Shown: in pieces, positions 1 to 52,298 of the stretch
Layout of the letters: each line of letters opens with the position of its first letter
Numbering within the stretch: the stretch's first letter is position 1
Source: Gallionellaceae bacterium
GTDB lineage: Bacteria; Pseudomonadota; Gammaproteobacteria; Burkholderiales; Gallionellaceae
Assembly: GCA_019753125.1 (NCBI GenBank)
Contig: JAIELH010000060.1
Coordinates: 1 to 52,298 of the forward strand
Reading direction: 5' to 3'
DNA: 52,298 bases
Translations under genes and position numbers: made by a program
Notes under the pieces: generated by a model
Database searches by the model: none
The model's input: the letters and a program-made list of their open reading frames with translations, nothing else
Told to the model about the DNA's origin: nothing

Positions 1-621
1 CCCGACCCATCCAAGATTGAGGAGATACGCGAGCCGATCGTCACGGTGAACCTGTACATGCCGAACGAATATGTCGGCGCGGTTATCACGCTGTGCACCC
101 AGAAGCGCGGCTCGCAGATCAATATCAGCTATCACGGTAAACAGGTGAATCTGGTTTACGAAATGCCGATGGCAGAGATCGTGCTGGACTTTTTCGACAA
201 GCTGAAATCGGTGTCGCGCGGCTATGCGTCGATGGATTACGAGTTCAAGGAATATCGCGCGGCTGATGTGGTCAAGGTGGACATGCTGATCAACAGCGAG
301 AAAGTGGACGCGCTGGCGGTGATCGTGCATCGCGCCAACAGCCAGTATCGCGGGCGCGAGGTAGCGGCCAAGATGCGCGAATTGATTCCGCGCCAGATGT
401 ACGACGTGGCGATTCAGGCAACGATTGGATCAAACATCATTGCGCGTGAAAACGTCAAGGCGTTGCGCAAAAACGTGCTGGCCAAATGCTATGGCGGCGA
501 CATTTCGCGCAAGAAGAAGCTGCTGGAAAAACAGAAAGCCGGCAAGAAGCGCATGAAGCAGGTGGGCAGTGTGGAAATCCCGCAGGAAGCGTTCCTGGCA
601 ATCCTGCGTGTCGACGAATAG
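1..621 (+). CDS. lepA: Elongation factor 4 (LepA), C-terminal part, 5' truncated
   Basis: The reading frame is open from the first base and encodes about 206 residues of the C-terminal half of the ribosome back-translocating GTPase LepA/EF4. Visible signatures are the EF-G domain V-like stretch around [10 protein letters not shown] near residue 20, and the LepA-specific C-terminal domain with its basic [20 protein letters not shown] segment that contacts tRNA and the ribosome. The GTPase domain lies upstream of the window. A GTG at base 46 is internal, because conserved LepA sequence (residues reading [15 protein letters not shown]) continues in front of it. The gene is followed after 8 bases by lepB, the usual lepA-lepB pairing in proteobacteria. 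Confidence 0.97.
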
Positions 622-629
622 GAAAAAGA

Positions 630-1433
630 ATGGATTTCGCCCTGATTTTGTTTGTGTTGCTGCTGGTCACCGGCGGTATCTGGCTGCTGGATCGTTTTGC
701 CCTGGCTGCCAGGCGCGGCAGTGAGGCCGCCGAGCCGTGGTGGGTGGAGTATGCCAAGAGTTTCTTTCCGGTCATTCTGGTGGTGTTTTTTATACGCTCT
801 TTTCTGGTTGAGCCGTTCAAGATACCTTCCGGTTCGATGATTCCGACTTTGCATGTTGGCGATTTCATTCTGGTGAATAAATTTACCTATGGCATTCGTC
901 TGCCCATCATCAGCAAAAAGATTGTTCAGCTTAACAATCCGCAGCGCGGCGATGTGATGGTGTTCCATTACCCGGAAAATCCATCGATAGATTATATAAA
1001 GCGTGTGGTTGGCATTCCGGGCGATACCGTCGAGTACCGCAATAAACGCTTATGGATCAACGGAACCGAGCAGCCAAGGCAAGCGGACGGCGGTTACAAT
1101 TACGTCGAAACCGGCTTGAAATTCGTGCATACCGAAAAATATCTCGAAACATTGGGCGAGCATAAACATATGCTGCTGATTGATCCGGAAAAACCCACGC
1201 TGCATTTGGGTTCGGTGGTGGAATTTACCGGGATCGGAAATTGCGTCTATGATAACGAAATGGTGCGGTGCAAAGTACCCGAAGGCCATTACTTCATGTT
1301 GGGTGATAATCGCGACAACAGCCGCGACAGCCGTTATTGGGGATTTGTGCCGGACAACCAGATCATCGGCAAGGCGTTTTTTATCTGGATGAATTTTTCA
1401 GATTTGAAGCGGGTTGGCATGTCCATTGACTAA
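630..1433 (+). CDS. lepB: Signal peptidase I
   Basis: Membrane-bound serine protease that removes Sec/Tat signal peptides on the periplasmic side. The chosen ATG gives 267 residues. It has two N-terminal hydrophobic segments (residues about 3-20 and 44-60), then the catalytic serine box PSGSMIPT (Ser69) and the lysine box YIKRVVGIPGD (Lys124), which form the Ser-Lys dyad of the S26A family. The C-terminal GDNRDNSRDSRYWG motif is also present. The start is supported by a purine-rich ribosome binding site (ggaaaaag) just after the lepA stop. The open frame extends upstream inside lepA, but that part has no signal-peptidase similarity. Confidence 0.97.
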   Translation: MDFALILFVLLLVTGGIWLLDRFALAARRGSEAAEPWWVEYAKSFFPVILVVFFIRSFLVEPFKIPSGSMIPTLHVGDFILVNKFTYGIRLPIISKKIVQLNNPQRGDVMVFHYPENPSIDYIKRVVGIPGDTVEYRNKRLWINGTEQPRQADGGYNYVETGLKFVHTEKYLETLGEHKHMLLIDPEKPTLHLGSVVEFTGIGNCVYDNEMVRCKVPEGHYFMLGDNRDNSRDSRYWGFVPDNQIIGKAFFIWMNFSDLKRVGMSID

Positions 1434-1455
1434 GAACTGATACAGGGAGAGAAAA

Positions 1456-1827
1456 ATGAGCACATCAATGTTGGCTAAACAACGCGGCCTGACTTTCTCG
1501 GGTTTTTTATTCGGGGCGGTAATTTTAATTCTGGTTTCTATTGGCGGTTTGAAACTCATCCCCGTCTACATGAATGACGCCAAGATCAAGAATATTTTTG
1601 TCGCGATTGCCAATGATCCGGAAATGCAGAGGGCTGCCCCGCACGACATACGCATGTCTTTCAGCAACCGCGCGGCAATCGATAGTCTCAAGACGATCCA
1701 GCCCGATGACATAGAAATCACCAAGAGCGGTGAGCGTCTGGTGCTGAGTGCAAATTACTCTGTTACGGTTCCGCTGGCCGGCAATGCCAGCCTGCTTCTG
1801 GAATTCAGCCCTTCCAGTGCCAAATAA
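1456..1827 (+). CDS. DUF4845 family membrane-anchored protein
   Basis: A 123-residue protein with one N-terminal transmembrane segment (about residues 12-38) after a short basic stretch containing QRGLTFSGFLFG. The rest is a small probably periplasmic domain containing the KLIPVYMND and SGERLVLSANY segments. This matches the DUF4845 family, commonly found between lepB and rnc in betaproteobacteria; the position here agrees. Molecular function is unknown. A clear ribosome binding site (gggaga) precedes the ATG. Its end overlaps the probable GTG start of rnc, which suggests translational coupling. Confidence 0.9.
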   Translation: MSTSMLAKQRGLTFSGFLFGAVILILVSIGGLKLIPVYMNDAKIKNIFVAIANDPEMQRAAPHDIRMSFSNRAAIDSLKTIQPDDIEITKSGERLVLSANYSVTVPLAGNASLLLEFSPSSAK

Positions 1828-2503
1828 GCCCGGCGACAAACTGTGCAGGCAACTGGGGTATGAGTTCAACCAGCCACAGTTATTGTCCCGTGCGCTGACG
1901 CATCGCAGCTATGCGCCGGAGCATAACGAACGCCTCGAATTTCTCGGCGACAGCATTCTCGGCTGCGTTATCGCCAAATATTTGTATGGCAACTATCCGC
2001 AATTGAGCGAGGGCGAGCTATCGCGCCTGCGCTCCAACCTGGTCAAGGAAGAGACGCTGGCGACGCTTGCGCAGCAGCTCGATCTGGGCAGTTACCTGAA
2101 GCTGGGTGAAGGCGAGCGCAAGAGCGGCGGCTTTCGCCGTCCCTCCATTCTGGCCGACGCGATGGAGGCGTTATTTGGCGCGGTGTTGCTGGATAGCGGT
2201 TTTGCCGATGCGGAAAAAGTTGTGCTGGGTCTGTTCGTGCCTTATCTCGCGCAAGTCGATGTGCAAACGCTGGGCAAGGATGCCAAAACCCTGTTGCAGG
2301 AATATTTGCAGGGCAAGCGTATCCCGTTGCCAACCTACAACATAATTGCCACACAAGGCGAGGCGCATGCGCAATCCTTTCGGGTAGAGTGCATGATTCC
2401 CTCATTGAAGATCGCCACACGCGGTGAGGGCAGTAGCCGGCGCAATGCGGAGCAACAGGCGGCGCAGGCAGCCTATCAGATCATTCGGGGTTCAGGGTCA
2501 TGA
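1817..2503 (+). CDS. rnc: Ribonuclease III
   Basis: Double-strand-specific endoribonuclease acting in rRNA and mRNA processing. The catalytic domain carries the family signature [11 protein letters not shown] with its acidic metal-binding residues, a second acidic cluster around [11 protein letters not shown], and a C-terminal double-stranded RNA binding domain (about the last 70 residues, ending [19 protein letters not shown]). The frame is open much further upstream, but family similarity begins at [13 protein letters not shown]. The GTG at 1817 gives 228 residues, close to the usual 226, and overlaps the preceding stop. The exact start remains uncertain. The 3' end overlaps the era start in an ATGA arrangement. 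Confidence 0.95.
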
Positions 2504-3453
2504 CAGAGCAAGATGCAACAAACACCGATCATGCAGGCGCATCGGCTGAGCCATTTCGTAGCGGTTTCATCGCGATCGTCGGACGCCCCAACGTTGGGAA
2601 ATCTACGTTGCTCAACCACCTGATCGGCCAGAAGATCAGCATTACTTCGCGCAAGGCGCAAACCACCCGCCATCGTATCCACGGCATTCTCACCGACGCG
2701 CATACACAATATATTTTCGTCGATACGCCGGGGTTCCAGACCAAGCACATGAACGCGCTGAATCGTGGCATGAACCGCGTCGTCACCAGCAGCCTGCGCG
2801 ATGTGCAGGTCGTGATGTATGTGCTGGAGGCGTTGCGTTACGACGAGCGCGACCAGGAGGTGCTCAAGCTGTTGCCTGACAACCGCCCGGTGCTGCTGGT
2901 CATCAACAAGATCGACGAGGTGGCGGACAAGGGGCAATTGTTCGCATTTGCCGAGCGTGTCGCGCAGGATTTCAAGCATGTCCTGAGCCGTGCCGAAGGG
3001 TTTGCCGAAATTGTGCCGGTCAGCGCCAAGCTGGGCAGCAAGCTCGATGAATTGCGCGAAGCATTGCGCCGCCATCTGCCGGAAGGCGAACCGATCTATG
3101 ATGAAAACGACATCACCGATCGCAGCGAGCGTTTTCTGGCGGGGGAGATGCTGCGCGAAAAAGTGTTCCGTTTCACCGGCGAAGAGCTGCCGTATTCGGT
3201 CAGCGTCGTGATCGAGCAGTTCAAGCTGGAGGGCAAGATGCGCCGCATCCATGCCGCGATCCTGGTCGACAAGGAAGCGCACAAAGCCATGTTGATCGGC
3301 AAGAAAGGCGAGAAGCTCAAGGAGATCGCCACCCAGGCGCGTCTGGACATGGAAAAGCTGTTCGACGGCAAGGTGTATCTGGAAGTGTTCGTCAAGGTCC
3401 GTAGCGGCTGGGCGGACGACCAGCGCGTGTTGCGCTCTCTGGGTTACGAATGA
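2500..3453 (+). CDS. era: GTPase Era
   Basis: Ras-like GTPase that binds 16S rRNA near its 3' end and helps 30S maturation. Visible G motifs are GRPNVGKST (P-loop, near residue 30), DTPG (G3) and NKID (G4). The C-terminal KH RNA-binding domain includes the conserved [15 protein letters not shown] segment. The 317-residue length is slightly above the roughly 300 typical, owing to an N-terminal extension of about 20 residues. The ATG overlaps the rnc stop, the conserved rnc-era coupling. In related genomes recO normally follows directly; here a toxin-antitoxin pair intervenes. Confidence 0.97.
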
Positions 3454-3569
3454 CCAGTAATATGATGGATGTTTGAATCATCCAGCGGGTCACGCTGCAC
3501 CAACACGCCACAACAACTGACGCACATTTCTCATTGCCAGCTATCCCAATATGGGACTAAAATGCATCC

Positions 3570-3872
3570 ATGCGTGTGATCGCCTTATCTACCCTTAAAT
3601 CTTTTTGGGAAAACAACCAAAACTATCAAGACGCGCGCGAGCCGGGTCTTGCGTGGTATCGGCAGGCGCTGGCAGCGGATTGGGCTTCACCCGCTGCGGT
3701 GAAGGTGGATTTTGGCAATGCCAGCATCCTGAAAGACGGGCGGGTGGTGTTCAATATCGCAGGCAATAAATATCGGCTGGTGGTGTGGATAAATTATGCT
3801 TACCGTGTGACGTATATTCGCTTCATCGGCACACACAAGCAGTATGACGCGATAGATGCGCAAACGATATGA
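3570..3872 (+). CDS. higB: HigB-type mRNA interferase toxin
   Basis: A 100-residue RelE-superfamily protein resembling the HigB toxin family (PF09907). Recognisable elements are the N-terminal RVIALSTLKSFWE, the central FNIAGNKYRLVVWINY strand pair and the C-terminal FIGTHKQYDAID. In this family the toxin cleaves ribosome-bound mRNA. It is followed after 9 bases by an antitoxin-like gene, the toxin-first order usual for HigBA. No strong Shine-Dalgarno sequence is visible before the ATG. The pair interrupts the era-recO neighbourhood, suggesting acquisition. Confidence 0.88.
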   Translation: MRVIALSTLKSFWENNQNYQDAREPGLAWYRQALAADWASPAAVKVDFGNASILKDGRVVFNIAGNKYRLVVWINYAYRVTYIRFIGTHKQYDAIDAQTI

Positions 3873-3881
3873 GGTGAAACT

Positions 3882-4253
3882 ATGGACATTAAACCAATCA
3901 AAACCAAGACGGATTACCGTGCGGCGCTCAAGGAAATTGAGGGGTTGATGATGGCGCGCGCCAACACGCCGGAAGGGGAGCACCTGGATGTGCTGGCAAC
4001 GCTGGTGGAGGCTTATGAGCGCAAGCATTATCCGATGGAGTTGCCCGACCCGATTGAGGCGATCAAGTTCCGCATGGAAAGCTTGGGACTGAAGCCGAAA
4101 GATTTACAGCCGATGATAGGCGGATTGAATCGCGTGTATGAAGTGCTGAATCACACACGCCCTCTGACGCTTCCAATGATTCGCCGTTTGCATGACGGGT
4201 TGGGTATACCGGCTGAGTGTTTGATCAAACCTTCGCAACAGCAGGCGGCTTGA
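3882..4253 (+). CDS. higA: HigA-type antitoxin / HTH regulator
   Basis: A 123-residue protein of the HigA-like antitoxin family usually annotated as a helix-turn-helix transcriptional regulator. Its N-terminal half (ADP-like region with DVLATLVEAYERKHYP) probably contacts the toxin. A degenerate XRE-type helix-turn-helix occupies about residues 60-115 (IEAIKFRMESLGL through LPMIRRLHDGLGIP). By analogy it neutralises the upstream toxin and autoregulates the pair. A ribosome binding site (gaggtgaaac) precedes the ATG. Confidence 0.87.
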   Translation: MDIKPIKTKTDYRAALKEIEGLMMARANTPEGEHLDVLATLVEAYERKHYPMELPDPIEAIKFRMESLGLKPKDLQPMIGGLNRVYEVLNHTRPLTLPMIRRLHDGLGIPAECLIKPSQQQAA

Positions 4254-4303
4254 GTGTCATTGAGGGTGGCTTTGTTGTTGACTGATTTTGCAACTGGCGG
4301 GCA

Positions 4304-5032
4304 ATGAGCACTTCAAGCAAGCAGCGCATTCAGGACGAGCCTGCCTTCGTGCTGCACAGCTATCCGTTCCGCGAAACCAGCCTGATCCTCGATGTATTCA
4401 GCCGCCGCCATGGACGGCTGGCGATCATTGCGCGCGGCGCGCGCCGCCCGCGTTCCGCACTGCGCGGGATGCTGATGAATTTTCAGCCGCTACTGCTCTG
4501 CTGGTTTGGCAAGGGTGAGGTGCGCACGCTGCACAGCGCGGAATGGCAGGGTGGGCAGCCTTACCTGCAAGGCACGGCGCTGATGTGCGGTTTTTACCTC
4601 AACGAGTTGCTGCTCAACCTGCTGGCGCGCGACGATCCGCACGAACAATTATTCGACTATTACCGCGCCACCCTGCACCGCCTGGCGCACGAAACCGATC
4701 ACGCCGCGACGTTGCGCTGCTTTGAGAAACATTTGTTGCAGGAGCTGGGGTATGCGCTGCTATTGGAATGCGAGGCGGGCAACGGCAAAATGATCCGGGC
4801 TGAAGCCCGTTATCGTTATATCGTGGAGCGCGGGGCCGTGCCGGACGATAGTGATGCGAAGATCGGCTTGCCGGTGCTGGGCAAGACCTTGCTCGACATG
4901 GCGGCGGATAACTATATCGACCCGGCTACCGCGCAACAGAGCAAGCAACTGATGCGCATGCTGCTGAACCATCATCTCGGTGGCAAAATGTTGCATACCC
5001 GCGAATTGATCAAAGATTTGCAGAAGCTGTGA
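4304..5032 (+). CDS. recO: DNA repair protein RecO
   Basis: Recombination mediator of the RecFOR pathway that helps load RecA on SSB-coated gaps. The 242-residue product has the N-terminal OB-fold beginning AFVLHSYPFRETSLILDVFSRRHG and a helical C-terminal domain with the conserved GLPVLGKTLLDMAADNYI and KMLHTRELIKDL segments. No zinc cysteines are visible, as expected in many betaproteobacterial forms. A small palindrome (cgggct-ga-agcccg) lies in frame around residues 165-170 and looks like a REP-type insertion. The expected next gene pdxJ is absent here. Confidence 0.93.
   Translation: MSTSSKQRIQDEPAFVLHSYPFRETSLILDVFSRRHGRLAIIARGARRPRSALRGMLMNFQPLLLCWFGKGEVRTLHSAEWQGGQPYLQGTALMCGFYLNELLLNLLARDDPHEQLFDYYRATLHRLAHETDHAATLRCFEKHLLQELGYALLLECEAGNGKMIRAEARYRYIVERGAVPDDSDAKIGLPVLGKTLLDMAADNYIDPATAQQSKQLMRMLLNHHLGGKMLHTRELIKDLQKL
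4796..4809. repeat. Short in-frame palindrome inside recO
   Basis: Perfect six-base arms cgggct and agcccg around a two-base ga loop, inside the recO coding sequence. It has the same architecture as the paired palindromes in smc at 7426-7469 (cgggat-ga/aa-atcccg), so it may belong to the same interspersed family. A copy this short could arise by chance. Confidence 0.4.
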
Positions 5033-5074
5033 TCCGGGTCGCCAGATTTGCAGCCGATCTCCTTCATATCCGGG

Positions 5075-5494
5075 CTAGCCGCGTACGTTCGATTGTGTGG
5101 CGAACTGGCCGAGCTCGACGAACGGGGCGGGCTGCCAGCCCGGCTGGCGATGTTCTGCGACTACATTGGTGAAGATGCCGCCGCGCACGTAGAACTTGGC
5201 GGTAAGGCGCATGAAGCGCGGCCGGGTGGCGGCGACCAGGTCGTCGAGGATGCGGTTGGTGACATCCTCATGGAAATGCCCCTCATTGCGGAATGACCAG
5301 ATATACAGCTTGAGGCTTTTAAGCTCGACGCACTGCTGGTCGGCGATATAGTCGAGGATCAGCGTCGCGAAGTCGGGCTGGCCGGTCTTGGGACACAGGC
5401 AGGTGAATTCCGGGATTTCCATGTGGATATGGTAATCGCGCTGCGGATTCGGGTTGGGGAAAGTTTCCAGCATTTTGCCCGGTTGTGTGGCCAT
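5075..5494 (-). CDS. queF: NADPH-dependent preQ0 reductase QueF (short form)
   Basis: Reduces 7-cyano-7-deazaguanine (preQ0) to preQ1 in queuosine tRNA modification. The 139-residue length fits the unimodular QueF type. The nucleophilic cysteine lies in the conserved [15 protein letters not shown] segment, and the substrate/NADPH motif reads VELKSLKLY. The conserved [15 protein letters not shown] follows. It is transcribed opposite to recO and smc. A tataat-like -10 lies on the minus strand at 5531-5536 in the spacer shared with smc, but no convincing -35 box could be assigned. Confidence 0.95.
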
Positions 5495-5565
5495 TTGGAT
5501 GCCCTAATGAGTTCGGTTAGAATGGCGCTCATTATAAAACGTTGTGATGCTTGTGAAGCCATTAG

Positions 5566-5684
5566 AAATTTGTTTTTTCGGGATGAGGCGCAAGGAGCCG
5601 CGCAGCGAACGATGAGACATATCACATGGATAGGCGAAGAGTGAGCGAGCACGCGACACAGCGACTCGCCCGAAAAACGAATTT
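5566..5684. repeat. 119-bp element bounded by imperfect inverted repeats, upstream of smc
   Basis: The left end (5566-5587) reads aaatttgttttttcggg then atgag, and the right end (5665-5684) is its imperfect inverse, ctcgcccgaaaaacgaattt. Between them lies a GC-rich core without a plausible gene. It could be a small non-autonomous mobile element, a structured RNA, or a transcribed regulatory hairpin between queF and smc. The smc ribosome binding site (aaagg) follows immediately. No target-site duplication was identified. Confidence 0.55.
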
Positions 5685-5698
5685 ATAAAGGTTTCATT

Positions 5699-8600
5699 TT
5701 GCGTCTTTCCCAGATCAAACTAGCCGGGTTCAAATCCTTCGTCGACCCCACACATATCCCGTTGCCGGGACAGATCGTCGGCGTGGTCGGGCCGAACGGT
5801 TGCGGCAAGTCGAATGTGATCGACGCGCTGCGCTGGGTGCTGGGTGAATCGAAAGCCTCCGCGTTGCGCGGCGAAACGATGCAGGACGTGATTTTCAACG
5901 GCTCCAGCCAGCGCAAGCCGGTGGCGCGCGCCAGTGTCGAGCTGATCTTCGACAACTCGCTGGGCAAGGCCGCCGGGCAATGGTCGAGCTATGCCGAGAT
6001 CGCGATCAAGCGTGTATTGCAGCGCAACGGCGATTCCAGTTACTACATCAATAACCAGCACGTGCGGCGCAAGGACATCACCGACATCTTCCTCGGCACC
6101 GGGCTGGGCGCGCGCGCCTATGCGATCATCGAGCAGGGCATGATTTCGCGCATCATCGAAGCCAAGCCCGAGGAGCTGCGCATCTTCCTCGAAGAGGCGG
6201 CGGGAGTATCCAAATACCGCGACCGCCGCCGCGAGACCGAACTGCGCATCGGCGACACGCGCGATAACCTGCTGCGCGTTTCCGACATCCTGCAAGAGAT
6301 GGAAAAGCAACTGGCGCATCTGGGCGAGCAGGCCGAGGTGGCGAAGCAATACCGTGCGCTGGAGAGCCGGCGCGACACCACGCAGCACTTGTTCTGGTTC
6401 GTGAAGAAACGCGAGGCGGAAGCGCAGCGCATCAGATTTGCGCAGGCCACCGAGAAGACACGCATCGAACTGGAGGCGGAGACCGCGCGGTTGCGCGATA
6501 TCGAAAGCCGGCTGGAAACCGCGCGCAGCGGGCATTACCAGTTGTCCGATACGCTGCATGTCAAACAGGGGGATTTGTATACCGCGAATGCCGAAATTGC
6601 GCGGCTGGAGCAGCACATCAAGCATGTCGCAGAACAGCGCCAGCGCATGACCCAGCAGATCGCCAACACCCAGCGCCAGATCGAGCAGCAGCAGCGCCAG
6701 CGTCAGGGTTTGCATTCCTTGCTGGAACATTGGCAGCGGCAGCAGGATGGTGCGGCGGCCAAGGTGGCGGAAGCCGAACAGTGCGCGCAGGCGGAAGGAG
6801 CCAATTTACCTCAGGCGGAGCAGGCGGCGCGTGATGCGCAGGAGCGCTATAACGCGTTGCAGCGCGAACATCTGCAATTGCAGCAGCAACTGCAACTGGC
6901 CGATACGCAACACGAGCATTTGCAACGCAACATCCAGCAACTGGAATCGCGCCGTTCGCGCCTGTTGCTCGAAAAAGACAACCTGCCACGGCTCGACAGT
7001 GATGCGCCGCAACAGGCGCAGCAGCAGGTCGCGGAGCTGGAGGCGGAGCGCGAAATGCAGGCGCAGATGCTGGCAAGCCTGCAAGAACAGTTGCCGCAGG
7101 CCGACAACGAACGGCGCAACCTGCATATTTCGTTGCAGCAGCAGGAACGCATGCTGGCGCAAACCGAAGCGCGTCTGAGCGCGTTGCAGCAATTGCAGCG
7201 CCAGCTCGACAATGATCTGAAGCTCAATGCCTGGCTGCAACAGCATCAACTGGAAAAACTGCCGCACCTGTGGCAATCGATCCGCATCGAAGAAGGCTGG
7301 GATGATGCGCTGGAAGCGGTGTTGCGCGAGCAGCTGAATGCGATCGCGCTGCCGTCATTGGGCGCTGCCGCAATCTGGGGCGATGCGCCGCCGGCGAAGC
7401 TGGCGCTGTTTACAGGTGAGGTAAATCGGGATGAATCCCGACATAACGAGGATGCCGGGATAAATCCCGACCTGCGCCCGTTGCTCGATTACGTGCAATG
7501 CCAGGATGCGCAGGCGCTTCCGGCGATGCGTGACTGGCTGATGCATGTGTATGCCGTGGCGGATGTTGCGCAGGGTTATGCGCAGCGCGCGCAGTTGCCG
7601 CAGGGCGGCTGGTTCGTCACACCGCAGGGCCACTTGATCGGTGCGCATAGCGTGTTGTTCTATGCGCCGGACAGCCAGTTGCACGGCGTGCTGGCGCGGC
7701 AGCGCGAGATCGAGAAGCTGGAACGGGAGCTGGCCGAACAGAGCCAGGGCGCCGAATACACCCGTGAGCAGGTTGCGCAAGCCGAGCAGCGCTTCCATTC
7801 CATCGAAGTGCAAATACCCCCGTTGCGTGCTGCCGGGAACGAGTTGCAGCAACGTCTGCACGGTTTGCAGATGCAGTTGCTCAAGCTGAATCAGGCGCTC
7901 GAACGCAGCGCGGAGCGCACGATGCAGATCGAACGCGAGATGCAGGAAGTAGCCGAGTTGCTGGCCGAGGAGCAACACCAGCAGCATGACATAGCCGAGC
8001 AGACGGCGATTCTGCACGAGCAGATTGCCGCATTTCAGGAGCGGGTCGATGAGGCGCAGCGCCACGCCAATCATCTGGATGGCCTGTTGCGCGAACAGCG
8101 CGCGCGCGCGCAACAGGCGCAGCATGCGTTGCAGGAGGCGCATTTCTTTGCCAAGACCTGCACCGAGAAGATCGCCGATCTGCAGCACAACACCGAACAG
8201 ATCGCCGCAGCGCTGGCCCAGTTCGAACTTGACCTCGGGCAATTGCACACCGATCTGACGGGCAGCGAGGACGAAACCGCGCAGCGGCAGTTGCAGGCTG
8301 CGCTCGAAGCGCGCCAGGCGCGCGAGCAAGCACTCTCCGAGGCGCGCAATATTCTGGAGAATGCCACCGTCGAATTGCAGAAGGGGGAGCAGGAGCGCAT
8401 CGCCTGCGAGCACAAGCTCAACCCGTTGCGCGAGAAACTCAATGAGCTGGCGCTCAGCGAGCAGGAGGCGCGGCTGCACTTCGAGCAATGGGCGGAGCAG
8501 TTGCAGGGCGTGGACGAGCAGGCGTTACTGCCGCTACTGGAAGGCGGAAACAACAAACCGAACGCGCTGCAGGGCGAACTCAATCGCCTGAATGCGGAGA

Positions 8601-9235
8601 TCGAGGCGCTGGGCGCGGTGAACTTGGCCGCACTCGAAGAACTGCAGGCGGCGACCGAGCGCAAGGCCTATCTGGATGCGCAGGCGAAAGACCTGAACGA
8701 GGCGATGGTCACGCTGGAAGAGGCGATCCGCCTGATCGACAAGGAATCGCGCGAGTTGCTGATGGACACCTACAATCAGGTCAACCGGCATCTCGGTGAA
8801 ATGTTCCCGATATTGTTCGCCGGCGGCGAGGCGCGCCTGGTGCTGACCGGCGAGGAGATACTCGACAGCGGCGTGCAGGTGATGGCGCAACCGCCGGGAA
8901 AAAAGAACAGCTCCATCCATTTGCTGTCCGGCGGCGAAAAAGCATTGACCGCGATTGCGCTGGTGTTTTCGCTGTTCCAGCTTAACCCCGCGCCGTTCTG
9001 CCTGCTCGATGAAGTGGACGCGCCACTGGACGATACCAACACCGAGCGGCTGTGCGCGCTGATCAAGCGCATGGCGCAGCACACCCAGTTCGTGTTCATC
9101 AGCCACAACAAGATCACGATGGAACTGGCGCAACAACTGGTAGGCGTCACGATGCAGGAAAAAGGCGTATCCAAGGTCGTGGCCGTGGACATCGAAGAAG
9201 CGCTACGGATGCGCGATGAGCGGATCGTCGCGTAG
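5699..9235 (+). CDS. smc: Chromosome segregation ATPase SMC
   Basis: Structural-maintenance-of-chromosomes protein, 1178 residues, the expected full length. It has a Walker A motif GPNGCGKSN (31-39), long glutamine-rich coiled coils (about 165-500 and 680-1010), a central hinge (about 510-670), the ABC signature LSGGEKAL near 1077 and a Walker B segment FCLLDEVDAPLDD near 1100. The start is a TTG preceded by aaagg at a spacing of seven bases; no in-frame ATG lies close upstream. About 16 extra residues in the hinge coincide with two DNA palindromes (7426-7469). Neither zipA nor ligA, often found after smc in betaproteobacteria, follows. A strong terminator lies downstream. Confidence 0.97.
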   Translation: MRLSQIKLAGFKSFVDPTHIPLPGQIVGVVGPNGCGKSNVIDALRWVLGESKASALRGETMQDVIFNGSSQRKPVARASVELIFDNSLGKAAGQWSSYAEIAIKRVLQRNGDSSYYINNQHVRRKDITDIFLGTGLGARAYAIIEQGMISRIIEAKPEELRIFLEEAAGVSKYRDRRRETELRIGDTRDNLLRVSDILQEMEKQLAHLGEQAEVAKQYRALESRRDTTQHLFWFVKKREAEAQRIRFAQATEKTRIELEAETARLRDIESRLETARSGHYQLSDTLHVKQGDLYTANAEIARLEQHIKHVAEQRQRMTQQIANTQRQIEQQQRQRQGLHSLLEHWQRQQDGAAAKVAEAEQCAQAEGANLPQAEQAARDAQERYNALQREHLQLQQQLQLADTQHEHLQRNIQQLESRRSRLLLEKDNLPRLDSDAPQQAQQQVAELEAEREMQAQMLASLQEQLPQADNERRNLHISLQQQERMLAQTEARLSALQQLQRQLDNDLKLNAWLQQHQLEKLPHLWQSIRIEEGWDDALEAVLREQLNAIALPSLGAAAIWGDAPPAKLALFTGEVNRDESRHNEDAGINPDLRPLLDYVQCQDAQALPAMRDWLMHVYAVADVAQGYAQRAQLPQGGWFVTPQGHLIGAHSVLFYAPDSQLHGVLARQREIEKLERELAEQSQGAEYTREQVAQAEQRFHSIEVQIPPLRAAGNELQQRLHGLQMQLLKLNQALERSAERTMQIEREMQEVAELLAEEQHQQHDIAEQTAILHEQIAAFQERVDEAQRHANHLDGLLREQRARAQQAQHALQEAHFFAKTCTEKIADLQHNTEQIAAALAQFELDLGQLHTDLTGSEDETAQRQLQAALEARQAREQALSEARNILENATVELQKGEQERIACEHKLNPLREKLNELALSEQEARLHFEQWAEQLQGVDEQALLPLLEGGNNKPNALQGELNRLNAEIEALGAVNLAALEELQAATERKAYLDAQAKDLNEAMVTLEEAIRLIDKESRELLMDTYNQVNRHLGEMFPILFAGGEARLVLTGEEILDSGVQVMAQPPGKKNSSIHLLSGGEKALTAIALVFSLFQLNPAPFCLLDEVDAPLDDTNTERLCALIKRMAQHTQFVFISHNKITMELAQQLVGVTMQEKGVSKVVAVDIEEALRMRDERIVA
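7426..7469. repeat. Paired palindromes inside the smc hinge coding region
   Basis: Two near-identical palindromes (tcgggat-ga-atcccga at 7426-7441 and cgggat-aa-atcccg at 7456-7469) lie 30 bases apart in direct orientation. They encode the hydrophilic stretch NRDESRHNEDAGINPD, which interrupts the hydrophobic hinge sequence between LALFTGEV and LRPLLDYV. The reading frame stays open, so the insertion is tolerated by the protein. Confidence 0.6.
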
Positions 9236-9322
9236 TTAATTTGCCCGGTTTGACAAATCGCGTCAGGCAGGCCGGATGCCGGTTCATGCGGCAGATTTAT
9301 CCCGCCTGCGTTACACATGACG

Positions 9323-9342
9323 GCTTGCAAATATTTGCAAGC
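9323..9342. repeat. Perfect 20-bp palindrome
   Basis: GCTTGCAAATATTTGCAAGC is identical to its own reverse complement. It lies between the smc stop and the smc/tRNA-Glu terminator hairpin. It could be a protein-binding operator or a REP-like relic; there is no T-tract, so it is not a terminator. Confidence 0.5.
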
Positions 9343-9348
9343 GGAAAG

Positions 9349-9383
9349 AACAATGGCCTGCATCGCAGCAGGCCATTGTTTTT
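9349..9383 (+). terminator. Rho-independent terminator after smc (possibly bidirectional)
   Basis: Perfect 13-bp stem (aacaatggcctgc / gcaggccattgtt) with a six-base loop, followed on the plus strand by ttttt-rich sequence. It lies downstream of smc on the plus strand and just past the 3' end of tRNA-Glu on the minus strand, so it probably serves both. Confidence 0.85.
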
Positions 9384-9386
9384 GTC

Positions 9387-9462
9387 TGGCGTCCCCAACG
9401 AGATTCGAACTCGTGTTACCGCCGTGAAAGGGCGATGTCCTAGGCCTCTAGACGATAGGGAC
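9387..9462 (-). tRNA. tRNA-Glu (anticodon TTC)
   Basis: On the minus strand a 76-base cloverleaf begins GTCCCTATCGTCTAGAGGCC, with anticodon loop ctTTCac, T-arm GTTCGAATC and an encoded CCA end. The discriminator base is G, as is usual for tRNA-Glu. It is co-directional with, and 23 bases downstream of, tRNA-Ala, so both are probably processed from one transcript. Confidence 0.96.
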
Positions 9463-9485
9463 GTTGATGCTTCTCTTAGCTCTTT

Positions 9486-9561
<76 letters not shown>

Positions 9562-9581
9562 TGTACCTCGAAAGAGCGCGC

Positions 9582-9610
9582 ATTATAGTGAGGCAAGGTA
9601 TGCTTGTAAA
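9582..9610 (-). promoter_or_regulatory. sigma70-type promoter for the tRNA-Ala/tRNA-Glu pair
   Basis: On the minus strand TTTACA (9605-9610) and a perfect TATAAT (9582-9587) are separated by 17 bases, ending about 20 bases before the tRNA-Ala 5' end. This is a close match to the consensus and correctly placed for a stable-RNA promoter. Confidence 0.85.
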
Positions 9611-9690
9611 GCTTGAATCTAAAAACGGCTATTGATCCACGAAACACATGAAAGCCACGATGCAGAAGAGTTGATTTTTATGGGCGCTAA

Positions 9691-13558
<3,868 letters not shown>

Positions 13559-13559
<1 letters not shown>

Positions 13560-13900
13560 TGCGTGCAGTCACACTGATACTGCTTGCCCTGCTGCTGCTG
13601 TTGCAATACCCGCTGTGGCTGGGCAAGGGCGGCTGGTTGAAAGTATGGGACTTGAATCGCCAGGTCGAAGCGCAGCAGAAAATCAATCAACAAACTCAGG
13701 CACGCAACGCGTTGCTGGATGCCGAAGTGCGCGACCTCAAGCAGGGCACCGAAGCCATCGAGGAACGCGCGCGCAGCGAACTGGGTATGATCAGACGCGA
13801 TGAAGTGTTTTTTCAGCTTCTGGAAAAATCATCCGGTCAAACAACAGGAAAACAGACTGCAGCATTACCTGCTTCCGCTGTTTCTGGCGCACATAAATAA
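13559..13900 (+). CDS. ftsB: Cell division protein FtsB
   Basis: Small bitopic divisome protein that joins FtsL and FtsQ to activate septal peptidoglycan synthesis. The 113 residues comprise a short N-terminus, one transmembrane segment (about 4-21), then a heptad coiled coil (about 30-70, [20 protein letters not shown]) and the family motif [19 protein letters not shown]. Its C-terminal tail is Thr/Ala-rich and unconserved. It overlaps the enolase stop by one base, the eno-ftsB order typical of gamma- and betaproteobacteria. Confidence 0.93.
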
Positions 13901-13923
13901 CGCGTACCCAAATCCAAGCCGAT

Positions 13924-14787
13924 TTATTGCTTGCCGGAACCGGATAGCCGTTCCGCTGCCTGCACGGTGTTCGCCACCAGCATCGTGATGGTCATCGGGC
14001 CGACGCCGCCGGGTACCGGGGTGATGTAACCCGCCACTTCTTTTGCGGAGTCGAAGTCCACATCGCCGACCAGCTTGCCTTCTGCGGTACGGTTGATGCC
14101 GACGTCGATCACGGCCGCGCCGGGTTTGATCATGTCACCGGTGATCATCTTCGCCTTGCCGGTGGCGACGACGAGGATGTCGGCGTCGCGCGTGTGCTTG
14201 GCGAGGTCGACGGTTCTGGAGGTGCAGATCGTGACGGTGGCGTTGTGTTGCAGCAGCATCAGCGCCATCGGCTTGCCGACGATGTTGCTGCGCCCGACCA
14301 CCACGGCATGCTTGCCTTCGATGGATACGCCGCATTTTTCCAGCAGCTTCATCGCGCCGTAAGGCGTGCAGGGGGCGAAGCGCATGTTGCCGGTGACCAG
14401 CGCGCCGACGTTCATCGGGTGGAAGCCGTCCACGTCCTTGTCCGGGCTGATGGCTTCGAGCACCTTGCTGCTGTCGATGTGTTTGGGCACGGGCAGTTGC
14501 ACGAGGATGCCGTGAATCTTCGGGTCGCTGTTCAGTTCGGCAATTTTCGCCAGCAGTGCGGCTTCCGGTGTGTCGGCTGACATGACGACGTGCTCGGAAT
14601 GCAGGCCCAGTTCTGCACAGGCCTTCACCTTGTTGGCGACGTATACTTTGGAGGCTGGGTCTTCGCCGACGATGATGACCGCCAGCCCCGGCGTGATGCC
14701 GCGTGCCTTCAGCGCATCGGCGCGTATTTTCCATTCTGCGCGCACCTGCTGCGCGATGGTTTTGCCGTCAATGATTTGTGCTGCCAT
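13924..14787 (-). CDS. folD: Methylene-THF dehydrogenase / methenyl-THF cyclohydrolase
   Basis: Bifunctional enzyme of one-carbon metabolism giving 10-formyl-THF and NADPH. The 287-residue product has the conserved [13 protein letters not shown] segment with the catalytic lysine, the [11 protein letters not shown] and [14 protein letters not shown] motifs, the nucleotide-binding [14 protein letters not shown], and the C-terminal [14 protein letters not shown]. It is convergent with ftsB, with only 23 bases between them, and lies downstream of ppa on the same strand after 16 bases, so the two are probably co-transcribed. Confidence 0.97.
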
Positions 14788-14803
14788 GGTTTTCTCCGGT
14801 AAA

Positions 14804-15346
14804 TTAATTGCCCGCGGTTGATTTCTTGTAAAGCTCGATGCCTTTCAATATCTCCGCATGTGCCGCATCGACGCCTTGCCAGCCCTTGATTTTGACCCAC
14901 TTGCCCGGCTCCAGCGCCTTGTAGAGTTCAAAGAAATGTTTGATCTGTTCCAGCGTGATGACCGGCAGATCCTGGTATGACCGGACGTTGTGGTACAGCG
15001 GGGTGAGTTTGTCGGTGGGTACCGCGATGATTTTTGCGTCGTCACCGCCTTCGTCGGACATGCTCAACATGCCGACCGGGCGGCAGGGGATGATGGCGCC
15101 ATGCACGATCGGAAAGGGCGTGACGACCAGCACGTCGACCGGGTCGCCGTCATCCGCGATGGTTTCCGGAATGAAGCCGTAATTGGCGGGGTAGCGCATC
15201 AGCGAGCCGATAAAGCGATCCACCACCAGCACGCCGGCCCCTTTGTCGACCTCGTATTTTACCGGGTCGGCATGTTTGGGGATTTCAACGATGACATTGC
15301 ATTCGTGGGGGATGTTGTCGCCGGGGCGGACATTCAAAAGGCTCAT
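14804..15346 (-). CDS. ppa: Inorganic pyrophosphatase (family I)
   Basis: Hydrolyses pyrophosphate and so drives biosynthetic reactions, including the acetyl-CoA synthetase encoded divergently next door. The 180 residues contain the family I signature around [20 protein letters not shown] and the metal-binding [11 protein letters not shown]. The open frame extends further upstream, but the ATG at 15346 has a good ribosome binding site (aagga) and matches the family N-terminus ([12 protein letters not shown]). A perfect TATAAT lies on the minus strand at 15377-15382. Confidence 0.96.
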
Positions 15347-15423
15347 GCGGTTTCCTTGCGGTTGATAAATTCCGCCATTATAAACGAGCCGTAAGTACCT
15401 GAGACAGTGTCGGGCGAAAATTG

Positions 15424-15453
15424 TTGACAGCGCTACTACAAAAAAACTACATT
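15424..15453 (+). promoter_or_regulatory. Candidate sigma70 promoter of acs
   Basis: A perfect TTGACA (15424-15429) is followed after 18 bases by TACATT (15448-15453), about 67 bases before the acs ATG. The divergent ppa -10 (TATAAT, minus strand, 15377-15382) lies just upstream, so this is a compact divergent promoter region. Confidence 0.6.
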
Positions 15454-15519
15454 CTCCCTTGCTCTGTTGTTGCATCATGCTCATATGAATTCAAACGTAA
15501 CAGCCACCCAGGAGGCAGC

Positions 15520-17484
15520 ATGTCCAATATTCAATCGGTAATGCATGAAACCCGCGTTTTCAATCCTTCTGCCGAGTTCGTCAAACAGGCCAATGTGTCA
15601 GGCATGTCAAGTTATCAGGCCTTGTGCAAGGCTGCCGAGCAGGACTATGAGGGCTTCTGGGCCAAGCTGGCGCGTGAAACCCTGTCATGGAAGAAACCGT
15701 TCACGAAAGTTCTGGATGAAAGCAATGCGCCTTTTTTCAAGTGGTTTGAAGATGGCGTATTGAATGTTTCCTACAACTGTCTCGACCGGCATCTCGCCAC
15801 ACAACCGGAAAAGACCGCGATCATTTTTGAGGCCGACGACGGCAAGGTAGCAAAAATCAATTATCGCGATCTGCATGCGCGTGTTTGCCAGTTTGCCAAC
15901 GGGTTGAAGTCGCGCAACATCAAAAAAGGTGACCGTGTCGTCATCTACATGCCGATGAGCATCGAAGTGGTGATCGCGATGCAGGCCTGCGCGCGTATCG
16001 GCGCGATCCATTCGGTGGTGTTCGGCGGTTTCTCTTCCAAGAGCCTGCACGAGCGCATCACTGATGCGCAAGCCTGTGCGGTGATTACCGCCGATGCGCA
16101 GATGCGCGGCGGCAAGCTGATGCCGCTGAAACCGGCAGTGGACGAAGCGCTGGCGATGGGCGATTGCGGGATGGTGCACAGCGTCATCGTGTATCGGCGC
16201 GCCGGCTGCGAAGCCGCGTGGAATGCGCAGCACAATGTCTGGTGGCATGATCTGGTTGCCGGGCAGAATTCAATATGCGAACCGGAATGGGTCAGCTCGG
16301 AACATCCGCTGTACATTCTTTATACCTCCGGCTCCACCGGCAAACCCAAGGGGGTGCAGCATTCCAGCGGCGGCTATTTGCTCGGTACGGTGCTGTCGAT
16401 GCAGTGGGTATTCGATTACAAGGCGGCGGACATTTTCTGGTGCACCGCCGATGTGGGTTGGGTCACCGGCCACAGCTATGTGGCTTACGGCCCGTTGGCG
16501 ATGGGTGCGACACAGGTGGTGTACGAGGGTATACCGACCTATCCCGATGCCGGGCGTTTCTGGAGGATGGTGCAGGATCACAAGGTCAACACTTTTTATA
16601 CCGCGCCTACTGCGATCCGTTCGCTGATCAAACTCGGCGGCGAGCTGCCGAAGCAATACGACCTTTCTTCGTTGCGCCTGCTTGGTTCGGTCGGCGAACC
16701 GATCAATCCGGAAGCCTGGATGTGGTACTACACTCAGGTTGGGCAAAGCCGCTGCCCGATCGTGGATACCTGGTGGCAGACCGAGACCGGGTACCATATG
16801 ATCGCCCCGCTGCCCGGCGCGATGCCGCTCAAACCGGGTTCCTGTACGCTGCCGTTGCCTGGTATTCAGACAACCATCGTCGATGAAGCGGGCAACGAAG
16901 TGCCCGGCCAGCTCGGCGGTTTTCTCGTCATCAAACGCCCGTTCCCGTCGCAACTTCGCACCATCTGGGGTGATCCGGAGCGCTACAGAAAATCCTATTT
17001 TCCCGAAGAGATGCACGGCTATTATTTGGCGGGAGATTCCGCGCACCGCGATGAAGATGGGTATTTCTGGATCATGGGGCGCATTGATGACGTGTTGAAA
17101 GTATCCGGCCATCGCCTCGGCACGATGGAAATTGAATCCGCGCTGGCCACCAACCCGCTGGTGGCGGAAGCTGCCGTGGTCGGCAAGCCGCATGACATCA
17201 AGGGAGAGGCGATTGTCGCCTATGTGGTGCTGAAGGGTGCACGCCCGGTTGATGCAGCCAAAGCCAAAGAGATCGCCGAAACATTGCGCGCCTGGGTGAG
17301 CAAGACGATCGGCCCGATTGCCAAGCCGGATGAAATCCGCTTTGGCGACAATCTGCCCAAGACGCGCTCCGGCAAAATCATGCGCCGCCTGTTGCGTGCC
17401 ATCGCCAACGGCGAGGAAATCACCCAGGATATTTCGACACTGGAAAATCCGGCCATCCTCGAACAGCTCAAGGAAGCCATTTGA
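15520..17484 (+). CDS. acs: Acetyl-CoA synthetase (AMP-forming)
   Basis: Activates acetate to acetyl-CoA through acetyl-AMP. The 654-residue protein has the ANL motifs [20 protein letters not shown] (P-loop), [11 protein letters not shown], the hinge region [18 protein letters not shown] and the catalytic lysine near residue 619 in [14 protein letters not shown], the usual site of regulatory acetylation. The ATG was chosen because ggagg lies five bases upstream; the upstream open frame lacks similarity. Its last 40 bases are partly duplicated about 114 bases downstream. Confidence 0.97.
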
Positions 17485-17598
17485 TCAGGAGGCCGGATTT
17501 CGGCGGAGGCTCATATCGGCGCAGCCGATGTGAAACCGTGAAGCGGTGGCCGCAGCCAAAATCCGGCCATCCTCGAACAGCTTAAGGATGGCTGTTTG
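17444..17598 (+). repeat. Partial tandem duplication of the acs 3' end
   Basis: A 23-base segment at 17444-17466 (aaaatccggccatcctcgaa plus cag) recurs exactly at 17558-17580, and similarity continues to the stop region (NPAILEQLK in both) with several changes and one indel. The second copy is not connected to an open gene, so it looks like a decayed remnant of a duplication. Confidence 0.8.
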
Positions 17599-17828
17599 AT
17601 AAGGCCGGCTGGGGTTTGTCGGGCGAAGAAATTGCATTAAAGATTTATTTAATAATCCCCTTGTAAATTTTTCATGAACCTCTTTATAATCCTCACGCAA
17701 GGAAAAAATCGAAGTGTCGGAGCTGCTTGGTTCACCTCACTCAATAAATATCCCCCAAATAGTTGTATTCGCCCTGGCTGCAGCGCGGTCGGGGATTATG
17801 GTTGTGAGAATAGATAAAGGTACTCATT
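17599..17828. other. Intergenic region before the frd/hdr/kor/acl operon
   Basis: No credible gene. The AT-rich stretch contains the predicted operon promoter at 17661-17690, followed by an untranslated leader of roughly 130 bases. No classical riboswitch could be recognised in the leader by eye. The ribosome binding site aaagg lies eight bases before the first start codon. Confidence 0.5.
17661..17690 (+). promoter_or_regulatory. Predicted sigma70 promoter of the frd-hdr-kor-flx-acl operon
   Basis: TTGTAA (17661-17666) and a perfect TATAAT (17685-17690) separated by 18 bases. It is the only strong promoter-like sequence I found in the spacer before the 15-gene run, which has only short intergenic gaps thereafter. 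Confidence 0.65.
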
Positions 17829-18566
17829 ATGGCGTGCGCAATGGCAGGAAAAACGGAGGGTTCAAAAACTTCGCAGGCTGAAGGAGGGCAGGCGAAGCAA
17901 AAACTGATCACGATCCAGATCATGGGTAAACCCCATGATGTCCCTGCCGATGCGACGATCATGGGCGCCATCGAATATGCCGGACACCAGATTATCCGCG
18001 GCGCTGGCTGCCGCGAGGGTTATTGCGGTGCTTGCGCTACCATCTACCGGCTCCCCGGCGATCACAAGATACAAACCGGCTTGGCCTGCATGACGATGGT
18101 CGAGGAGGGTATGTCACTGGCGCAGGTGCCTTATGTCCCGGCCGAAAAGGCCATCTACGACATCGAGAAACTCAAGCCGAATGTCAGCGCCATCCAGGAA
18201 ATGTATCCATCGGTTTTCCGTTGTGTCGCATGTAATACCTGCACCAAGTCCTGTCCGCAAGGCCTGCAGGTCATGGACTATGTGCAGGCCGCCAAGCGCG
18301 GCGACATTGCGATGGTGATGGATCTGTCTTTCGATTGCGTCGTGTGCGGGATGTGCATGCTGCGTTGTCCCGCCGAAATCACACAACCCCTGGTAGGTAT
18401 TCTGGCCAAGCGCCTGTATGGCCGCTATCTGCGCAAGGACAGCCCGGAACTGGCGGAGCGGGTCAAGGCGGTGGAGGAGGGCGCCTACGATACCGAATAT
18501 GCCGAACTGATGTCGATGAGCCGCGAGGCTTTGTCAAAACGCTACTATGCACGGGACACCGAATAG
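17829..18566 (+). CDS. Fumarate reductase/succinate dehydrogenase-type iron-sulfur subunit
   Basis: A 245-residue iron-sulfur protein. The N-terminal plant-type 2Fe-2S domain has Cys61, Cys66, Cys69 and Cys87 (CREGYCGAC then ACMTM). The C-terminal part has two four-cysteine CxxCxxCxxxCP motifs (132-142 CVACNTCTKSCP; 170-180 CVVCGMCMLRCP). Classical SdhB/FrdB carry a 3Fe-4S site as well; two complete 4Fe-4S motifs are more like the thiol:fumarate reductase TfrB or HdrC families. It is the first gene of the operon and is followed by its flavoprotein partner. No membrane-anchor subunit is encoded nearby, so the complex is probably soluble. The substrate is inferred, not proven. Confidence 0.82.
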   Translation: MACAMAGKTEGSKTSQAEGGQAKQKLITIQIMGKPHDVPADATIMGAIEYAGHQIIRGAGCREGYCGACATIYRLPGDHKIQTGLACMTMVEEGMSLAQVPYVPAEKAIYDIEKLKPNVSAIQEMYPSVFRCVACNTCTKSCPQGLQVMDYVQAAKRGDIAMVMDLSFDCVVCGMCMLRCPAEITQPLVGILAKRLYGRYLRKDSPELAERVKAVEEGAYDTEYAELMSMSREALSKRYYARDTE

Positions 18567-18613
18567 GATTTAGAAAACAGATACCACCGCCTTCAGGCAA
18601 AGAGAGGAATCAG

Positions 18614-20329
18614 ATGTATCCAGATTACATGGCAGAGTCGTTGCGTAAAGTAGCTCAGACACGCCCCGCGCGTTTTGAGTTGGCCAAAAAAACCGAGCCG
18701 GTCTATCCGCCGATGAGCGCAGAAGAGCGCCGCACTGTTCTGGAAGGCTTTCATCCCGATTTTGAATCCAGCGCCCGCCGTCCGGTGCGCGTCGGCCCCA
18801 ACCGGGACGAGTCGTTGACCACCGAAGTGGCCGATTTGCTGGAATCGCACTCCTGGTTGCGCAGCGATCAGGTGGACCTTAAAAACCCGGATTTCGAGAC
18901 CGATTTGTTGATTATCGGCGGCGGTGGCGCCGGCTGTAATGCCGCGCTGGTCGCGATGAAGGAACACGGGATGCGCTCGATAATCGCCACCAAGCTGCGT
19001 ATGGGCGACGCCAACTCGATGATGTCCCAGGGCGGCATGCAGGCCGCCGTATCGCGCACCGATTCGCCGACGCGCCATTACCTGGATGCCATCGGCGGTG
19101 GCCATTTCGAGAACAAACCCGAACTGGTCAGGGCGCTCACCGAAGACGGCCCTGGCGTAGTCAAGTGGCTCGAAGACCTGGGCGTGGTGTGGGACAAGCA
19201 ACAGGACGGCGCGATGAAGACCATGCACGGCGGTGGCACATCGAGGAAGCGCATGCTTTCCTGCCGCGACTATACCGGCGCGATGATCATGCGCACGCTG
19301 ATGGATGAGGTGCGCAACCATCCCGACATGATCGACATCAAGGAATTCATGCCGGCCGTGGAGCTGATCATGGACGACAAGGGGCGTTGTGCGGGCGCGG
19401 TTCTCTACGACATGGAAAGCGAGGAATTTTTCACCGTCAAGGCGAAATCCACGCTGATCGCCACCGGCGGCTACGGCCGTTTGCATATTCGCGGTTACGA
19501 CACCACCAATCATTATGGCGCCACCGGCGACGGGCTGGTGATGGCGTATCGTGCCGGCGCGAAACTGATGTACATGGATTCGGTGCAGTACCATCCGACC
19601 GGCGTCTCGTTTCCCGAGCAGATTGCCGGCTTTCTGGTTACCGAAGCGATCCGCGGAGCGGGTGGCCAGCCGCTGAACAAGGAAGGCGAGTTGTTCGTTT
19701 ATCCGCGCGAACCGCGCGACATCGAGGCTGCGGCGATCATCCGCGAGTGCGTGCAGAACGGCGGCGGCATCCCGACGCCGTCGGGACGTGTCGGCGTGTG
19801 GCTGGACTCGCCGCTGATCGATATGCTGCACGGCGAGGGTTACACCGACAAGCATTTCCCTGCGATGTATCGCCAGTTCATCCGCTACGGCATCGACATC
19901 ACGAAGCTGCCGATGCTGATTTACCCGTCGCTGCATTACCAGAACGGCGGCATCGAGATCAACGAGCGTTGCGAGACGGATATTCCCGGCCTGTATGTGG
20001 CTGGCGAAGCGACCGGCGGCCTGCATGGCCGCAACCGGCTGATGGGCAATTCGGTGCTCGACTACAATGTGTTCGGTCGCCGTGCCGGACGCTATGCCGG
20101 TGAGTACGCCAAGACGGTCAAGCTCGGCAAGCTCAGCCTGGCGCATCTCGATAGCTACGAAAAAGAATTGGCGGATAACGGTGTACAGTCCAGTCTGGTA
20201 ACGCCGATCCTGTTGCCGTCCTACACCCCCAAGGATGTCAAGAAACGCCAGCTGGTGCGTGGCGGCAATTCGCTGCCCGGCGCATCGGTGCTAAGCAACA
20301 GGTTGTTCGATGAAGGCCTTGGCGCCTGA
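18614..20329 (+). CDS. Fumarate reductase/succinate dehydrogenase-type flavoprotein subunit
   Basis: A 571-residue FAD protein of the FrdA/SdhA/TfrA superfamily. After a roughly 95-residue N-terminal extension comes the FAD-binding IIGGGGAGCNAAL, then SQGGMQAAVS (flavin attachment region), the QYHPTG motif (326-331), the catalytic arginine motif EPRDIEAAAI (Arg368 equivalent to the proton-donating Arg of FrdA) and GEATGGLHGRNRLMGNSVLD. These are the residues needed for fumarate/succinate interconversion. The start was set at the ATG preceded by aggaat, since upstream sequence overlaps the previous gene. With the preceding gene it forms a soluble enzyme candidate; in a reductive TCA cycle it would reduce fumarate. 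Confidence 0.85.
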   Translation: MYPDYMAESLRKVAQTRPARFELAKKTEPVYPPMSAEERRTVLEGFHPDFESSARRPVRVGPNRDESLTTEVADLLESHSWLRSDQVDLKNPDFETDLLIIGGGGAGCNAALVAMKEHGMRSIIATKLRMGDANSMMSQGGMQAAVSRTDSPTRHYLDAIGGGHFENKPELVRALTEDGPGVVKWLEDLGVVWDKQQDGAMKTMHGGGTSRKRMLSCRDYTGAMIMRTLMDEVRNHPDMIDIKEFMPAVELIMDDKGRCAGAVLYDMESEEFFTVKAKSTLIATGGYGRLHIRGYDTTNHYGATGDGLVMAYRAGAKLMYMDSVQYHPTGVSFPEQIAGFLVTEAIRGAGGQPLNKEGELFVYPREPRDIEAAAIIRECVQNGGGIPTPSGRVGVWLDSPLIDMLHGEGYTDKHFPAMYRQFIRYGIDITKLPMLIYPSLHYQNGGIEINERCETDIPGLYVAGEATGGLHGRNRLMGNSVLDYNVFGRRAGRYAGEYAKTVKLGKLSLAHLDSYEKELADNGVQSSLVTPILLPSYTPKDVKKRQLVRGGNSLPGASVLSNRLFDEGLGA

Positions 20330-20347
20330 AACACTGGAACCTGACCG

Positions 20348-20881
20348 ATGACTCATATTGACGACAAAATAATCGAGCTGGCCCGTACCGCACTCAGTTA
20401 CGAGTACGGCGAGGAGCACTTTTACCGCCATGCGGCCGAGATGACCCAGAACCCGGGCGGCAAGGCGATGTTTCTCCGTCTTGCCGAGGAAGAATCGGGG
20501 TATATGGAAGATATGCACAAGTTGTTCAGCGCCGTCATCGGCAATGATCTGTGGCAGCAACTTGCAGCCGAGGAAGCGGCGCATGCCCACCCGTCGAAAG
20601 TGATCGCCGAGATGGAGGCAGCCGTTGTACAACGTGGCCACGCGGCTCTCGCCGACGATGCCCAGGCATTGCGTATGGCGCTGGAGCTTGAACGGCGGAT
20701 CATCCATTTGCTGAAGGAATTGTCCGGTCATACCCAGGATTCCGACGCTCTTAAACTGATAGGCAAGATGATTACCGAGGAATGCTCCCAGTACGATGCG
20801 CTCCAGGCGCAGATGGACAGCATACAGAATGTGGGGTTGTGGCTCGACACCCCCGAGTTTCGGATGGATGGAAGGTTCTGA
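20348..20881 (+). CDS. Ferritin-like (rubrerythrin-type) protein
   Basis: A 177-residue all-helical protein with carboxylate/histidine motifs typical of ferritin-like diiron proteins: SYEYGEEHFYRHAAE, LAEEESGYMEDMHK, LELERRII and ITEECSQYDAL. No rubredoxin-type cysteine site is present, so it is not a full rubrerythrin. Possible roles are peroxide or oxygen removal, or iron delivery, near a set of oxygen-sensitive iron-sulfur enzymes. It sits 18 bases after the flavoprotein gene and 10 before the HdrC-like gene, so is surely co-transcribed. Function is inferred from fold only. Confidence 0.75.
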   Translation: MTHIDDKIIELARTALSYEYGEEHFYRHAAEMTQNPGGKAMFLRLAEEESGYMEDMHKLFSAVIGNDLWQQLAAEEAAHAHPSKVIAEMEAAVVQRGHAALADDAQALRMALELERRIIHLLKELSGHTQDSDALKLIGKMITEECSQYDALQAQMDSIQNVGLWLDTPEFRMDGRF

Positions 20882-20891
20882 ACGGACAATC

Positions 20892-21311
20892 ATGGATACT
20901 ACTCTGCGCATCACCTCGGCCCGTGCCGGCAGTTCTTTCGTGGCCAATATTGAAAAAGTCAGCGGCCAGAAGTTGCTGGCCTGCTACCAGTGCGGCAAGT
21001 GCTCTGCCGGTTGCCCGATGGCGGCGCATATGGACGTGCTGCCCAACCAGATGATCCGCATGGCGCAACTGGGGATGCAGGAGCAACTGCTGGCGACACG
21101 CTCGATCTGGATGTGCGTATCCTGTCTCACGTGCAACTCGCGTTGCCCGAAAGGCATAAAAATCGCCGAGGTTATCGAAGCGTTGCGCAAGGCGGCACTG
21201 AACACCGGGCAGCGCAACGATCATCTCCACGTCATGGAACTCTCCGCCGAGGCGCGCGCCGTGCTGCCGCCAATCGCGATGATCGGCGCCATGCGTAAAC
21301 TGACCTCCTGA
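20892..21311 (+). CDS. hdrC: Heterodisulfide reductase subunit C-like protein
   Basis: A 139-residue protein with two 4Fe-4S motifs, CYQCGKCSAGCP and CVSCLTCNSRCPKG, spaced as in HdrC. HdrC passes electrons between HdrA and the catalytic HdrB. The start was chosen at the ATG just after the preceding stop; the longer open frame overlaps the ferritin-like gene. It is followed 13 bases later by an HdrB-like gene, the standard hdrCB pair, whereas hdrA is separated from it by the kor genes. Confidence 0.9.
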   Translation: MDTTLRITSARAGSSFVANIEKVSGQKLLACYQCGKCSAGCPMAAHMDVLPNQMIRMAQLGMQEQLLATRSIWMCVSCLTCNSRCPKGIKIAEVIEALRKAALNTGQRNDHLHVMELSAEARAVLPPIAMIGAMRKLTS

Positions 21312-21324
21312 TGAGAAACCCCTA

Positions 21325-22242
21325 ATGGGAAATGAAAATAAACCGATGAAGCTCGCCTACTACCCCGGCTGTACGCTAAAAAACCAGGCCACCAATTTTG
21401 ATGTTTCCACGGTTTCGTCGATGGCGAAACTGGATGTGGAGGTCGAAGAACTGGATCGCTGGAACTGTTGCGGTACGGTGCATGCACTGGATTCCGACAA
21501 CGTCATGAATCGCGTTGCGCCGATAACCAACATGATTCGTGTCAAGGAGGCGCAGGCCAAGACCGAAGGCATGGCCAGCGAATTCATGACTTCCTGCGCG
21601 ATGTGCTACAACACGCTCAAGCGCGCCAACATCGATGTTAAGCAGCGCGCCGATGCGCTGGAAACCATCAATAATTTGCTGTACCTCGAGAAAACCAAAT
21701 ACGAGGGCGACGTCGAAGTGCTTCATCTGCTCGAGTATCTGCGCGACCGCGTCGGCTTCGATAATCTCGCGAAAAAGGTAACAAAACCGCTCAAGGGGCT
21801 GCGTGTGGCCAGCTACTATGGTTGCTTGCTGGTGCGCCCGAAAGAAGTCGCCTTCGACGATGTCGAGAACCCGATGGTGATGGAGAACCTGATTCGTGCG
21901 CTGGGCGCCACGCCGGTGGAGTTTTCGCATAAGACCGAATGCTGCGGCGCTTATCAGACCGTCGATAAACCGGAAGTCATTGCCGATCGCACCGACAAGA
22001 TCATGGGGGCGGCAAGCGAAGAGCAGGCCGACATGGTTGTCGTGAGCTGCCCGCTGTGCGCCTTCAATCTGGACTATCGCCAGGATGACGCCAAGCGCCT
22101 CAACCCCGATTTCCAGAACATGCCGGTGCTTTACTTTACACAGTTGATGGCGCTGGCGTTCGGTTGTGATGAGTCGGCCTTGCGCTTCGATCTCCAGCAT
22201 ATCGATCCGCTGCCGGCCTTGAAGGCTCGCGGGCTGGCTTAA
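21325..22242 (+). CDS. hdrB: Heterodisulfide reductase subunit B-like protein (two CCG domains)
   Basis: A 305-residue protein with two complete cysteine-rich CCG motifs: Cys16, Cys48/Cys49 and Cys91/Cys94 in the first, Cys167, Cys206/Cys207 and Cys242/Cys245 in the second. In methanogens these bind the non-cubane 4Fe-4S clusters that reduce CoM-S-S-CoB. Here the disulfide partner is unknown. Adjacent to a fumarate-reductase-like pair, the HdrCB pair could instead pass electrons to that flavoprotein, as in thiol:fumarate reductases. The first residues (MGNENKPMK) are unconserved. Confidence 0.9.
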   Translation: MGNENKPMKLAYYPGCTLKNQATNFDVSTVSSMAKLDVEVEELDRWNCCGTVHALDSDNVMNRVAPITNMIRVKEAQAKTEGMASEFMTSCAMCYNTLKRANIDVKQRADALETINNLLYLEKTKYEGDVEVLHLLEYLRDRVGFDNLAKKVTKPLKGLRVASYYGCLLVRPKEVAFDDVENPMVMENLIRALGATPVEFSHKTECCGAYQTVDKPEVIADRTDKIMGAASEEQADMVVVSCPLCAFNLDYRQDDAKRLNPDFQNMPVLYFTQLMALAFGCDESALRFDLQHIDPLPALKARGLA

Positions 22243-22252
22243 GGAGGACGGG

Positions 22253-22516
22253 ATGTTTTTCAACGATATCAAGCAGACTCGCGGCGAAGTGCATATCAAT
22301 GCCACCTGGTGCAAGGGCTGCGCTTTCTGTGTGCAGTTTTGCCCCACCAATGTGCTGGAGATGTCCCCCGAGTTTAACGCCAAGGGTTATCACCCGCCTT
22401 ATGTGAAGAACCCGGAAGCATGTACCGATTGCAAGTTTTGTCAACTTATCTGTCCGGAGTTTTCCATCTTCGTGAACAGGGTAGAAGAGAACAACATAGG
22501 AGAAACAAATAAGTGA
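22253..22516 (+). CDS. korD: 2-oxoglutarate:ferredoxin oxidoreductase delta subunit (2x4Fe-4S)
   Basis: An 87-residue ferredoxin-like subunit with two motifs, CKGCAFCVQFCP and CTDCKFCQLICPEF, the pattern of KorD/PorD proteins. It conveys electrons between external ferredoxin and the catalytic subunits. The ribosome binding site aaggag is six bases upstream. Its stop overlaps the GTG start of the alpha-subunit gene, and the order delta-alpha-beta-gamma is that of archaeal and Aquificales-type KOR operons. Confidence 0.92.
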   Translation: MFFNDIKQTRGEVHINATWCKGCAFCVQFCPTNVLEMSPEFNAKGYHPPYVKNPEACTDCKFCQLICPEFSIFVNRVEENNIGETNK

Positions 22517-23754
22517 AAACAAAGCCAAGCGGAGTTTCAGGTACAGGAGGTTCCGGCGGTGATGTTTGCAGCAGCGAACGTTATCCCGGAGCGACAATCG
22601 TCACCGCAGACCCGAAAGGGGTTGATGCCGGCCCTCATTTCATGGATGGCGATCATGCGATCGCCGAAGGCGGGTTGGCTGCCGGTTGCCGGTTCTTTGC
22701 CGGCTATCCGATCACGCCTTCGACCGAGGCAGCAGAGCGCTTTGCCGAGCGTGCGCCGGAAGTCGGAGCGATGTTCATTCAGATGGAAGACGAGCTCGCG
22801 TCGATCGCCGCACTGATCGGCGGCGCATGGGGCGGGCAGAAATGCATGACCGTGACCTGTGGTCCAGGTTTCTCGCTGATGACGGAAAACCTTGGCTTGG
22901 CTTGCATGACCGAAACCCCGATGGTGATCGCCAACGTGCAGCGCGGCGGCCCGTCTACCGGCCTGCCCACGCTGACCGCCCAGCAGGACATGATGCAGGC
23001 GCGCTACGGCCCGCATGGCGACAACATGATCATCGCCCTGTGCCCGGACAGCCCGCAGGAATGTTTTGATCTCACCGTCGAGGCGTTCAACCTGTCGGAA
23101 TATTACCGGGTGCCGGTCATCATTCTGACCGACGAGACCGTCGGCCACATGCACGAAAAAGTGGTGATTCCGCCGGCCGACCAGATCAAGATACTGCCGC
23201 GCAATAACTACAGCGGCCCCAAGGAGAGCTGTCGCCCGTATAAGTTTGACAGTCAGGGCGGTCATCCGATGGTGCGAGCAGGCGATGGCTACAACTTTCA
23301 CATCACCGGCCTGACTCACAACGAGAAGGGCTATCCGGTCATGACCGCCGAACAGAATGTGAAGGTCGTGACCCATCTGATGGAGAAAATCAACGGCAAT
23401 GCCGACAAGATCATCCGTCTTGAGGAGAACGAGATCGACGGCGCCGATGTCGTGGTGGTGTCTTATGGCATCACTTCGCGGATCGCCGTCAAGGCCATCC
23501 AGGATGCGCGCAAGGAAGGCATCAAGGTCGGCTCGTTGCGCTTGATTACGATCTGGCCGTTCTGCGAAAAACGCATCCGCAAACTGGCGCCCAAGGTGAA
23601 GGCGTTCGTGGTGCCGGAAATCAACTATGGCCAGATGGTCAAGGAAGTGGAACGTTGCGCGGGCGGCGTAAAAGTAATCAGCGTCAATCACTGCGGTGGT
23701 GCGGTGCATGATCCTGATGTCATCCTGGCCGCCATCAGAAAGGCAAACCAATGA
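22513..23754 (+). CDS. korA: 2-oxoacid (2-oxoglutarate):ferredoxin oxidoreductase alpha subunit
   Basis: A 413-residue alpha subunit. Conserved elements are GCRFFAGYPITPSTE, the MEDELASIAALIGGAWGG region, RGGPSTGLPTLTAQQDMMQARYG and the C-terminal domain II with VVSYGITSRIA. The YPITPSTE motif and the separate small gamma subunit are typical of KOR/VOR-type enzymes; substrate assignment to 2-oxoglutarate rests mainly on the neighbouring ATP-citrate lyase and fumarate-reductase genes. The GTG start overlaps the korD stop and has aggaga upstream. Some 40 N-terminal residues are Gly/Ser-rich and unconserved. Confidence 0.9.
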   Translation: MKTKPSGVSGTGGSGGDVCSSERYPGATIVTADPKGVDAGPHFMDGDHAIAEGGLAAGCRFFAGYPITPSTEAAERFAERAPEVGAMFIQMEDELASIAALIGGAWGGQKCMTVTCGPGFSLMTENLGLACMTETPMVIANVQRGGPSTGLPTLTAQQDMMQARYGPHGDNMIIALCPDSPQECFDLTVEAFNLSEYYRVPVIILTDETVGHMHEKVVIPPADQIKILPRNNYSGPKESCRPYKFDSQGGHPMVRAGDGYNFHITGLTHNEKGYPVMTAEQNVKVVTHLMEKINGNADKIIRLEENEIDGADVVVVSYGITSRIAVKAIQDARKEGIKVGSLRLITIWPFCEKRIRKLAPKVKAFVVPEINYGQMVKEVERCAGGVKVISVNHCGGAVHDPDVILAAIRKANQ

Positions 23755-25028
23755 GTACCGATATCGAAAAATTCAAGGCGGGCAGCCCGATGTCCAGCAC
23801 GTTGCGCATGGACCGGATGCCGCATATCTGGTGTCCCGGTTGCGGCATTGGCTCCGAGGTGAATTCTTTTGCCGAGGCGGTCAAGCGCAGCGGCATCGAT
23901 CCGAAGAAAGTGGTTGTGGTGTCCGGCATCGGCTGTACCGGCCGCGTTGCGGGCTATGTCAATTTCGATTCGATTCACACCACGCACGGCCGCGCCATTC
24001 CTGTCGCTACCGGCATCAAGCTGGCCAATCCGGAACTGACGGTGGTGGTGTTCAGCGGCGAGGGCGATCTGGCCGGCATTGGCGGCAACCATTTGATCCA
24101 TGCCGCACGGCGCAACATGGATCTGGTGGTCATCTGCAACAACAACTTCACCTATGGCATGACCGGCGGTCAGTTGACACCGACCACGCCCGGCAGTGCG
24201 ATGGCATCGACTACGCCCTACGGCAACTATGAATATCCGTTCAGCCTGCCGTTCCTGATGGATGCCTGCGGCGCCACCTATATTGCACGCTGGACATCGC
24301 TGCATTCGCGCAATGTTACCCAGTCGATCGAAGAAGCGTTGCTGCGCAAGGGCTTTTCCTTCATTGAAATCATTTCGCCGTGCCCGACGCTTTACCTGCG
24401 CCGCAATCGCCTCGGCGATGGCGTCGATCAGCTCCAGAACTATCAGGATAACTCGATACTCAAGCACGGCGCCGACACACGTGAGACCGCCATTGACTAT
24501 CAGGGCAAGATTGTCGTCGGCAAGTTCGTCGAGAAGAACAAGCCTACCTATCTGGAGGCTTCCGACAAGTGTTCAGTCAAACTGGTCGGGGATGATTATC
24601 AGCTTTACGGTAAGACCATACCCGAGCGGGAAGCCGAGGAAAAAGCCGAGAAGGAGCGGATTGCCGCTCGCCGCGCCGCGATGCAGGCAGAGCCGGAAGA
24701 GGCTGCTGCTGAACCCAAGAAGGCAGCCGCGCCCAAGGCTGCCGTAAAGAAGGCTCCAGCGAAGCCTGCTGCCGCCTCCAAGACAGCGAAGAAGGCTCCG
24801 GCAAAGGCCAAGCCGGTGAAGAAGGCTGCGGTTAAAGCAAAACCGGCGAAGAAAGCTGCAACAAAAGCCGTTGTGAAGGCTCCGGCCAAGAAGGCAGCAA
24901 CCAAAGCGACCGTCAAGAAAGCCGCCCCAAAGGCAGCCAAGACTAAAGTTGTGGCCAAGGCAGTAAAAAAGGCCGCGCCCAAGGCAACCGCCAAAGCCAA
25001 GGCAGCGCCTAAAAAGACCCGTAAGTAG
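23751..25028 (+). CDS. korB: 2-oxoacid:ferredoxin oxidoreductase beta subunit with histone-H1-like C-terminal tail
   Basis: Residues about 1-288 form the thiamine-diphosphate-binding beta subunit: HIWCPGCGIG with cluster cysteines, GIGCTGR, the TPP motif GEGDLAGIGGNH, CNNNFTYGMTGGQ, and Cys211 in ISPCPTL. That is already the usual full length. The remaining 135 residues are unlike any normal KorB: a charged helix (PEREAEEKAEKERIAARRAA) leads into about 108 residues made almost only of Lys, Ala and Pro, in KKAA, KAPAK and AKAKP units similar to histone H1, AlgP or PhaF tails. The frame is uninterrupted to its stop, with korC following after 11 bases. The tail would be disordered and strongly basic, suited to binding a polyanion. 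Confidence 0.93.
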   Translation: MSTDIEKFKAGSPMSSTLRMDRMPHIWCPGCGIGSEVNSFAEAVKRSGIDPKKVVVVSGIGCTGRVAGYVNFDSIHTTHGRAIPVATGIKLANPELTVVVFSGEGDLAGIGGNHLIHAARRNMDLVVICNNNFTYGMTGGQLTPTTPGSAMASTTPYGNYEYPFSLPFLMDACGATYIARWTSLHSRNVTQSIEEALLRKGFSFIEIISPCPTLYLRRNRLGDGVDQLQNYQDNSILKHGADTRETAIDYQGKIVVGKFVEKNKPTYLEASDKCSVKLVGDDYQLYGKTIPEREAEEKAEKERIAARRAAMQAEPEEAAAEPKKAAAPKAAVKKAPAKPAAASKTAKKAPAKAKPVKKAAVKAKPAKKAATKAVVKAPAKKAATKATVKKAAPKAAKTKVVAKAVKKAAPKATAKAKAAPKKTRK

Positions 25029-25039
25029 GAATTGAGCGC

Positions 25040-25606
25040 ATGAGCACACAAGAAATCAGGTTTTCCGGATTCGGCGGCCAGGGCATCATTCGTTGCGCCT
25101 TGATTACCGGCAAGGCGCTGGCCTTGTATGACGACAAGTTTGCCACGATGACTCAGGCCTTCGGGCCCGAGGCACGCGGCAGCGCCTGTGCCGCACAACT
25201 CGTGGTTTCCGACGAGCGTGTCCTGTATCCATACATCACACACCCCGGAACTTTAATGGCGCTCTCCCAGGAGGCTTACGACAAGTATTACGGCGAGCTG
25301 CCCAAGGGGGGAACGCTGATCGTCGAAGAGCAGCTCGTGAAGTTGCGTGGCGAGCATCCGGATCTCAGGTTGCTGCGTGTGCCAGCAACTCGCTATGCCG
25401 AAGAATTGGGTAACCGCCTGTTCACCAATCTCGTTGCGCTGGGCTTTTTTACCGCAGTCACCGATGTGGTCACTGCCGATGCAATGAAGAAGGCGCTGCC
25501 AGGTCTGGTGCCGGATCGTTTCCTGAAAATCAACATCAAGGCTTTCGACAAGGGCTATGAGTACGGCCTGAAGTTGACAGGCCAGAGCAACGGGCATGAA
25601 TCATGA
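25040..25606 (+). CDS. korC: 2-oxoacid:ferredoxin oxidoreductase gamma subunit
   Basis: A 188-residue gamma subunit with the characteristic SGFGGQGIIRCALITGKAL start, the MTQAFGPEARGSACAAQLVVSDE region and the GTLIVEEQLVKL strand. It completes a four-subunit KOR. In the reductive direction this enzyme carboxylates succinyl-CoA to 2-oxoglutarate with reduced ferredoxin. It is separated from hdrA by about 120 bases containing a palindrome. Confidence 0.92.
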   Translation: MSTQEIRFSGFGGQGIIRCALITGKALALYDDKFATMTQAFGPEARGSACAAQLVVSDERVLYPYITHPGTLMALSQEAYDKYYGELPKGGTLIVEEQLVKLRGEHPDLRLLRVPATRYAEELGNRLFTNLVALGFFTAVTDVVTADAMKKALPGLVPDRFLKINIKAFDKGYEYGLKLTGQSNGHES

Positions 25607-25657
25607 ATATGACCACCTTTGATATTGAAACGTCATGCCCGTTTCCCTCTCCTCAAT

Positions 25658-25679
25658 CCTCTCCCGCATGCGGGAGAGG
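25658..25679. repeat. 22-bp perfect palindrome between korC and hdrA
   Basis: Arms cctctcccgca and tgcgggagagg form an uninterrupted palindrome, flanked by further cctctcc/ggagg sequence. Similar gggagagg palindromes are common dispersed repeats in proteobacterial genomes. It lacks a T-tract and lies inside the operon, so it might act as a processing or attenuating hairpin. Confidence 0.7.
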
Positions 25680-25727
25680 AGGCAAGCGGACGCTGCGCGT
25701 GTTTTACTTTAACGGCGGAGACGCGTT

Positions 25728-27677
25728 ATGAGCAAGAAACGCACCGGTGTTTTTGTCTGTCATTGCGGCACCAATATCGCCGCCACCGTCGATGTGGCGA
25801 GGGTGGCCAAGGAGATGGCCGACGAAAGCACTGTTGCTTTTACCCAGGAATACGTCTACATGTGCTCGGAGCCTGGGCAGGAGTCGGTGGTTCAGGCGAT
25901 CAAGGACAACAAGCTGGACAGCGTTGTCGTTACCTGCTGTTCGCCAAACCTGCATGAAAAGACTTTCCGCGATAACGCACAGCGGGCTGGTATCAATAAT
26001 TTCACCTGCGAAATTGCCAACATTCGCGAGCAGTGCAGTTGGGTGCATGCCGACAAGGCCAAGGGAACCGAGAAGGCGATCAAGATTTCGCGCAGCGTCG
26101 TACGGCGCGTCAACCATAACAAACCGATGGATGCGATTGCCGTCCCAGTTACCAAGCGGGCGATGATCATAGGCGGCGGGGTTGCCGGTATTCAGGCCGC
26201 TCTCGATATCGGCAACGCCGGCATCGAGGTGATTCTGGTCGAGAAGCAAGCGACGATCGGCGGCCGCATGTTGCAACTCTCCGAGACATTCCCTACGCTG
26301 GATTGTTCGCAATGCGTCCTGTCGCCGAAGATGGTTGAGGTGAAGCGCCATCCCAAGGTCAAACTGATGACCTATAGCGAGGTGCAGGAAGTATCGGGCT
26401 CTGTGGGAAGTTTCCAGGTCAAGATACTCAAGAAGCCCACTTTTGTAGACCCGGACAAGTGCAAGATATGCGATCACTGCACCGAGGTTTGCCCGGTAGT
26501 GGTACCGAACGAATACGAGCTTGGTCTGACCGCGCGGCGCGCGATTTATATCCCTTATGCACAGGCCATTCCGGCCAGCTTCACACTCGACGAAGATGCC
26601 TGCCTGGGCCTGAATCCGGTACGTTGCGGCAAATGCAAGGACGTTTGCGAAGCGGGCGCGATCAATTACGACATGCGGCCGCAGACAGTGACCGAGGATG
26701 TCGGCGCCATCGTCGTGGCAACCGGTTTCGATCTCTACGATCAGGCCAATATGCCCGAGATGGGTGGTGGCAAGGTCGAGGATGTGCTCGACGGTTTGCA
26801 GTTTGAACGCCTGTGTTCGGCGTCGGGTGCGACCCAGGGTCATATCATGCGGCCTTCCGATCACAAGGTACCCAAGGATGTAGTGTTCATCCAGTGCGTC
26901 GGCTCGCGCGACCCGGCGAAGCATTGCGCCTATTGCTCCAAGATTTGCTGCATGTACACCGCCAAGCATGCGCGTTTGTACAAGAAGCATGTCCCGGAAG
27001 GGCGCGCCTATGTGTTCTACATCGATATCCGTTCCGGCGGCAAGGGCTACGAGGAATTCGTGCAGCGCACGATGGAGGATGACGATACGCTCTACCTGCG
27101 CGGCCGCGTTTCCAAACTTTACCGGAAAGACGGCAAGGTTCGCGTGCTTGGCACCGATACCCTGACCGGCCAGAACGTGGAGATCGATGCCGACATGGTG
27201 GTGCTGGCGCTCGCGATGGTGCCATCGAAGGGCACCGTGGAGATTGCCAAGACCCTCAAGATTGGCCGCGACAAGGATGGTTTCCTGGCCGAGGCGCATC
27301 CGAAACTGCGTCCTGTCGAAAGCGTCACCGGCGGTATCTATCTGGCAGGCGCCGCCCAGGCTCCGAAGGATATTCCGGAGACCGTCGCACAGGCCGGTGC
27401 GGCAGCTTCCAAGGTGATTGCGTTGCTGTCGCAGACCACTTTGAGCCGCTCGCCGCTGATCGCCAAGGTACGCCGCTCGCATTGCACCGGTTGCGGGATG
27501 TGCGTCGATGCCTGTCCGTTCATCGCGATCCGGCTGGAAGGCGGCAAGGCGGTGGTGAATGAAGCGCTGTGCGAAGGCTGCGGCAGTTGCTCGGCCACGT
27601 GCCTGCGCGCCGCGATCGACGTCAAGAATGTCACGCAGTTGCAGATACACGAAATGATCGAAGCATGTCTGGCCTGA
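25728..27677 (+). CDS. hdrA: Heterodisulfide reductase subunit A (electron-bifurcating flavoprotein)
   Basis: A 649-residue HdrA of canonical length. It has the N-terminal domain starting FVCHCGTNI, a thioredoxin-reductase-like FAD domain (GGGVAGIQAALD at about 149-160, then GGRM), the Hdr-specific LDCSQCVLSPKM, an inserted ferredoxin region (CKICDHCTEVCP; RCGKCKDVCEAGA), and a C-terminal double ferredoxin domain (CTGCGMCVDACP; CEGCGSCSATC). In known complexes HdrA's FAD bifurcates electrons between HdrBC and ferredoxin. It directly follows the kor genes and precedes the Flx-type genes that could supply electrons from NAD(P)H. Confidence 0.94.
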   Translation: MSKKRTGVFVCHCGTNIAATVDVARVAKEMADESTVAFTQEYVYMCSEPGQESVVQAIKDNKLDSVVVTCCSPNLHEKTFRDNAQRAGINNFTCEIANIREQCSWVHADKAKGTEKAIKISRSVVRRVNHNKPMDAIAVPVTKRAMIIGGGVAGIQAALDIGNAGIEVILVEKQATIGGRMLQLSETFPTLDCSQCVLSPKMVEVKRHPKVKLMTYSEVQEVSGSVGSFQVKILKKPTFVDPDKCKICDHCTEVCPVVVPNEYELGLTARRAIYIPYAQAIPASFTLDEDACLGLNPVRCGKCKDVCEAGAINYDMRPQTVTEDVGAIVVATGFDLYDQANMPEMGGGKVEDVLDGLQFERLCSASGATQGHIMRPSDHKVPKDVVFIQCVGSRDPAKHCAYCSKICCMYTAKHARLYKKHVPEGRAYVFYIDIRSGGKGYEEFVQRTMEDDDTLYLRGRVSKLYRKDGKVRVLGTDTLTGQNVEIDADMVVLALAMVPSKGTVEIAKTLKIGRDKDGFLAEAHPKLRPVESVTGGIYLAGAAQAPKDIPETVAQAGAAASKVIALLSQTTLSRSPLIAKVRRSHCTGCGMCVDACPFIAIRLEGGKAVVNEALCEGCGSCSATCLRAAIDVKNVTQLQIHEMIEACLA

Positions 27678-27684
27678 GAGACGT

Positions 27685-27748
27685 GAAGAGAGAAGGGTAA
27701 AGGGAGAAGGGTAGTAGCAGCGTGGAGGGTTTGCCCTTCCCCCTTACC
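27685..27748. repeat. Polypurine/polypyrimidine inverted repeat, copy 1 (hdrA-flxD gap)
   Basis: A purine-only left arm (gaagagagaagggt and agggagaaggg) is followed by the core agcagcgtg and a pyrimidine-rich right arm (cccttcccccttacc). The same core and arms occur in the icd-sucC gap at 44596-44673. It sits between two genes of one operon. Confidence 0.65.
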
Positions 27749-27771
27749 AGAATTTAGAAGAAGGAAAATAG

Positions 27772-28206
27772 ATGTCTGAACAACAAGATTACGAACCAAG
27801 AATCGTTGCATTCCTGTGCAAATGGTGCTCGTCGGCCGGCAGCGATCTGGCCGGCGTTTCGCGTATCCAGTATCCGGCCAACGCGACGCCGATCACCGTT
27901 CCATGCACCGGCGCGATATCCCCGATGTACATCCTGTCTGCCTTCAACAAGGGCGCGGATGGCGTTCTGGTGTCGGGTTGCCATATCGGCGACTGCCACT
28001 ACATCGAGGGCAACTTCCTGGCGCGGCGCAAGATGCAACTGATCATGGAGCTGATCGAGTTTATCGGCGTCGAGCCGAACCGGTTCCGGATGTCCTGGGT
28101 ATCGGCCGCCGAGGGCGCCAAGTTTGCTACTGTCATCACGGATTTTGTCAACGACCTGAAGCCGCTCGGGCCGCAGGACAAGCTGAAAAGGGCGGAGCAG
28201 GCATGA
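27772..28206 (+). CDS. flxD: MvhD/FlxD-type iron-sulfur electron-transfer protein
   Basis: A 144-residue protein of the hydrogenase delta-subunit (MvhD/FrhD-like) family. It has the cysteine pattern FLCKWCSSAGSDLAG, then VPCTGAI and GVLVSGCHIGDCHY, which hold a 2Fe-2S cluster. It links an electron donor module to HdrA. No hydrogenase genes are present; instead the donor appears to be the FAD/NAD(P) protein encoded downstream, as in the FlxABCD-HdrABC system. Its last bases overlap the next start (ATGA). Confidence 0.92.
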   Translation: MSEQQDYEPRIVAFLCKWCSSAGSDLAGVSRIQYPANATPITVPCTGAISPMYILSAFNKGADGVLVSGCHIGDCHYIEGNFLARRKMQLIMELIEFIGVEPNRFRMSWVSAAEGAKFATVITDFVNDLKPLGPQDKLKRAEQA

Positions 28207-29234
28207 TTAATCTTCAGGATATCCGCGACACCGCGAGGGACATGCTCGCAAAAGGCGAGGTACGCACCGTCATCGGCTATCGGCGCGGCACTCGCGGCAT
28301 GCTCGCCGAACCGGCCTTTATCACCGATCCGGCGCAGGCCGACGATCTGGTGTGGAATCCGACCTGTTTCCATAACCTGTCTCTGTATCTGGTCGAAGAC
28401 CGCAAGTTCCTGGCGCATCTGCGCCAGAACCCGGGTGCGCCTATTGGCATCGTTGCCAAGGGATGTGATGCGCGCTCGATCGTCGTGCTGATGCAGGAGC
28501 ATTATTTCAAGCGCGAAGATGTCTACATCATCGGCGTATCCTGCGAAGGCACCGGGGTCGTGGATGAACGCAAACTGGCTCCCCACCTGAATGGCTTTCA
28601 GGCTTCAGATGCGGTTTTTGACGGCGACGATTTCGTATTCACCACCGCGCAAGGCGAGAAACGTCTGCCGGCCCGCGAGGTGATGGCAGACCGGTGTCTG
28701 GAATGCCGCATACCGTTTCCCAAAGAGCACAATCTGGTATTCGGTGAAGATAAAACCGGGCGCCAATTGGCGGAGCCATTTGCCGCGCTGAAACGCTTCG
28801 AGGCCCAGGAAGGCGGCGATCGCTGGAATTTCTGGAGCCACCATTTCGATCGTTGTATCCGCTGTTTCGCGTGCCGCTCGGTGTGCCCGATGTGCTACTG
28901 CGACGAGTGCGTCGTGGACAGCATCACCTTCCCGGTTACCTCGGAAACCTCGGCGGAAGAAAAAGCCAACCGCATCCGCTGGATCGAGCGCTCGGCGACA
29001 CGTTCCGAAAACATCACCTATCTGATGACGCGCGCGATGCACCTGGCAGGCCGTTGCACCGATTGCGGCGAATGTGAGCGCGCCTGCCCGGTCAACGTCC
29101 CGATACGGCTGCTCAACAACAAAATGGAACGGGAAGCCCGCGAAAAATTTGGCTTTGAGCCAGGAGCAAGCATCGGAGGGCCGTCGCTGGTGGCCTCCTT
29201 CCTCGATAACGACCCCGGCGATTTCATCAGGTAA
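28203..29234 (+). CDS. Iron-sulfur protein of an Flx-type module (FlxB/FlxC-like)
   Basis: A 343-residue protein. Its N-terminal two thirds resembles the FrhB/4Fe-4S dehydrogenase-type fold (GIVAKGCDARSIVVLMQE, DRCLECRIP). The C-terminal third carries a dense cysteine cluster (CIRCFACRSVCPMCYCDEC) and a second motif CTDCGECERACPV, so up to two or three 4Fe-4S clusters. It probably wires the NAD(P)H-oxidising subunit to FlxD and HdrA. The ATG overlaps the flxD stop; the longer open frame overlaps flxD in another frame and is discarded. The exact Flx subunit equivalence is uncertain. Confidence 0.8.
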   Translation: MINLQDIRDTARDMLAKGEVRTVIGYRRGTRGMLAEPAFITDPAQADDLVWNPTCFHNLSLYLVEDRKFLAHLRQNPGAPIGIVAKGCDARSIVVLMQEHYFKREDVYIIGVSCEGTGVVDERKLAPHLNGFQASDAVFDGDDFVFTTAQGEKRLPAREVMADRCLECRIPFPKEHNLVFGEDKTGRQLAEPFAALKRFEAQEGGDRWNFWSHHFDRCIRCFACRSVCPMCYCDECVVDSITFPVTSETSAEEKANRIRWIERSATRSENITYLMTRAMHLAGRCTDCGECERACPVNVPIRLLNNKMEREAREKFGFEPGASIGGPSLVASFLDNDPGDFIR

Positions 29235-29238
29235 TGGC

Positions 29239-30273
29239 ATGGAAAAGATTTTAGAAAAGAAACGTATTGACGACTGGATCAAGGCCTTATCCGACTGGGA
29301 AGTTCATGCGCCGGCACTGCAAGACGGCATCTGGACGTATCAACCGGTCAGCGGCGCGATCAGGCTCGATCACCCCAATACCAACCAGTCGCCCAAAGGA
29401 TTCGCCTTCCCGCAGCGCGAGATATTTTTCTCGTTCGAGCAGATCAAGGGTGAGCCGCCCAAACTGAAGCAGGTGCTGCCGAAAACGCCGCAGCATGCCG
29501 TGTTCGGTGTCCGTCCCTGCGATGGGCGTGGCGTGCCGCGCATGGATAAGGTGTTCAACGATCATGTGGAAGACCCCTATTACAACGCGCGCCGCAAAAA
29601 TGTCGCCTATGTGGGGCTGGCCTGCAACAAGCCGCCCAGCCCGAACTGCTTCTGCCTGTCGGTCGGCGGTTCGCCGGTTTCCACCGATGGACTCGATGTC
29701 CAGTTGACCGACATGGGCGACCGCTATTTTGTGAAGGCGATCACCGAAGCGGGCAAGGCGCTGATGAAGGCAGCCGACGGCATGTTCAGTGATCCGTCCG
29801 CCGCCGAACAGAAACAGTTGAAGCAGGTGCATGCCGAGGCGGTGGCTCATCCGCAGCGCAAGGTCAATGATCCCGATGGCGCGCCGGCAAAACTGAAGGC
29901 AAATTTCAATTCGCCGTTGTGGGAAGAGATGGCGCGTGCCTGTATCGGTTGCGGCATTTGTACTTTCCTCTGTCCGACCTGCCATTGCTTCGATATCAAT
30001 GACGAGGTGCAAAACAAGGCGCCGCTGAAGGGCCAGCGGGTGCGCACCTGGGACAATTGCCAGTTCCCGGATTTCACGATGCACTCGTCCGGCCACAACC
30101 CGCGCGAAAACACCGGCGCCCGGTTGCGCCAGAGAGTGAACCACAAATTTCAGTATTTCCACGAAAATTTCGGGATGCACCAGTGTACCGGTTGCGGCCG
30201 TTGCATCACCGGATGTCCGGTGGGGATCGATATCGTCACTGTAGTCAATAAGGTAACCGAACATGCCGGATAA
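29239..30273 (+). CDS. AsrA/HydB-like iron-sulfur protein of the Flx-type module
   Basis: A 344-residue protein resembling the sulfhydrogenase beta / anaerobic sulfite reductase A family. It has GVRPCDGRGVPRMDKVF and CNKPPSPNCFCLSVGG in the N-terminal domain, then two ferredoxin motifs, CIGCGICTFLCPTCHCFDI and CTGCGRCITGCPVGIDI. Such proteins pair with an FAD/NAD(P)-binding AsrB/HydG-like partner, and exactly that is encoded next, overlapping by 11 bases. The start ATG follows the previous stop by five bases; the longer frame overlaps the previous gene. Confidence 0.83.
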   Translation: MEKILEKKRIDDWIKALSDWEVHAPALQDGIWTYQPVSGAIRLDHPNTNQSPKGFAFPQREIFFSFEQIKGEPPKLKQVLPKTPQHAVFGVRPCDGRGVPRMDKVFNDHVEDPYYNARRKNVAYVGLACNKPPSPNCFCLSVGGSPVSTDGLDVQLTDMGDRYFVKAITEAGKALMKAADGMFSDPSAAEQKQLKQVHAEAVAHPQRKVNDPDGAPAKLKANFNSPLWEEMARACIGCGICTFLCPTCHCFDINDEVQNKAPLKGQRVRTWDNCQFPDFTMHSSGHNPRENTGARLRQRVNHKFQYFHENFGMHQCTGCGRCITGCPVGIDIVTVVNKVTEHAG

Positions 30274-31087
30274 CATCTATCTTCCGCAACTGGCCAGAGT
30301 CGCCTACATCAAGGACGAGGTGTACGGTGAGCGCGCCATCAAGACTTTCCGCGTCGAGCCTGTGGACGGCAAGCTTTTTGACCACGAGTGCGGCCAATGT
30401 GCGATGCTCTCGATCTTCGGGCGCGGCGAATCGATGATCTCGATTGCATCCTCGCCGCTGATCAGGGAATACAAACAGTTCAGCATCATGAAGGTGGGGC
30501 GTGTAAGCTCCGCTTTCCATGAACTGGAAGTGGGCGATGTCATCGGTATCCGCGGGCCTTATGGCAACAGCTTTCCGGTTGACGACTGGCGCGGCAAGAA
30601 CCTGTACTTTATCGGCGGCGGCTGCGGCCTGGCGCCGATCTGGCCGGTAATCACCACTGCGGTGGCGCAACGCGATTATTTCAAGAATATCACCGTATTC
30701 TACGGCGGGCGCACCTCGCGCGACATCATGTACCGGACGGAACTCGAAAAGTTGCGCGATTCGGTCGATGTCCACCTGTCGATAGACAAGGCGGAGGAGG
30801 GTTGGGAGGGATACTGCGGCTTTGTGCCGGCAGCCGTGATGGACAAGGATCCCAATCCGGGCAATGCCATCGCGATCACCTGCGGGCCGCCGATCATGAT
30901 CAAGTTCGTGATCCAGAACCTGAACAAGCTCGGGTTCAAGGATGAACAGATTTACACGACCATCGAAAACAAGATGAAATGCGGCATCGGAAAATGCGGC
31001 CGTTGCAATGTCGGCAAGGATTATGTTTGCGTTAAGGGGCCGGTCTATTCCTGGGCAGAATTGAAACACTTGCCTGAAGAGTATTAA
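30263..31087 (+). CDS. flxA: FAD/NAD(P)-binding oxidoreductase (FlxA/AsrB/HydG-like)
   Basis: A 274-residue ferredoxin-NADP reductase-like protein. It has an N-terminal FAD-binding barrel (GQCAMLSIFGRGESMISIASSP in two parts), an NAD(P)-binding domain starting NLYFIGGGCGLAPIWPVI, the TCGPPIMIKF motif, and a C-terminal 2Fe-2S site with Cys240, Cys245, Cys248 and Cys256. This is the subunit that would oxidise NAD(P)H and feed the HdrA flavin. It is the last gene before the ATP-citrate lyase genes, separated from them by a strong hairpin. Confidence 0.9.
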   Translation: MPDNIYLPQLARVAYIKDEVYGERAIKTFRVEPVDGKLFDHECGQCAMLSIFGRGESMISIASSPLIREYKQFSIMKVGRVSSAFHELEVGDVIGIRGPYGNSFPVDDWRGKNLYFIGGGCGLAPIWPVITTAVAQRDYFKNITVFYGGRTSRDIMYRTELEKLRDSVDVHLSIDKAEEGWEGYCGFVPAAVMDKDPNPGNAIAITCGPPIMIKFVIQNLNKLGFKDEQIYTTIENKMKCGIGKCGRCNVGKDYVCVKGPVYSWAELKHLPEEY

Positions 31088-31090
31088 GCA

Positions 31091-31135
31091 TTAGCCGTAG
31101 GGTGGGCACGTTTTCTGTGCCCACCCTACGGCTAA
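31091..31135. repeat. 19-bp perfect inverted repeat between flxA and the ACL small-subunit gene
   Basis: Arms ttagccgtagggtgggcac and gtgcccaccctacggctaa flank a seven-base loop gttttct. The gtagggtgggcac core belongs to a dispersed repeat type, and a related copy lies on the other side of the next gene (32459-32487). It would form a very stable RNA hairpin without a T-tract, so may tune expression of the downstream genes rather than end transcription. Confidence 0.8.
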
Positions 31136-31172
31136 TTACACAGAATCTGATAAATGAAGGGGTAAAGAAGCT

Positions 31173-32453
31173 ATGAACGTCAGTGGTATGCTCTACGGAG
31201 CGCAGTTGCTCAAAATCGTCGATTTTCCGGCGTCCGAAGTGCTGGGGCCGGAAGCCAGCGATCACGAGATACACAACCTGATCGAGCGTTGCGGCTCGGT
31301 CTTTGTGAAGCCGATTTTTAAAGGCGGCATCGGCAAGAAGGGCAAGTCCGGATTGATCGGACGCGCCAAAGACTTGAAATCCGCGCTGGCCGAGAAAGAG
31401 CGTTTGTACTTCTGCGAATACAAGGTCGGCGATGTCGTTTACAAGTCGCGCGGCGTCACTTTCGAGGGCGCTGTCCCGGCCCAGCATGAAATTTACTTTT
31501 CGATCACCGACTCGACCCGTTATCGTGCGCCGGTGATGACGCTGACCCATCACGGCGGCATGGACATCGAGGAGCTGGACAAGAGCCAGATCATCGAAGT
31601 TCCGTTCGATCCGCTGACCGGACTCAAGTCCTTCGTCATCTCCAACGCGCTGTCCGACCTGGGCGCGCCGCGCGAGATCGTGTCGCCGCTGGTGCAGCAC
31701 CTGCCGAAGCTGTGGGACCTGTACCACCATTACGGCATGTCCACGATGGAACTCAACCCAATCCGCATGATGGAAGGAAAATCCGGTTCGCTGATCCCGG
31801 TGGCCTGCGACTTCAAGTGCGGTTTTGACCGCGACGATCCGCGCGTGAACCGTTTGAAACTGCCCGACGATCTGTTCGTTACCGAATCCAACGATTTCGA
31901 GCAGGAGATCAACGAGCTGCGCACCTATCAGGGGCAGAGCGATGTTTACGTGATCAACGACAAGGGCACGATTCTGGCGCCTACCTTTGGCGGCGGCGCA
32001 AATTCGCTGGTCACCGAAGTGCTGGGCAACGACGCGATCATCTCTTCCGACTTTGGCGGCAACCCGCCTTACGAGAAGATGTACGACGTGATGCGTATAT
32101 GCCTGAAGTATTATCTCAAGCAGTCGAACGTGCTGTTCGTCATCGGCGGCAAGGCCAACAACACGGACATCTTTGTCACGTTCCGTGCGATGGCCGACGC
32201 GTTGCGCGATTACTTCAGCGAACACGGCCCGACACCGCTGTATGTGGTGATTGGCCGCGGCGGCCCGAATGTGATACGCGGTATGGGGGTTTTCAAGGAT
32301 GTGCTCGACTCGTTGCGGATTCCATACCGGATATTCGGCTTCGACTCTGCGATGACTGACGTGGTGAACTACGCTCAGGAAGCGGATCGCTGGATGAAGA
32401 GCGGTGGCCGTGCCGAAGTGGCGAAGGTTCTGGGTTTGCCAGCCGATGCGTGA
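31173..32453 (+). CDS. aclB: ATP-citrate lyase, ATP-grasp (small, AclB-like) subunit
   Basis: A 426-residue protein matching the N-terminal (succinyl-CoA synthetase beta-like) part of ATP-citrate lyase. The ATP-grasp lysine region is VFVKPIFKGGIGKKGKSG (Lys46 in front), STMELNPIRM corresponds to the metal-binding ENPL-type motif, and LAPTFGGGAN with NVLFVIGGKANNTDIF resembles the citrate-binding domain rather than SucC. It is followed by the CoA-ligase/citrate-synthase-like subunit. The enzyme cleaves citrate to acetyl-CoA and oxaloacetate with ATP and CoA, the key step of the reductive TCA cycle. It is divergent from green-sulfur-bacterial AclB by eye. A good ribosome binding site (aaggggt) lies upstream. 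Confidence 0.83.
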   Translation: MNVSGMLYGAQLLKIVDFPASEVLGPEASDHEIHNLIERCGSVFVKPIFKGGIGKKGKSGLIGRAKDLKSALAEKERLYFCEYKVGDVVYKSRGVTFEGAVPAQHEIYFSITDSTRYRAPVMTLTHHGGMDIEELDKSQIIEVPFDPLTGLKSFVISNALSDLGAPREIVSPLVQHLPKLWDLYHHYGMSTMELNPIRMMEGKSGSLIPVACDFKCGFDRDDPRVNRLKLPDDLFVTESNDFEQEINELRTYQGQSDVYVINDKGTILAPTFGGGANSLVTEVLGNDAIISSDFGGNPPYEKMYDVMRICLKYYLKQSNVLFVIGGKANNTDIFVTFRAMADALRDYFSEHGPTPLYVVIGRGGPNVIRGMGVFKDVLDSLRIPYRIFGFDSAMTDVVNYAQEADRWMKSGGRAEVAKVLGLPADA

Positions 32454-32458
32454 GGTTG

Positions 32459-32487
32459 CGTGGGCACAAAATGTGCCCACCCTACGA
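32459..32487. repeat. Second gtagggtgggcac-type palindrome, between aclB and aclA
   Basis: Arms tgggcaca and tgtgccca (32461-32468 and 32472-32479) around aaa, with the right side continuing ccctacg as in the copy at 31091-31135. Thus the small-subunit gene is flanked on both sides by the same repeat family. Confidence 0.7.
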
Positions 32488-32526
32488 AATACGAATGAAC
32501 AATGAATTAAGTAAAGGTGACAAGCA

Positions 32527-35229
32527 ATGAGAAAGCCTGGTATCGAAAATTTTAAATATTTTGTCGGCATCCGCTCCCTGGCCGATATCGCGACCCGCGA
32601 AGATCGCATCTGCGTACTCAACATCATGGGGAACGAATCGCGTGCCGTGACCCCGGTCAGCCACGCCTATTCCGGCGGCAATGTGGTGTTCGGCACTTCT
32701 CCCGGGCGCCGCGGGCAAGTCCTTGAGACGCCTGCCGGCAATATCCCTGTATACAACAACGTGCGCGAAGGTCTGGATGCCGGACACAAATTCAATGTCG
32801 GCGTCGTCTATTTGCCGCCCTCCGCCGTGCGCGACGGCGTTGCCGAACTGATCCGGATCAACCCCGATATCGAAAAAGTCATCATCCTTACCGAGAAAAT
32901 AGCGGTGCATGATGCACGCGAAATACGCGCGCTCGGCCAGCAGCGCGGCGTGGATATTTTCGGCGGCAACTGTCTGGGCGTAGCGGACTCGTGGAACAAC
33001 GTGCGGATAGGCGGTGCGCTGGGCGGCGACAAGCCTGCAGAAACCTTGCGCAAGGGTTCGGTTGCGATTTTCTCCAACTCGGGCAACTTCACCACCACGA
33101 TCGCCAACTATCTGTCGATCGGCGGCTGGGGTACGACGACGCTGATCTCCAGCGGCAAGGATATCTACATCAACTACGCTGCTCCGGAGTTTGCCTTCGC
33201 GATGTCCAACGATGCGCGCACCAAGGCGGCGGTGTTGTATTCCGAGCCGGGCGGCTACTATGAACAATCGGTCACCTTCGACAAACCGGTGGTGGCCTGC
33301 GTGGTGGGGCGCTGGAAGGCGAATCTGACGCGTGCCGTCGGCCATGCCGGTGCGATCGCCGGATCGGGCGACGATGCGCGCGCCAAGGAAAAATGGTTCA
33401 TGGACAAGTTCGGTGTGAATGACTTGTTCACACCGGAAAATCCGGTATGTTCGAAAAAAGGCGCGGTAGTTACCAACATCGCCCATATTCCGCAGGCGCT
33501 GACTGCGGTGATGAAACTGAACGGTGTCGAGAAAGACTTTGCGCCGGAAGGCAATCTGGAATTGAAGCCATGGTTCGGCGACGATCAGGGGCTGAAGCTG
33601 CCGGCCGCGTTGAACATTCCGGTGGTCAAGGCGATGTCGCCTTACGATGAACAGATCGCCGAGCTGCTCAAGAATGTCGGCGCGATCTTCCCGCGCCAGA
33701 GCATGAAAGACTGCTCTGGCAGTTCGGTGATGGACCCGAAGACCCAGGTCACCAAAGTCAATAACATCTCGATCCTGGATACCGCCAAGCAGCCGCTGGA
33801 ATCGAACCTGTGCCTGGCGCTGGTGCGCGAACACAACGACGCCAACGACAACATTTTGTTCAACCTGGCGGTTGCGGCACGTGTCAACCTGCATGGCGAG
33901 CCGATGCTGGCTGCTGCCGATGCGGCGCGCGAAGCCGGCAACGCACCAAATACCGCGATCAGTGCCGCTGTCGCGCTGCTCGGGCCGAAGCGCGTCGATG
34001 GTGCACGCCAGGCGGCCGATACCCTGACCGAATTGTTCGCTCATTCCGGTCTGTCCAAGGGCGACGATGAGCAGGCCAAGATCACCCCGGCCACGGCTAC
34101 CCCGGAACAGCTTGCAACGTTGCTGGGCAAGGCGCCGGATGCGCAAGCCGAAGCCTTGCTCAAGGCTTTCGACAAGCGTGGCGCCAAGTCGGTATTCGTG
34201 CGCTACTTGCGTTCGTTGAACGGCCACCCGACCACCGATGCGGTGATCGCCGCGCTCACCACGACTATCGCGTGGGAGCCGCTGATCCGCAAGCGCATCT
34301 CGCGTCTGACCGTGCGCAACCTGCCTTGGTATGCACACCTGTTCGCCGTCATCATCGGCGCTTCGACCGAGAGCAAAAACCATCAGCCGGGCAAATTCTG
34401 GGGCGTCTCCAACGAAGAAATGCTGGAATCATGGACCGTCACGCAATTGGCTTACCTCGCGCTGCTGGGTGAGAAACCAACAGCGGCGAACCTGTTCCCG
34501 TTCCAGGTGATGCTGGGCCTGATCATCTCCAACGGCGTCGGCACGATCTCGGCACAAGGCTGCAAGGGCGCGGTATCGGCCGACGGCCCGGAATCTCCGG
34601 AGCGCGTGCAGATCAACAAGGGCATGATCGGTTTCCTGACCCATACCGGATTCGCGCATGGCGGCAACGGCTACGAAGGCATCCAGTTCCTGATCGAGAG
34701 CTTCAAGGGCACCCCGCTGGCAGACGCCAGCACCGCCAACCACGGCCTCGACCTGAAGAAAATGGCGACGGAATTCGCGCTGGCGTTCAACAAGGAAAAG
34801 AAGGTCAACAAGGCGCTCGGCGTGCCGGTGCGCAGCATCCCCGGCGTCAACCATCCGGTGTTCAAGGGCCATCCGGTCAACCATGATCCGCGCGAGGTTT
34901 ACATTGCCGACCTGTTTGCCGAGCGTGGCGAGAAAAATATTTTCCACGACTACTACCGGACGCTGGTGCAGGCACTGTACGACAACGGCGTGACGGCCAA
35001 TGTGTTCTGCGTCAACATCGACGCGATCATCGCCGCGATGCTGCTGAAACTCCTGTGGTCGCGCTACCGCAAGGGCGAGTTCAGCGAAAGCTCGATGGAA
35101 ATGGCCGCGTTCACCGCGTTCCTGTTCGGCCGCATGGCAGGCTGCGCCGGTGAGATCGACGACCACATCAACCGTGGCCGCAACATGGATACCCGCACTC
35201 CGGCTTCGCAGTGCAGCCACGTTTCGTAA
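32527..35229 (+). CDS. aclA: ATP-citrate lyase, CoA-ligase/citrate-synthase-like (large, AclA-like) subunit, long form
   Basis: A 900-residue protein. Residues about 1-400 are succinyl-CoA-synthetase-alpha-like, with CoA-binding FSNSGNFTTTIANYL and the phospho-histidine loop VGHAGAIAGSG (His273). Residues about 560-900 are citrate-synthase-like, with candidate catalytic residues in GFAHGGNGYEG (His711), FKGHPVNHDPRE (His782/His786) and CVNIDAIIAAML (Asp832). An Ala-rich linker domain (about 430-555) accounts for the length well above the roughly 610 residues of green-sulfur-bacterial AclA. This suggests the atypical ACL class proposed for Magnetococcus-like bacteria (from memory). It could alternatively be a citryl-CoA-related enzyme. 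The ribosome binding site is aaaggtgac. Confidence 0.82.
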   Translation: MRKPGIENFKYFVGIRSLADIATREDRICVLNIMGNESRAVTPVSHAYSGGNVVFGTSPGRRGQVLETPAGNIPVYNNVREGLDAGHKFNVGVVYLPPSAVRDGVAELIRINPDIEKVIILTEKIAVHDAREIRALGQQRGVDIFGGNCLGVADSWNNVRIGGALGGDKPAETLRKGSVAIFSNSGNFTTTIANYLSIGGWGTTTLISSGKDIYINYAAPEFAFAMSNDARTKAAVLYSEPGGYYEQSVTFDKPVVACVVGRWKANLTRAVGHAGAIAGSGDDARAKEKWFMDKFGVNDLFTPENPVCSKKGAVVTNIAHIPQALTAVMKLNGVEKDFAPEGNLELKPWFGDDQGLKLPAALNIPVVKAMSPYDEQIAELLKNVGAIFPRQSMKDCSGSSVMDPKTQVTKVNNISILDTAKQPLESNLCLALVREHNDANDNILFNLAVAARVNLHGEPMLAAADAAREAGNAPNTAISAAVALLGPKRVDGARQAADTLTELFAHSGLSKGDDEQAKITPATATPEQLATLLGKAPDAQAEALLKAFDKRGAKSVFVRYLRSLNGHPTTDAVIAALTTTIAWEPLIRKRISRLTVRNLPWYAHLFAVIIGASTESKNHQPGKFWGVSNEEMLESWTVTQLAYLALLGEKPTAANLFPFQVMLGLIISNGVGTISAQGCKGAVSADGPESPERVQINKGMIGFLTHTGFAHGGNGYEGIQFLIESFKGTPLADASTANHGLDLKKMATEFALAFNKEKKVNKALGVPVRSIPGVNHPVFKGHPVNHDPREVYIADLFAERGEKNIFHDYYRTLVQALYDNGVTANVFCVNIDAIIAAMLLKLLWSRYRKGEFSESSMEMAAFTAFLFGRMAGCAGEIDDHINRGRNMDTRTPASQCSHVS

Positions 35230-35256
35230 GGTCGAAGGGTGAGTGGTTTCATCAGT

Positions 35257-35281
35257 GGGGATGGGTTTAATACCCATCCTC
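35257..35281 (+). terminator. Hairpin after aclA
   Basis: A ten-bp stem (ggggatgggt / acccatcctc, one G-U pair) with a five-base loop lies 27 bases after the aclA stop. It lacks a T-tract, so intrinsic termination is doubtful; it may protect the 3' end. It also overlaps the region downstream of the convergent cytochrome gene. Confidence 0.45.
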
Positions 35282-35329
35282 AGAATGGTCGTATACGGCA
35301 TGTTCTTGTCCGCATTCCGGGCAGGATAG

Positions 35330-35653
35330 TTATTTCTGGTGGCATGTCAGGCATAATTCGCTTCGGTCATTCGTCATCCTGAGATAGAAAGGATAGGTAC
35401 GTGCCGTTGGCGTTGCCGCCGCATCGCCATGCTGGTAGTCGTGACAGGACGCGCATTCTACTTTGCCGCCGGTGGCCGCACCGACAGGGTGGTGGCTGCT
35501 CGGTTCCAAATAGATGGCGGAATAATCTTTCGCTTTCGAAGAAGGGTCAGGCCGGAAGTGGCAGTTCCGGCAATCGCTTTCCGCCGCTTGGGCAAACGGC
35601 ACAACTAACCATAATTCCAGCAGTGCAAGGGTAAAACATCCCGCTTTAGTCAT
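35330..35653 (-). CDS. Small periplasmic triheme c-type cytochrome
   Basis: A 107-residue protein with an N-terminal signal peptide (cleavage likely after AQA near residue 23) and three CxxCH heme sites (28-32, 67-71 and 101-105). Additional histidines at 54-55 and 75 could be distal ligands. The start chosen has ggagg seven bases upstream; a longer version adds seven residues without a ribosome binding site. The third heme motif lies only two residues from the stop. Beyond the TAA the same frame continues for 20 codons with a CPECG motif. It probably carries electrons in the periplasm; the partner is unknown. It is convergent with aclA. Confidence 0.85.
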   Translation of the reverse strand: MTKAGCFTLALLELWLVVPFAQAAESDCRNCHFRPDPSSKAKDYSAIYLEPSSHHPVGAATGGKVECASCHDYQHGDAAATPTARTYPFYLRMTNDRSELCLTCHQK

Positions 35654-35765
35654 GACGATGCCTCCATTTTCCAACTCAAGTTTTGAATGAAATGTTCGGA
35701 GTCGATTTGTTTTTGCTACACAAATAAAATTGAGCTGTTGCCGAATTCAACAGTTCTTTTCAAGC

Positions 35766-38700
35766 TTACGTACGCAAAATGTTCATGCTTTTTGCGCAGG
35801 CGACAAGTTCGATTAAACCTTGTTCATATTGATAGGCGCCTATATGCCGCCCTATCGAAGCCATCGCCTTTTTCATGGCTGCATCGCCACCCGCCATCCG
35901 GCTTATTTTTGCCACAGTATTTTCTGCATTAGAATCGAATTCCTCCAATTGTGATTTGGCCAGGTGGATCAGGTTGGTCAGCTCATCTATATCAACCGGG
36001 TTGTCTGCCGCAGCAACATCAGCTATTTTTTCTGCTGCCCGCAACTTGAGAGCTTGGTCAATGGCAGCAAAAAGCTGAGTGATATCCAGATCAATTGCCG
36101 GAAACAATGATTCAAACTGGCGGCTGTTCCTTTCGCGAAGGGCGGCCTCCAATTTCGCGGCCTGTACTTTTAATTTGCCGGCACCCAGCGTTCCCAGCAA
36201 ACCTTTCAGTGTATGCGCCAGTCTTTCTGATTTTTCCCAGTCATTTGCCGCAATGGCTGAACGGATTTCGGCAAGGGTGTTCTGCTGGTTATTGCGGAAT
36301 TTTTCCAGGATGGCGTAATAGCCAGCAATACTGCCGCACATCCGGCGCACTCCTTCGCCCACACGCACCCCGGGCAAATTTGGCAGAGCCTCGTGGCCTT
36401 GCAACGTCTTCAAACCGTGTGCTGGTGGAAGATCAGCCGGTTGTGCGGGAACAATCCATTTTGCAAGGGTTTCTATCATCTGATTCGGGTCAAGCGGCTT
36501 GGTGATGCGATCGTTCATCCCGGCCGCCAAACATTGTTCGCGGTCGCCTTTCATTACGTTGGCGGTTATGGCGATAATCGGCAAATTGGCAAGCCTCGGG
36601 TTCTTGCGGATTTCGCGGGTGGCAGTGAGGCCATCCATCACGGGCATCTGCATGTCCATCAGCACGCCATCGAACTTTTCTTCCCATAACCGCGCAATGG
36701 CCTCCTTCCCGTTGTTGGCGATGGCCACCGTCACCCCCGCTTTCCCCAATAATTCCCGCGCCACTTGCTGGTTGATTTCATTGTCTTCCGCCAGCAACAG
36801 ATAGGCGCCGCTGATTTTTGCGACGAGATCATGATGAAACAGAGCGGACAACGCATTTCTCTTTATACTGTCCTCGCTGTTCCCGCAAACTCCCACGATC
36901 GTATTGAACAGATCGCTTTGCTGGAAAGGCTTGGTCAATATGCCATCTACCATATGGCCTTCCAGATGCCGCAGCATCTCGCTTTGGCTGAAAGCGGAGA
37001 TCAGCAATATCTTGGGTGTTTTGCTTAGCCCGGTCATTTCATGGATATTCTGCGCCACTTCAATGCCATCCATTCCAGGCATTTTCCAGTCAAGCACCAC
37101 AAATCGGTAAGGCGCCCCATCACGGTCGGCTTGTTCGACGGTTTGTAGCGCCTCAAGGCCATTGTTGACCGTCGTTATATTGAGGGTAAAAGATTCCAGG
37201 TAGGATTGCAGGATATGGCGGCAAGTTGCGTTATCGTCCACTGCCAGCACGCGCATTCCCTGCAAGTCGACGTGCGGCAGATGGCCTTTCCAGGCATGCT
37301 GTTCCGTCACCTTCCCGAAGCGTGCGGTAAAGATGAATTTCGACCCTGTGCCGGGTGTGCTCTCCACCCAGATTTTTCCGTTCATCAACTCTACCAGTTG
37401 CTTGCTGATGGAAAGCCCCAGACCGGTGCCGCCGAATTTGCGGGTCGTGGTGGTATCTGCCTGAGTAAAGGCCTGAAATATTTTGCCGGCTTGTTCCTGC
37501 GTCATGCCGATGCCGCTATCCCGAATCGTGAAACGCAGGACAACGTCGTCCGGCGTTTCCTGATCCACCTCGGCCAGCACCAGCACTTCACCCTTCTCGG
37601 TAAATTTGACCGCGTTGCCCGCCAGGTTGATCAGTACCTGCCCCAAGCGCAAGGGGTCGCCAATAAAGCTGGGATAAACATTACTGGGTATTTCAAACAA
37701 AAGCTCCAGCCCTTTTTCCTCGGCTTTGGTGGAAATAACTGTCGCCAGGTTGTTCATCACATCTTCCAGTTCGAACCGCATCTGCTCCATTCCTATCTTG
37801 CCTGCCTCGATCTTGGAGAAGTCCAGAATGTCGTTGATGATACCGAGCAGCGATTTGGCGGAGCTATGGATTTTTTGCAGGTAATCGCTCTGTTTCGGAG
37901 TAGGTTCCGTCTGCATGCACAAATTGCTCAACCCGATGATGGCGTTCATCGGAGTGCGGATTTCGTGGCTCATGTTGGCGAGGAAATCGCCCTTGGCGCG
38001 GCTGGCGGCAGCGGCAGCGAACATGGCTTCTTGCAATTCGTGCTCGATATGCTTGCGTTCGGTTATATCCCGCATGGCGATGAGCACGCCATTGATGGCC
38101 GGATTGCCAAGCATGTTTACGCCGGTACTTTCCACGTATATCCAGTGGCCGTCCTTGTGGCTGACACGGTACTGGACCGTATGAGGTTCGCCGGGATGTT
38201 GCATCACATAATGCTGGGCACCGGTTACGGCATTCATGTCATCCGGGTGGATGACGAGGGCGCTTGGCCGCCCGATCAACTCTTTGGGTGTGACTCCCAG
38301 CAAACGCACGACGCTGGGCGAAGCGTAGTCCACGCCCAAGTTTGCGTTGATTATCCAGATGGTGTCGCTGATGTTGTCCAGATAGGCACGCAGCTTCCCC
38401 TCCCTTTCGCGCAACAGCTTTTCGAGCAGCTCCCGCTCAATAGCTTCTTGCCGCAAATTTTCGTTTGAAGCGGTCAATTCCTCCTGTATCGCACGCAGCT
38501 CATTATTGGCTGCAGCCATTGCTTCATTGGACTCGGTCAGTTTTGCCGTGCGCTCCGCCACCCGTTCTTCAAGTTCTGCATTTATCCGCAGGATTTCCTG
38601 TTCACGCTGCGTCACCTTGGACAGCATCGCGCTGAATCCATCGGCCATTTCGTTGAAACTGTCGCCTATCTGACTGAGTTCATCATGCGCGCTGATATTG

Positions 38701-39809
38701 ACACGCTCGCGCATGTCGCCACTGGTAAATGCGCGTGCGGAATTGGCCAGCGACTCGATGCTGCCGGTAATGGCTTTGTAAATGCCGATCGCGAAATAGG
38801 CAGCTATCAGGAAGAGCAGGATGGCAAGGGCGGCACTCGTATAAAGCGTTTTTTTTGCCTGTTCGATGCGCGCCTTGAGCAAGACTTCCGTTGCCGGCAG
38901 CAGCGATTCGTAAATTTGCTCGTAGCCACTGTTTATTGCCTTGGTAGCTATCAACATATAATCTTCCGGGCGCGTGTCAAGGCGGCCGGTAAGAATGTCG
39001 GATTTTACGCGCTCGGTAATTCGCTGCGCTGAATCGGCAATGGCGTTTGACGCTGTCAAGAGCGCGTCTCGTGTCACAGTGTCGTAGCGGTTGGCTTTCC
39101 CGATATTGGCGTTGAGAAGCTTGAGTGCGTTGCCGAGTTCGGCAAGCATGTTCTCCAGATATGCTTTCTGGGATGAGGATATTTTTTTTTGAGCCAGGAT
39201 GCCGGTGCCGTACGCGCGAATTTCACCGAGATGCTCAATGACATGCGGCAGTTTTTTAACGGTGGTGTCGATCAGGTAGAACGTGCTGATTTCCGGATCC
39301 AGCGTCAGCATATATTCATCGGCGATAGATACCTCAAGAAGCAGTATCTGATTTATCAGCCGAGTGTGCGCGGCGAAGTTTTCGGCCACCGTCAAATTCA
39401 GCCCGCTCTTCTGCAAATTTTCCCAATTTACCTTGATTTGCCGCCAGCCTTCGCTTGTTTCGCTTGATGGATGGATTGAATTAAGCTTTTCTTCCATCGC
39501 ATTGAAGACATCATCAGTCTCCTTTTCCTTGGAGGCTCGCCAGCCCCGCATGGCCTCGCTGCCGCCAAGGAGTGCGGCCGAAAGCCCGCGATGCTGCTGG
39601 GTAAATTGCACGGTTCGGGAAATCGGCCTGATCAGCGCAATGCCATCCAGCTCTTTTTGCGAGTGGTAGATAACCTGATTAAGGCTGGCAAGCAGGCTAT
39701 ACACTACCACGGCAATCGCGACCAGCGATATGAGCCCAAGCAGCGCAAATTTCCTAGTGTAGGACAGGCGATTCATCAGGGCGATGGAGGGGTAAAAGAA
39801 TGACCTCAT
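35766..39809 (-). CDS. Hybrid sensor histidine kinase with two receiver domains and HPt
   Basis: A 1347-residue inner-membrane phosphorelay protein. In order: TM1 (about 21-43), a periplasmic helical sensor of about 280 residues, TM2 (about 323-345), HAMP (346-400), coiled coil (400-475), PAS (about 475-590), HisKA with His615 in NMSHEIRTP, HATPase with DSGIGM and GGTGLGLS, receiver 1 (Asp907), receiver 2 (Asp1052) and a C-terminal HPt with His1199 in AHTLKG. The sensor begins RTVQFTQQHRGLSAALLGG, reminiscent of NIT (nitrate/nitrite) domains. No cognate output regulator lies in the window. Its position between the acl and acn-icd-suc blocks makes a role in their control possible but unproven. 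Confidence 0.93.
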   Translation of the reverse strand: MRSFFYPSIALMNRLSYTRKFALLGLISLVAIAVVVYSLLASLNQVIYHSQKELDGIALIRPISRTVQFTQQHRGLSAALLGGSEAMRGWRASKEKETDDVFNAMEEKLNSIHPSSETSEGWRQIKVNWENLQKSGLNLTVAENFAAHTRLINQILLLEVSIADEYMLTLDPEISTFYLIDTTVKKLPHVIEHLGEIRAYGTGILAQKKISSSQKAYLENMLAELGNALKLLNANIGKANRYDTVTRDALLTASNAIADSAQRITERVKSDILTGRLDTRPEDYMLIATKAINSGYEQIYESLLPATEVLLKARIEQAKKTLYTSAALAILLFLIAAYFAIGIYKAITGSIESLANSARAFTSGDMRERVNISAHDELSQIGDSFNEMADGFSAMLSKVTQREQEILRINAELEERVAERTAKLTESNEAMAAANNELRAIQEELTASNENLRQEAIERELLEKLLREREGKLRAYLDNISDTIWIINANLGVDYASPSVVRLLGVTPKELIGRPSALVIHPDDMNAVTGAQHYVMQHPGEPHTVQYRVSHKDGHWIYVESTGVNMLGNPAINGVLIAMRDITERKHIEHELQEAMFAAAAASRAKGDFLANMSHEIRTPMNAIIGLSNLCMQTEPTPKQSDYLQKIHSSAKSLLGIINDILDFSKIEAGKIGMEQMRFELEDVMNNLATVISTKAEEKGLELLFEIPSNVYPSFIGDPLRLGQVLINLAGNAVKFTEKGEVLVLAEVDQETPDDVVLRFTIRDSGIGMTQEQAGKIFQAFTQADTTTTRKFGGTGLGLSISKQLVELMNGKIWVESTPGTGSKFIFTARFGKVTEQHAWKGHLPHVDLQGMRVLAVDDNATCRHILQSYLESFTLNITTVNNGLEALQTVEQADRDGAPYRFVVLDWKMPGMDGIEVAQNIHEMTGLSKTPKILLISAFSQSEMLRHLEGHMVDGILTKPFQQSDLFNTIVGVCGNSEDSIKRNALSALFHHDLVAKISGAYLLLAEDNEINQQVARELLGKAGVTVAIANNGKEAIARLWEEKFDGVLMDMQMPVMDGLTATREIRKNPRLANLPIIAITANVMKGDREQCLAAGMNDRITKPLDPNQMIETLAKWIVPAQPADLPPAHGLKTLQGHEALPNLPGVRVGEGVRRMCGSIAGYYAILEKFRNNQQNTLAEIRSAIAANDWEKSERLAHTLKGLLGTLGAGKLKVQAAKLEAALRERNSRQFESLFPAIDLDITQLFAAIDQALKLRAAEKIADVAAADNPVDIDELTNLIHLAKSQLEEFDSNAENTVAKISRMAGGDAAMKKAMASIGRHIGAYQYEQGLIELVACAKSMNILRT

Positions 39810-40226
39810 GTAATGTTGCCTCTTGAATTACCTTGGCCGCCGGAATTAATTGGCGCAGGTTTATTGTTGGAGTTCATCACGAATTGACAAGGTGATCGTT
39901 GAGCATGTTGTTGCCCCTGAATGTCTGCTGCCTGCTTTAATCGGTATGCCCTTAAAACTCCTTCAGCTTCATGCTTTTTAACAGATGAATATTTATGCTA
40001 CCACTTTTTCATTCAACTGGCTGAGTATCTCTTTTTTTTGCGCGGCACCTCTTAATTCAAGGCTCTCTCGGCGAATTTACCCGCAGTTTTGATGCTTATT
40101 GTTAGGATGCGAAACAGGCGATTTTGTTGAGGCCTGCGAGGTTGATTACAAACTATTGGAAAACTCTCAACTTTTACGCGATAATCTTGTTTTTGAATGC
40201 GGCTATTTGGGGAAGAACGCAGAATG
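39810..40226. other. Intergenic region between the sensor kinase and aconitase genes
   Basis: AT-rich divergent spacer with no credible coding sequence; one short open frame on the plus strand (40124-40330) has no recognisable features and no ribosome binding site. It must hold the promoters for the kinase (minus) and acn (plus), but I could not pick a convincing pair of -35/-10 boxes. Confidence 0.5.
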
Positions 40227-40291
40227 GGTGGAGCACAGCGCGGAACCCGTCATACAGTTCATCAATCTCTGATCGGTTGCGCTGCTCTACC
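40227..40291 (+). promoter_or_regulatory. Structured leader candidate upstream of acn
   Basis: The segment ggtggagcacagcgc (40227-40241) can pair with gcgctgctctacc (40279-40291), giving about 13 base pairs with a two-base bulge and a loop of 37 bases. It ends about 50 bases before the acn start, leaving the ribosome binding site (ttggag) free. It may be a 5'-UTR regulatory structure; it does not match a riboswitch class I recognise. Confidence 0.4.
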
Positions 40292-40343
40292 GGTCCTGTG
40301 AGGGCTACTGCTTTTTATTTAACGCAATAATTTTGGAGAATTT

Positions 40344-42287
40344 ATGACTGCATTAAATGTCGCACAGAAAATCCTGCTGGCCAACGCGGCCGGGGGCTTG
40401 AAGCAGCTCCCCGCAGCGGGGCAGCCGCTGGAAATCCAGTTCACCCACACGCTCTATCAGGACGCCACCGGTACCGCTGCCGCGCTGGCCTTCGAGAAGA
40501 TGGGCGTGGATCGCGTGAAGACCACGTCGGTCATCGTCGTGGATCACAAGACCCTGCAAGTCGGCTATATCGATGGCGACGATCATCGCTATCTCGAAAC
40601 ATTCAGCAAAAAATATGGCTGCTGGTTCTCGCGCAGCGGCCTCGGCATTTGCCACAGCGTGTTCCTCGAAGATTTTGCGGTTCCCGGCAAATCGGTGATC
40701 GGCTCCGACTCGCACACCACCAATGCCGGCGGCATGGGTATGCTGGCGATGGGTGCGGGCGGCACCGACGTCAGCTTCGCGATGGCGGGCACTTCATACA
40801 AGATCGAAATGCCGCAAGTGGTGCAGGTGAACCTGACCGGTGCGCTGCATCCGGGCGTGCTGGCGAAGGACGTGATCCTGAACGTGCTGAAGGTGATCGG
40901 CATCAAGGGCAACAAGGGCATCTGCCTGGAATACACCGGGCCGGGCCTGAAGAGCCTGAATGTCACCGACCGCGCGACGATCTGCAACATGGGAACCGAA
41001 GGCGGTGTCGCTTTTTCGATTTTCCCGTCCGACGAAATCACCAAGGCTTATCTCGAAGGGCGCAAGCGCGCGAAGGATTACCAGCCGCTGGCCGCCGATG
41101 CGGGCGCAACCTACTCGCGCACGGTCGAGATCGACTTGTCGGCGCTGGAGCCGACCATCGCGCTGTATCCGCGCCTGAAAGGCATGGAGCCGGTATCCAA
41201 GCACGCCGGAGCGCCGATCGATGCGGTGTTCATCGGTAGCTGCACCAACTCCAACTACGAAAACCTGGCGCGCGTCGGCGAGTTGCTGCGCGGCAAAAAG
41301 GTCAAGGTCGATACCGCGATTGCACCCGGCTCGCAAGCCATCGCACGCCAGCTGGCGGCGGCCGGTTATCTGGAAATCTTCTACGCCGCCGGTGTGCGCG
41401 TGATGGAAAATGCCTGTTCCGCTTGTATCGGCCAGGGTTTTTCGCCACCCAGCAACGGTGTGATGCTGTCGACCGCGAACCGCAACTTTGAAGGCCGTTC
41501 CGGCACCGAAACCGCCAAGGTGCACTTGGTCAGCCCGGTCACCGCGATAGCCGGAGCCATTACCGGCGTTATTACCGATCCGCGCACCCTGTTCAGCGGC
41601 GATCTGAAGATCAAGTATGTTCCGCCGGTGGTCGACATGGATTCCTATGTCGCGCCGTTGCCGCCAGCCGAAGCCGCCAAGGTGGCGATGCGCTACGGCC
41701 CGGACATCGCGCCGTTGCCGACGCTTGATCCGTTGCCGGCCAAGCTGTCGGGCGAAGTGCTGCTCAAGCTCGGCAACGAGATCACGACCGACCACATCCA
41801 GCCGGCCGGCAAGTACCTGTCGTTGCGTTCCAATGCGGACGAGTACGCGAAGCAGGCGACTTTCGTCCAGGTGGACAAGACCTTCAGCACCCGTGCGGCG
41901 GCAGTGCGCGATGCGGGCAAGCATGGCTTCATCGTCGCCGGCGACGGCTACGGCATGGGCAGCTCGCGCGAACACGCCGGACTGTGCCCGCGTATCCTCG
42001 GAGTGCGCGCGATCGTGGCCAAGGGCTTCGAGCGCATCCACCTGGCGAACCTCGCAAATTTCGGCATTCTCGGGCTGGTCTTCGAAAACCCGGCAGACCT
42101 GGAACGCATCCAGCAGGGCGCGAAGGTGTCCCTCGACACTTCCGGCCTGGAAAGCGGCCAGCTCAAGCTGGTGGTCGACGGTCTCGGCGATATTCCTGTC
42201 AAGCTCGCGCAAGGCAAGGAAGACATCCCGATGATCCGTGCCGGCGGCGCGCTCTCGTTGTTCGCCAGCCAGCAAAAAGCAGCCTGA
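40344..42287 (+). CDS. acn: Aconitate hydratase (about 650-residue bacterial type)
   Basis: Interconverts citrate and isocitrate via cis-aconitate with a 4Fe-4S cluster. The 647-residue length is that of the short mitochondrial-like/Aquificales-type enzymes, not the roughly 860-890-residue AcnA or AcnB. Cluster ligands are in FIGSCTNSNYENL and ENACSACIGQG, with SDSHTTNAGGMGM and the swivel-domain GYGMGSSREHAGLCPR also present. It is followed by icd after about 80 bases. In a reductive cycle it would act from isocitrate towards citrate, feeding ATP-citrate lyase. Confidence 0.95.
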   Translation: MTALNVAQKILLANAAGGLKQLPAAGQPLEIQFTHTLYQDATGTAAALAFEKMGVDRVKTTSVIVVDHKTLQVGYIDGDDHRYLETFSKKYGCWFSRSGLGICHSVFLEDFAVPGKSVIGSDSHTTNAGGMGMLAMGAGGTDVSFAMAGTSYKIEMPQVVQVNLTGALHPGVLAKDVILNVLKVIGIKGNKGICLEYTGPGLKSLNVTDRATICNMGTEGGVAFSIFPSDEITKAYLEGRKRAKDYQPLAADAGATYSRTVEIDLSALEPTIALYPRLKGMEPVSKHAGAPIDAVFIGSCTNSNYENLARVGELLRGKKVKVDTAIAPGSQAIARQLAAAGYLEIFYAAGVRVMENACSACIGQGFSPPSNGVMLSTANRNFEGRSGTETAKVHLVSPVTAIAGAITGVITDPRTLFSGDLKIKYVPPVVDMDSYVAPLPPAEAAKVAMRYGPDIAPLPTLDPLPAKLSGEVLLKLGNEITTDHIQPAGKYLSLRSNADEYAKQATFVQVDKTFSTRAAAVRDAGKHGFIVAGDGYGMGSSREHAGLCPRILGVRAIVAKGFERIHLANLANFGILGLVFENPADLERIQQGAKVSLDTSGLESGQLKLVVDGLGDIPVKLAQGKEDIPMIRAGGALSLFASQQKAA

Positions 42288-42308
42288 ACACAAATTGATA
42301 GGTCGAGT

Positions 42309-42330
42309 TTCGCCCGGCATCCCGGGCGAA
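42309..42330. repeat. Hairpin-forming repeat between acn and icd
   Basis: Perfect nine-bp arms ttcgcccgg and ccgggcgaa with a four-base loop, followed by further gcccggcc sequence. No T-tract follows, so it is more likely a REP-like element or mRNA-stabilising hairpin than a terminator. Confidence 0.6.
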
Positions 42331-42354
42331 GCCCGGCCTGCGTTATTTAATTGA

Positions 42355-44592
<2,238 letters not shown>

Positions 44593-44595
44593 AAA

Positions 44596-44673
44596 AGAGA
44601 AGGGAGAAGGGGGAAGAGGGAAGGGTAACAGCAGCGTGCCCCCACCCTTCCCCCTTAACCCTTCTCCCTTCCC
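44596..44673. repeat. Polypurine/polypyrimidine inverted repeat, copy 2 (icd-sucC gap)
   Basis: The left arm is purine-only (agagaagggagaagg, then gggaagagggaagggt), the core is agcagcgtg, and the right arm is pyrimidine-rich (cccttcccccttaaccc, then ttctcccttccc). It is a longer version of the element at 27685-27748. Arms of about 30 bases can pair imperfectly. Confidence 0.7.
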
Positions 44674-44704
44674 AGATGTTTTAAACTAACTTTAGGAAAT
44701 TCCT

Positions 44705-45865
44705 ATGAACTTGCATGAATATCAGGCCAAGCAGGTGTTGCGCGAATATGGCATCGCCACACCGCGCGGCGCGGCGATAGACAGCGCCTCCCAAGCGGAC
44801 GGCGCGATGACGGAATTGGGCGGCGAAGCGTGGGTAGTCAAGGCGCAGATTCACGCCGGCGGGCGCGGCAAGGCGGGCGGCGTGAAGCTGGTGCGCTCGC
44901 GCGATGCGGCCAAAGAGGCGGTGAATGCGCTACTGGGCAAACAACTGGTGACCTACCAGAACGCGCCCGAAGGGCAGATGGTGTCGCGCCTGCTGATCGA
45001 AGAGACCTTGCCGATCGCCCGCGAACTCTATATCAGCCTGACGGTGGACCGCGAAACCGAGCGCGTCGCGCTGGTCGCATCGAGCGAGGGCGGCATGGAG
45101 ATCGAGGAAGTCGCCGCGCACTCCCCGGAAAAAATCCTGAAAGAATTCTGCGACCCGCTGCTCGGCCTGCAAGATTTCCAGTGCCGCGCGCTGGCCTTCG
45201 GCCTCAAGCTGGAAGGCGCGCAGATCGCCGAATTCGGCAAGCTCGCCAAGAACCTCTATAAATTATTTGTCGAGAACGATCTGGCGATGGCCGAGATCAA
45301 TCCGCTGATCGTGACCGCAACCGGTAATCTGGTGGCGCTTGACTGCAAGATCGGCCTAGACGACAACGCGCTGTTCCGCCACAAGAAGCTGGCCGCGATG
45401 AGCGACACCACCCAGATCGACCCGAAAGAAGTCGAAGCGAAAGAATGCGACATCAGCTACATCGCGCTGTCCGGCAACATCGGCTGCATGGTCAACGGCG
45501 CGGGCCTCGCGATGGCGACGATGGACCTGATCAAACTGCACGGCGGACAACCCGCCAACTTCCTCGATGTCGGCGGTGGTGCGACGGCGGAAGTGGTGAC
45601 CAAGGCGTTCAAGATCATCCTGTCCGACAGCAACGTCAAGGCGGTGCTGGTCAACATCTTTGGCGGCATCATGCGCTGCGACATCATCGCCGAGGGCATC
45701 ATCGCCGCAGTCAAGGAAGTCGGCGTGAAAGTGCCGGTGATCGTGCGCCTGGAAGGCACCAACGTCGAGCTGGGGCAGAAGATGCTCGCGGAAAGCGGCG
45801 TCGGCGTGATCTCCGCCAGCGACATGACCGATGCGGCGAAGCGCGCCGTGGCGGCGGTTGCCTGA
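44705..45865 (+). CDS. sucC: Succinyl-CoA synthetase beta subunit
   Basis: A 386-residue ATP-grasp subunit beginning [17 protein letters not shown], with [15 protein letters not shown] (nucleotide site), AEINPLIVT (metal ligands) and [16 protein letters not shown] near the C-terminus. Interconverts succinate plus CoA plus ATP with succinyl-CoA. It supplies succinyl-CoA to the KOR enzyme if the cycle runs reductively. Next to it, after 58 bases, is sucD. Confidence 0.98.
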
Positions 45866-45923
45866 GCGAATTTAACTGCCGTGCTGTTGGTGGCGGCAAA
45901 CAGAAAATATTAAGGATTCTTCG

Positions 45924-46805
45924 ATGAGCGTTCTTGTAAACAAAAATACCAAAGTCCTGTGCCAGGGTTTCACCGGCAAGCAGGGTACTTTCCACTCCGA
46001 ACAGGCGATCGCCTACGGCACCAAGATGGTCGGCGGCGTGACACCGGGCAAGGGTGGCCAGAAACACCTCGGCCTACCGGTGTTCGACACGATGCGCGAC
46101 GCGGTGCGTGAAACCGGCGCCGATGCCACGATGATCTATGTGCCGCCCGGCTACGCCGCAGACGGCATCATGGAGGCGGCGGACGCGGGCATCAAGGTGA
46201 TCGTGTGCATCACCGAAGGCATTCCGGTGCTGGACATGCTCAACGTCAAGGCCGCGCTGCGTGCCAACAACTCGATACTGATCGGCCCGAACTGCCCCGG
46301 CATCATCACGCCGGGCGAGTGCAAGATCGGCATCATGCCCGGCTTTATTCACAAGAAGGGCAAGGTCGGCGTCGTATCGCGCTCCGGCACGCTCACCTAT
46401 GAGGCCGTGTACCAGACCACCAAACTCGGCCTGGGGCAAACCACCTGCGTCGGCATCGGCGGCGACCCGATCAAGGGACTGGATTTCATCGACTGCCTGA
46501 AGATGTTCCAGGAAGACCCGGAAACCGAAGCGATCATCATGGTCGGCGAAATCGGCGGCAACCGCGAAGAAGCGGCGGCGGAATACATCAAGGCGCACGT
46601 CACCAAACCGGTGGCCGGTTACATCGCCGGGCAGACCGCACCGAAGGGTAAGCGCATGGGCCATGCCGGCGCGATCATCGCCGGCGGCAAAGGGCTGGCC
46701 TCCGACAAGATGGCCGCACTCGAAGCGGTCGGCGTCGTCGTGGCCAAATCGCCCGCAGGTCTGGGCGAAGCGATGGTCGAAGCGATCAAAAGAAAAGCAA
46801 AATGA
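45924..46805 (+). CDS. sucD: Succinyl-CoA synthetase alpha subunit
   Basis: A 293-residue CoA-binding subunit with [42 protein letters not shown] and the phosphohistidine loop [13 protein letters not shown] near residue 249. Forms the heterodimer/heterotetramer with SucC. A strong terminator follows the stop, ending the acn-icd-sucCD block. Confidence 0.98.
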
Positions 46806-46838
46806 TACTGTAGGGCGATAAGCTTTGCCGTTTCACAG

Positions 46839-46862
46839 GGGCGCGATTTATCGCGCCCTTTT
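46839..46862 (+). terminator. Rho-independent terminator after sucCD
   Basis: Nine-bp GC-rich stem (gggcgcgat / atcgcgccc) with a two-base spacer, followed by tttt. It lies 33 bases after the sucD stop and immediately before the convergent holin gene. Confidence 0.88.
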
Positions 46863-46864
46863 CA

Positions 46865-47314
46865 TCAGCTGCCCGCTTTCGGTGCTCCGACCTGCACCGT
46901 GTCCGTTCCCTTCAGCTTGTCAAAGCTGCGCAGTCCGGCGATGCCCAGCATGCCAGACAGGATTACCCAGAGTTGTTCGGCTGGCAGCACGGGCGGCGGT
47001 TGCAGCGTGGCAGGCACCCAGCCATGGGCTTGAAAAAATGTCCAGCCCCATTCCATCAGCGGGTAGAGGATGAACTGGTAGGCCAGTGCGATGCCGCCTA
47101 CCCAGCCGATGAAAGGACGCCAGCCAGCGACGAATACGCTGGCGTGTTGCGCCTCGGTTTTGTCTATTTCCAATTGGCCTTTGACCAGGTCGGCCTCGAT
47201 GCTTTTTTCCTGCAACGCGATCTTCAGGCGTTCTTCGTCCGAGGTGAAGAGGTCGTCGGCCACTTTGCCGACGCCTTCGATGATGCTGCCAATACCAAGC
47301 ATATCCAGACTCAT
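46865..47314 (-). CDS. Phage-type holin, 3-TM family
   Basis: A 149-residue protein. The N-terminal amphipathic/charged half (SLDMLGIGSIIEGVGKVADDLFT, EERLKIALQEKSIEADLVKGQLEID in parts) is followed by VFVAGWRPFIGWVGGIALAYQF and two more hydrophobic segments (to about residue 135), which match holins of the GTA/3-TM type. Its ATG overlaps the endolysin stop (ATGA). It would form membrane holes that release the endolysin to the cell wall. A longer open frame in the same direction overlaps the endolysin gene out of frame and is discarded. Confidence 0.8.
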   Translation of the reverse strand: MSLDMLGIGSIIEGVGKVADDLFTSDEERLKIALQEKSIEADLVKGQLEIDKTEAQHASVFVAGWRPFIGWVGGIALAYQFILYPLMEWGWTFFQAHGWVPATLQPPPVLPAEQLWVILSGMLGIAGLRSFDKLKGTDTVQVGAPKAGS

Positions 47315-47826
47315 GCTAGCCCCCCGATGGTGCGGTTGATCCAGCCCAGCAGGAACTTGGTCTGGCTGCGATCCTTGTTGCAGATTTGCGCGTAGCGGGC
47401 GACCTTGGCGAGCGCGTATTTGGTTACGAACACGGCTTCGTCCAGCGCGTTGAGTTTTTCCTGTGTGACCGGGCCGATGCTGCCATCCGGCACGGTGCCG
47501 ACCACGATCTGCGCCAGCTTCGCGGCGGTGCCGGTTCCCGCATTCACGGCGAAGTCGAAGATGGCTTCCGCGGTGGACTGGCGGGCCAGCGCGTCGCCGG
47601 AGACTTTGTCCCAGAATTGCTGTTTGTAGAAATCGCGCACCAGTGCGGTGAGCTGCGGGTTGGTCGTGTCCTTGCTGTCTATGTAGCGCCAGCCGGGCCA
47701 GTTTGGATGAAAGTTGCGGGCAATGCCCGCGTAGGTTTGTCCGCCCCGGTCGGCAGCGATATCGATCAGCTGGAACCCACCCTCGTTGTGGATCATCTTG
47801 TCGAATGCGGGATTGAAGTCGGCCAT
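47311..47826 (-). CDS. GH108-type endolysin (lysozyme-like peptidoglycan hydrolase)
   Basis: A 171-residue protein resembling glycosyl hydrolase family 108 phage lysins. It has an N-terminal catalytic region with the glutamate in MIHNEGGFQLID, the DRGGQTYAGIARNFHPNWPGW substrate region, and a C-terminal peptidoglycan-binding-like part with FDFAVNAGTGTAAKLAQ and DGSIGPVTQEKLNAL. The ATG at 47826 is preferred because agggag lies eight bases upstream; an ATG two codons earlier is too close to it. No signal peptide is visible, which fits dependence on the co-encoded holin. No other phage genes are in the window. Confidence 0.87.
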   Translation of the reverse strand: MADFNPAFDKMIHNEGGFQLIDIAADRGGQTYAGIARNFHPNWPGWRYIDSKDTTNPQLTALVRDFYKQQFWDKVSGDALARQSTAEAIFDFAVNAGTGTAAKLAQIVVGTVPDGSIGPVTQEKLNALDEAVFVTKYALAKVARYAQICNKDRSQTKFLLGWINRTIGGLA

Positions 47827-48269
47827 GATCATATCTCCCTGTTACAGCCAACAAATGGAGATGGATATGGGCTTGCCGGAACGGCATGAAGAAAAATAGA
47901 ATTGCCTGAAACCATTGTGATTCCTCCTTTGAACAGAATTTGCTGCTGGCGCTGGTTCCCGTATGTGCGGGAATCAACAGTGAAGCGGGAAAATTTCTCG
48001 CTTCATTTCATCTCGTTCGAGATGAGCTTGCGCCAGCCTCCTGTTCTGGGGTGCCGCCGGTTGCCCCATGCCGTGCTTGCGGTATGGTGTGCGTTGCGGC
48101 GGACTTGCAAGTAGGACGAACTCTATTTGAATCCCTGCGAGAGTGTCAATAGTGGCGAGAGGAGTATTGGGTGATAGGCAGAAAAATGGCGTATGGCTGC
48201 GCATGTTCCAGAATGCGCGGAAGCGTGCAGAATGATTTTTTGTATCTGATCCGAATGGGATAGGGCTCA
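47827..48269. other. Intergenic region without recognisable genes
   Basis: About 440 bases between the lysis cassette and the dehydrogenase terminator. Open frames on the plus strand (for example 47902-48114) lack family features and ribosome binding sites. A single hairpin-bearing sequence resembling a type I-E CRISPR repeat occurs near 47953-47979 but is not repeated. The region may be the edge of a decayed prophage insertion. Confidence 0.5.
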
Positions 48270-48270
48270 A

Positions 48271-48296
48271 TAAAAATGGGATGCCTCGGCATCCCC
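48271..48296 (-). terminator. Rho-independent terminator downstream of the aldehyde dehydrogenase gene
   Basis: Read on the minus strand, an eight-bp stem (gggatgcc / ggcatccc) is followed by atttttattg. It lies about 145 bases after the dehydrogenase stop in the direction of transcription. Confidence 0.65.
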
Positions 48297-48440
48297 TTTA
48301 CTTACTGCGGCATGGCTGCTACCGCATCCCGCCCACCTGACCAGAGTTACTCAAAATTGCACTTCATTCCCGAATTTGCCTTTTAACGGTGCGCTGATTT
48401 TTGTCCATCACTTACGTCACAGCTTCTTGATTATTGCACT

Positions 48441-49814
48441 CTAGCGAACCCACACTGTTTTCGCATTCATAAATTCAAGCATCCCGAGCCTTGATAATTC
48501 GCGCCCATAGCCTGAGGATTTCACGCCGCCGAACGGCAGGCGCGGATCGGACTTGACCATGCCGTTGATGAAGGTGCAGCCAGCCTCGATATGTGCCGCC
48601 AGCTGTTCGGCGCGTACCGTATCCTTGCTCCAGATCGACGAACCGAGGCCAAAGCGGGTTTCGTTGGCGATGCGCAGCGCGTCTTGTTCGTTGGCGGCGC
48701 GGATCACGATTGCCACCGGGCCGAACAGTTCTTCATGGTAAGCACAAGTGTCGGCGGTGACATGATCGAGGATCGATGGCTGGTAGAAAAATCCTTCCCG
48801 TTCGACAGGCTTGCAACCGGTCAACGCCACCGCACCCTGTGCGATGGAATCAGTGACCTGGCGATGCAGTGTATCGCGCAGATCGAGGCGTGCCATCGGG
48901 CCGATTTGCGTGGCGTCGTCGAGCGGGTCGCCGACCTTGAGCGCTTCCACTCTGGTTTTGAAGCGTTGCAAAAAATCGTCCGCGATCTGCGGCACGACGA
49001 TGAAGCGTTTCGCGGCGATGCACGATTGGCCGCAATTCAGGAAGCGCGAGGCCACTGCCATGTCGGCGGCCAGTTCCAGGTCGGCATCGTGCAGCACGAT
49101 GAACGGGTCGGAGCCGCCCAGTTCCAGCACGCATTTTTTCAGGTGCTGTCCTGCGAGTGCTGCGACCTTGCGTCCGGCGGCTTCCGAGCCGGTGAGCGTG
49201 ACCGCATGCACATGCGGGCTGGCGATGGCCTCGGCCACCTGCTCGACTTCGATCATCAGGTTTGTGAACACACCTTCCATCAGGCCAGAATCGCGGAACA
49301 GCGTCTCAATTGCCAGCCCGCACTGCGGCACATTCGGCGCGTGTTTCAGCAACAGCGCGTTGCCCGCCATCAGGGTCGGGGCGGCGGCGCGGAACACCTG
49401 CCAGAACGGGAAATTCCACGGCATGATGGCCAGCACCACACCGAGCGGGTAATGTGTGACATAGCTCTTGCCGGCATCCGATGCCAGCGTTTCGGCGCGC
49501 ATAAATTCTTCGCCATGTTGCGCGTAGTAGTCACAGACACCGGCGCATTTTTCAACCTCGGCACGGGCTTCGCGCAACGGCTTGCCCATTTCCTGTGTGA
49601 TGAGGGAAGCGTAGTGGTCACGTTGTGCGTGTAGCTGAATTGCCACATTGCGCAGTACTTCGGTGCGTTGGGAAAAAGTTGTTTGCGCCCAGGCTTGCTG
49701 CGCATGGCAGGTTTTTTCCAGCGCCTGTTTCAGGCGGCTGTCGTTCCAACTGGCGTGAGTCTGAATCAGTTGAGCGGTGGTTGGGTTCAGGCTTGTGTGT
49801 GGCATAAGTGACAT
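48441..49814 (-). CDS. NAD(P)-dependent aldehyde dehydrogenase (succinate-semialdehyde dehydrogenase-like)
   Basis: A 457-residue ALDH-superfamily enzyme. Visible motifs are the cofactor-binding IMPWNFPFWQVFRAAAPTL, catalytic glutamate in LELGGSDPFIVL, catalytic cysteine in NCGQSCIAAKR, and EELFGPVA. The short length and pattern resemble the YneI/Sad (GabD1-like) succinate-semialdehyde dehydrogenases. That would yield succinate and could connect to the cycle genes nearby, but substrate is not determinable from sequence. The start ATG is supported by family alignment only (a few unconserved residues precede NPTTAQLIQTHASW). Confidence 0.88.
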   Translation of the reverse strand: MSLMPHTSLNPTTAQLIQTHASWNDSRLKQALEKTCHAQQAWAQTTFSQRTEVLRNVAIQLHAQRDHYASLITQEMGKPLREARAEVEKCAGVCDYYAQHGEEFMRAETLASDAGKSYVTHYPLGVVLAIMPWNFPFWQVFRAAAPTLMAGNALLLKHAPNVPQCGLAIETLFRDSGLMEGVFTNLMIEVEQVAEAIASPHVHAVTLTGSEAAGRKVAALAGQHLKKCVLELGGSDPFIVLHDADLELAADMAVASRFLNCGQSCIAAKRFIVVPQIADDFLQRFKTRVEALKVGDPLDDATQIGPMARLDLRDTLHRQVTDSIAQGAVALTGCKPVEREGFFYQPSILDHVTADTCAYHEELFGPVAIVIRAANEQDALRIANETRFGLGSSIWSKDTVRAEQLAAHIEAGCTFINGMVKSDPRLPFGGVKSSGYGRELSRLGMLEFMNAKTVWVR

Positions 49815-49852
49815 GTCGTGTAATTCTGATTTGCAATTTTAACGCACAAAAG

Positions 49853-49880
49853 AATAACGCCCGCTTGCGCGGGCGTTATT
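49853..49880 (-). terminator. Rho-independent terminator after pntB
   Basis: Perfect 12-bp stem (aataacgcccgc / gcgggcgttatt) with a four-base loop. On the minus strand it follows the pntB stop by about 20 bases; the outer A/T pairs give T-rich flanks in both directions. Confidence 0.8.
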
Positions 49881-49901
49881 TTGCAACAACATTCTGTTTC
49901 G

Positions 49902-51323
49902 TTATGACTTGAGCGAGACGAACACTTCGTCCAGCATCTTCTTGGCATCGCCGAACAGCATGCGGTTGTTCTCCTTGTAGAACAGCGGATTGTCGACGCC
50001 CGCATAGCCGGAGGCCATGCTGCGCTTCATCACGATCGAGGTCTTGGCCTTCCACACTTCCAGCACCGGCATTCCGGCGATCGGGCTGTTCGGGTCGTCC
50101 TGCGCGGCCGGGTTCACGATGTCGTTGGCGCCGATCACCATCGCGACGTCGGTGTCGGGGAAGTCCTCGTTGAGTTCATCCATTTCCAGCACGATGTCAT
50201 AGGGTACCTTGGCTTCGGCCAATAGCACGTTCATGTGGCCGGGCATGCGGCCGGCGACCGGGTGGATGCCGAAGCGCACATTGACGCCTTTTTCGCGCAG
50301 ATGCTGGGTGATTTCGTAGACGATATGCTGGGCCTGTGCCACCGCCATGCCATAGCCCGGCACGATGATCACGTTCTTGGCTTCGCGCAGCAGCTCGGCG
50401 GTCTCTGCCGCACTGACCGCTACGACTTCTCCGACCGGTTGCGCATCGCCACTCGGTGCGGCGGCAGGCGCACCGCCACCAGTGCCGAAGCCGCCTGCAA
50501 TCACGCTGATGAAGTGGCGGTTCATCGCCTTGCACATGATGTAAGAGAGGATCGCACCGCTTGAACCCACCAATGCGCCGATGACGATCAGCAGGTCATT
50601 ATTCAGCATGAAGCCGGTTGCTGCCGCTGCCCAGCCGGAATAGCTGTTCAGCATCGACACCACGACCGGCATATCGGCGCCGCCAATCGCCATCACCATG
50701 TGGATACCGAACAACAGTGCGATCACCGTCATCACGATCAGCGGCACCAAGCCGGCGGATACCGATTCACTGTGCAGGAAAACACCGCCGAAATAGATGA
50801 CGACCAGCAGGCCGGCAAGATTCAGCCAGTGGCGTGCAGGCAGCAACAGCGGTTTGCCGCCGATCTTGCCCGACAGCTTGCCGAAGGCGATGATCGAGCC
50901 GGAGAAGGTTACCGCGCCGATCAGGATGCCGATGTAGATTTCAACTTCATGGATGGCTTTTTCTGCATGAGTCAGGTTGGCTGCCGCCGCCGGGTCGAAG
51001 TAATTCGCAAACCCGACCAGACAGGCGGCCAGCCCCACCAGGCTGTGCATCAATGCGACCAGTTCGGGCATTTCCGTCATCTTCACGACGCGGGCGGCAT
51101 AAATGCCGATGCCGCCGCCGACCACCATCGAACCGATGATCCACGGGATGCCGGCCATCGTGACACGCGGTCCGCAGATGGTCGCCAGCACCGCGAGCGT
51201 CATGCCGATCATGCCGTAGAGATTGCCGCGCCGTGAGGTTTCCGGATGGGAAAGGCCGCCGAGGCTCAGAATGAAAAGTATCGTCGCGCCGATATATGAA
51301 ACTGTTGCCAGACTTTCAGACAT
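49902..51323 (-). CDS. pntB: NAD(P) transhydrogenase subunit beta
   Basis: A 473-residue membrane subunit with about nine hydrophobic segments in its first 270 residues and a C-terminal NADP(H)-binding domain III ([66 protein letters not shown]). With PntA it uses the proton gradient to drive NADH plus NADP+ to NADPH. This would supply NADPH for the NADP-dependent isocitrate dehydrogenase in an autotroph. It follows pntA by 30 bases. Confidence 0.97.
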
Positions 51324-51353
51324 GATTGATTACCCTGTATTGTTTTTACGGTC

Positions 51354-52298
51354 TTATTTGCGGAACATCGCCAGCATGCGCTGGGTGACGGCAAAACCGC
51401 CGAACATGTTGACTGCGGTGAGCGCCAGTGCGGCAACGGCGAGGCCGAGGATCAGGCCCCTGCCATCGGTCGCTCCATCAAGCGGCGGGGCGACCTGCAC
51501 CAGCGCGCCGATCGCGATGATGCTGCTGATCGCATTGGTGACGCTCATCAGCGGCGTGTGCAGGGCCGGGGTGACATTCCACACCACCATGTAGCCGACG
51601 AAGCAGGCCAGCACGAACACCGTGAAGTGTCCGAGGAACGCTGCCGGGGCATACGCGCCGATAAGCCAGAACAGGACTGCGGCAACAGCGAACATGATCG
51701 CCAGTTTGCCTCCGTCCATCGGCGCACCGCTGCCGCCGTGCCCGTGGCCCTTGGCCGCCGGGGCCGCCGCCGGCTTGGCCGCCGGTTTCGCCGGTGCGAC
51801 CGACTGCTTCGGCGCGGGCGCCGGCCAGGTGACGTTGCCTTCCTTGATGACCGTCAGACCGCGGATAGCCTCGTCTTCCATGTTGACGTTGATGACGCCG
51901 TCCTTGGTCTTGCACAGCTCTTCGGTCAGGCGGAACAGGTTGGTCGCGTACAGCGTGGAGGACTGTTTGGCCAGTCGGCTCGGTAAATCCGTATAGCCGA
52001 TAATCGTTACACCGTGCTTCACGACCGCTTGGCCGGGTTCGGTCAGTTCGCAGTTGCCGCCCTGTTCGGCCGCCAGGTCGACGATGACGCTGCCTGGCTT
52101 CATCGACTGCACCATTTCGGCGGTGATCAGTTTGGGCGCGGGTTTGCCGGGGATCAGCGCGGTGGTGATGATGATGTCCACTTCTTTGGCCTGTTTGGCG
52201 TACATCTCGCGCTGGGCTTTCTGGAAGCCCTCGCTCATCACCTTGGCGTAGCCGCCGCCGCCGGAACCTTCTTCCTCATAATCGACCTTGACGAATTC
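51354..52298 (-). CDS. pntA: NAD(P) transhydrogenase subunit alpha, 5' truncated by the window
   Basis: The C-terminal 314 residues of PntA; the start is beyond the window end. It retains the end of the NAD(H)-binding domain ([38 protein letters not shown]), then an Ala/Pro/Lys linker with a His/Gly run ([12 protein letters not shown]), and four transmembrane helices (from [20 protein letters not shown] to [14 protein letters not shown]). This is the fused E. coli-like PntA with membrane helices, not the split PntAA/PntAB form. Confidence 0.96.

Follow-up and report, generated by a model that had tools for sequence, protein, structure and literature searches.

The 52,298-nucleotide stretch analysed here (the window) belongs to a Gallionellaceae MAG of 97 contigs and 88% completeness and contains a 16-gene operon. 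All genes lie on the plus strand between positions 17829 and 35229 and have no internal stops in the ORF reading of the window. They encode a fumarate-reductase-like pair, a ferritin-like protein, HdrCB, KorDABC, HdrA, FlxDCBA and a two-subunit ATP-citrate lyase (ACL). Every gene named in a first-pass annotation is present and its co-directional run holds, but its count of fifteen missed the ferritin-like ORF. The features of the region are:

17661..17690, plus: candidate operon promoter, sigma-70-like TTGTAA-18-TATAAT, consensus match 10/12
17829..18566, plus: frdB-like, 245 aa, 2Fe-2S and two 4Fe-4S motifs (NCBIfam matches all below curated cut-offs)
18614..20329, plus: frdA/tfrA-like fumarate reductase flavoprotein of 571 aa with the catalytic motifs present and Asn in place of the covalent-FAD His
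20348..20881, plus: ferritin-like protein, 177 aa, between frdA and hdrC (weak family matches)
20868..21311, plus: hdrC, two 4Fe-4S motifs (motif reading)
21325..22242, plus: hdrB/SdhE-like, two complete CCG motifs (annotation and motifs)
22253..22516, plus: korD, ferredoxin-like delta subunit (annotation)
22513..23754, plus: korA, 2-oxoacid:acceptor oxidoreductase alpha subunit (over NF006412 cut-off)
23751..25028, plus: korB, beta subunit, K/A/P-rich C-terminal tail of ~110 aa (annotation)
25040..25606, plus: korC, gamma subunit (annotation)
25728..27677, plus: hdrA, full-length homologue of HdrA in solved heterodisulfide reductase complexes (structure-database match)
27772..28206, plus: flxD/MvhD-like (annotation)
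28203..29234, plus: flxC-like Fe-S protein (annotation)
29239..30273, plus: flxB-like Fe-S protein, sulfhydrogenase beta-like (annotation)
30263..31087, plus: flxA, FAD/NAD(P)-binding oxidoreductase (annotation)
31173..32453, plus: aclB, ATP-grasp and citrate-binding subunit (PF08442 and PF16114 over cut-off)
32527..35229, plus: aclA, type II ACL large subunit, 900 aa, 57% identical to AclA of Ca. Endoriftia persephone
40344..42287, plus: aconitase, also adjoining ACL in many relatives
42367..44592, plus: monomeric NADP isocitrate dehydrogenase, also adjoining ACL in many relatives
44705..45865, plus: sucC (annotation)
45924..46805, plus: sucD (annotation)
49902..51323, minus: pntB, transhydrogenase beta (annotation)
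51354..52241, minus: pntA, C-terminal part of the model, where the window ends (annotation)

The close spacing claimed in the first pass was confirmed, since at 11 of the 15 junctions the genes overlap or lie no more than 47 bases apart; the four longer gaps are korC-hdrA (121 bases), hdrA-flxD (94), flxA-aclB (85) and aclB-aclA (73). Likely starts are 18614 for frdA (or further upstream), about 20868 for hdrC, 28203 for flxC and 29239 for flxB. What had been called one good promoter is indeed the sole plus-strand sigma-70 match between 17300 and 36200, but it is weak evidence, since the two strands of this interval together hold fewer matches (5) than shuffled sequences (mean 8.9). Beyond 35229, past a hybrid histidine kinase on the opposite strand, the cluster continues with aconitase, isocitrate dehydrogenase, sucC and sucD; pntB and pntA close the window 3' of sucD. 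No mdh was seen among the annotated window ORFs, which cover the small ORFs only in part, and no tRNA at the operon ends. Upstream of the operon the window also carries acs.

Sequence features of the encoded proteins

Most Frd, Hdr and Kor proteins fall below the NCBIfam equivalog cut-offs, KorA (NF006412) being above. FrdA matches the TfrA model best (344 bits, short of the cut-off of 718), and FrdB is weakly similar to TfrB (31 bits, cut-off 385) and about equally weakly to the SDH/FRD iron-sulfur model. The dicarboxylate-binding catalytic motifs of FrdA are found in 119-120 of the best 120 homologues listed, and the covalent-FAD histidine position is occupied by asparagine in the window protein and in all 120 of these. 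Loss of this histidine has been linked to fumarate reduction on the basis of mutants, and the asparagine would suit that activity. Identification as an ordinary SDH/FRD was rejected, given the missing covalent-FAD histidine and a separate sdhA on another contig (C19). The ferritin-like ORF holds the identical position in 10 of 10 relatives read there, and the expected diiron His ligands are absent from the window's protein.

Homologues of Kor alpha, beta, gamma and delta are all present. The core of KorB has 2-oxoglutarate:ferredoxin oxidoreductase (8ys5) as its best solved match, followed by 2-oxoacid enzymes, and differs from 8ys5 in its polycationic C-terminal tail. This histone-H1-like tail was unexpected; it occurs in 19 of the 19 loci caught by the search motif and in none of four outside relatives. 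The sequence features of an HdrABC-Flx set are likewise in place, namely the HdrA Fe-S motifs, the HdrB CCG motifs and the MvhD-like and NAD(P)H-flavin subunits, with HdrB scoring equally for the HdrB model and for SdhE, the HdrB-like partner of Frd. HdrA and HdrB are full-length homologues of their counterparts in methanogen HdrABC (5odc, 7bkb, 8rvu), whereas the window has Flx proteins instead of hydrogenase and interleaved fumarate-reductase-like and KOR genes.

Citryl-CoA synthetase (6hxq, presumably from Hydrogenobacter) is the best solved match for AclB and for the first 290 residues of AclA; after this small-subunit homologue, AclA adds 600 residues that are citrate-synthase-like by motif. 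Its SucD-like part exceeds the cut-offs of PF13607 and PF02629, and H273 (the SucD-like active-site His), H776, R789 and D832 do not vary among the 66 aligned proteins. Identity to the Endoriftia AclA (P0170) extends over the full length (57% over 911 columns). The citrate synthase family PF00285 was over cut-off, across the matching stretch, in only one (P0121) of five AclA proteins scanned; the Pfam scan gave no such domain in the window or the Endoriftia AclA, and AclA compared by profile with one citrate synthase showed no significant similarity. A mere succinyl-CoA ligase was set aside as the identity of AclA on account of the 600-residue C-terminal part with its invariant citrate-synthase-like residues. 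It would be understandable if this ACL were overlooked, because the AclA rows listed, where named by their sources, are called 'CoA-binding protein', 'hypothetical protein' or 'succinyl-CoA synthetase (or ligase) alpha', to which '/citrate synthase' is added in some cases. Neither subunit, moreover, had an ACL match in NCBIfam.

Two separable modules and their distribution

Counting the window genome in both samples, aclB is present in 35 of 158 family genomes versus 4 of 369 sampled across the class, and nearly all aclB of the 34 other family genomes are 90-96% identical. The proposal to look for the same gene order elsewhere was answered positively: among same-family genomes read over the whole stretch and holding both parts, the 16-gene order recurs in five of five (G006, G012, G015, G061, G593), and the arrangement is thus more than chance. 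Outside the family the joint order differs, aclBA standing in front of frdB in G428. Of the 11 loci read that carry HdrB together with HdrA, whether or not ACL is present, 10 preserve the interleaving of HdrCB, KorDABC and HdrA; the exception is L029.

The operon consists of two separable modules, a 14-gene Frd-Hdr-Kor-Flx unit and ACL. The unit occurs without ACL in G087, where the genome search gave no aclB, and in G621 and G508, over the 35-40 kb read. Conversely, 'Ca. Ferrigenium straubiae', whose isolation was reported in 2025 (PMC12622760), has ACL and no match to the operon's hdrA, whereas relatives have both; within the genus, 10 of 21 ACL genomes gave no match to this hdrA at an identity of at least 82%. 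Among 12 more distant ACL loci, only L029 has Frd/Hdr genes in the flank examined, with Frd, Hdr and Flx homologues 28-58% identical and no kor between them. L044, in which the AclA frame is broken, and L004, L008, L025, L040 and L042 were excluded from the AclA tree.

RuBisCO and PFOR, two of the enzymes proposed for a search of the rest of the genome, were both found. PFOR, PPDK and Rnf genes lie together on one contig (C37), and a form II RuBisCO gene runs off the end of another, 3 kb long. Across the genus, NifJ-type PFOR is present in 18 of 21 ACL genomes versus 5 of 55 without ACL (p 3e-10, shared ancestry ignored); when two further protein types from the same Pfam family, found in 6 and 3 genomes, all without ACL, are added, the counts are 18/21 versus 14/55 (p 3e-6, shared ancestry ignored). 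In G006, Rnf-PFOR lies ~3 kb upstream of the operon, with rnf ~10 kb upstream behind PFOR. In G061, PPDK-PFOR stands directly upstream and co-directional, and pntB is near por, ppdk and the operon.

The first-pass reading, which knew of no described betaproteobacterial operon with such a composition, needs amending, since the kind of cluster is already published for tubeworm symbionts, Thioflavicoccus mobilis and a gammaproteobacterial MAG (Rubin-Blum et al, 2019; PMC6315080); no description in Gallionellaceae was found in mostly open-access main texts, bioRxiv preprints being outside the search. As far as the available text of that report goes, its cluster shares with the window region type II aclAB, korABCD, tfrAB, interleaved flxABCD-hdrABC, acn, idh and pntAB, and RuBisCO occurs in the same genome, as in the window genome. 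The report also lists an rbr gene and, within the cluster, rnf, which the window genome carries on C37 and G006 near the operon. The window and its genome depart from it in their betaproteobacterial lineage, not named in that text, in that mdh was not seen, in PFOR and PPDK beside Rnf, and in the KorB tail. Compared by published description, and by sequence for AclA only, the window shows the tubeworm-symbiont-type features of a four-subunit Kor flanked by HdrCB and HdrA, flx and acl coming after, together with tfrAB homologues, acn, idh and pntAB. The Endoriftia operon likewise places KorABCD between HdrA and HdrBC, has its Hdr-Flx genes separating kor from acl, and includes pntAB, although Endoriftia is a sulfide-oxidising symbiont and its AclA 57% identical (PMC11636981). 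A Ferrovales-like betaproteobacterial MAG, bin 139a, reportedly has every gene of the CBB and rTCA pathways along with genes for iron oxidation; it belongs to another order, and the available text describes no operon (PMC6094481). What the window adds is the occurrence of the tubeworm-symbiont-type cluster in Gallionellaceae, a family with a cultured member sharing part of it.

A candidate second carbon-fixation route and its alternatives

ACL, KOR and fumarate reductase catalyse the three diagnostic reactions of the rTCA cycle, and betaproteobacterial autotrophs, Gallionellaceae iron oxidisers included, are generally known for the Calvin cycle. We consider it probable that the locus is an rTCA cluster of the tubeworm-symbiont type, giving the bacterium another way of fixing carbon in addition to the Calvin cycle and driven by NADH-dependent bifurcation; the rTCA cycle would be second because the genome holds the RuBisCO piece and a cbbR-like gene. 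The earlier idea of one operon packaging the irreversible steps with their electron supply thus survives as to ACL, KOR, the Frd-like pair and a plausible supply, with the operon joining the two modules described above.

From gene content, order, conserved motifs and co-occurrence we infer complex formation, bifurcation, direction and expression as follows. NADH would be oxidised by FlxA and its electrons passed via FlxB, FlxC and FlxD to the HdrA flavin, where each pair would be split. The downhill branch would lead through HdrC and HdrB to FrdB and FrdA, reducing fumarate to succinate; the uphill branch would lead from the HdrA ferredoxin domain to free ferredoxin or directly to KorD, and thence to KorABC, which would carboxylate succinyl-CoA to 2-oxoglutarate. 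Isocitrate dehydrogenase, aconitase and the two-subunit ACL would complete the turn to acetyl-CoA and oxaloacetate, and PFOR and PPDK could convert acetyl-CoA to PEP, with Rnf as the likely ferredoxin source. Two NADH would yield one reduced fumarate and one reduced ferredoxin, the need of one turn before PFOR, at standard energetics of -33 to -49 kJ/mol. Electron flow to OGOR and fumarate reductase was already proposed for the published cluster (PMC6315080). In Endoriftia, expression and intergenic coverage were taken as signs of an operon, whereas the departure of tfrAB expression from the rest of the cluster counts against our main reading (PMC11636981). Also weighing against that reading are SdhA and citrate synthase on C19, with which an oxidative cycle may run, the 2-oxoglutarate dehydrogenase found in 15 of 21 ACL genomes, and the ACL genomes and distant ACL loci, noted above, that show no match to the operon's hdrA or no Frd/Hdr genes.

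A bolder version, which we advance only tentatively, is that the 14-gene unit forms one complex, an NADH:fumarate reductase that drives succinyl-CoA carboxylation by internal bifurcation, locked 1:1 and bypassing free ferredoxin; it would be a transferable half-cycle that was combined with ACL on more than one occasion and that Gallionellaceae anchor via the histone-like KorB tail. A minority possibility dispenses with a single complex: HdrABC-Flx would pass electrons to free ferredoxin and to a small disulfide, which may be DsrC-like, the Frd pair would be a thiol:fumarate reductase fed by the resulting thiol, and KOR would draw on the free ferredoxin. HdrB retains both CCG motifs of the disulfide-reducing site, FrdA is nearest to TfrA (FrdB matching the TfrB and SDH/FRD iron-sulfur models about equally weakly), the Frd, Hdr and Flx homologues of L029 stand without any kor, and this alternative, with a DsrC-like protein, is named for Endoriftia (PMC11636981). 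Yet the annotated operon ORFs include no DsrC-like gene, HdrB is equally close to SdhE, which works with FrdB, and the HdrCB-KorDABC-HdrA interleaving is shared by 10 of the 11 loci.

It is rather unlikely that the cluster serves no autotrophy at all, with ACL supplying acetyl-CoA from citrate for biosynthesis or storage, Frd-Hdr-Kor providing 2-oxoglutarate and redox balance at low O2, and the Calvin cycle fixing carbon. Since the 14-gene unit occurs without ACL, it must have a use of its own; RuBisCO was found in 16 of the 20 ACL genomes searched, and the upstream acs would also fit. Field reports point the same way and weigh against the main reading too, bacterial lipids at Crystal Geyser having been read as fitting CBB, to which Gallionella was assigned (PMC7242380), and cbbM, not aclB, having been assigned to Gallionella in Crater Lake mats (PMC9516098). 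Against this, PFOR accompanies ACL, with PPDK or an Rnf set in the genomes read, and the RuBisCO search was negative for 4 of the 20 ACL genomes, two of them 97-99% complete (G068, G012).

Operation in the oxidative direction, with KOR oxidising 2-oxoglutarate, the Frd pair oxidising succinate and Flx-Hdr confurcating to NADH, appears improbable. In its favour, 2-oxoglutarate dehydrogenase gave no match in the window genome; G006, for example, carries that enzyme behind citrate synthase, but on C19 the ORFs in this position are too short for it, so that KOR may be the sole such enzyme. The MAG is only 88% complete, however, a separate SdhA is present, the covalent-FAD histidine is missing from FrdA and from all of the best 120 homologues listed, confurcation starting from succinate would cost 33 to 49 kJ/mol, and ACL works towards cleavage. 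Finally, although the MAG is in 97 contigs with RuBisCO on a 3-kb one, a contig foreign to the Gallionella genome is scarcely credible and contamination was set aside, since the operon sits on a 52-kb contig with the housekeeping genes era, smc, pyrG and eno, G+C shows no step at the operon ends (by which foreign origin by composition was also rejected), and 34 further family genomes hold aclB.

If the one-complex version is true, an organism living on high-potential Fe(II) electrons could run a low-potential carboxylation from NADH. The presence of ACL without an operon-type hdrA match in 'Ca. Ferrigenium straubiae', versus relatives with both, makes the powering of low-potential carboxylations in iron oxidisers experimentally approachable, and since a cultured family member shares part of the cluster, its use could be tested in Gallionellaceae. 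A pangenome study of 103 Gallionellaceae genomes judged carbon fixation by RuBisCO genes (PMC10734462). If about one-fifth of the family (35/158) also holds ACL, its carbon fixation may be misjudged when iron-rich groundwater is surveyed by isotopes and marker genes.

Operon layout and ATP-citrate lyase

The host, a Gallionellaceae MAG, comprises 97 contigs and 2.47 Mb at 88% completeness, and the window is one whole contig (C13). Its left part carries housekeeping genes (signal peptidase, rnc, era, recO, smc, pyrG, kdsA and eno), followed by folD, ppa, acs and the operon, which reads frdB-like, frdA-like, a ferritin-like gene, hdrC, hdrB, korD, korA, korB, korC, hdrA, flxD, flxC, flxB, flxA, aclB and aclA. 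The gene run of the first-pass annotation stands, but its count of fifteen rises to sixteen because the ferritin-like gene had been overlooked. Downstream follow an opposite-strand hybrid histidine kinase and then genes for aconitase (acn), monomeric NADP-isocitrate dehydrogenase, sucC, sucD, SSADH, pntB and pntA.

Features of the operon and its surroundings
17829–35229, + strand: operon of sixteen genes
20348–20881: ferritin-like protein of 177 aa, its position within the operon conserved
23751–25028: korB, with a histone-H1-like Lys/Ala/Pro C-terminal tail at about 24700–25025
35766–39809, opposite strand to the operon: hybrid histidine kinase of 1347 aa separating the operon from acn; its domains are PAS, HAMP, receiver and Hpt
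46865–47977, − strand: 370-aa ORF between sucD and SSADH

The histidine kinase is a possible regulator, and the 370-aa ORF has no NCBIfam match at the thresholds used. Directly upstream of the operon lie ppa and acs (14804–17484), where two relatives have pyruvate:ferredoxin oxidoreductase (PFOR) genes instead. In G006, PFOR ends ~3 kb upstream of frdB, is oriented away from it and has Rnf behind it; in G061, pyruvate phosphate dikinase (PPDK) and PFOR are directly upstream and co-directional, with pntB and SSADH further on.

Of the diiron (ExxH) pattern expected in the ferritin-like protein, the second His is replaced by Gln in nine of 11 aligned copies and retained in the other two, so that the iron site may have been lost in most copies. 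In the clusters of Rubin-Blum et al (PMC6315080), a gene for rubrerythrin (rbr) is marked according to the figure legend.

ATP-grasp and citrate-binding domains are both present in AclB. Of the 900-aa AclA, Pfam detects only the SucD-like first third. Along its full length this protein shares 57% identity with the AclA of “Ca. Endoriftia persephone”; the ATP-citrate lyase (ACL) of tubeworm symbionts is termed type II in PMC6315080. For both subunits, the closest solved structure is citryl-CoA synthetase. Six AclA residues are invariant among 66 aligned homologues: H273 (the SucD-like active site), H711, H776, R789, D832 and R869. The contexts of H776, R789 and D832 resemble citrate synthase catalytic motifs. 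In the homologue P0121, residues 724–862, corresponding to residues 705–842 here, score above the Pfam threshold for citrate synthase, and P0161 and P0093 give sub-threshold matches; neither the window AclA nor that of Endoriftia matches the domain. A citrate synthase fold in AclA is putative. Among related loci, genome G067 holds a second aclB copy (G067:C11:7863-9134, 70% identical to that of the window) beside the usual one, AclA is out of frame across the match in locus L044 (10001–12653), and AclB is matched as two pieces on G017:C51, the last two reflecting sequencing error or decay.

Proposed electron supply to fumarate reduction and KOR

The closest model to FrdA is TfrA, at 344 bits under a cut-off of 718. 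At the position of the His that carries the covalent FAD of SDH and quinol FRD, FrdA has Asn, as do all of the best 120 homologues listed, and the fumarate-site motifs are conserved in 119 or 120 of them. In E. coli FRD, loss of the covalent FAD bond hurts succinate oxidation more than fumarate reduction. Because of the replaced His and this precedent, we read FrdA as a likely reducer, working in the fumarate direction. Homologues at about 75% identity come from Aminicenantes MAGs, which is compatible with acquisition of FrdA from anaerobes; PMC6315080 proposes transfer from a distant clade for the cluster described there.

From end to end, HdrA aligns with the HdrA known from structures of heterodisulfide reductase complexes (E = 1e-193). 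FlxD is MvhD-like, and FlxB and FlxA are similar to the beta and gamma subunits of sulfhydrogenase. HdrB contains both CCG motifs and is equally close to the HdrB model (167.5 bits) and to that of SdhE, the methylmenaquinol:fumarate reductase anchor subunit (168.1 bits). Mainly because of this double kinship, we prefer a mechanism in which electrons would flow along a direct HdrC–HdrB–FrdB wire. With potentials of +33 mV for fumarate, −320 mV for NADH and −420 to −500 mV for ferredoxin, bifurcation from two NADH to fumarate and oxidised ferredoxin is computed to release 33 to 49 kJ/mol. Each turn of the cycle would reduce one fumarate and carboxylate one succinyl-CoA, so that the products of bifurcation would match demand one to one. 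A further reduced ferredoxin would be required for PFOR and would probably come from the linked Rnf. Delivery of Hdr–Flx electrons to OGOR and Tfr is already proposed in the accessible text of Rubin-Blum et al (PMC6315080); the argument from stoichiometry originates here and not in that text.

Our biochemical reading is based on homology and gene order, which might also be read differently: the 14 genes from frdB to flxA could form a single NADH:fumarate reductase complex, with bifurcation inside it driving KOR without free ferredoxin. We consider this doubtful. In L029, a locus of a gammaproteobacterial MAG, frd, hdr and flx homologues stand divergent from aclBA with no kor among them, which speaks against Kor belonging to the unit in every case.

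Separable modules and the KorB extension

The ACL genes and the 14-gene unit are separable, since each occurs without the other. Within the genus, aclB is present in 21 of 76 genomes and the operon-type hdrA (at least 82% identity) in 12, 11 of which also have aclB. G087 carries the 14-gene unit with no aclB match genome-wide, and G621 and G508, from other families of the order, have it without ACL in the 35–40 kb read. In G428, from another family of the class, aclBA lies ahead of frdB and not after flxA. Conversely, aclBA-acn-icd, mostly with sucCD, stands without an adjoining unit in the three Ferrigenium MAGs and in several others; the operon's hdrA has no genome-wide match in G007, G016, G020 and G026, and the remaining ACL loci of this kind were judged from a 10 kb flank. 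The Gallionellaceae-type sequences form one group in the AclA tree (100/100), on which the label “no Hdr-Kor next door” has to change three times (labelled rows: 17 and 8), again arguing for separability. Twelve more distant ACL loci come from Azoarcus, Magnetococcales, gamma- and alphaproteobacteria; for 11 of them the available flank, which is short in some, contains no gene of the 14-gene unit, and the twelfth is L029.

KorB of the window extends 136 residues beyond the conserved core mark, with a net charge of +33 and KKTRK as the terminus; Ala makes up 36% of these residues, Lys 28% and Pro 10%. All 19 distinct loci of the window type caught by a KorB motif, the window included, have such a tail; 16 of the 19 were re-read with a stricter motif, which missed three. 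The tail is also present in L018, L019 and L027, despite record names of Hydrogenophilus, Gammaproteobacteria and Hydrogenophilales. In the four outside relatives (L085, L090, L091 and L092), KorB stops 21–31 residues past the core mark, and the extension appears lineage-specific. Mean identity to the window over 15 comparisons is 93% in the core versus 70%, with many gaps, in the tail; the frame stays open, and the terminus is KKTRK, KKPRK or NKTRK in 14 of 16, with L009 and L039 extending a few residues more. Because frame and end are kept despite the lower, gapped identity, we take the tail to be translated and conserved for composition more than for sequence. As a guess, the tail might bind polyphosphate, the nucleoid or some acidic partner.

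Carbon fixation in the host and its family

Family-wide, aclB occurs in 35 of 158 genomes and seven of 15 genera, compared with four in a class-wide sample of 369 genomes; the KorB core of the window type was found in five of 399 sampled across the order (own genome counted in both samples). In the genus, a NifJ-type PFOR accompanies ACL in 18 of 21 genomes versus 5 of 55 others (P = 3e-10, kinship uncorrected and some genes cut by contig ends). This count omits a protein of ~1500–1700 aa (six genomes) and a shorter one (three genomes), all without ACL; with both added, the numbers are 18 of 21 versus 14 of 55 (P = 3e-6). A KorA frame of gamma–alpha fusion size (about 570–670 aa) is present in 15 of the 21 ACL genomes versus three of the 55 others, one of these a fragment.

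A search of the rest of the host genome, as advised by the first-pass annotation, recovered both RuBisCO and PFOR. On C37, a single run contains rnfC, rnfB, an apbE-like gene, PPDK (1312 bits, cut-off 843) and PFOR (1770 bits, cut-off 911), and on C97, divergent from a CbbR-like gene, a form II RuBisCO is truncated by the contig end after its first 217 aa. C19 encodes sdhA and citrate synthase. 2-oxoglutarate dehydrogenase has no match in the MAG (88% complete) versus matches in 64 of 76 genus genomes, and within the 16 kb read of C19 no ORF following citrate synthase is long enough to encode it. At 7537–14203 of this contig (L078), shorter ORFs stand where G006, for example, has the enzyme close behind citrate synthase.

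The first-pass annotation knew of no operon of this composition in betaproteobacteria. The kind of cluster and the bifurcation idea are in print elsewhere (PMC6315080, PMC11636981), and PMC6094481 reports a Ferrovales-like betaproteobacterial MAG with all Calvin cycle (CBB) and reductive TCA (rTCA) genes and also with iron oxidation genes. For Gallionellaceae, the open-licence literature yielded no description: TCA, citrate and Hdr do not occur in the main text of the pangenome paper (PMC10734462), nor TCA and heterodisulfide in the accessible text of the 2025 “Ca. F. straubiae” isolation paper (PMC12622760). Field data, as far as the accessible texts go, weigh against a large environmental role: lipid isotopes at Crystal Geyser are interpreted as CBB, where Gallionella is placed, with rTCA assigned to Sulfurimonas (PMC7242380), and in Crater Lake mats cbbM is attributed to Gallionella and aclB to Nitrospira (PMC9516098). 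Because of these data and L029, we weigh both our preferred explanation and the single-complex reading slightly lower, and two rivals slightly higher.

The operon is real, belongs to a known kind and is well conserved within the family, a lineage for which we found no description of it. RuBisCO is found in 16 of 20 ACL genomes searched; G012 (locus L064; 99% complete) and G068 (97% complete) have no RuBisCO match, possess both aclB and the operon's hdrA, and are candidate rTCA-only members. In the present bacterium, the cluster probably provides a second carbon fixation route beside the Calvin cycle, an rTCA cycle of the tubeworm-symbiont type in which NADH-driven bifurcation would supply fumarate reduction and KOR.
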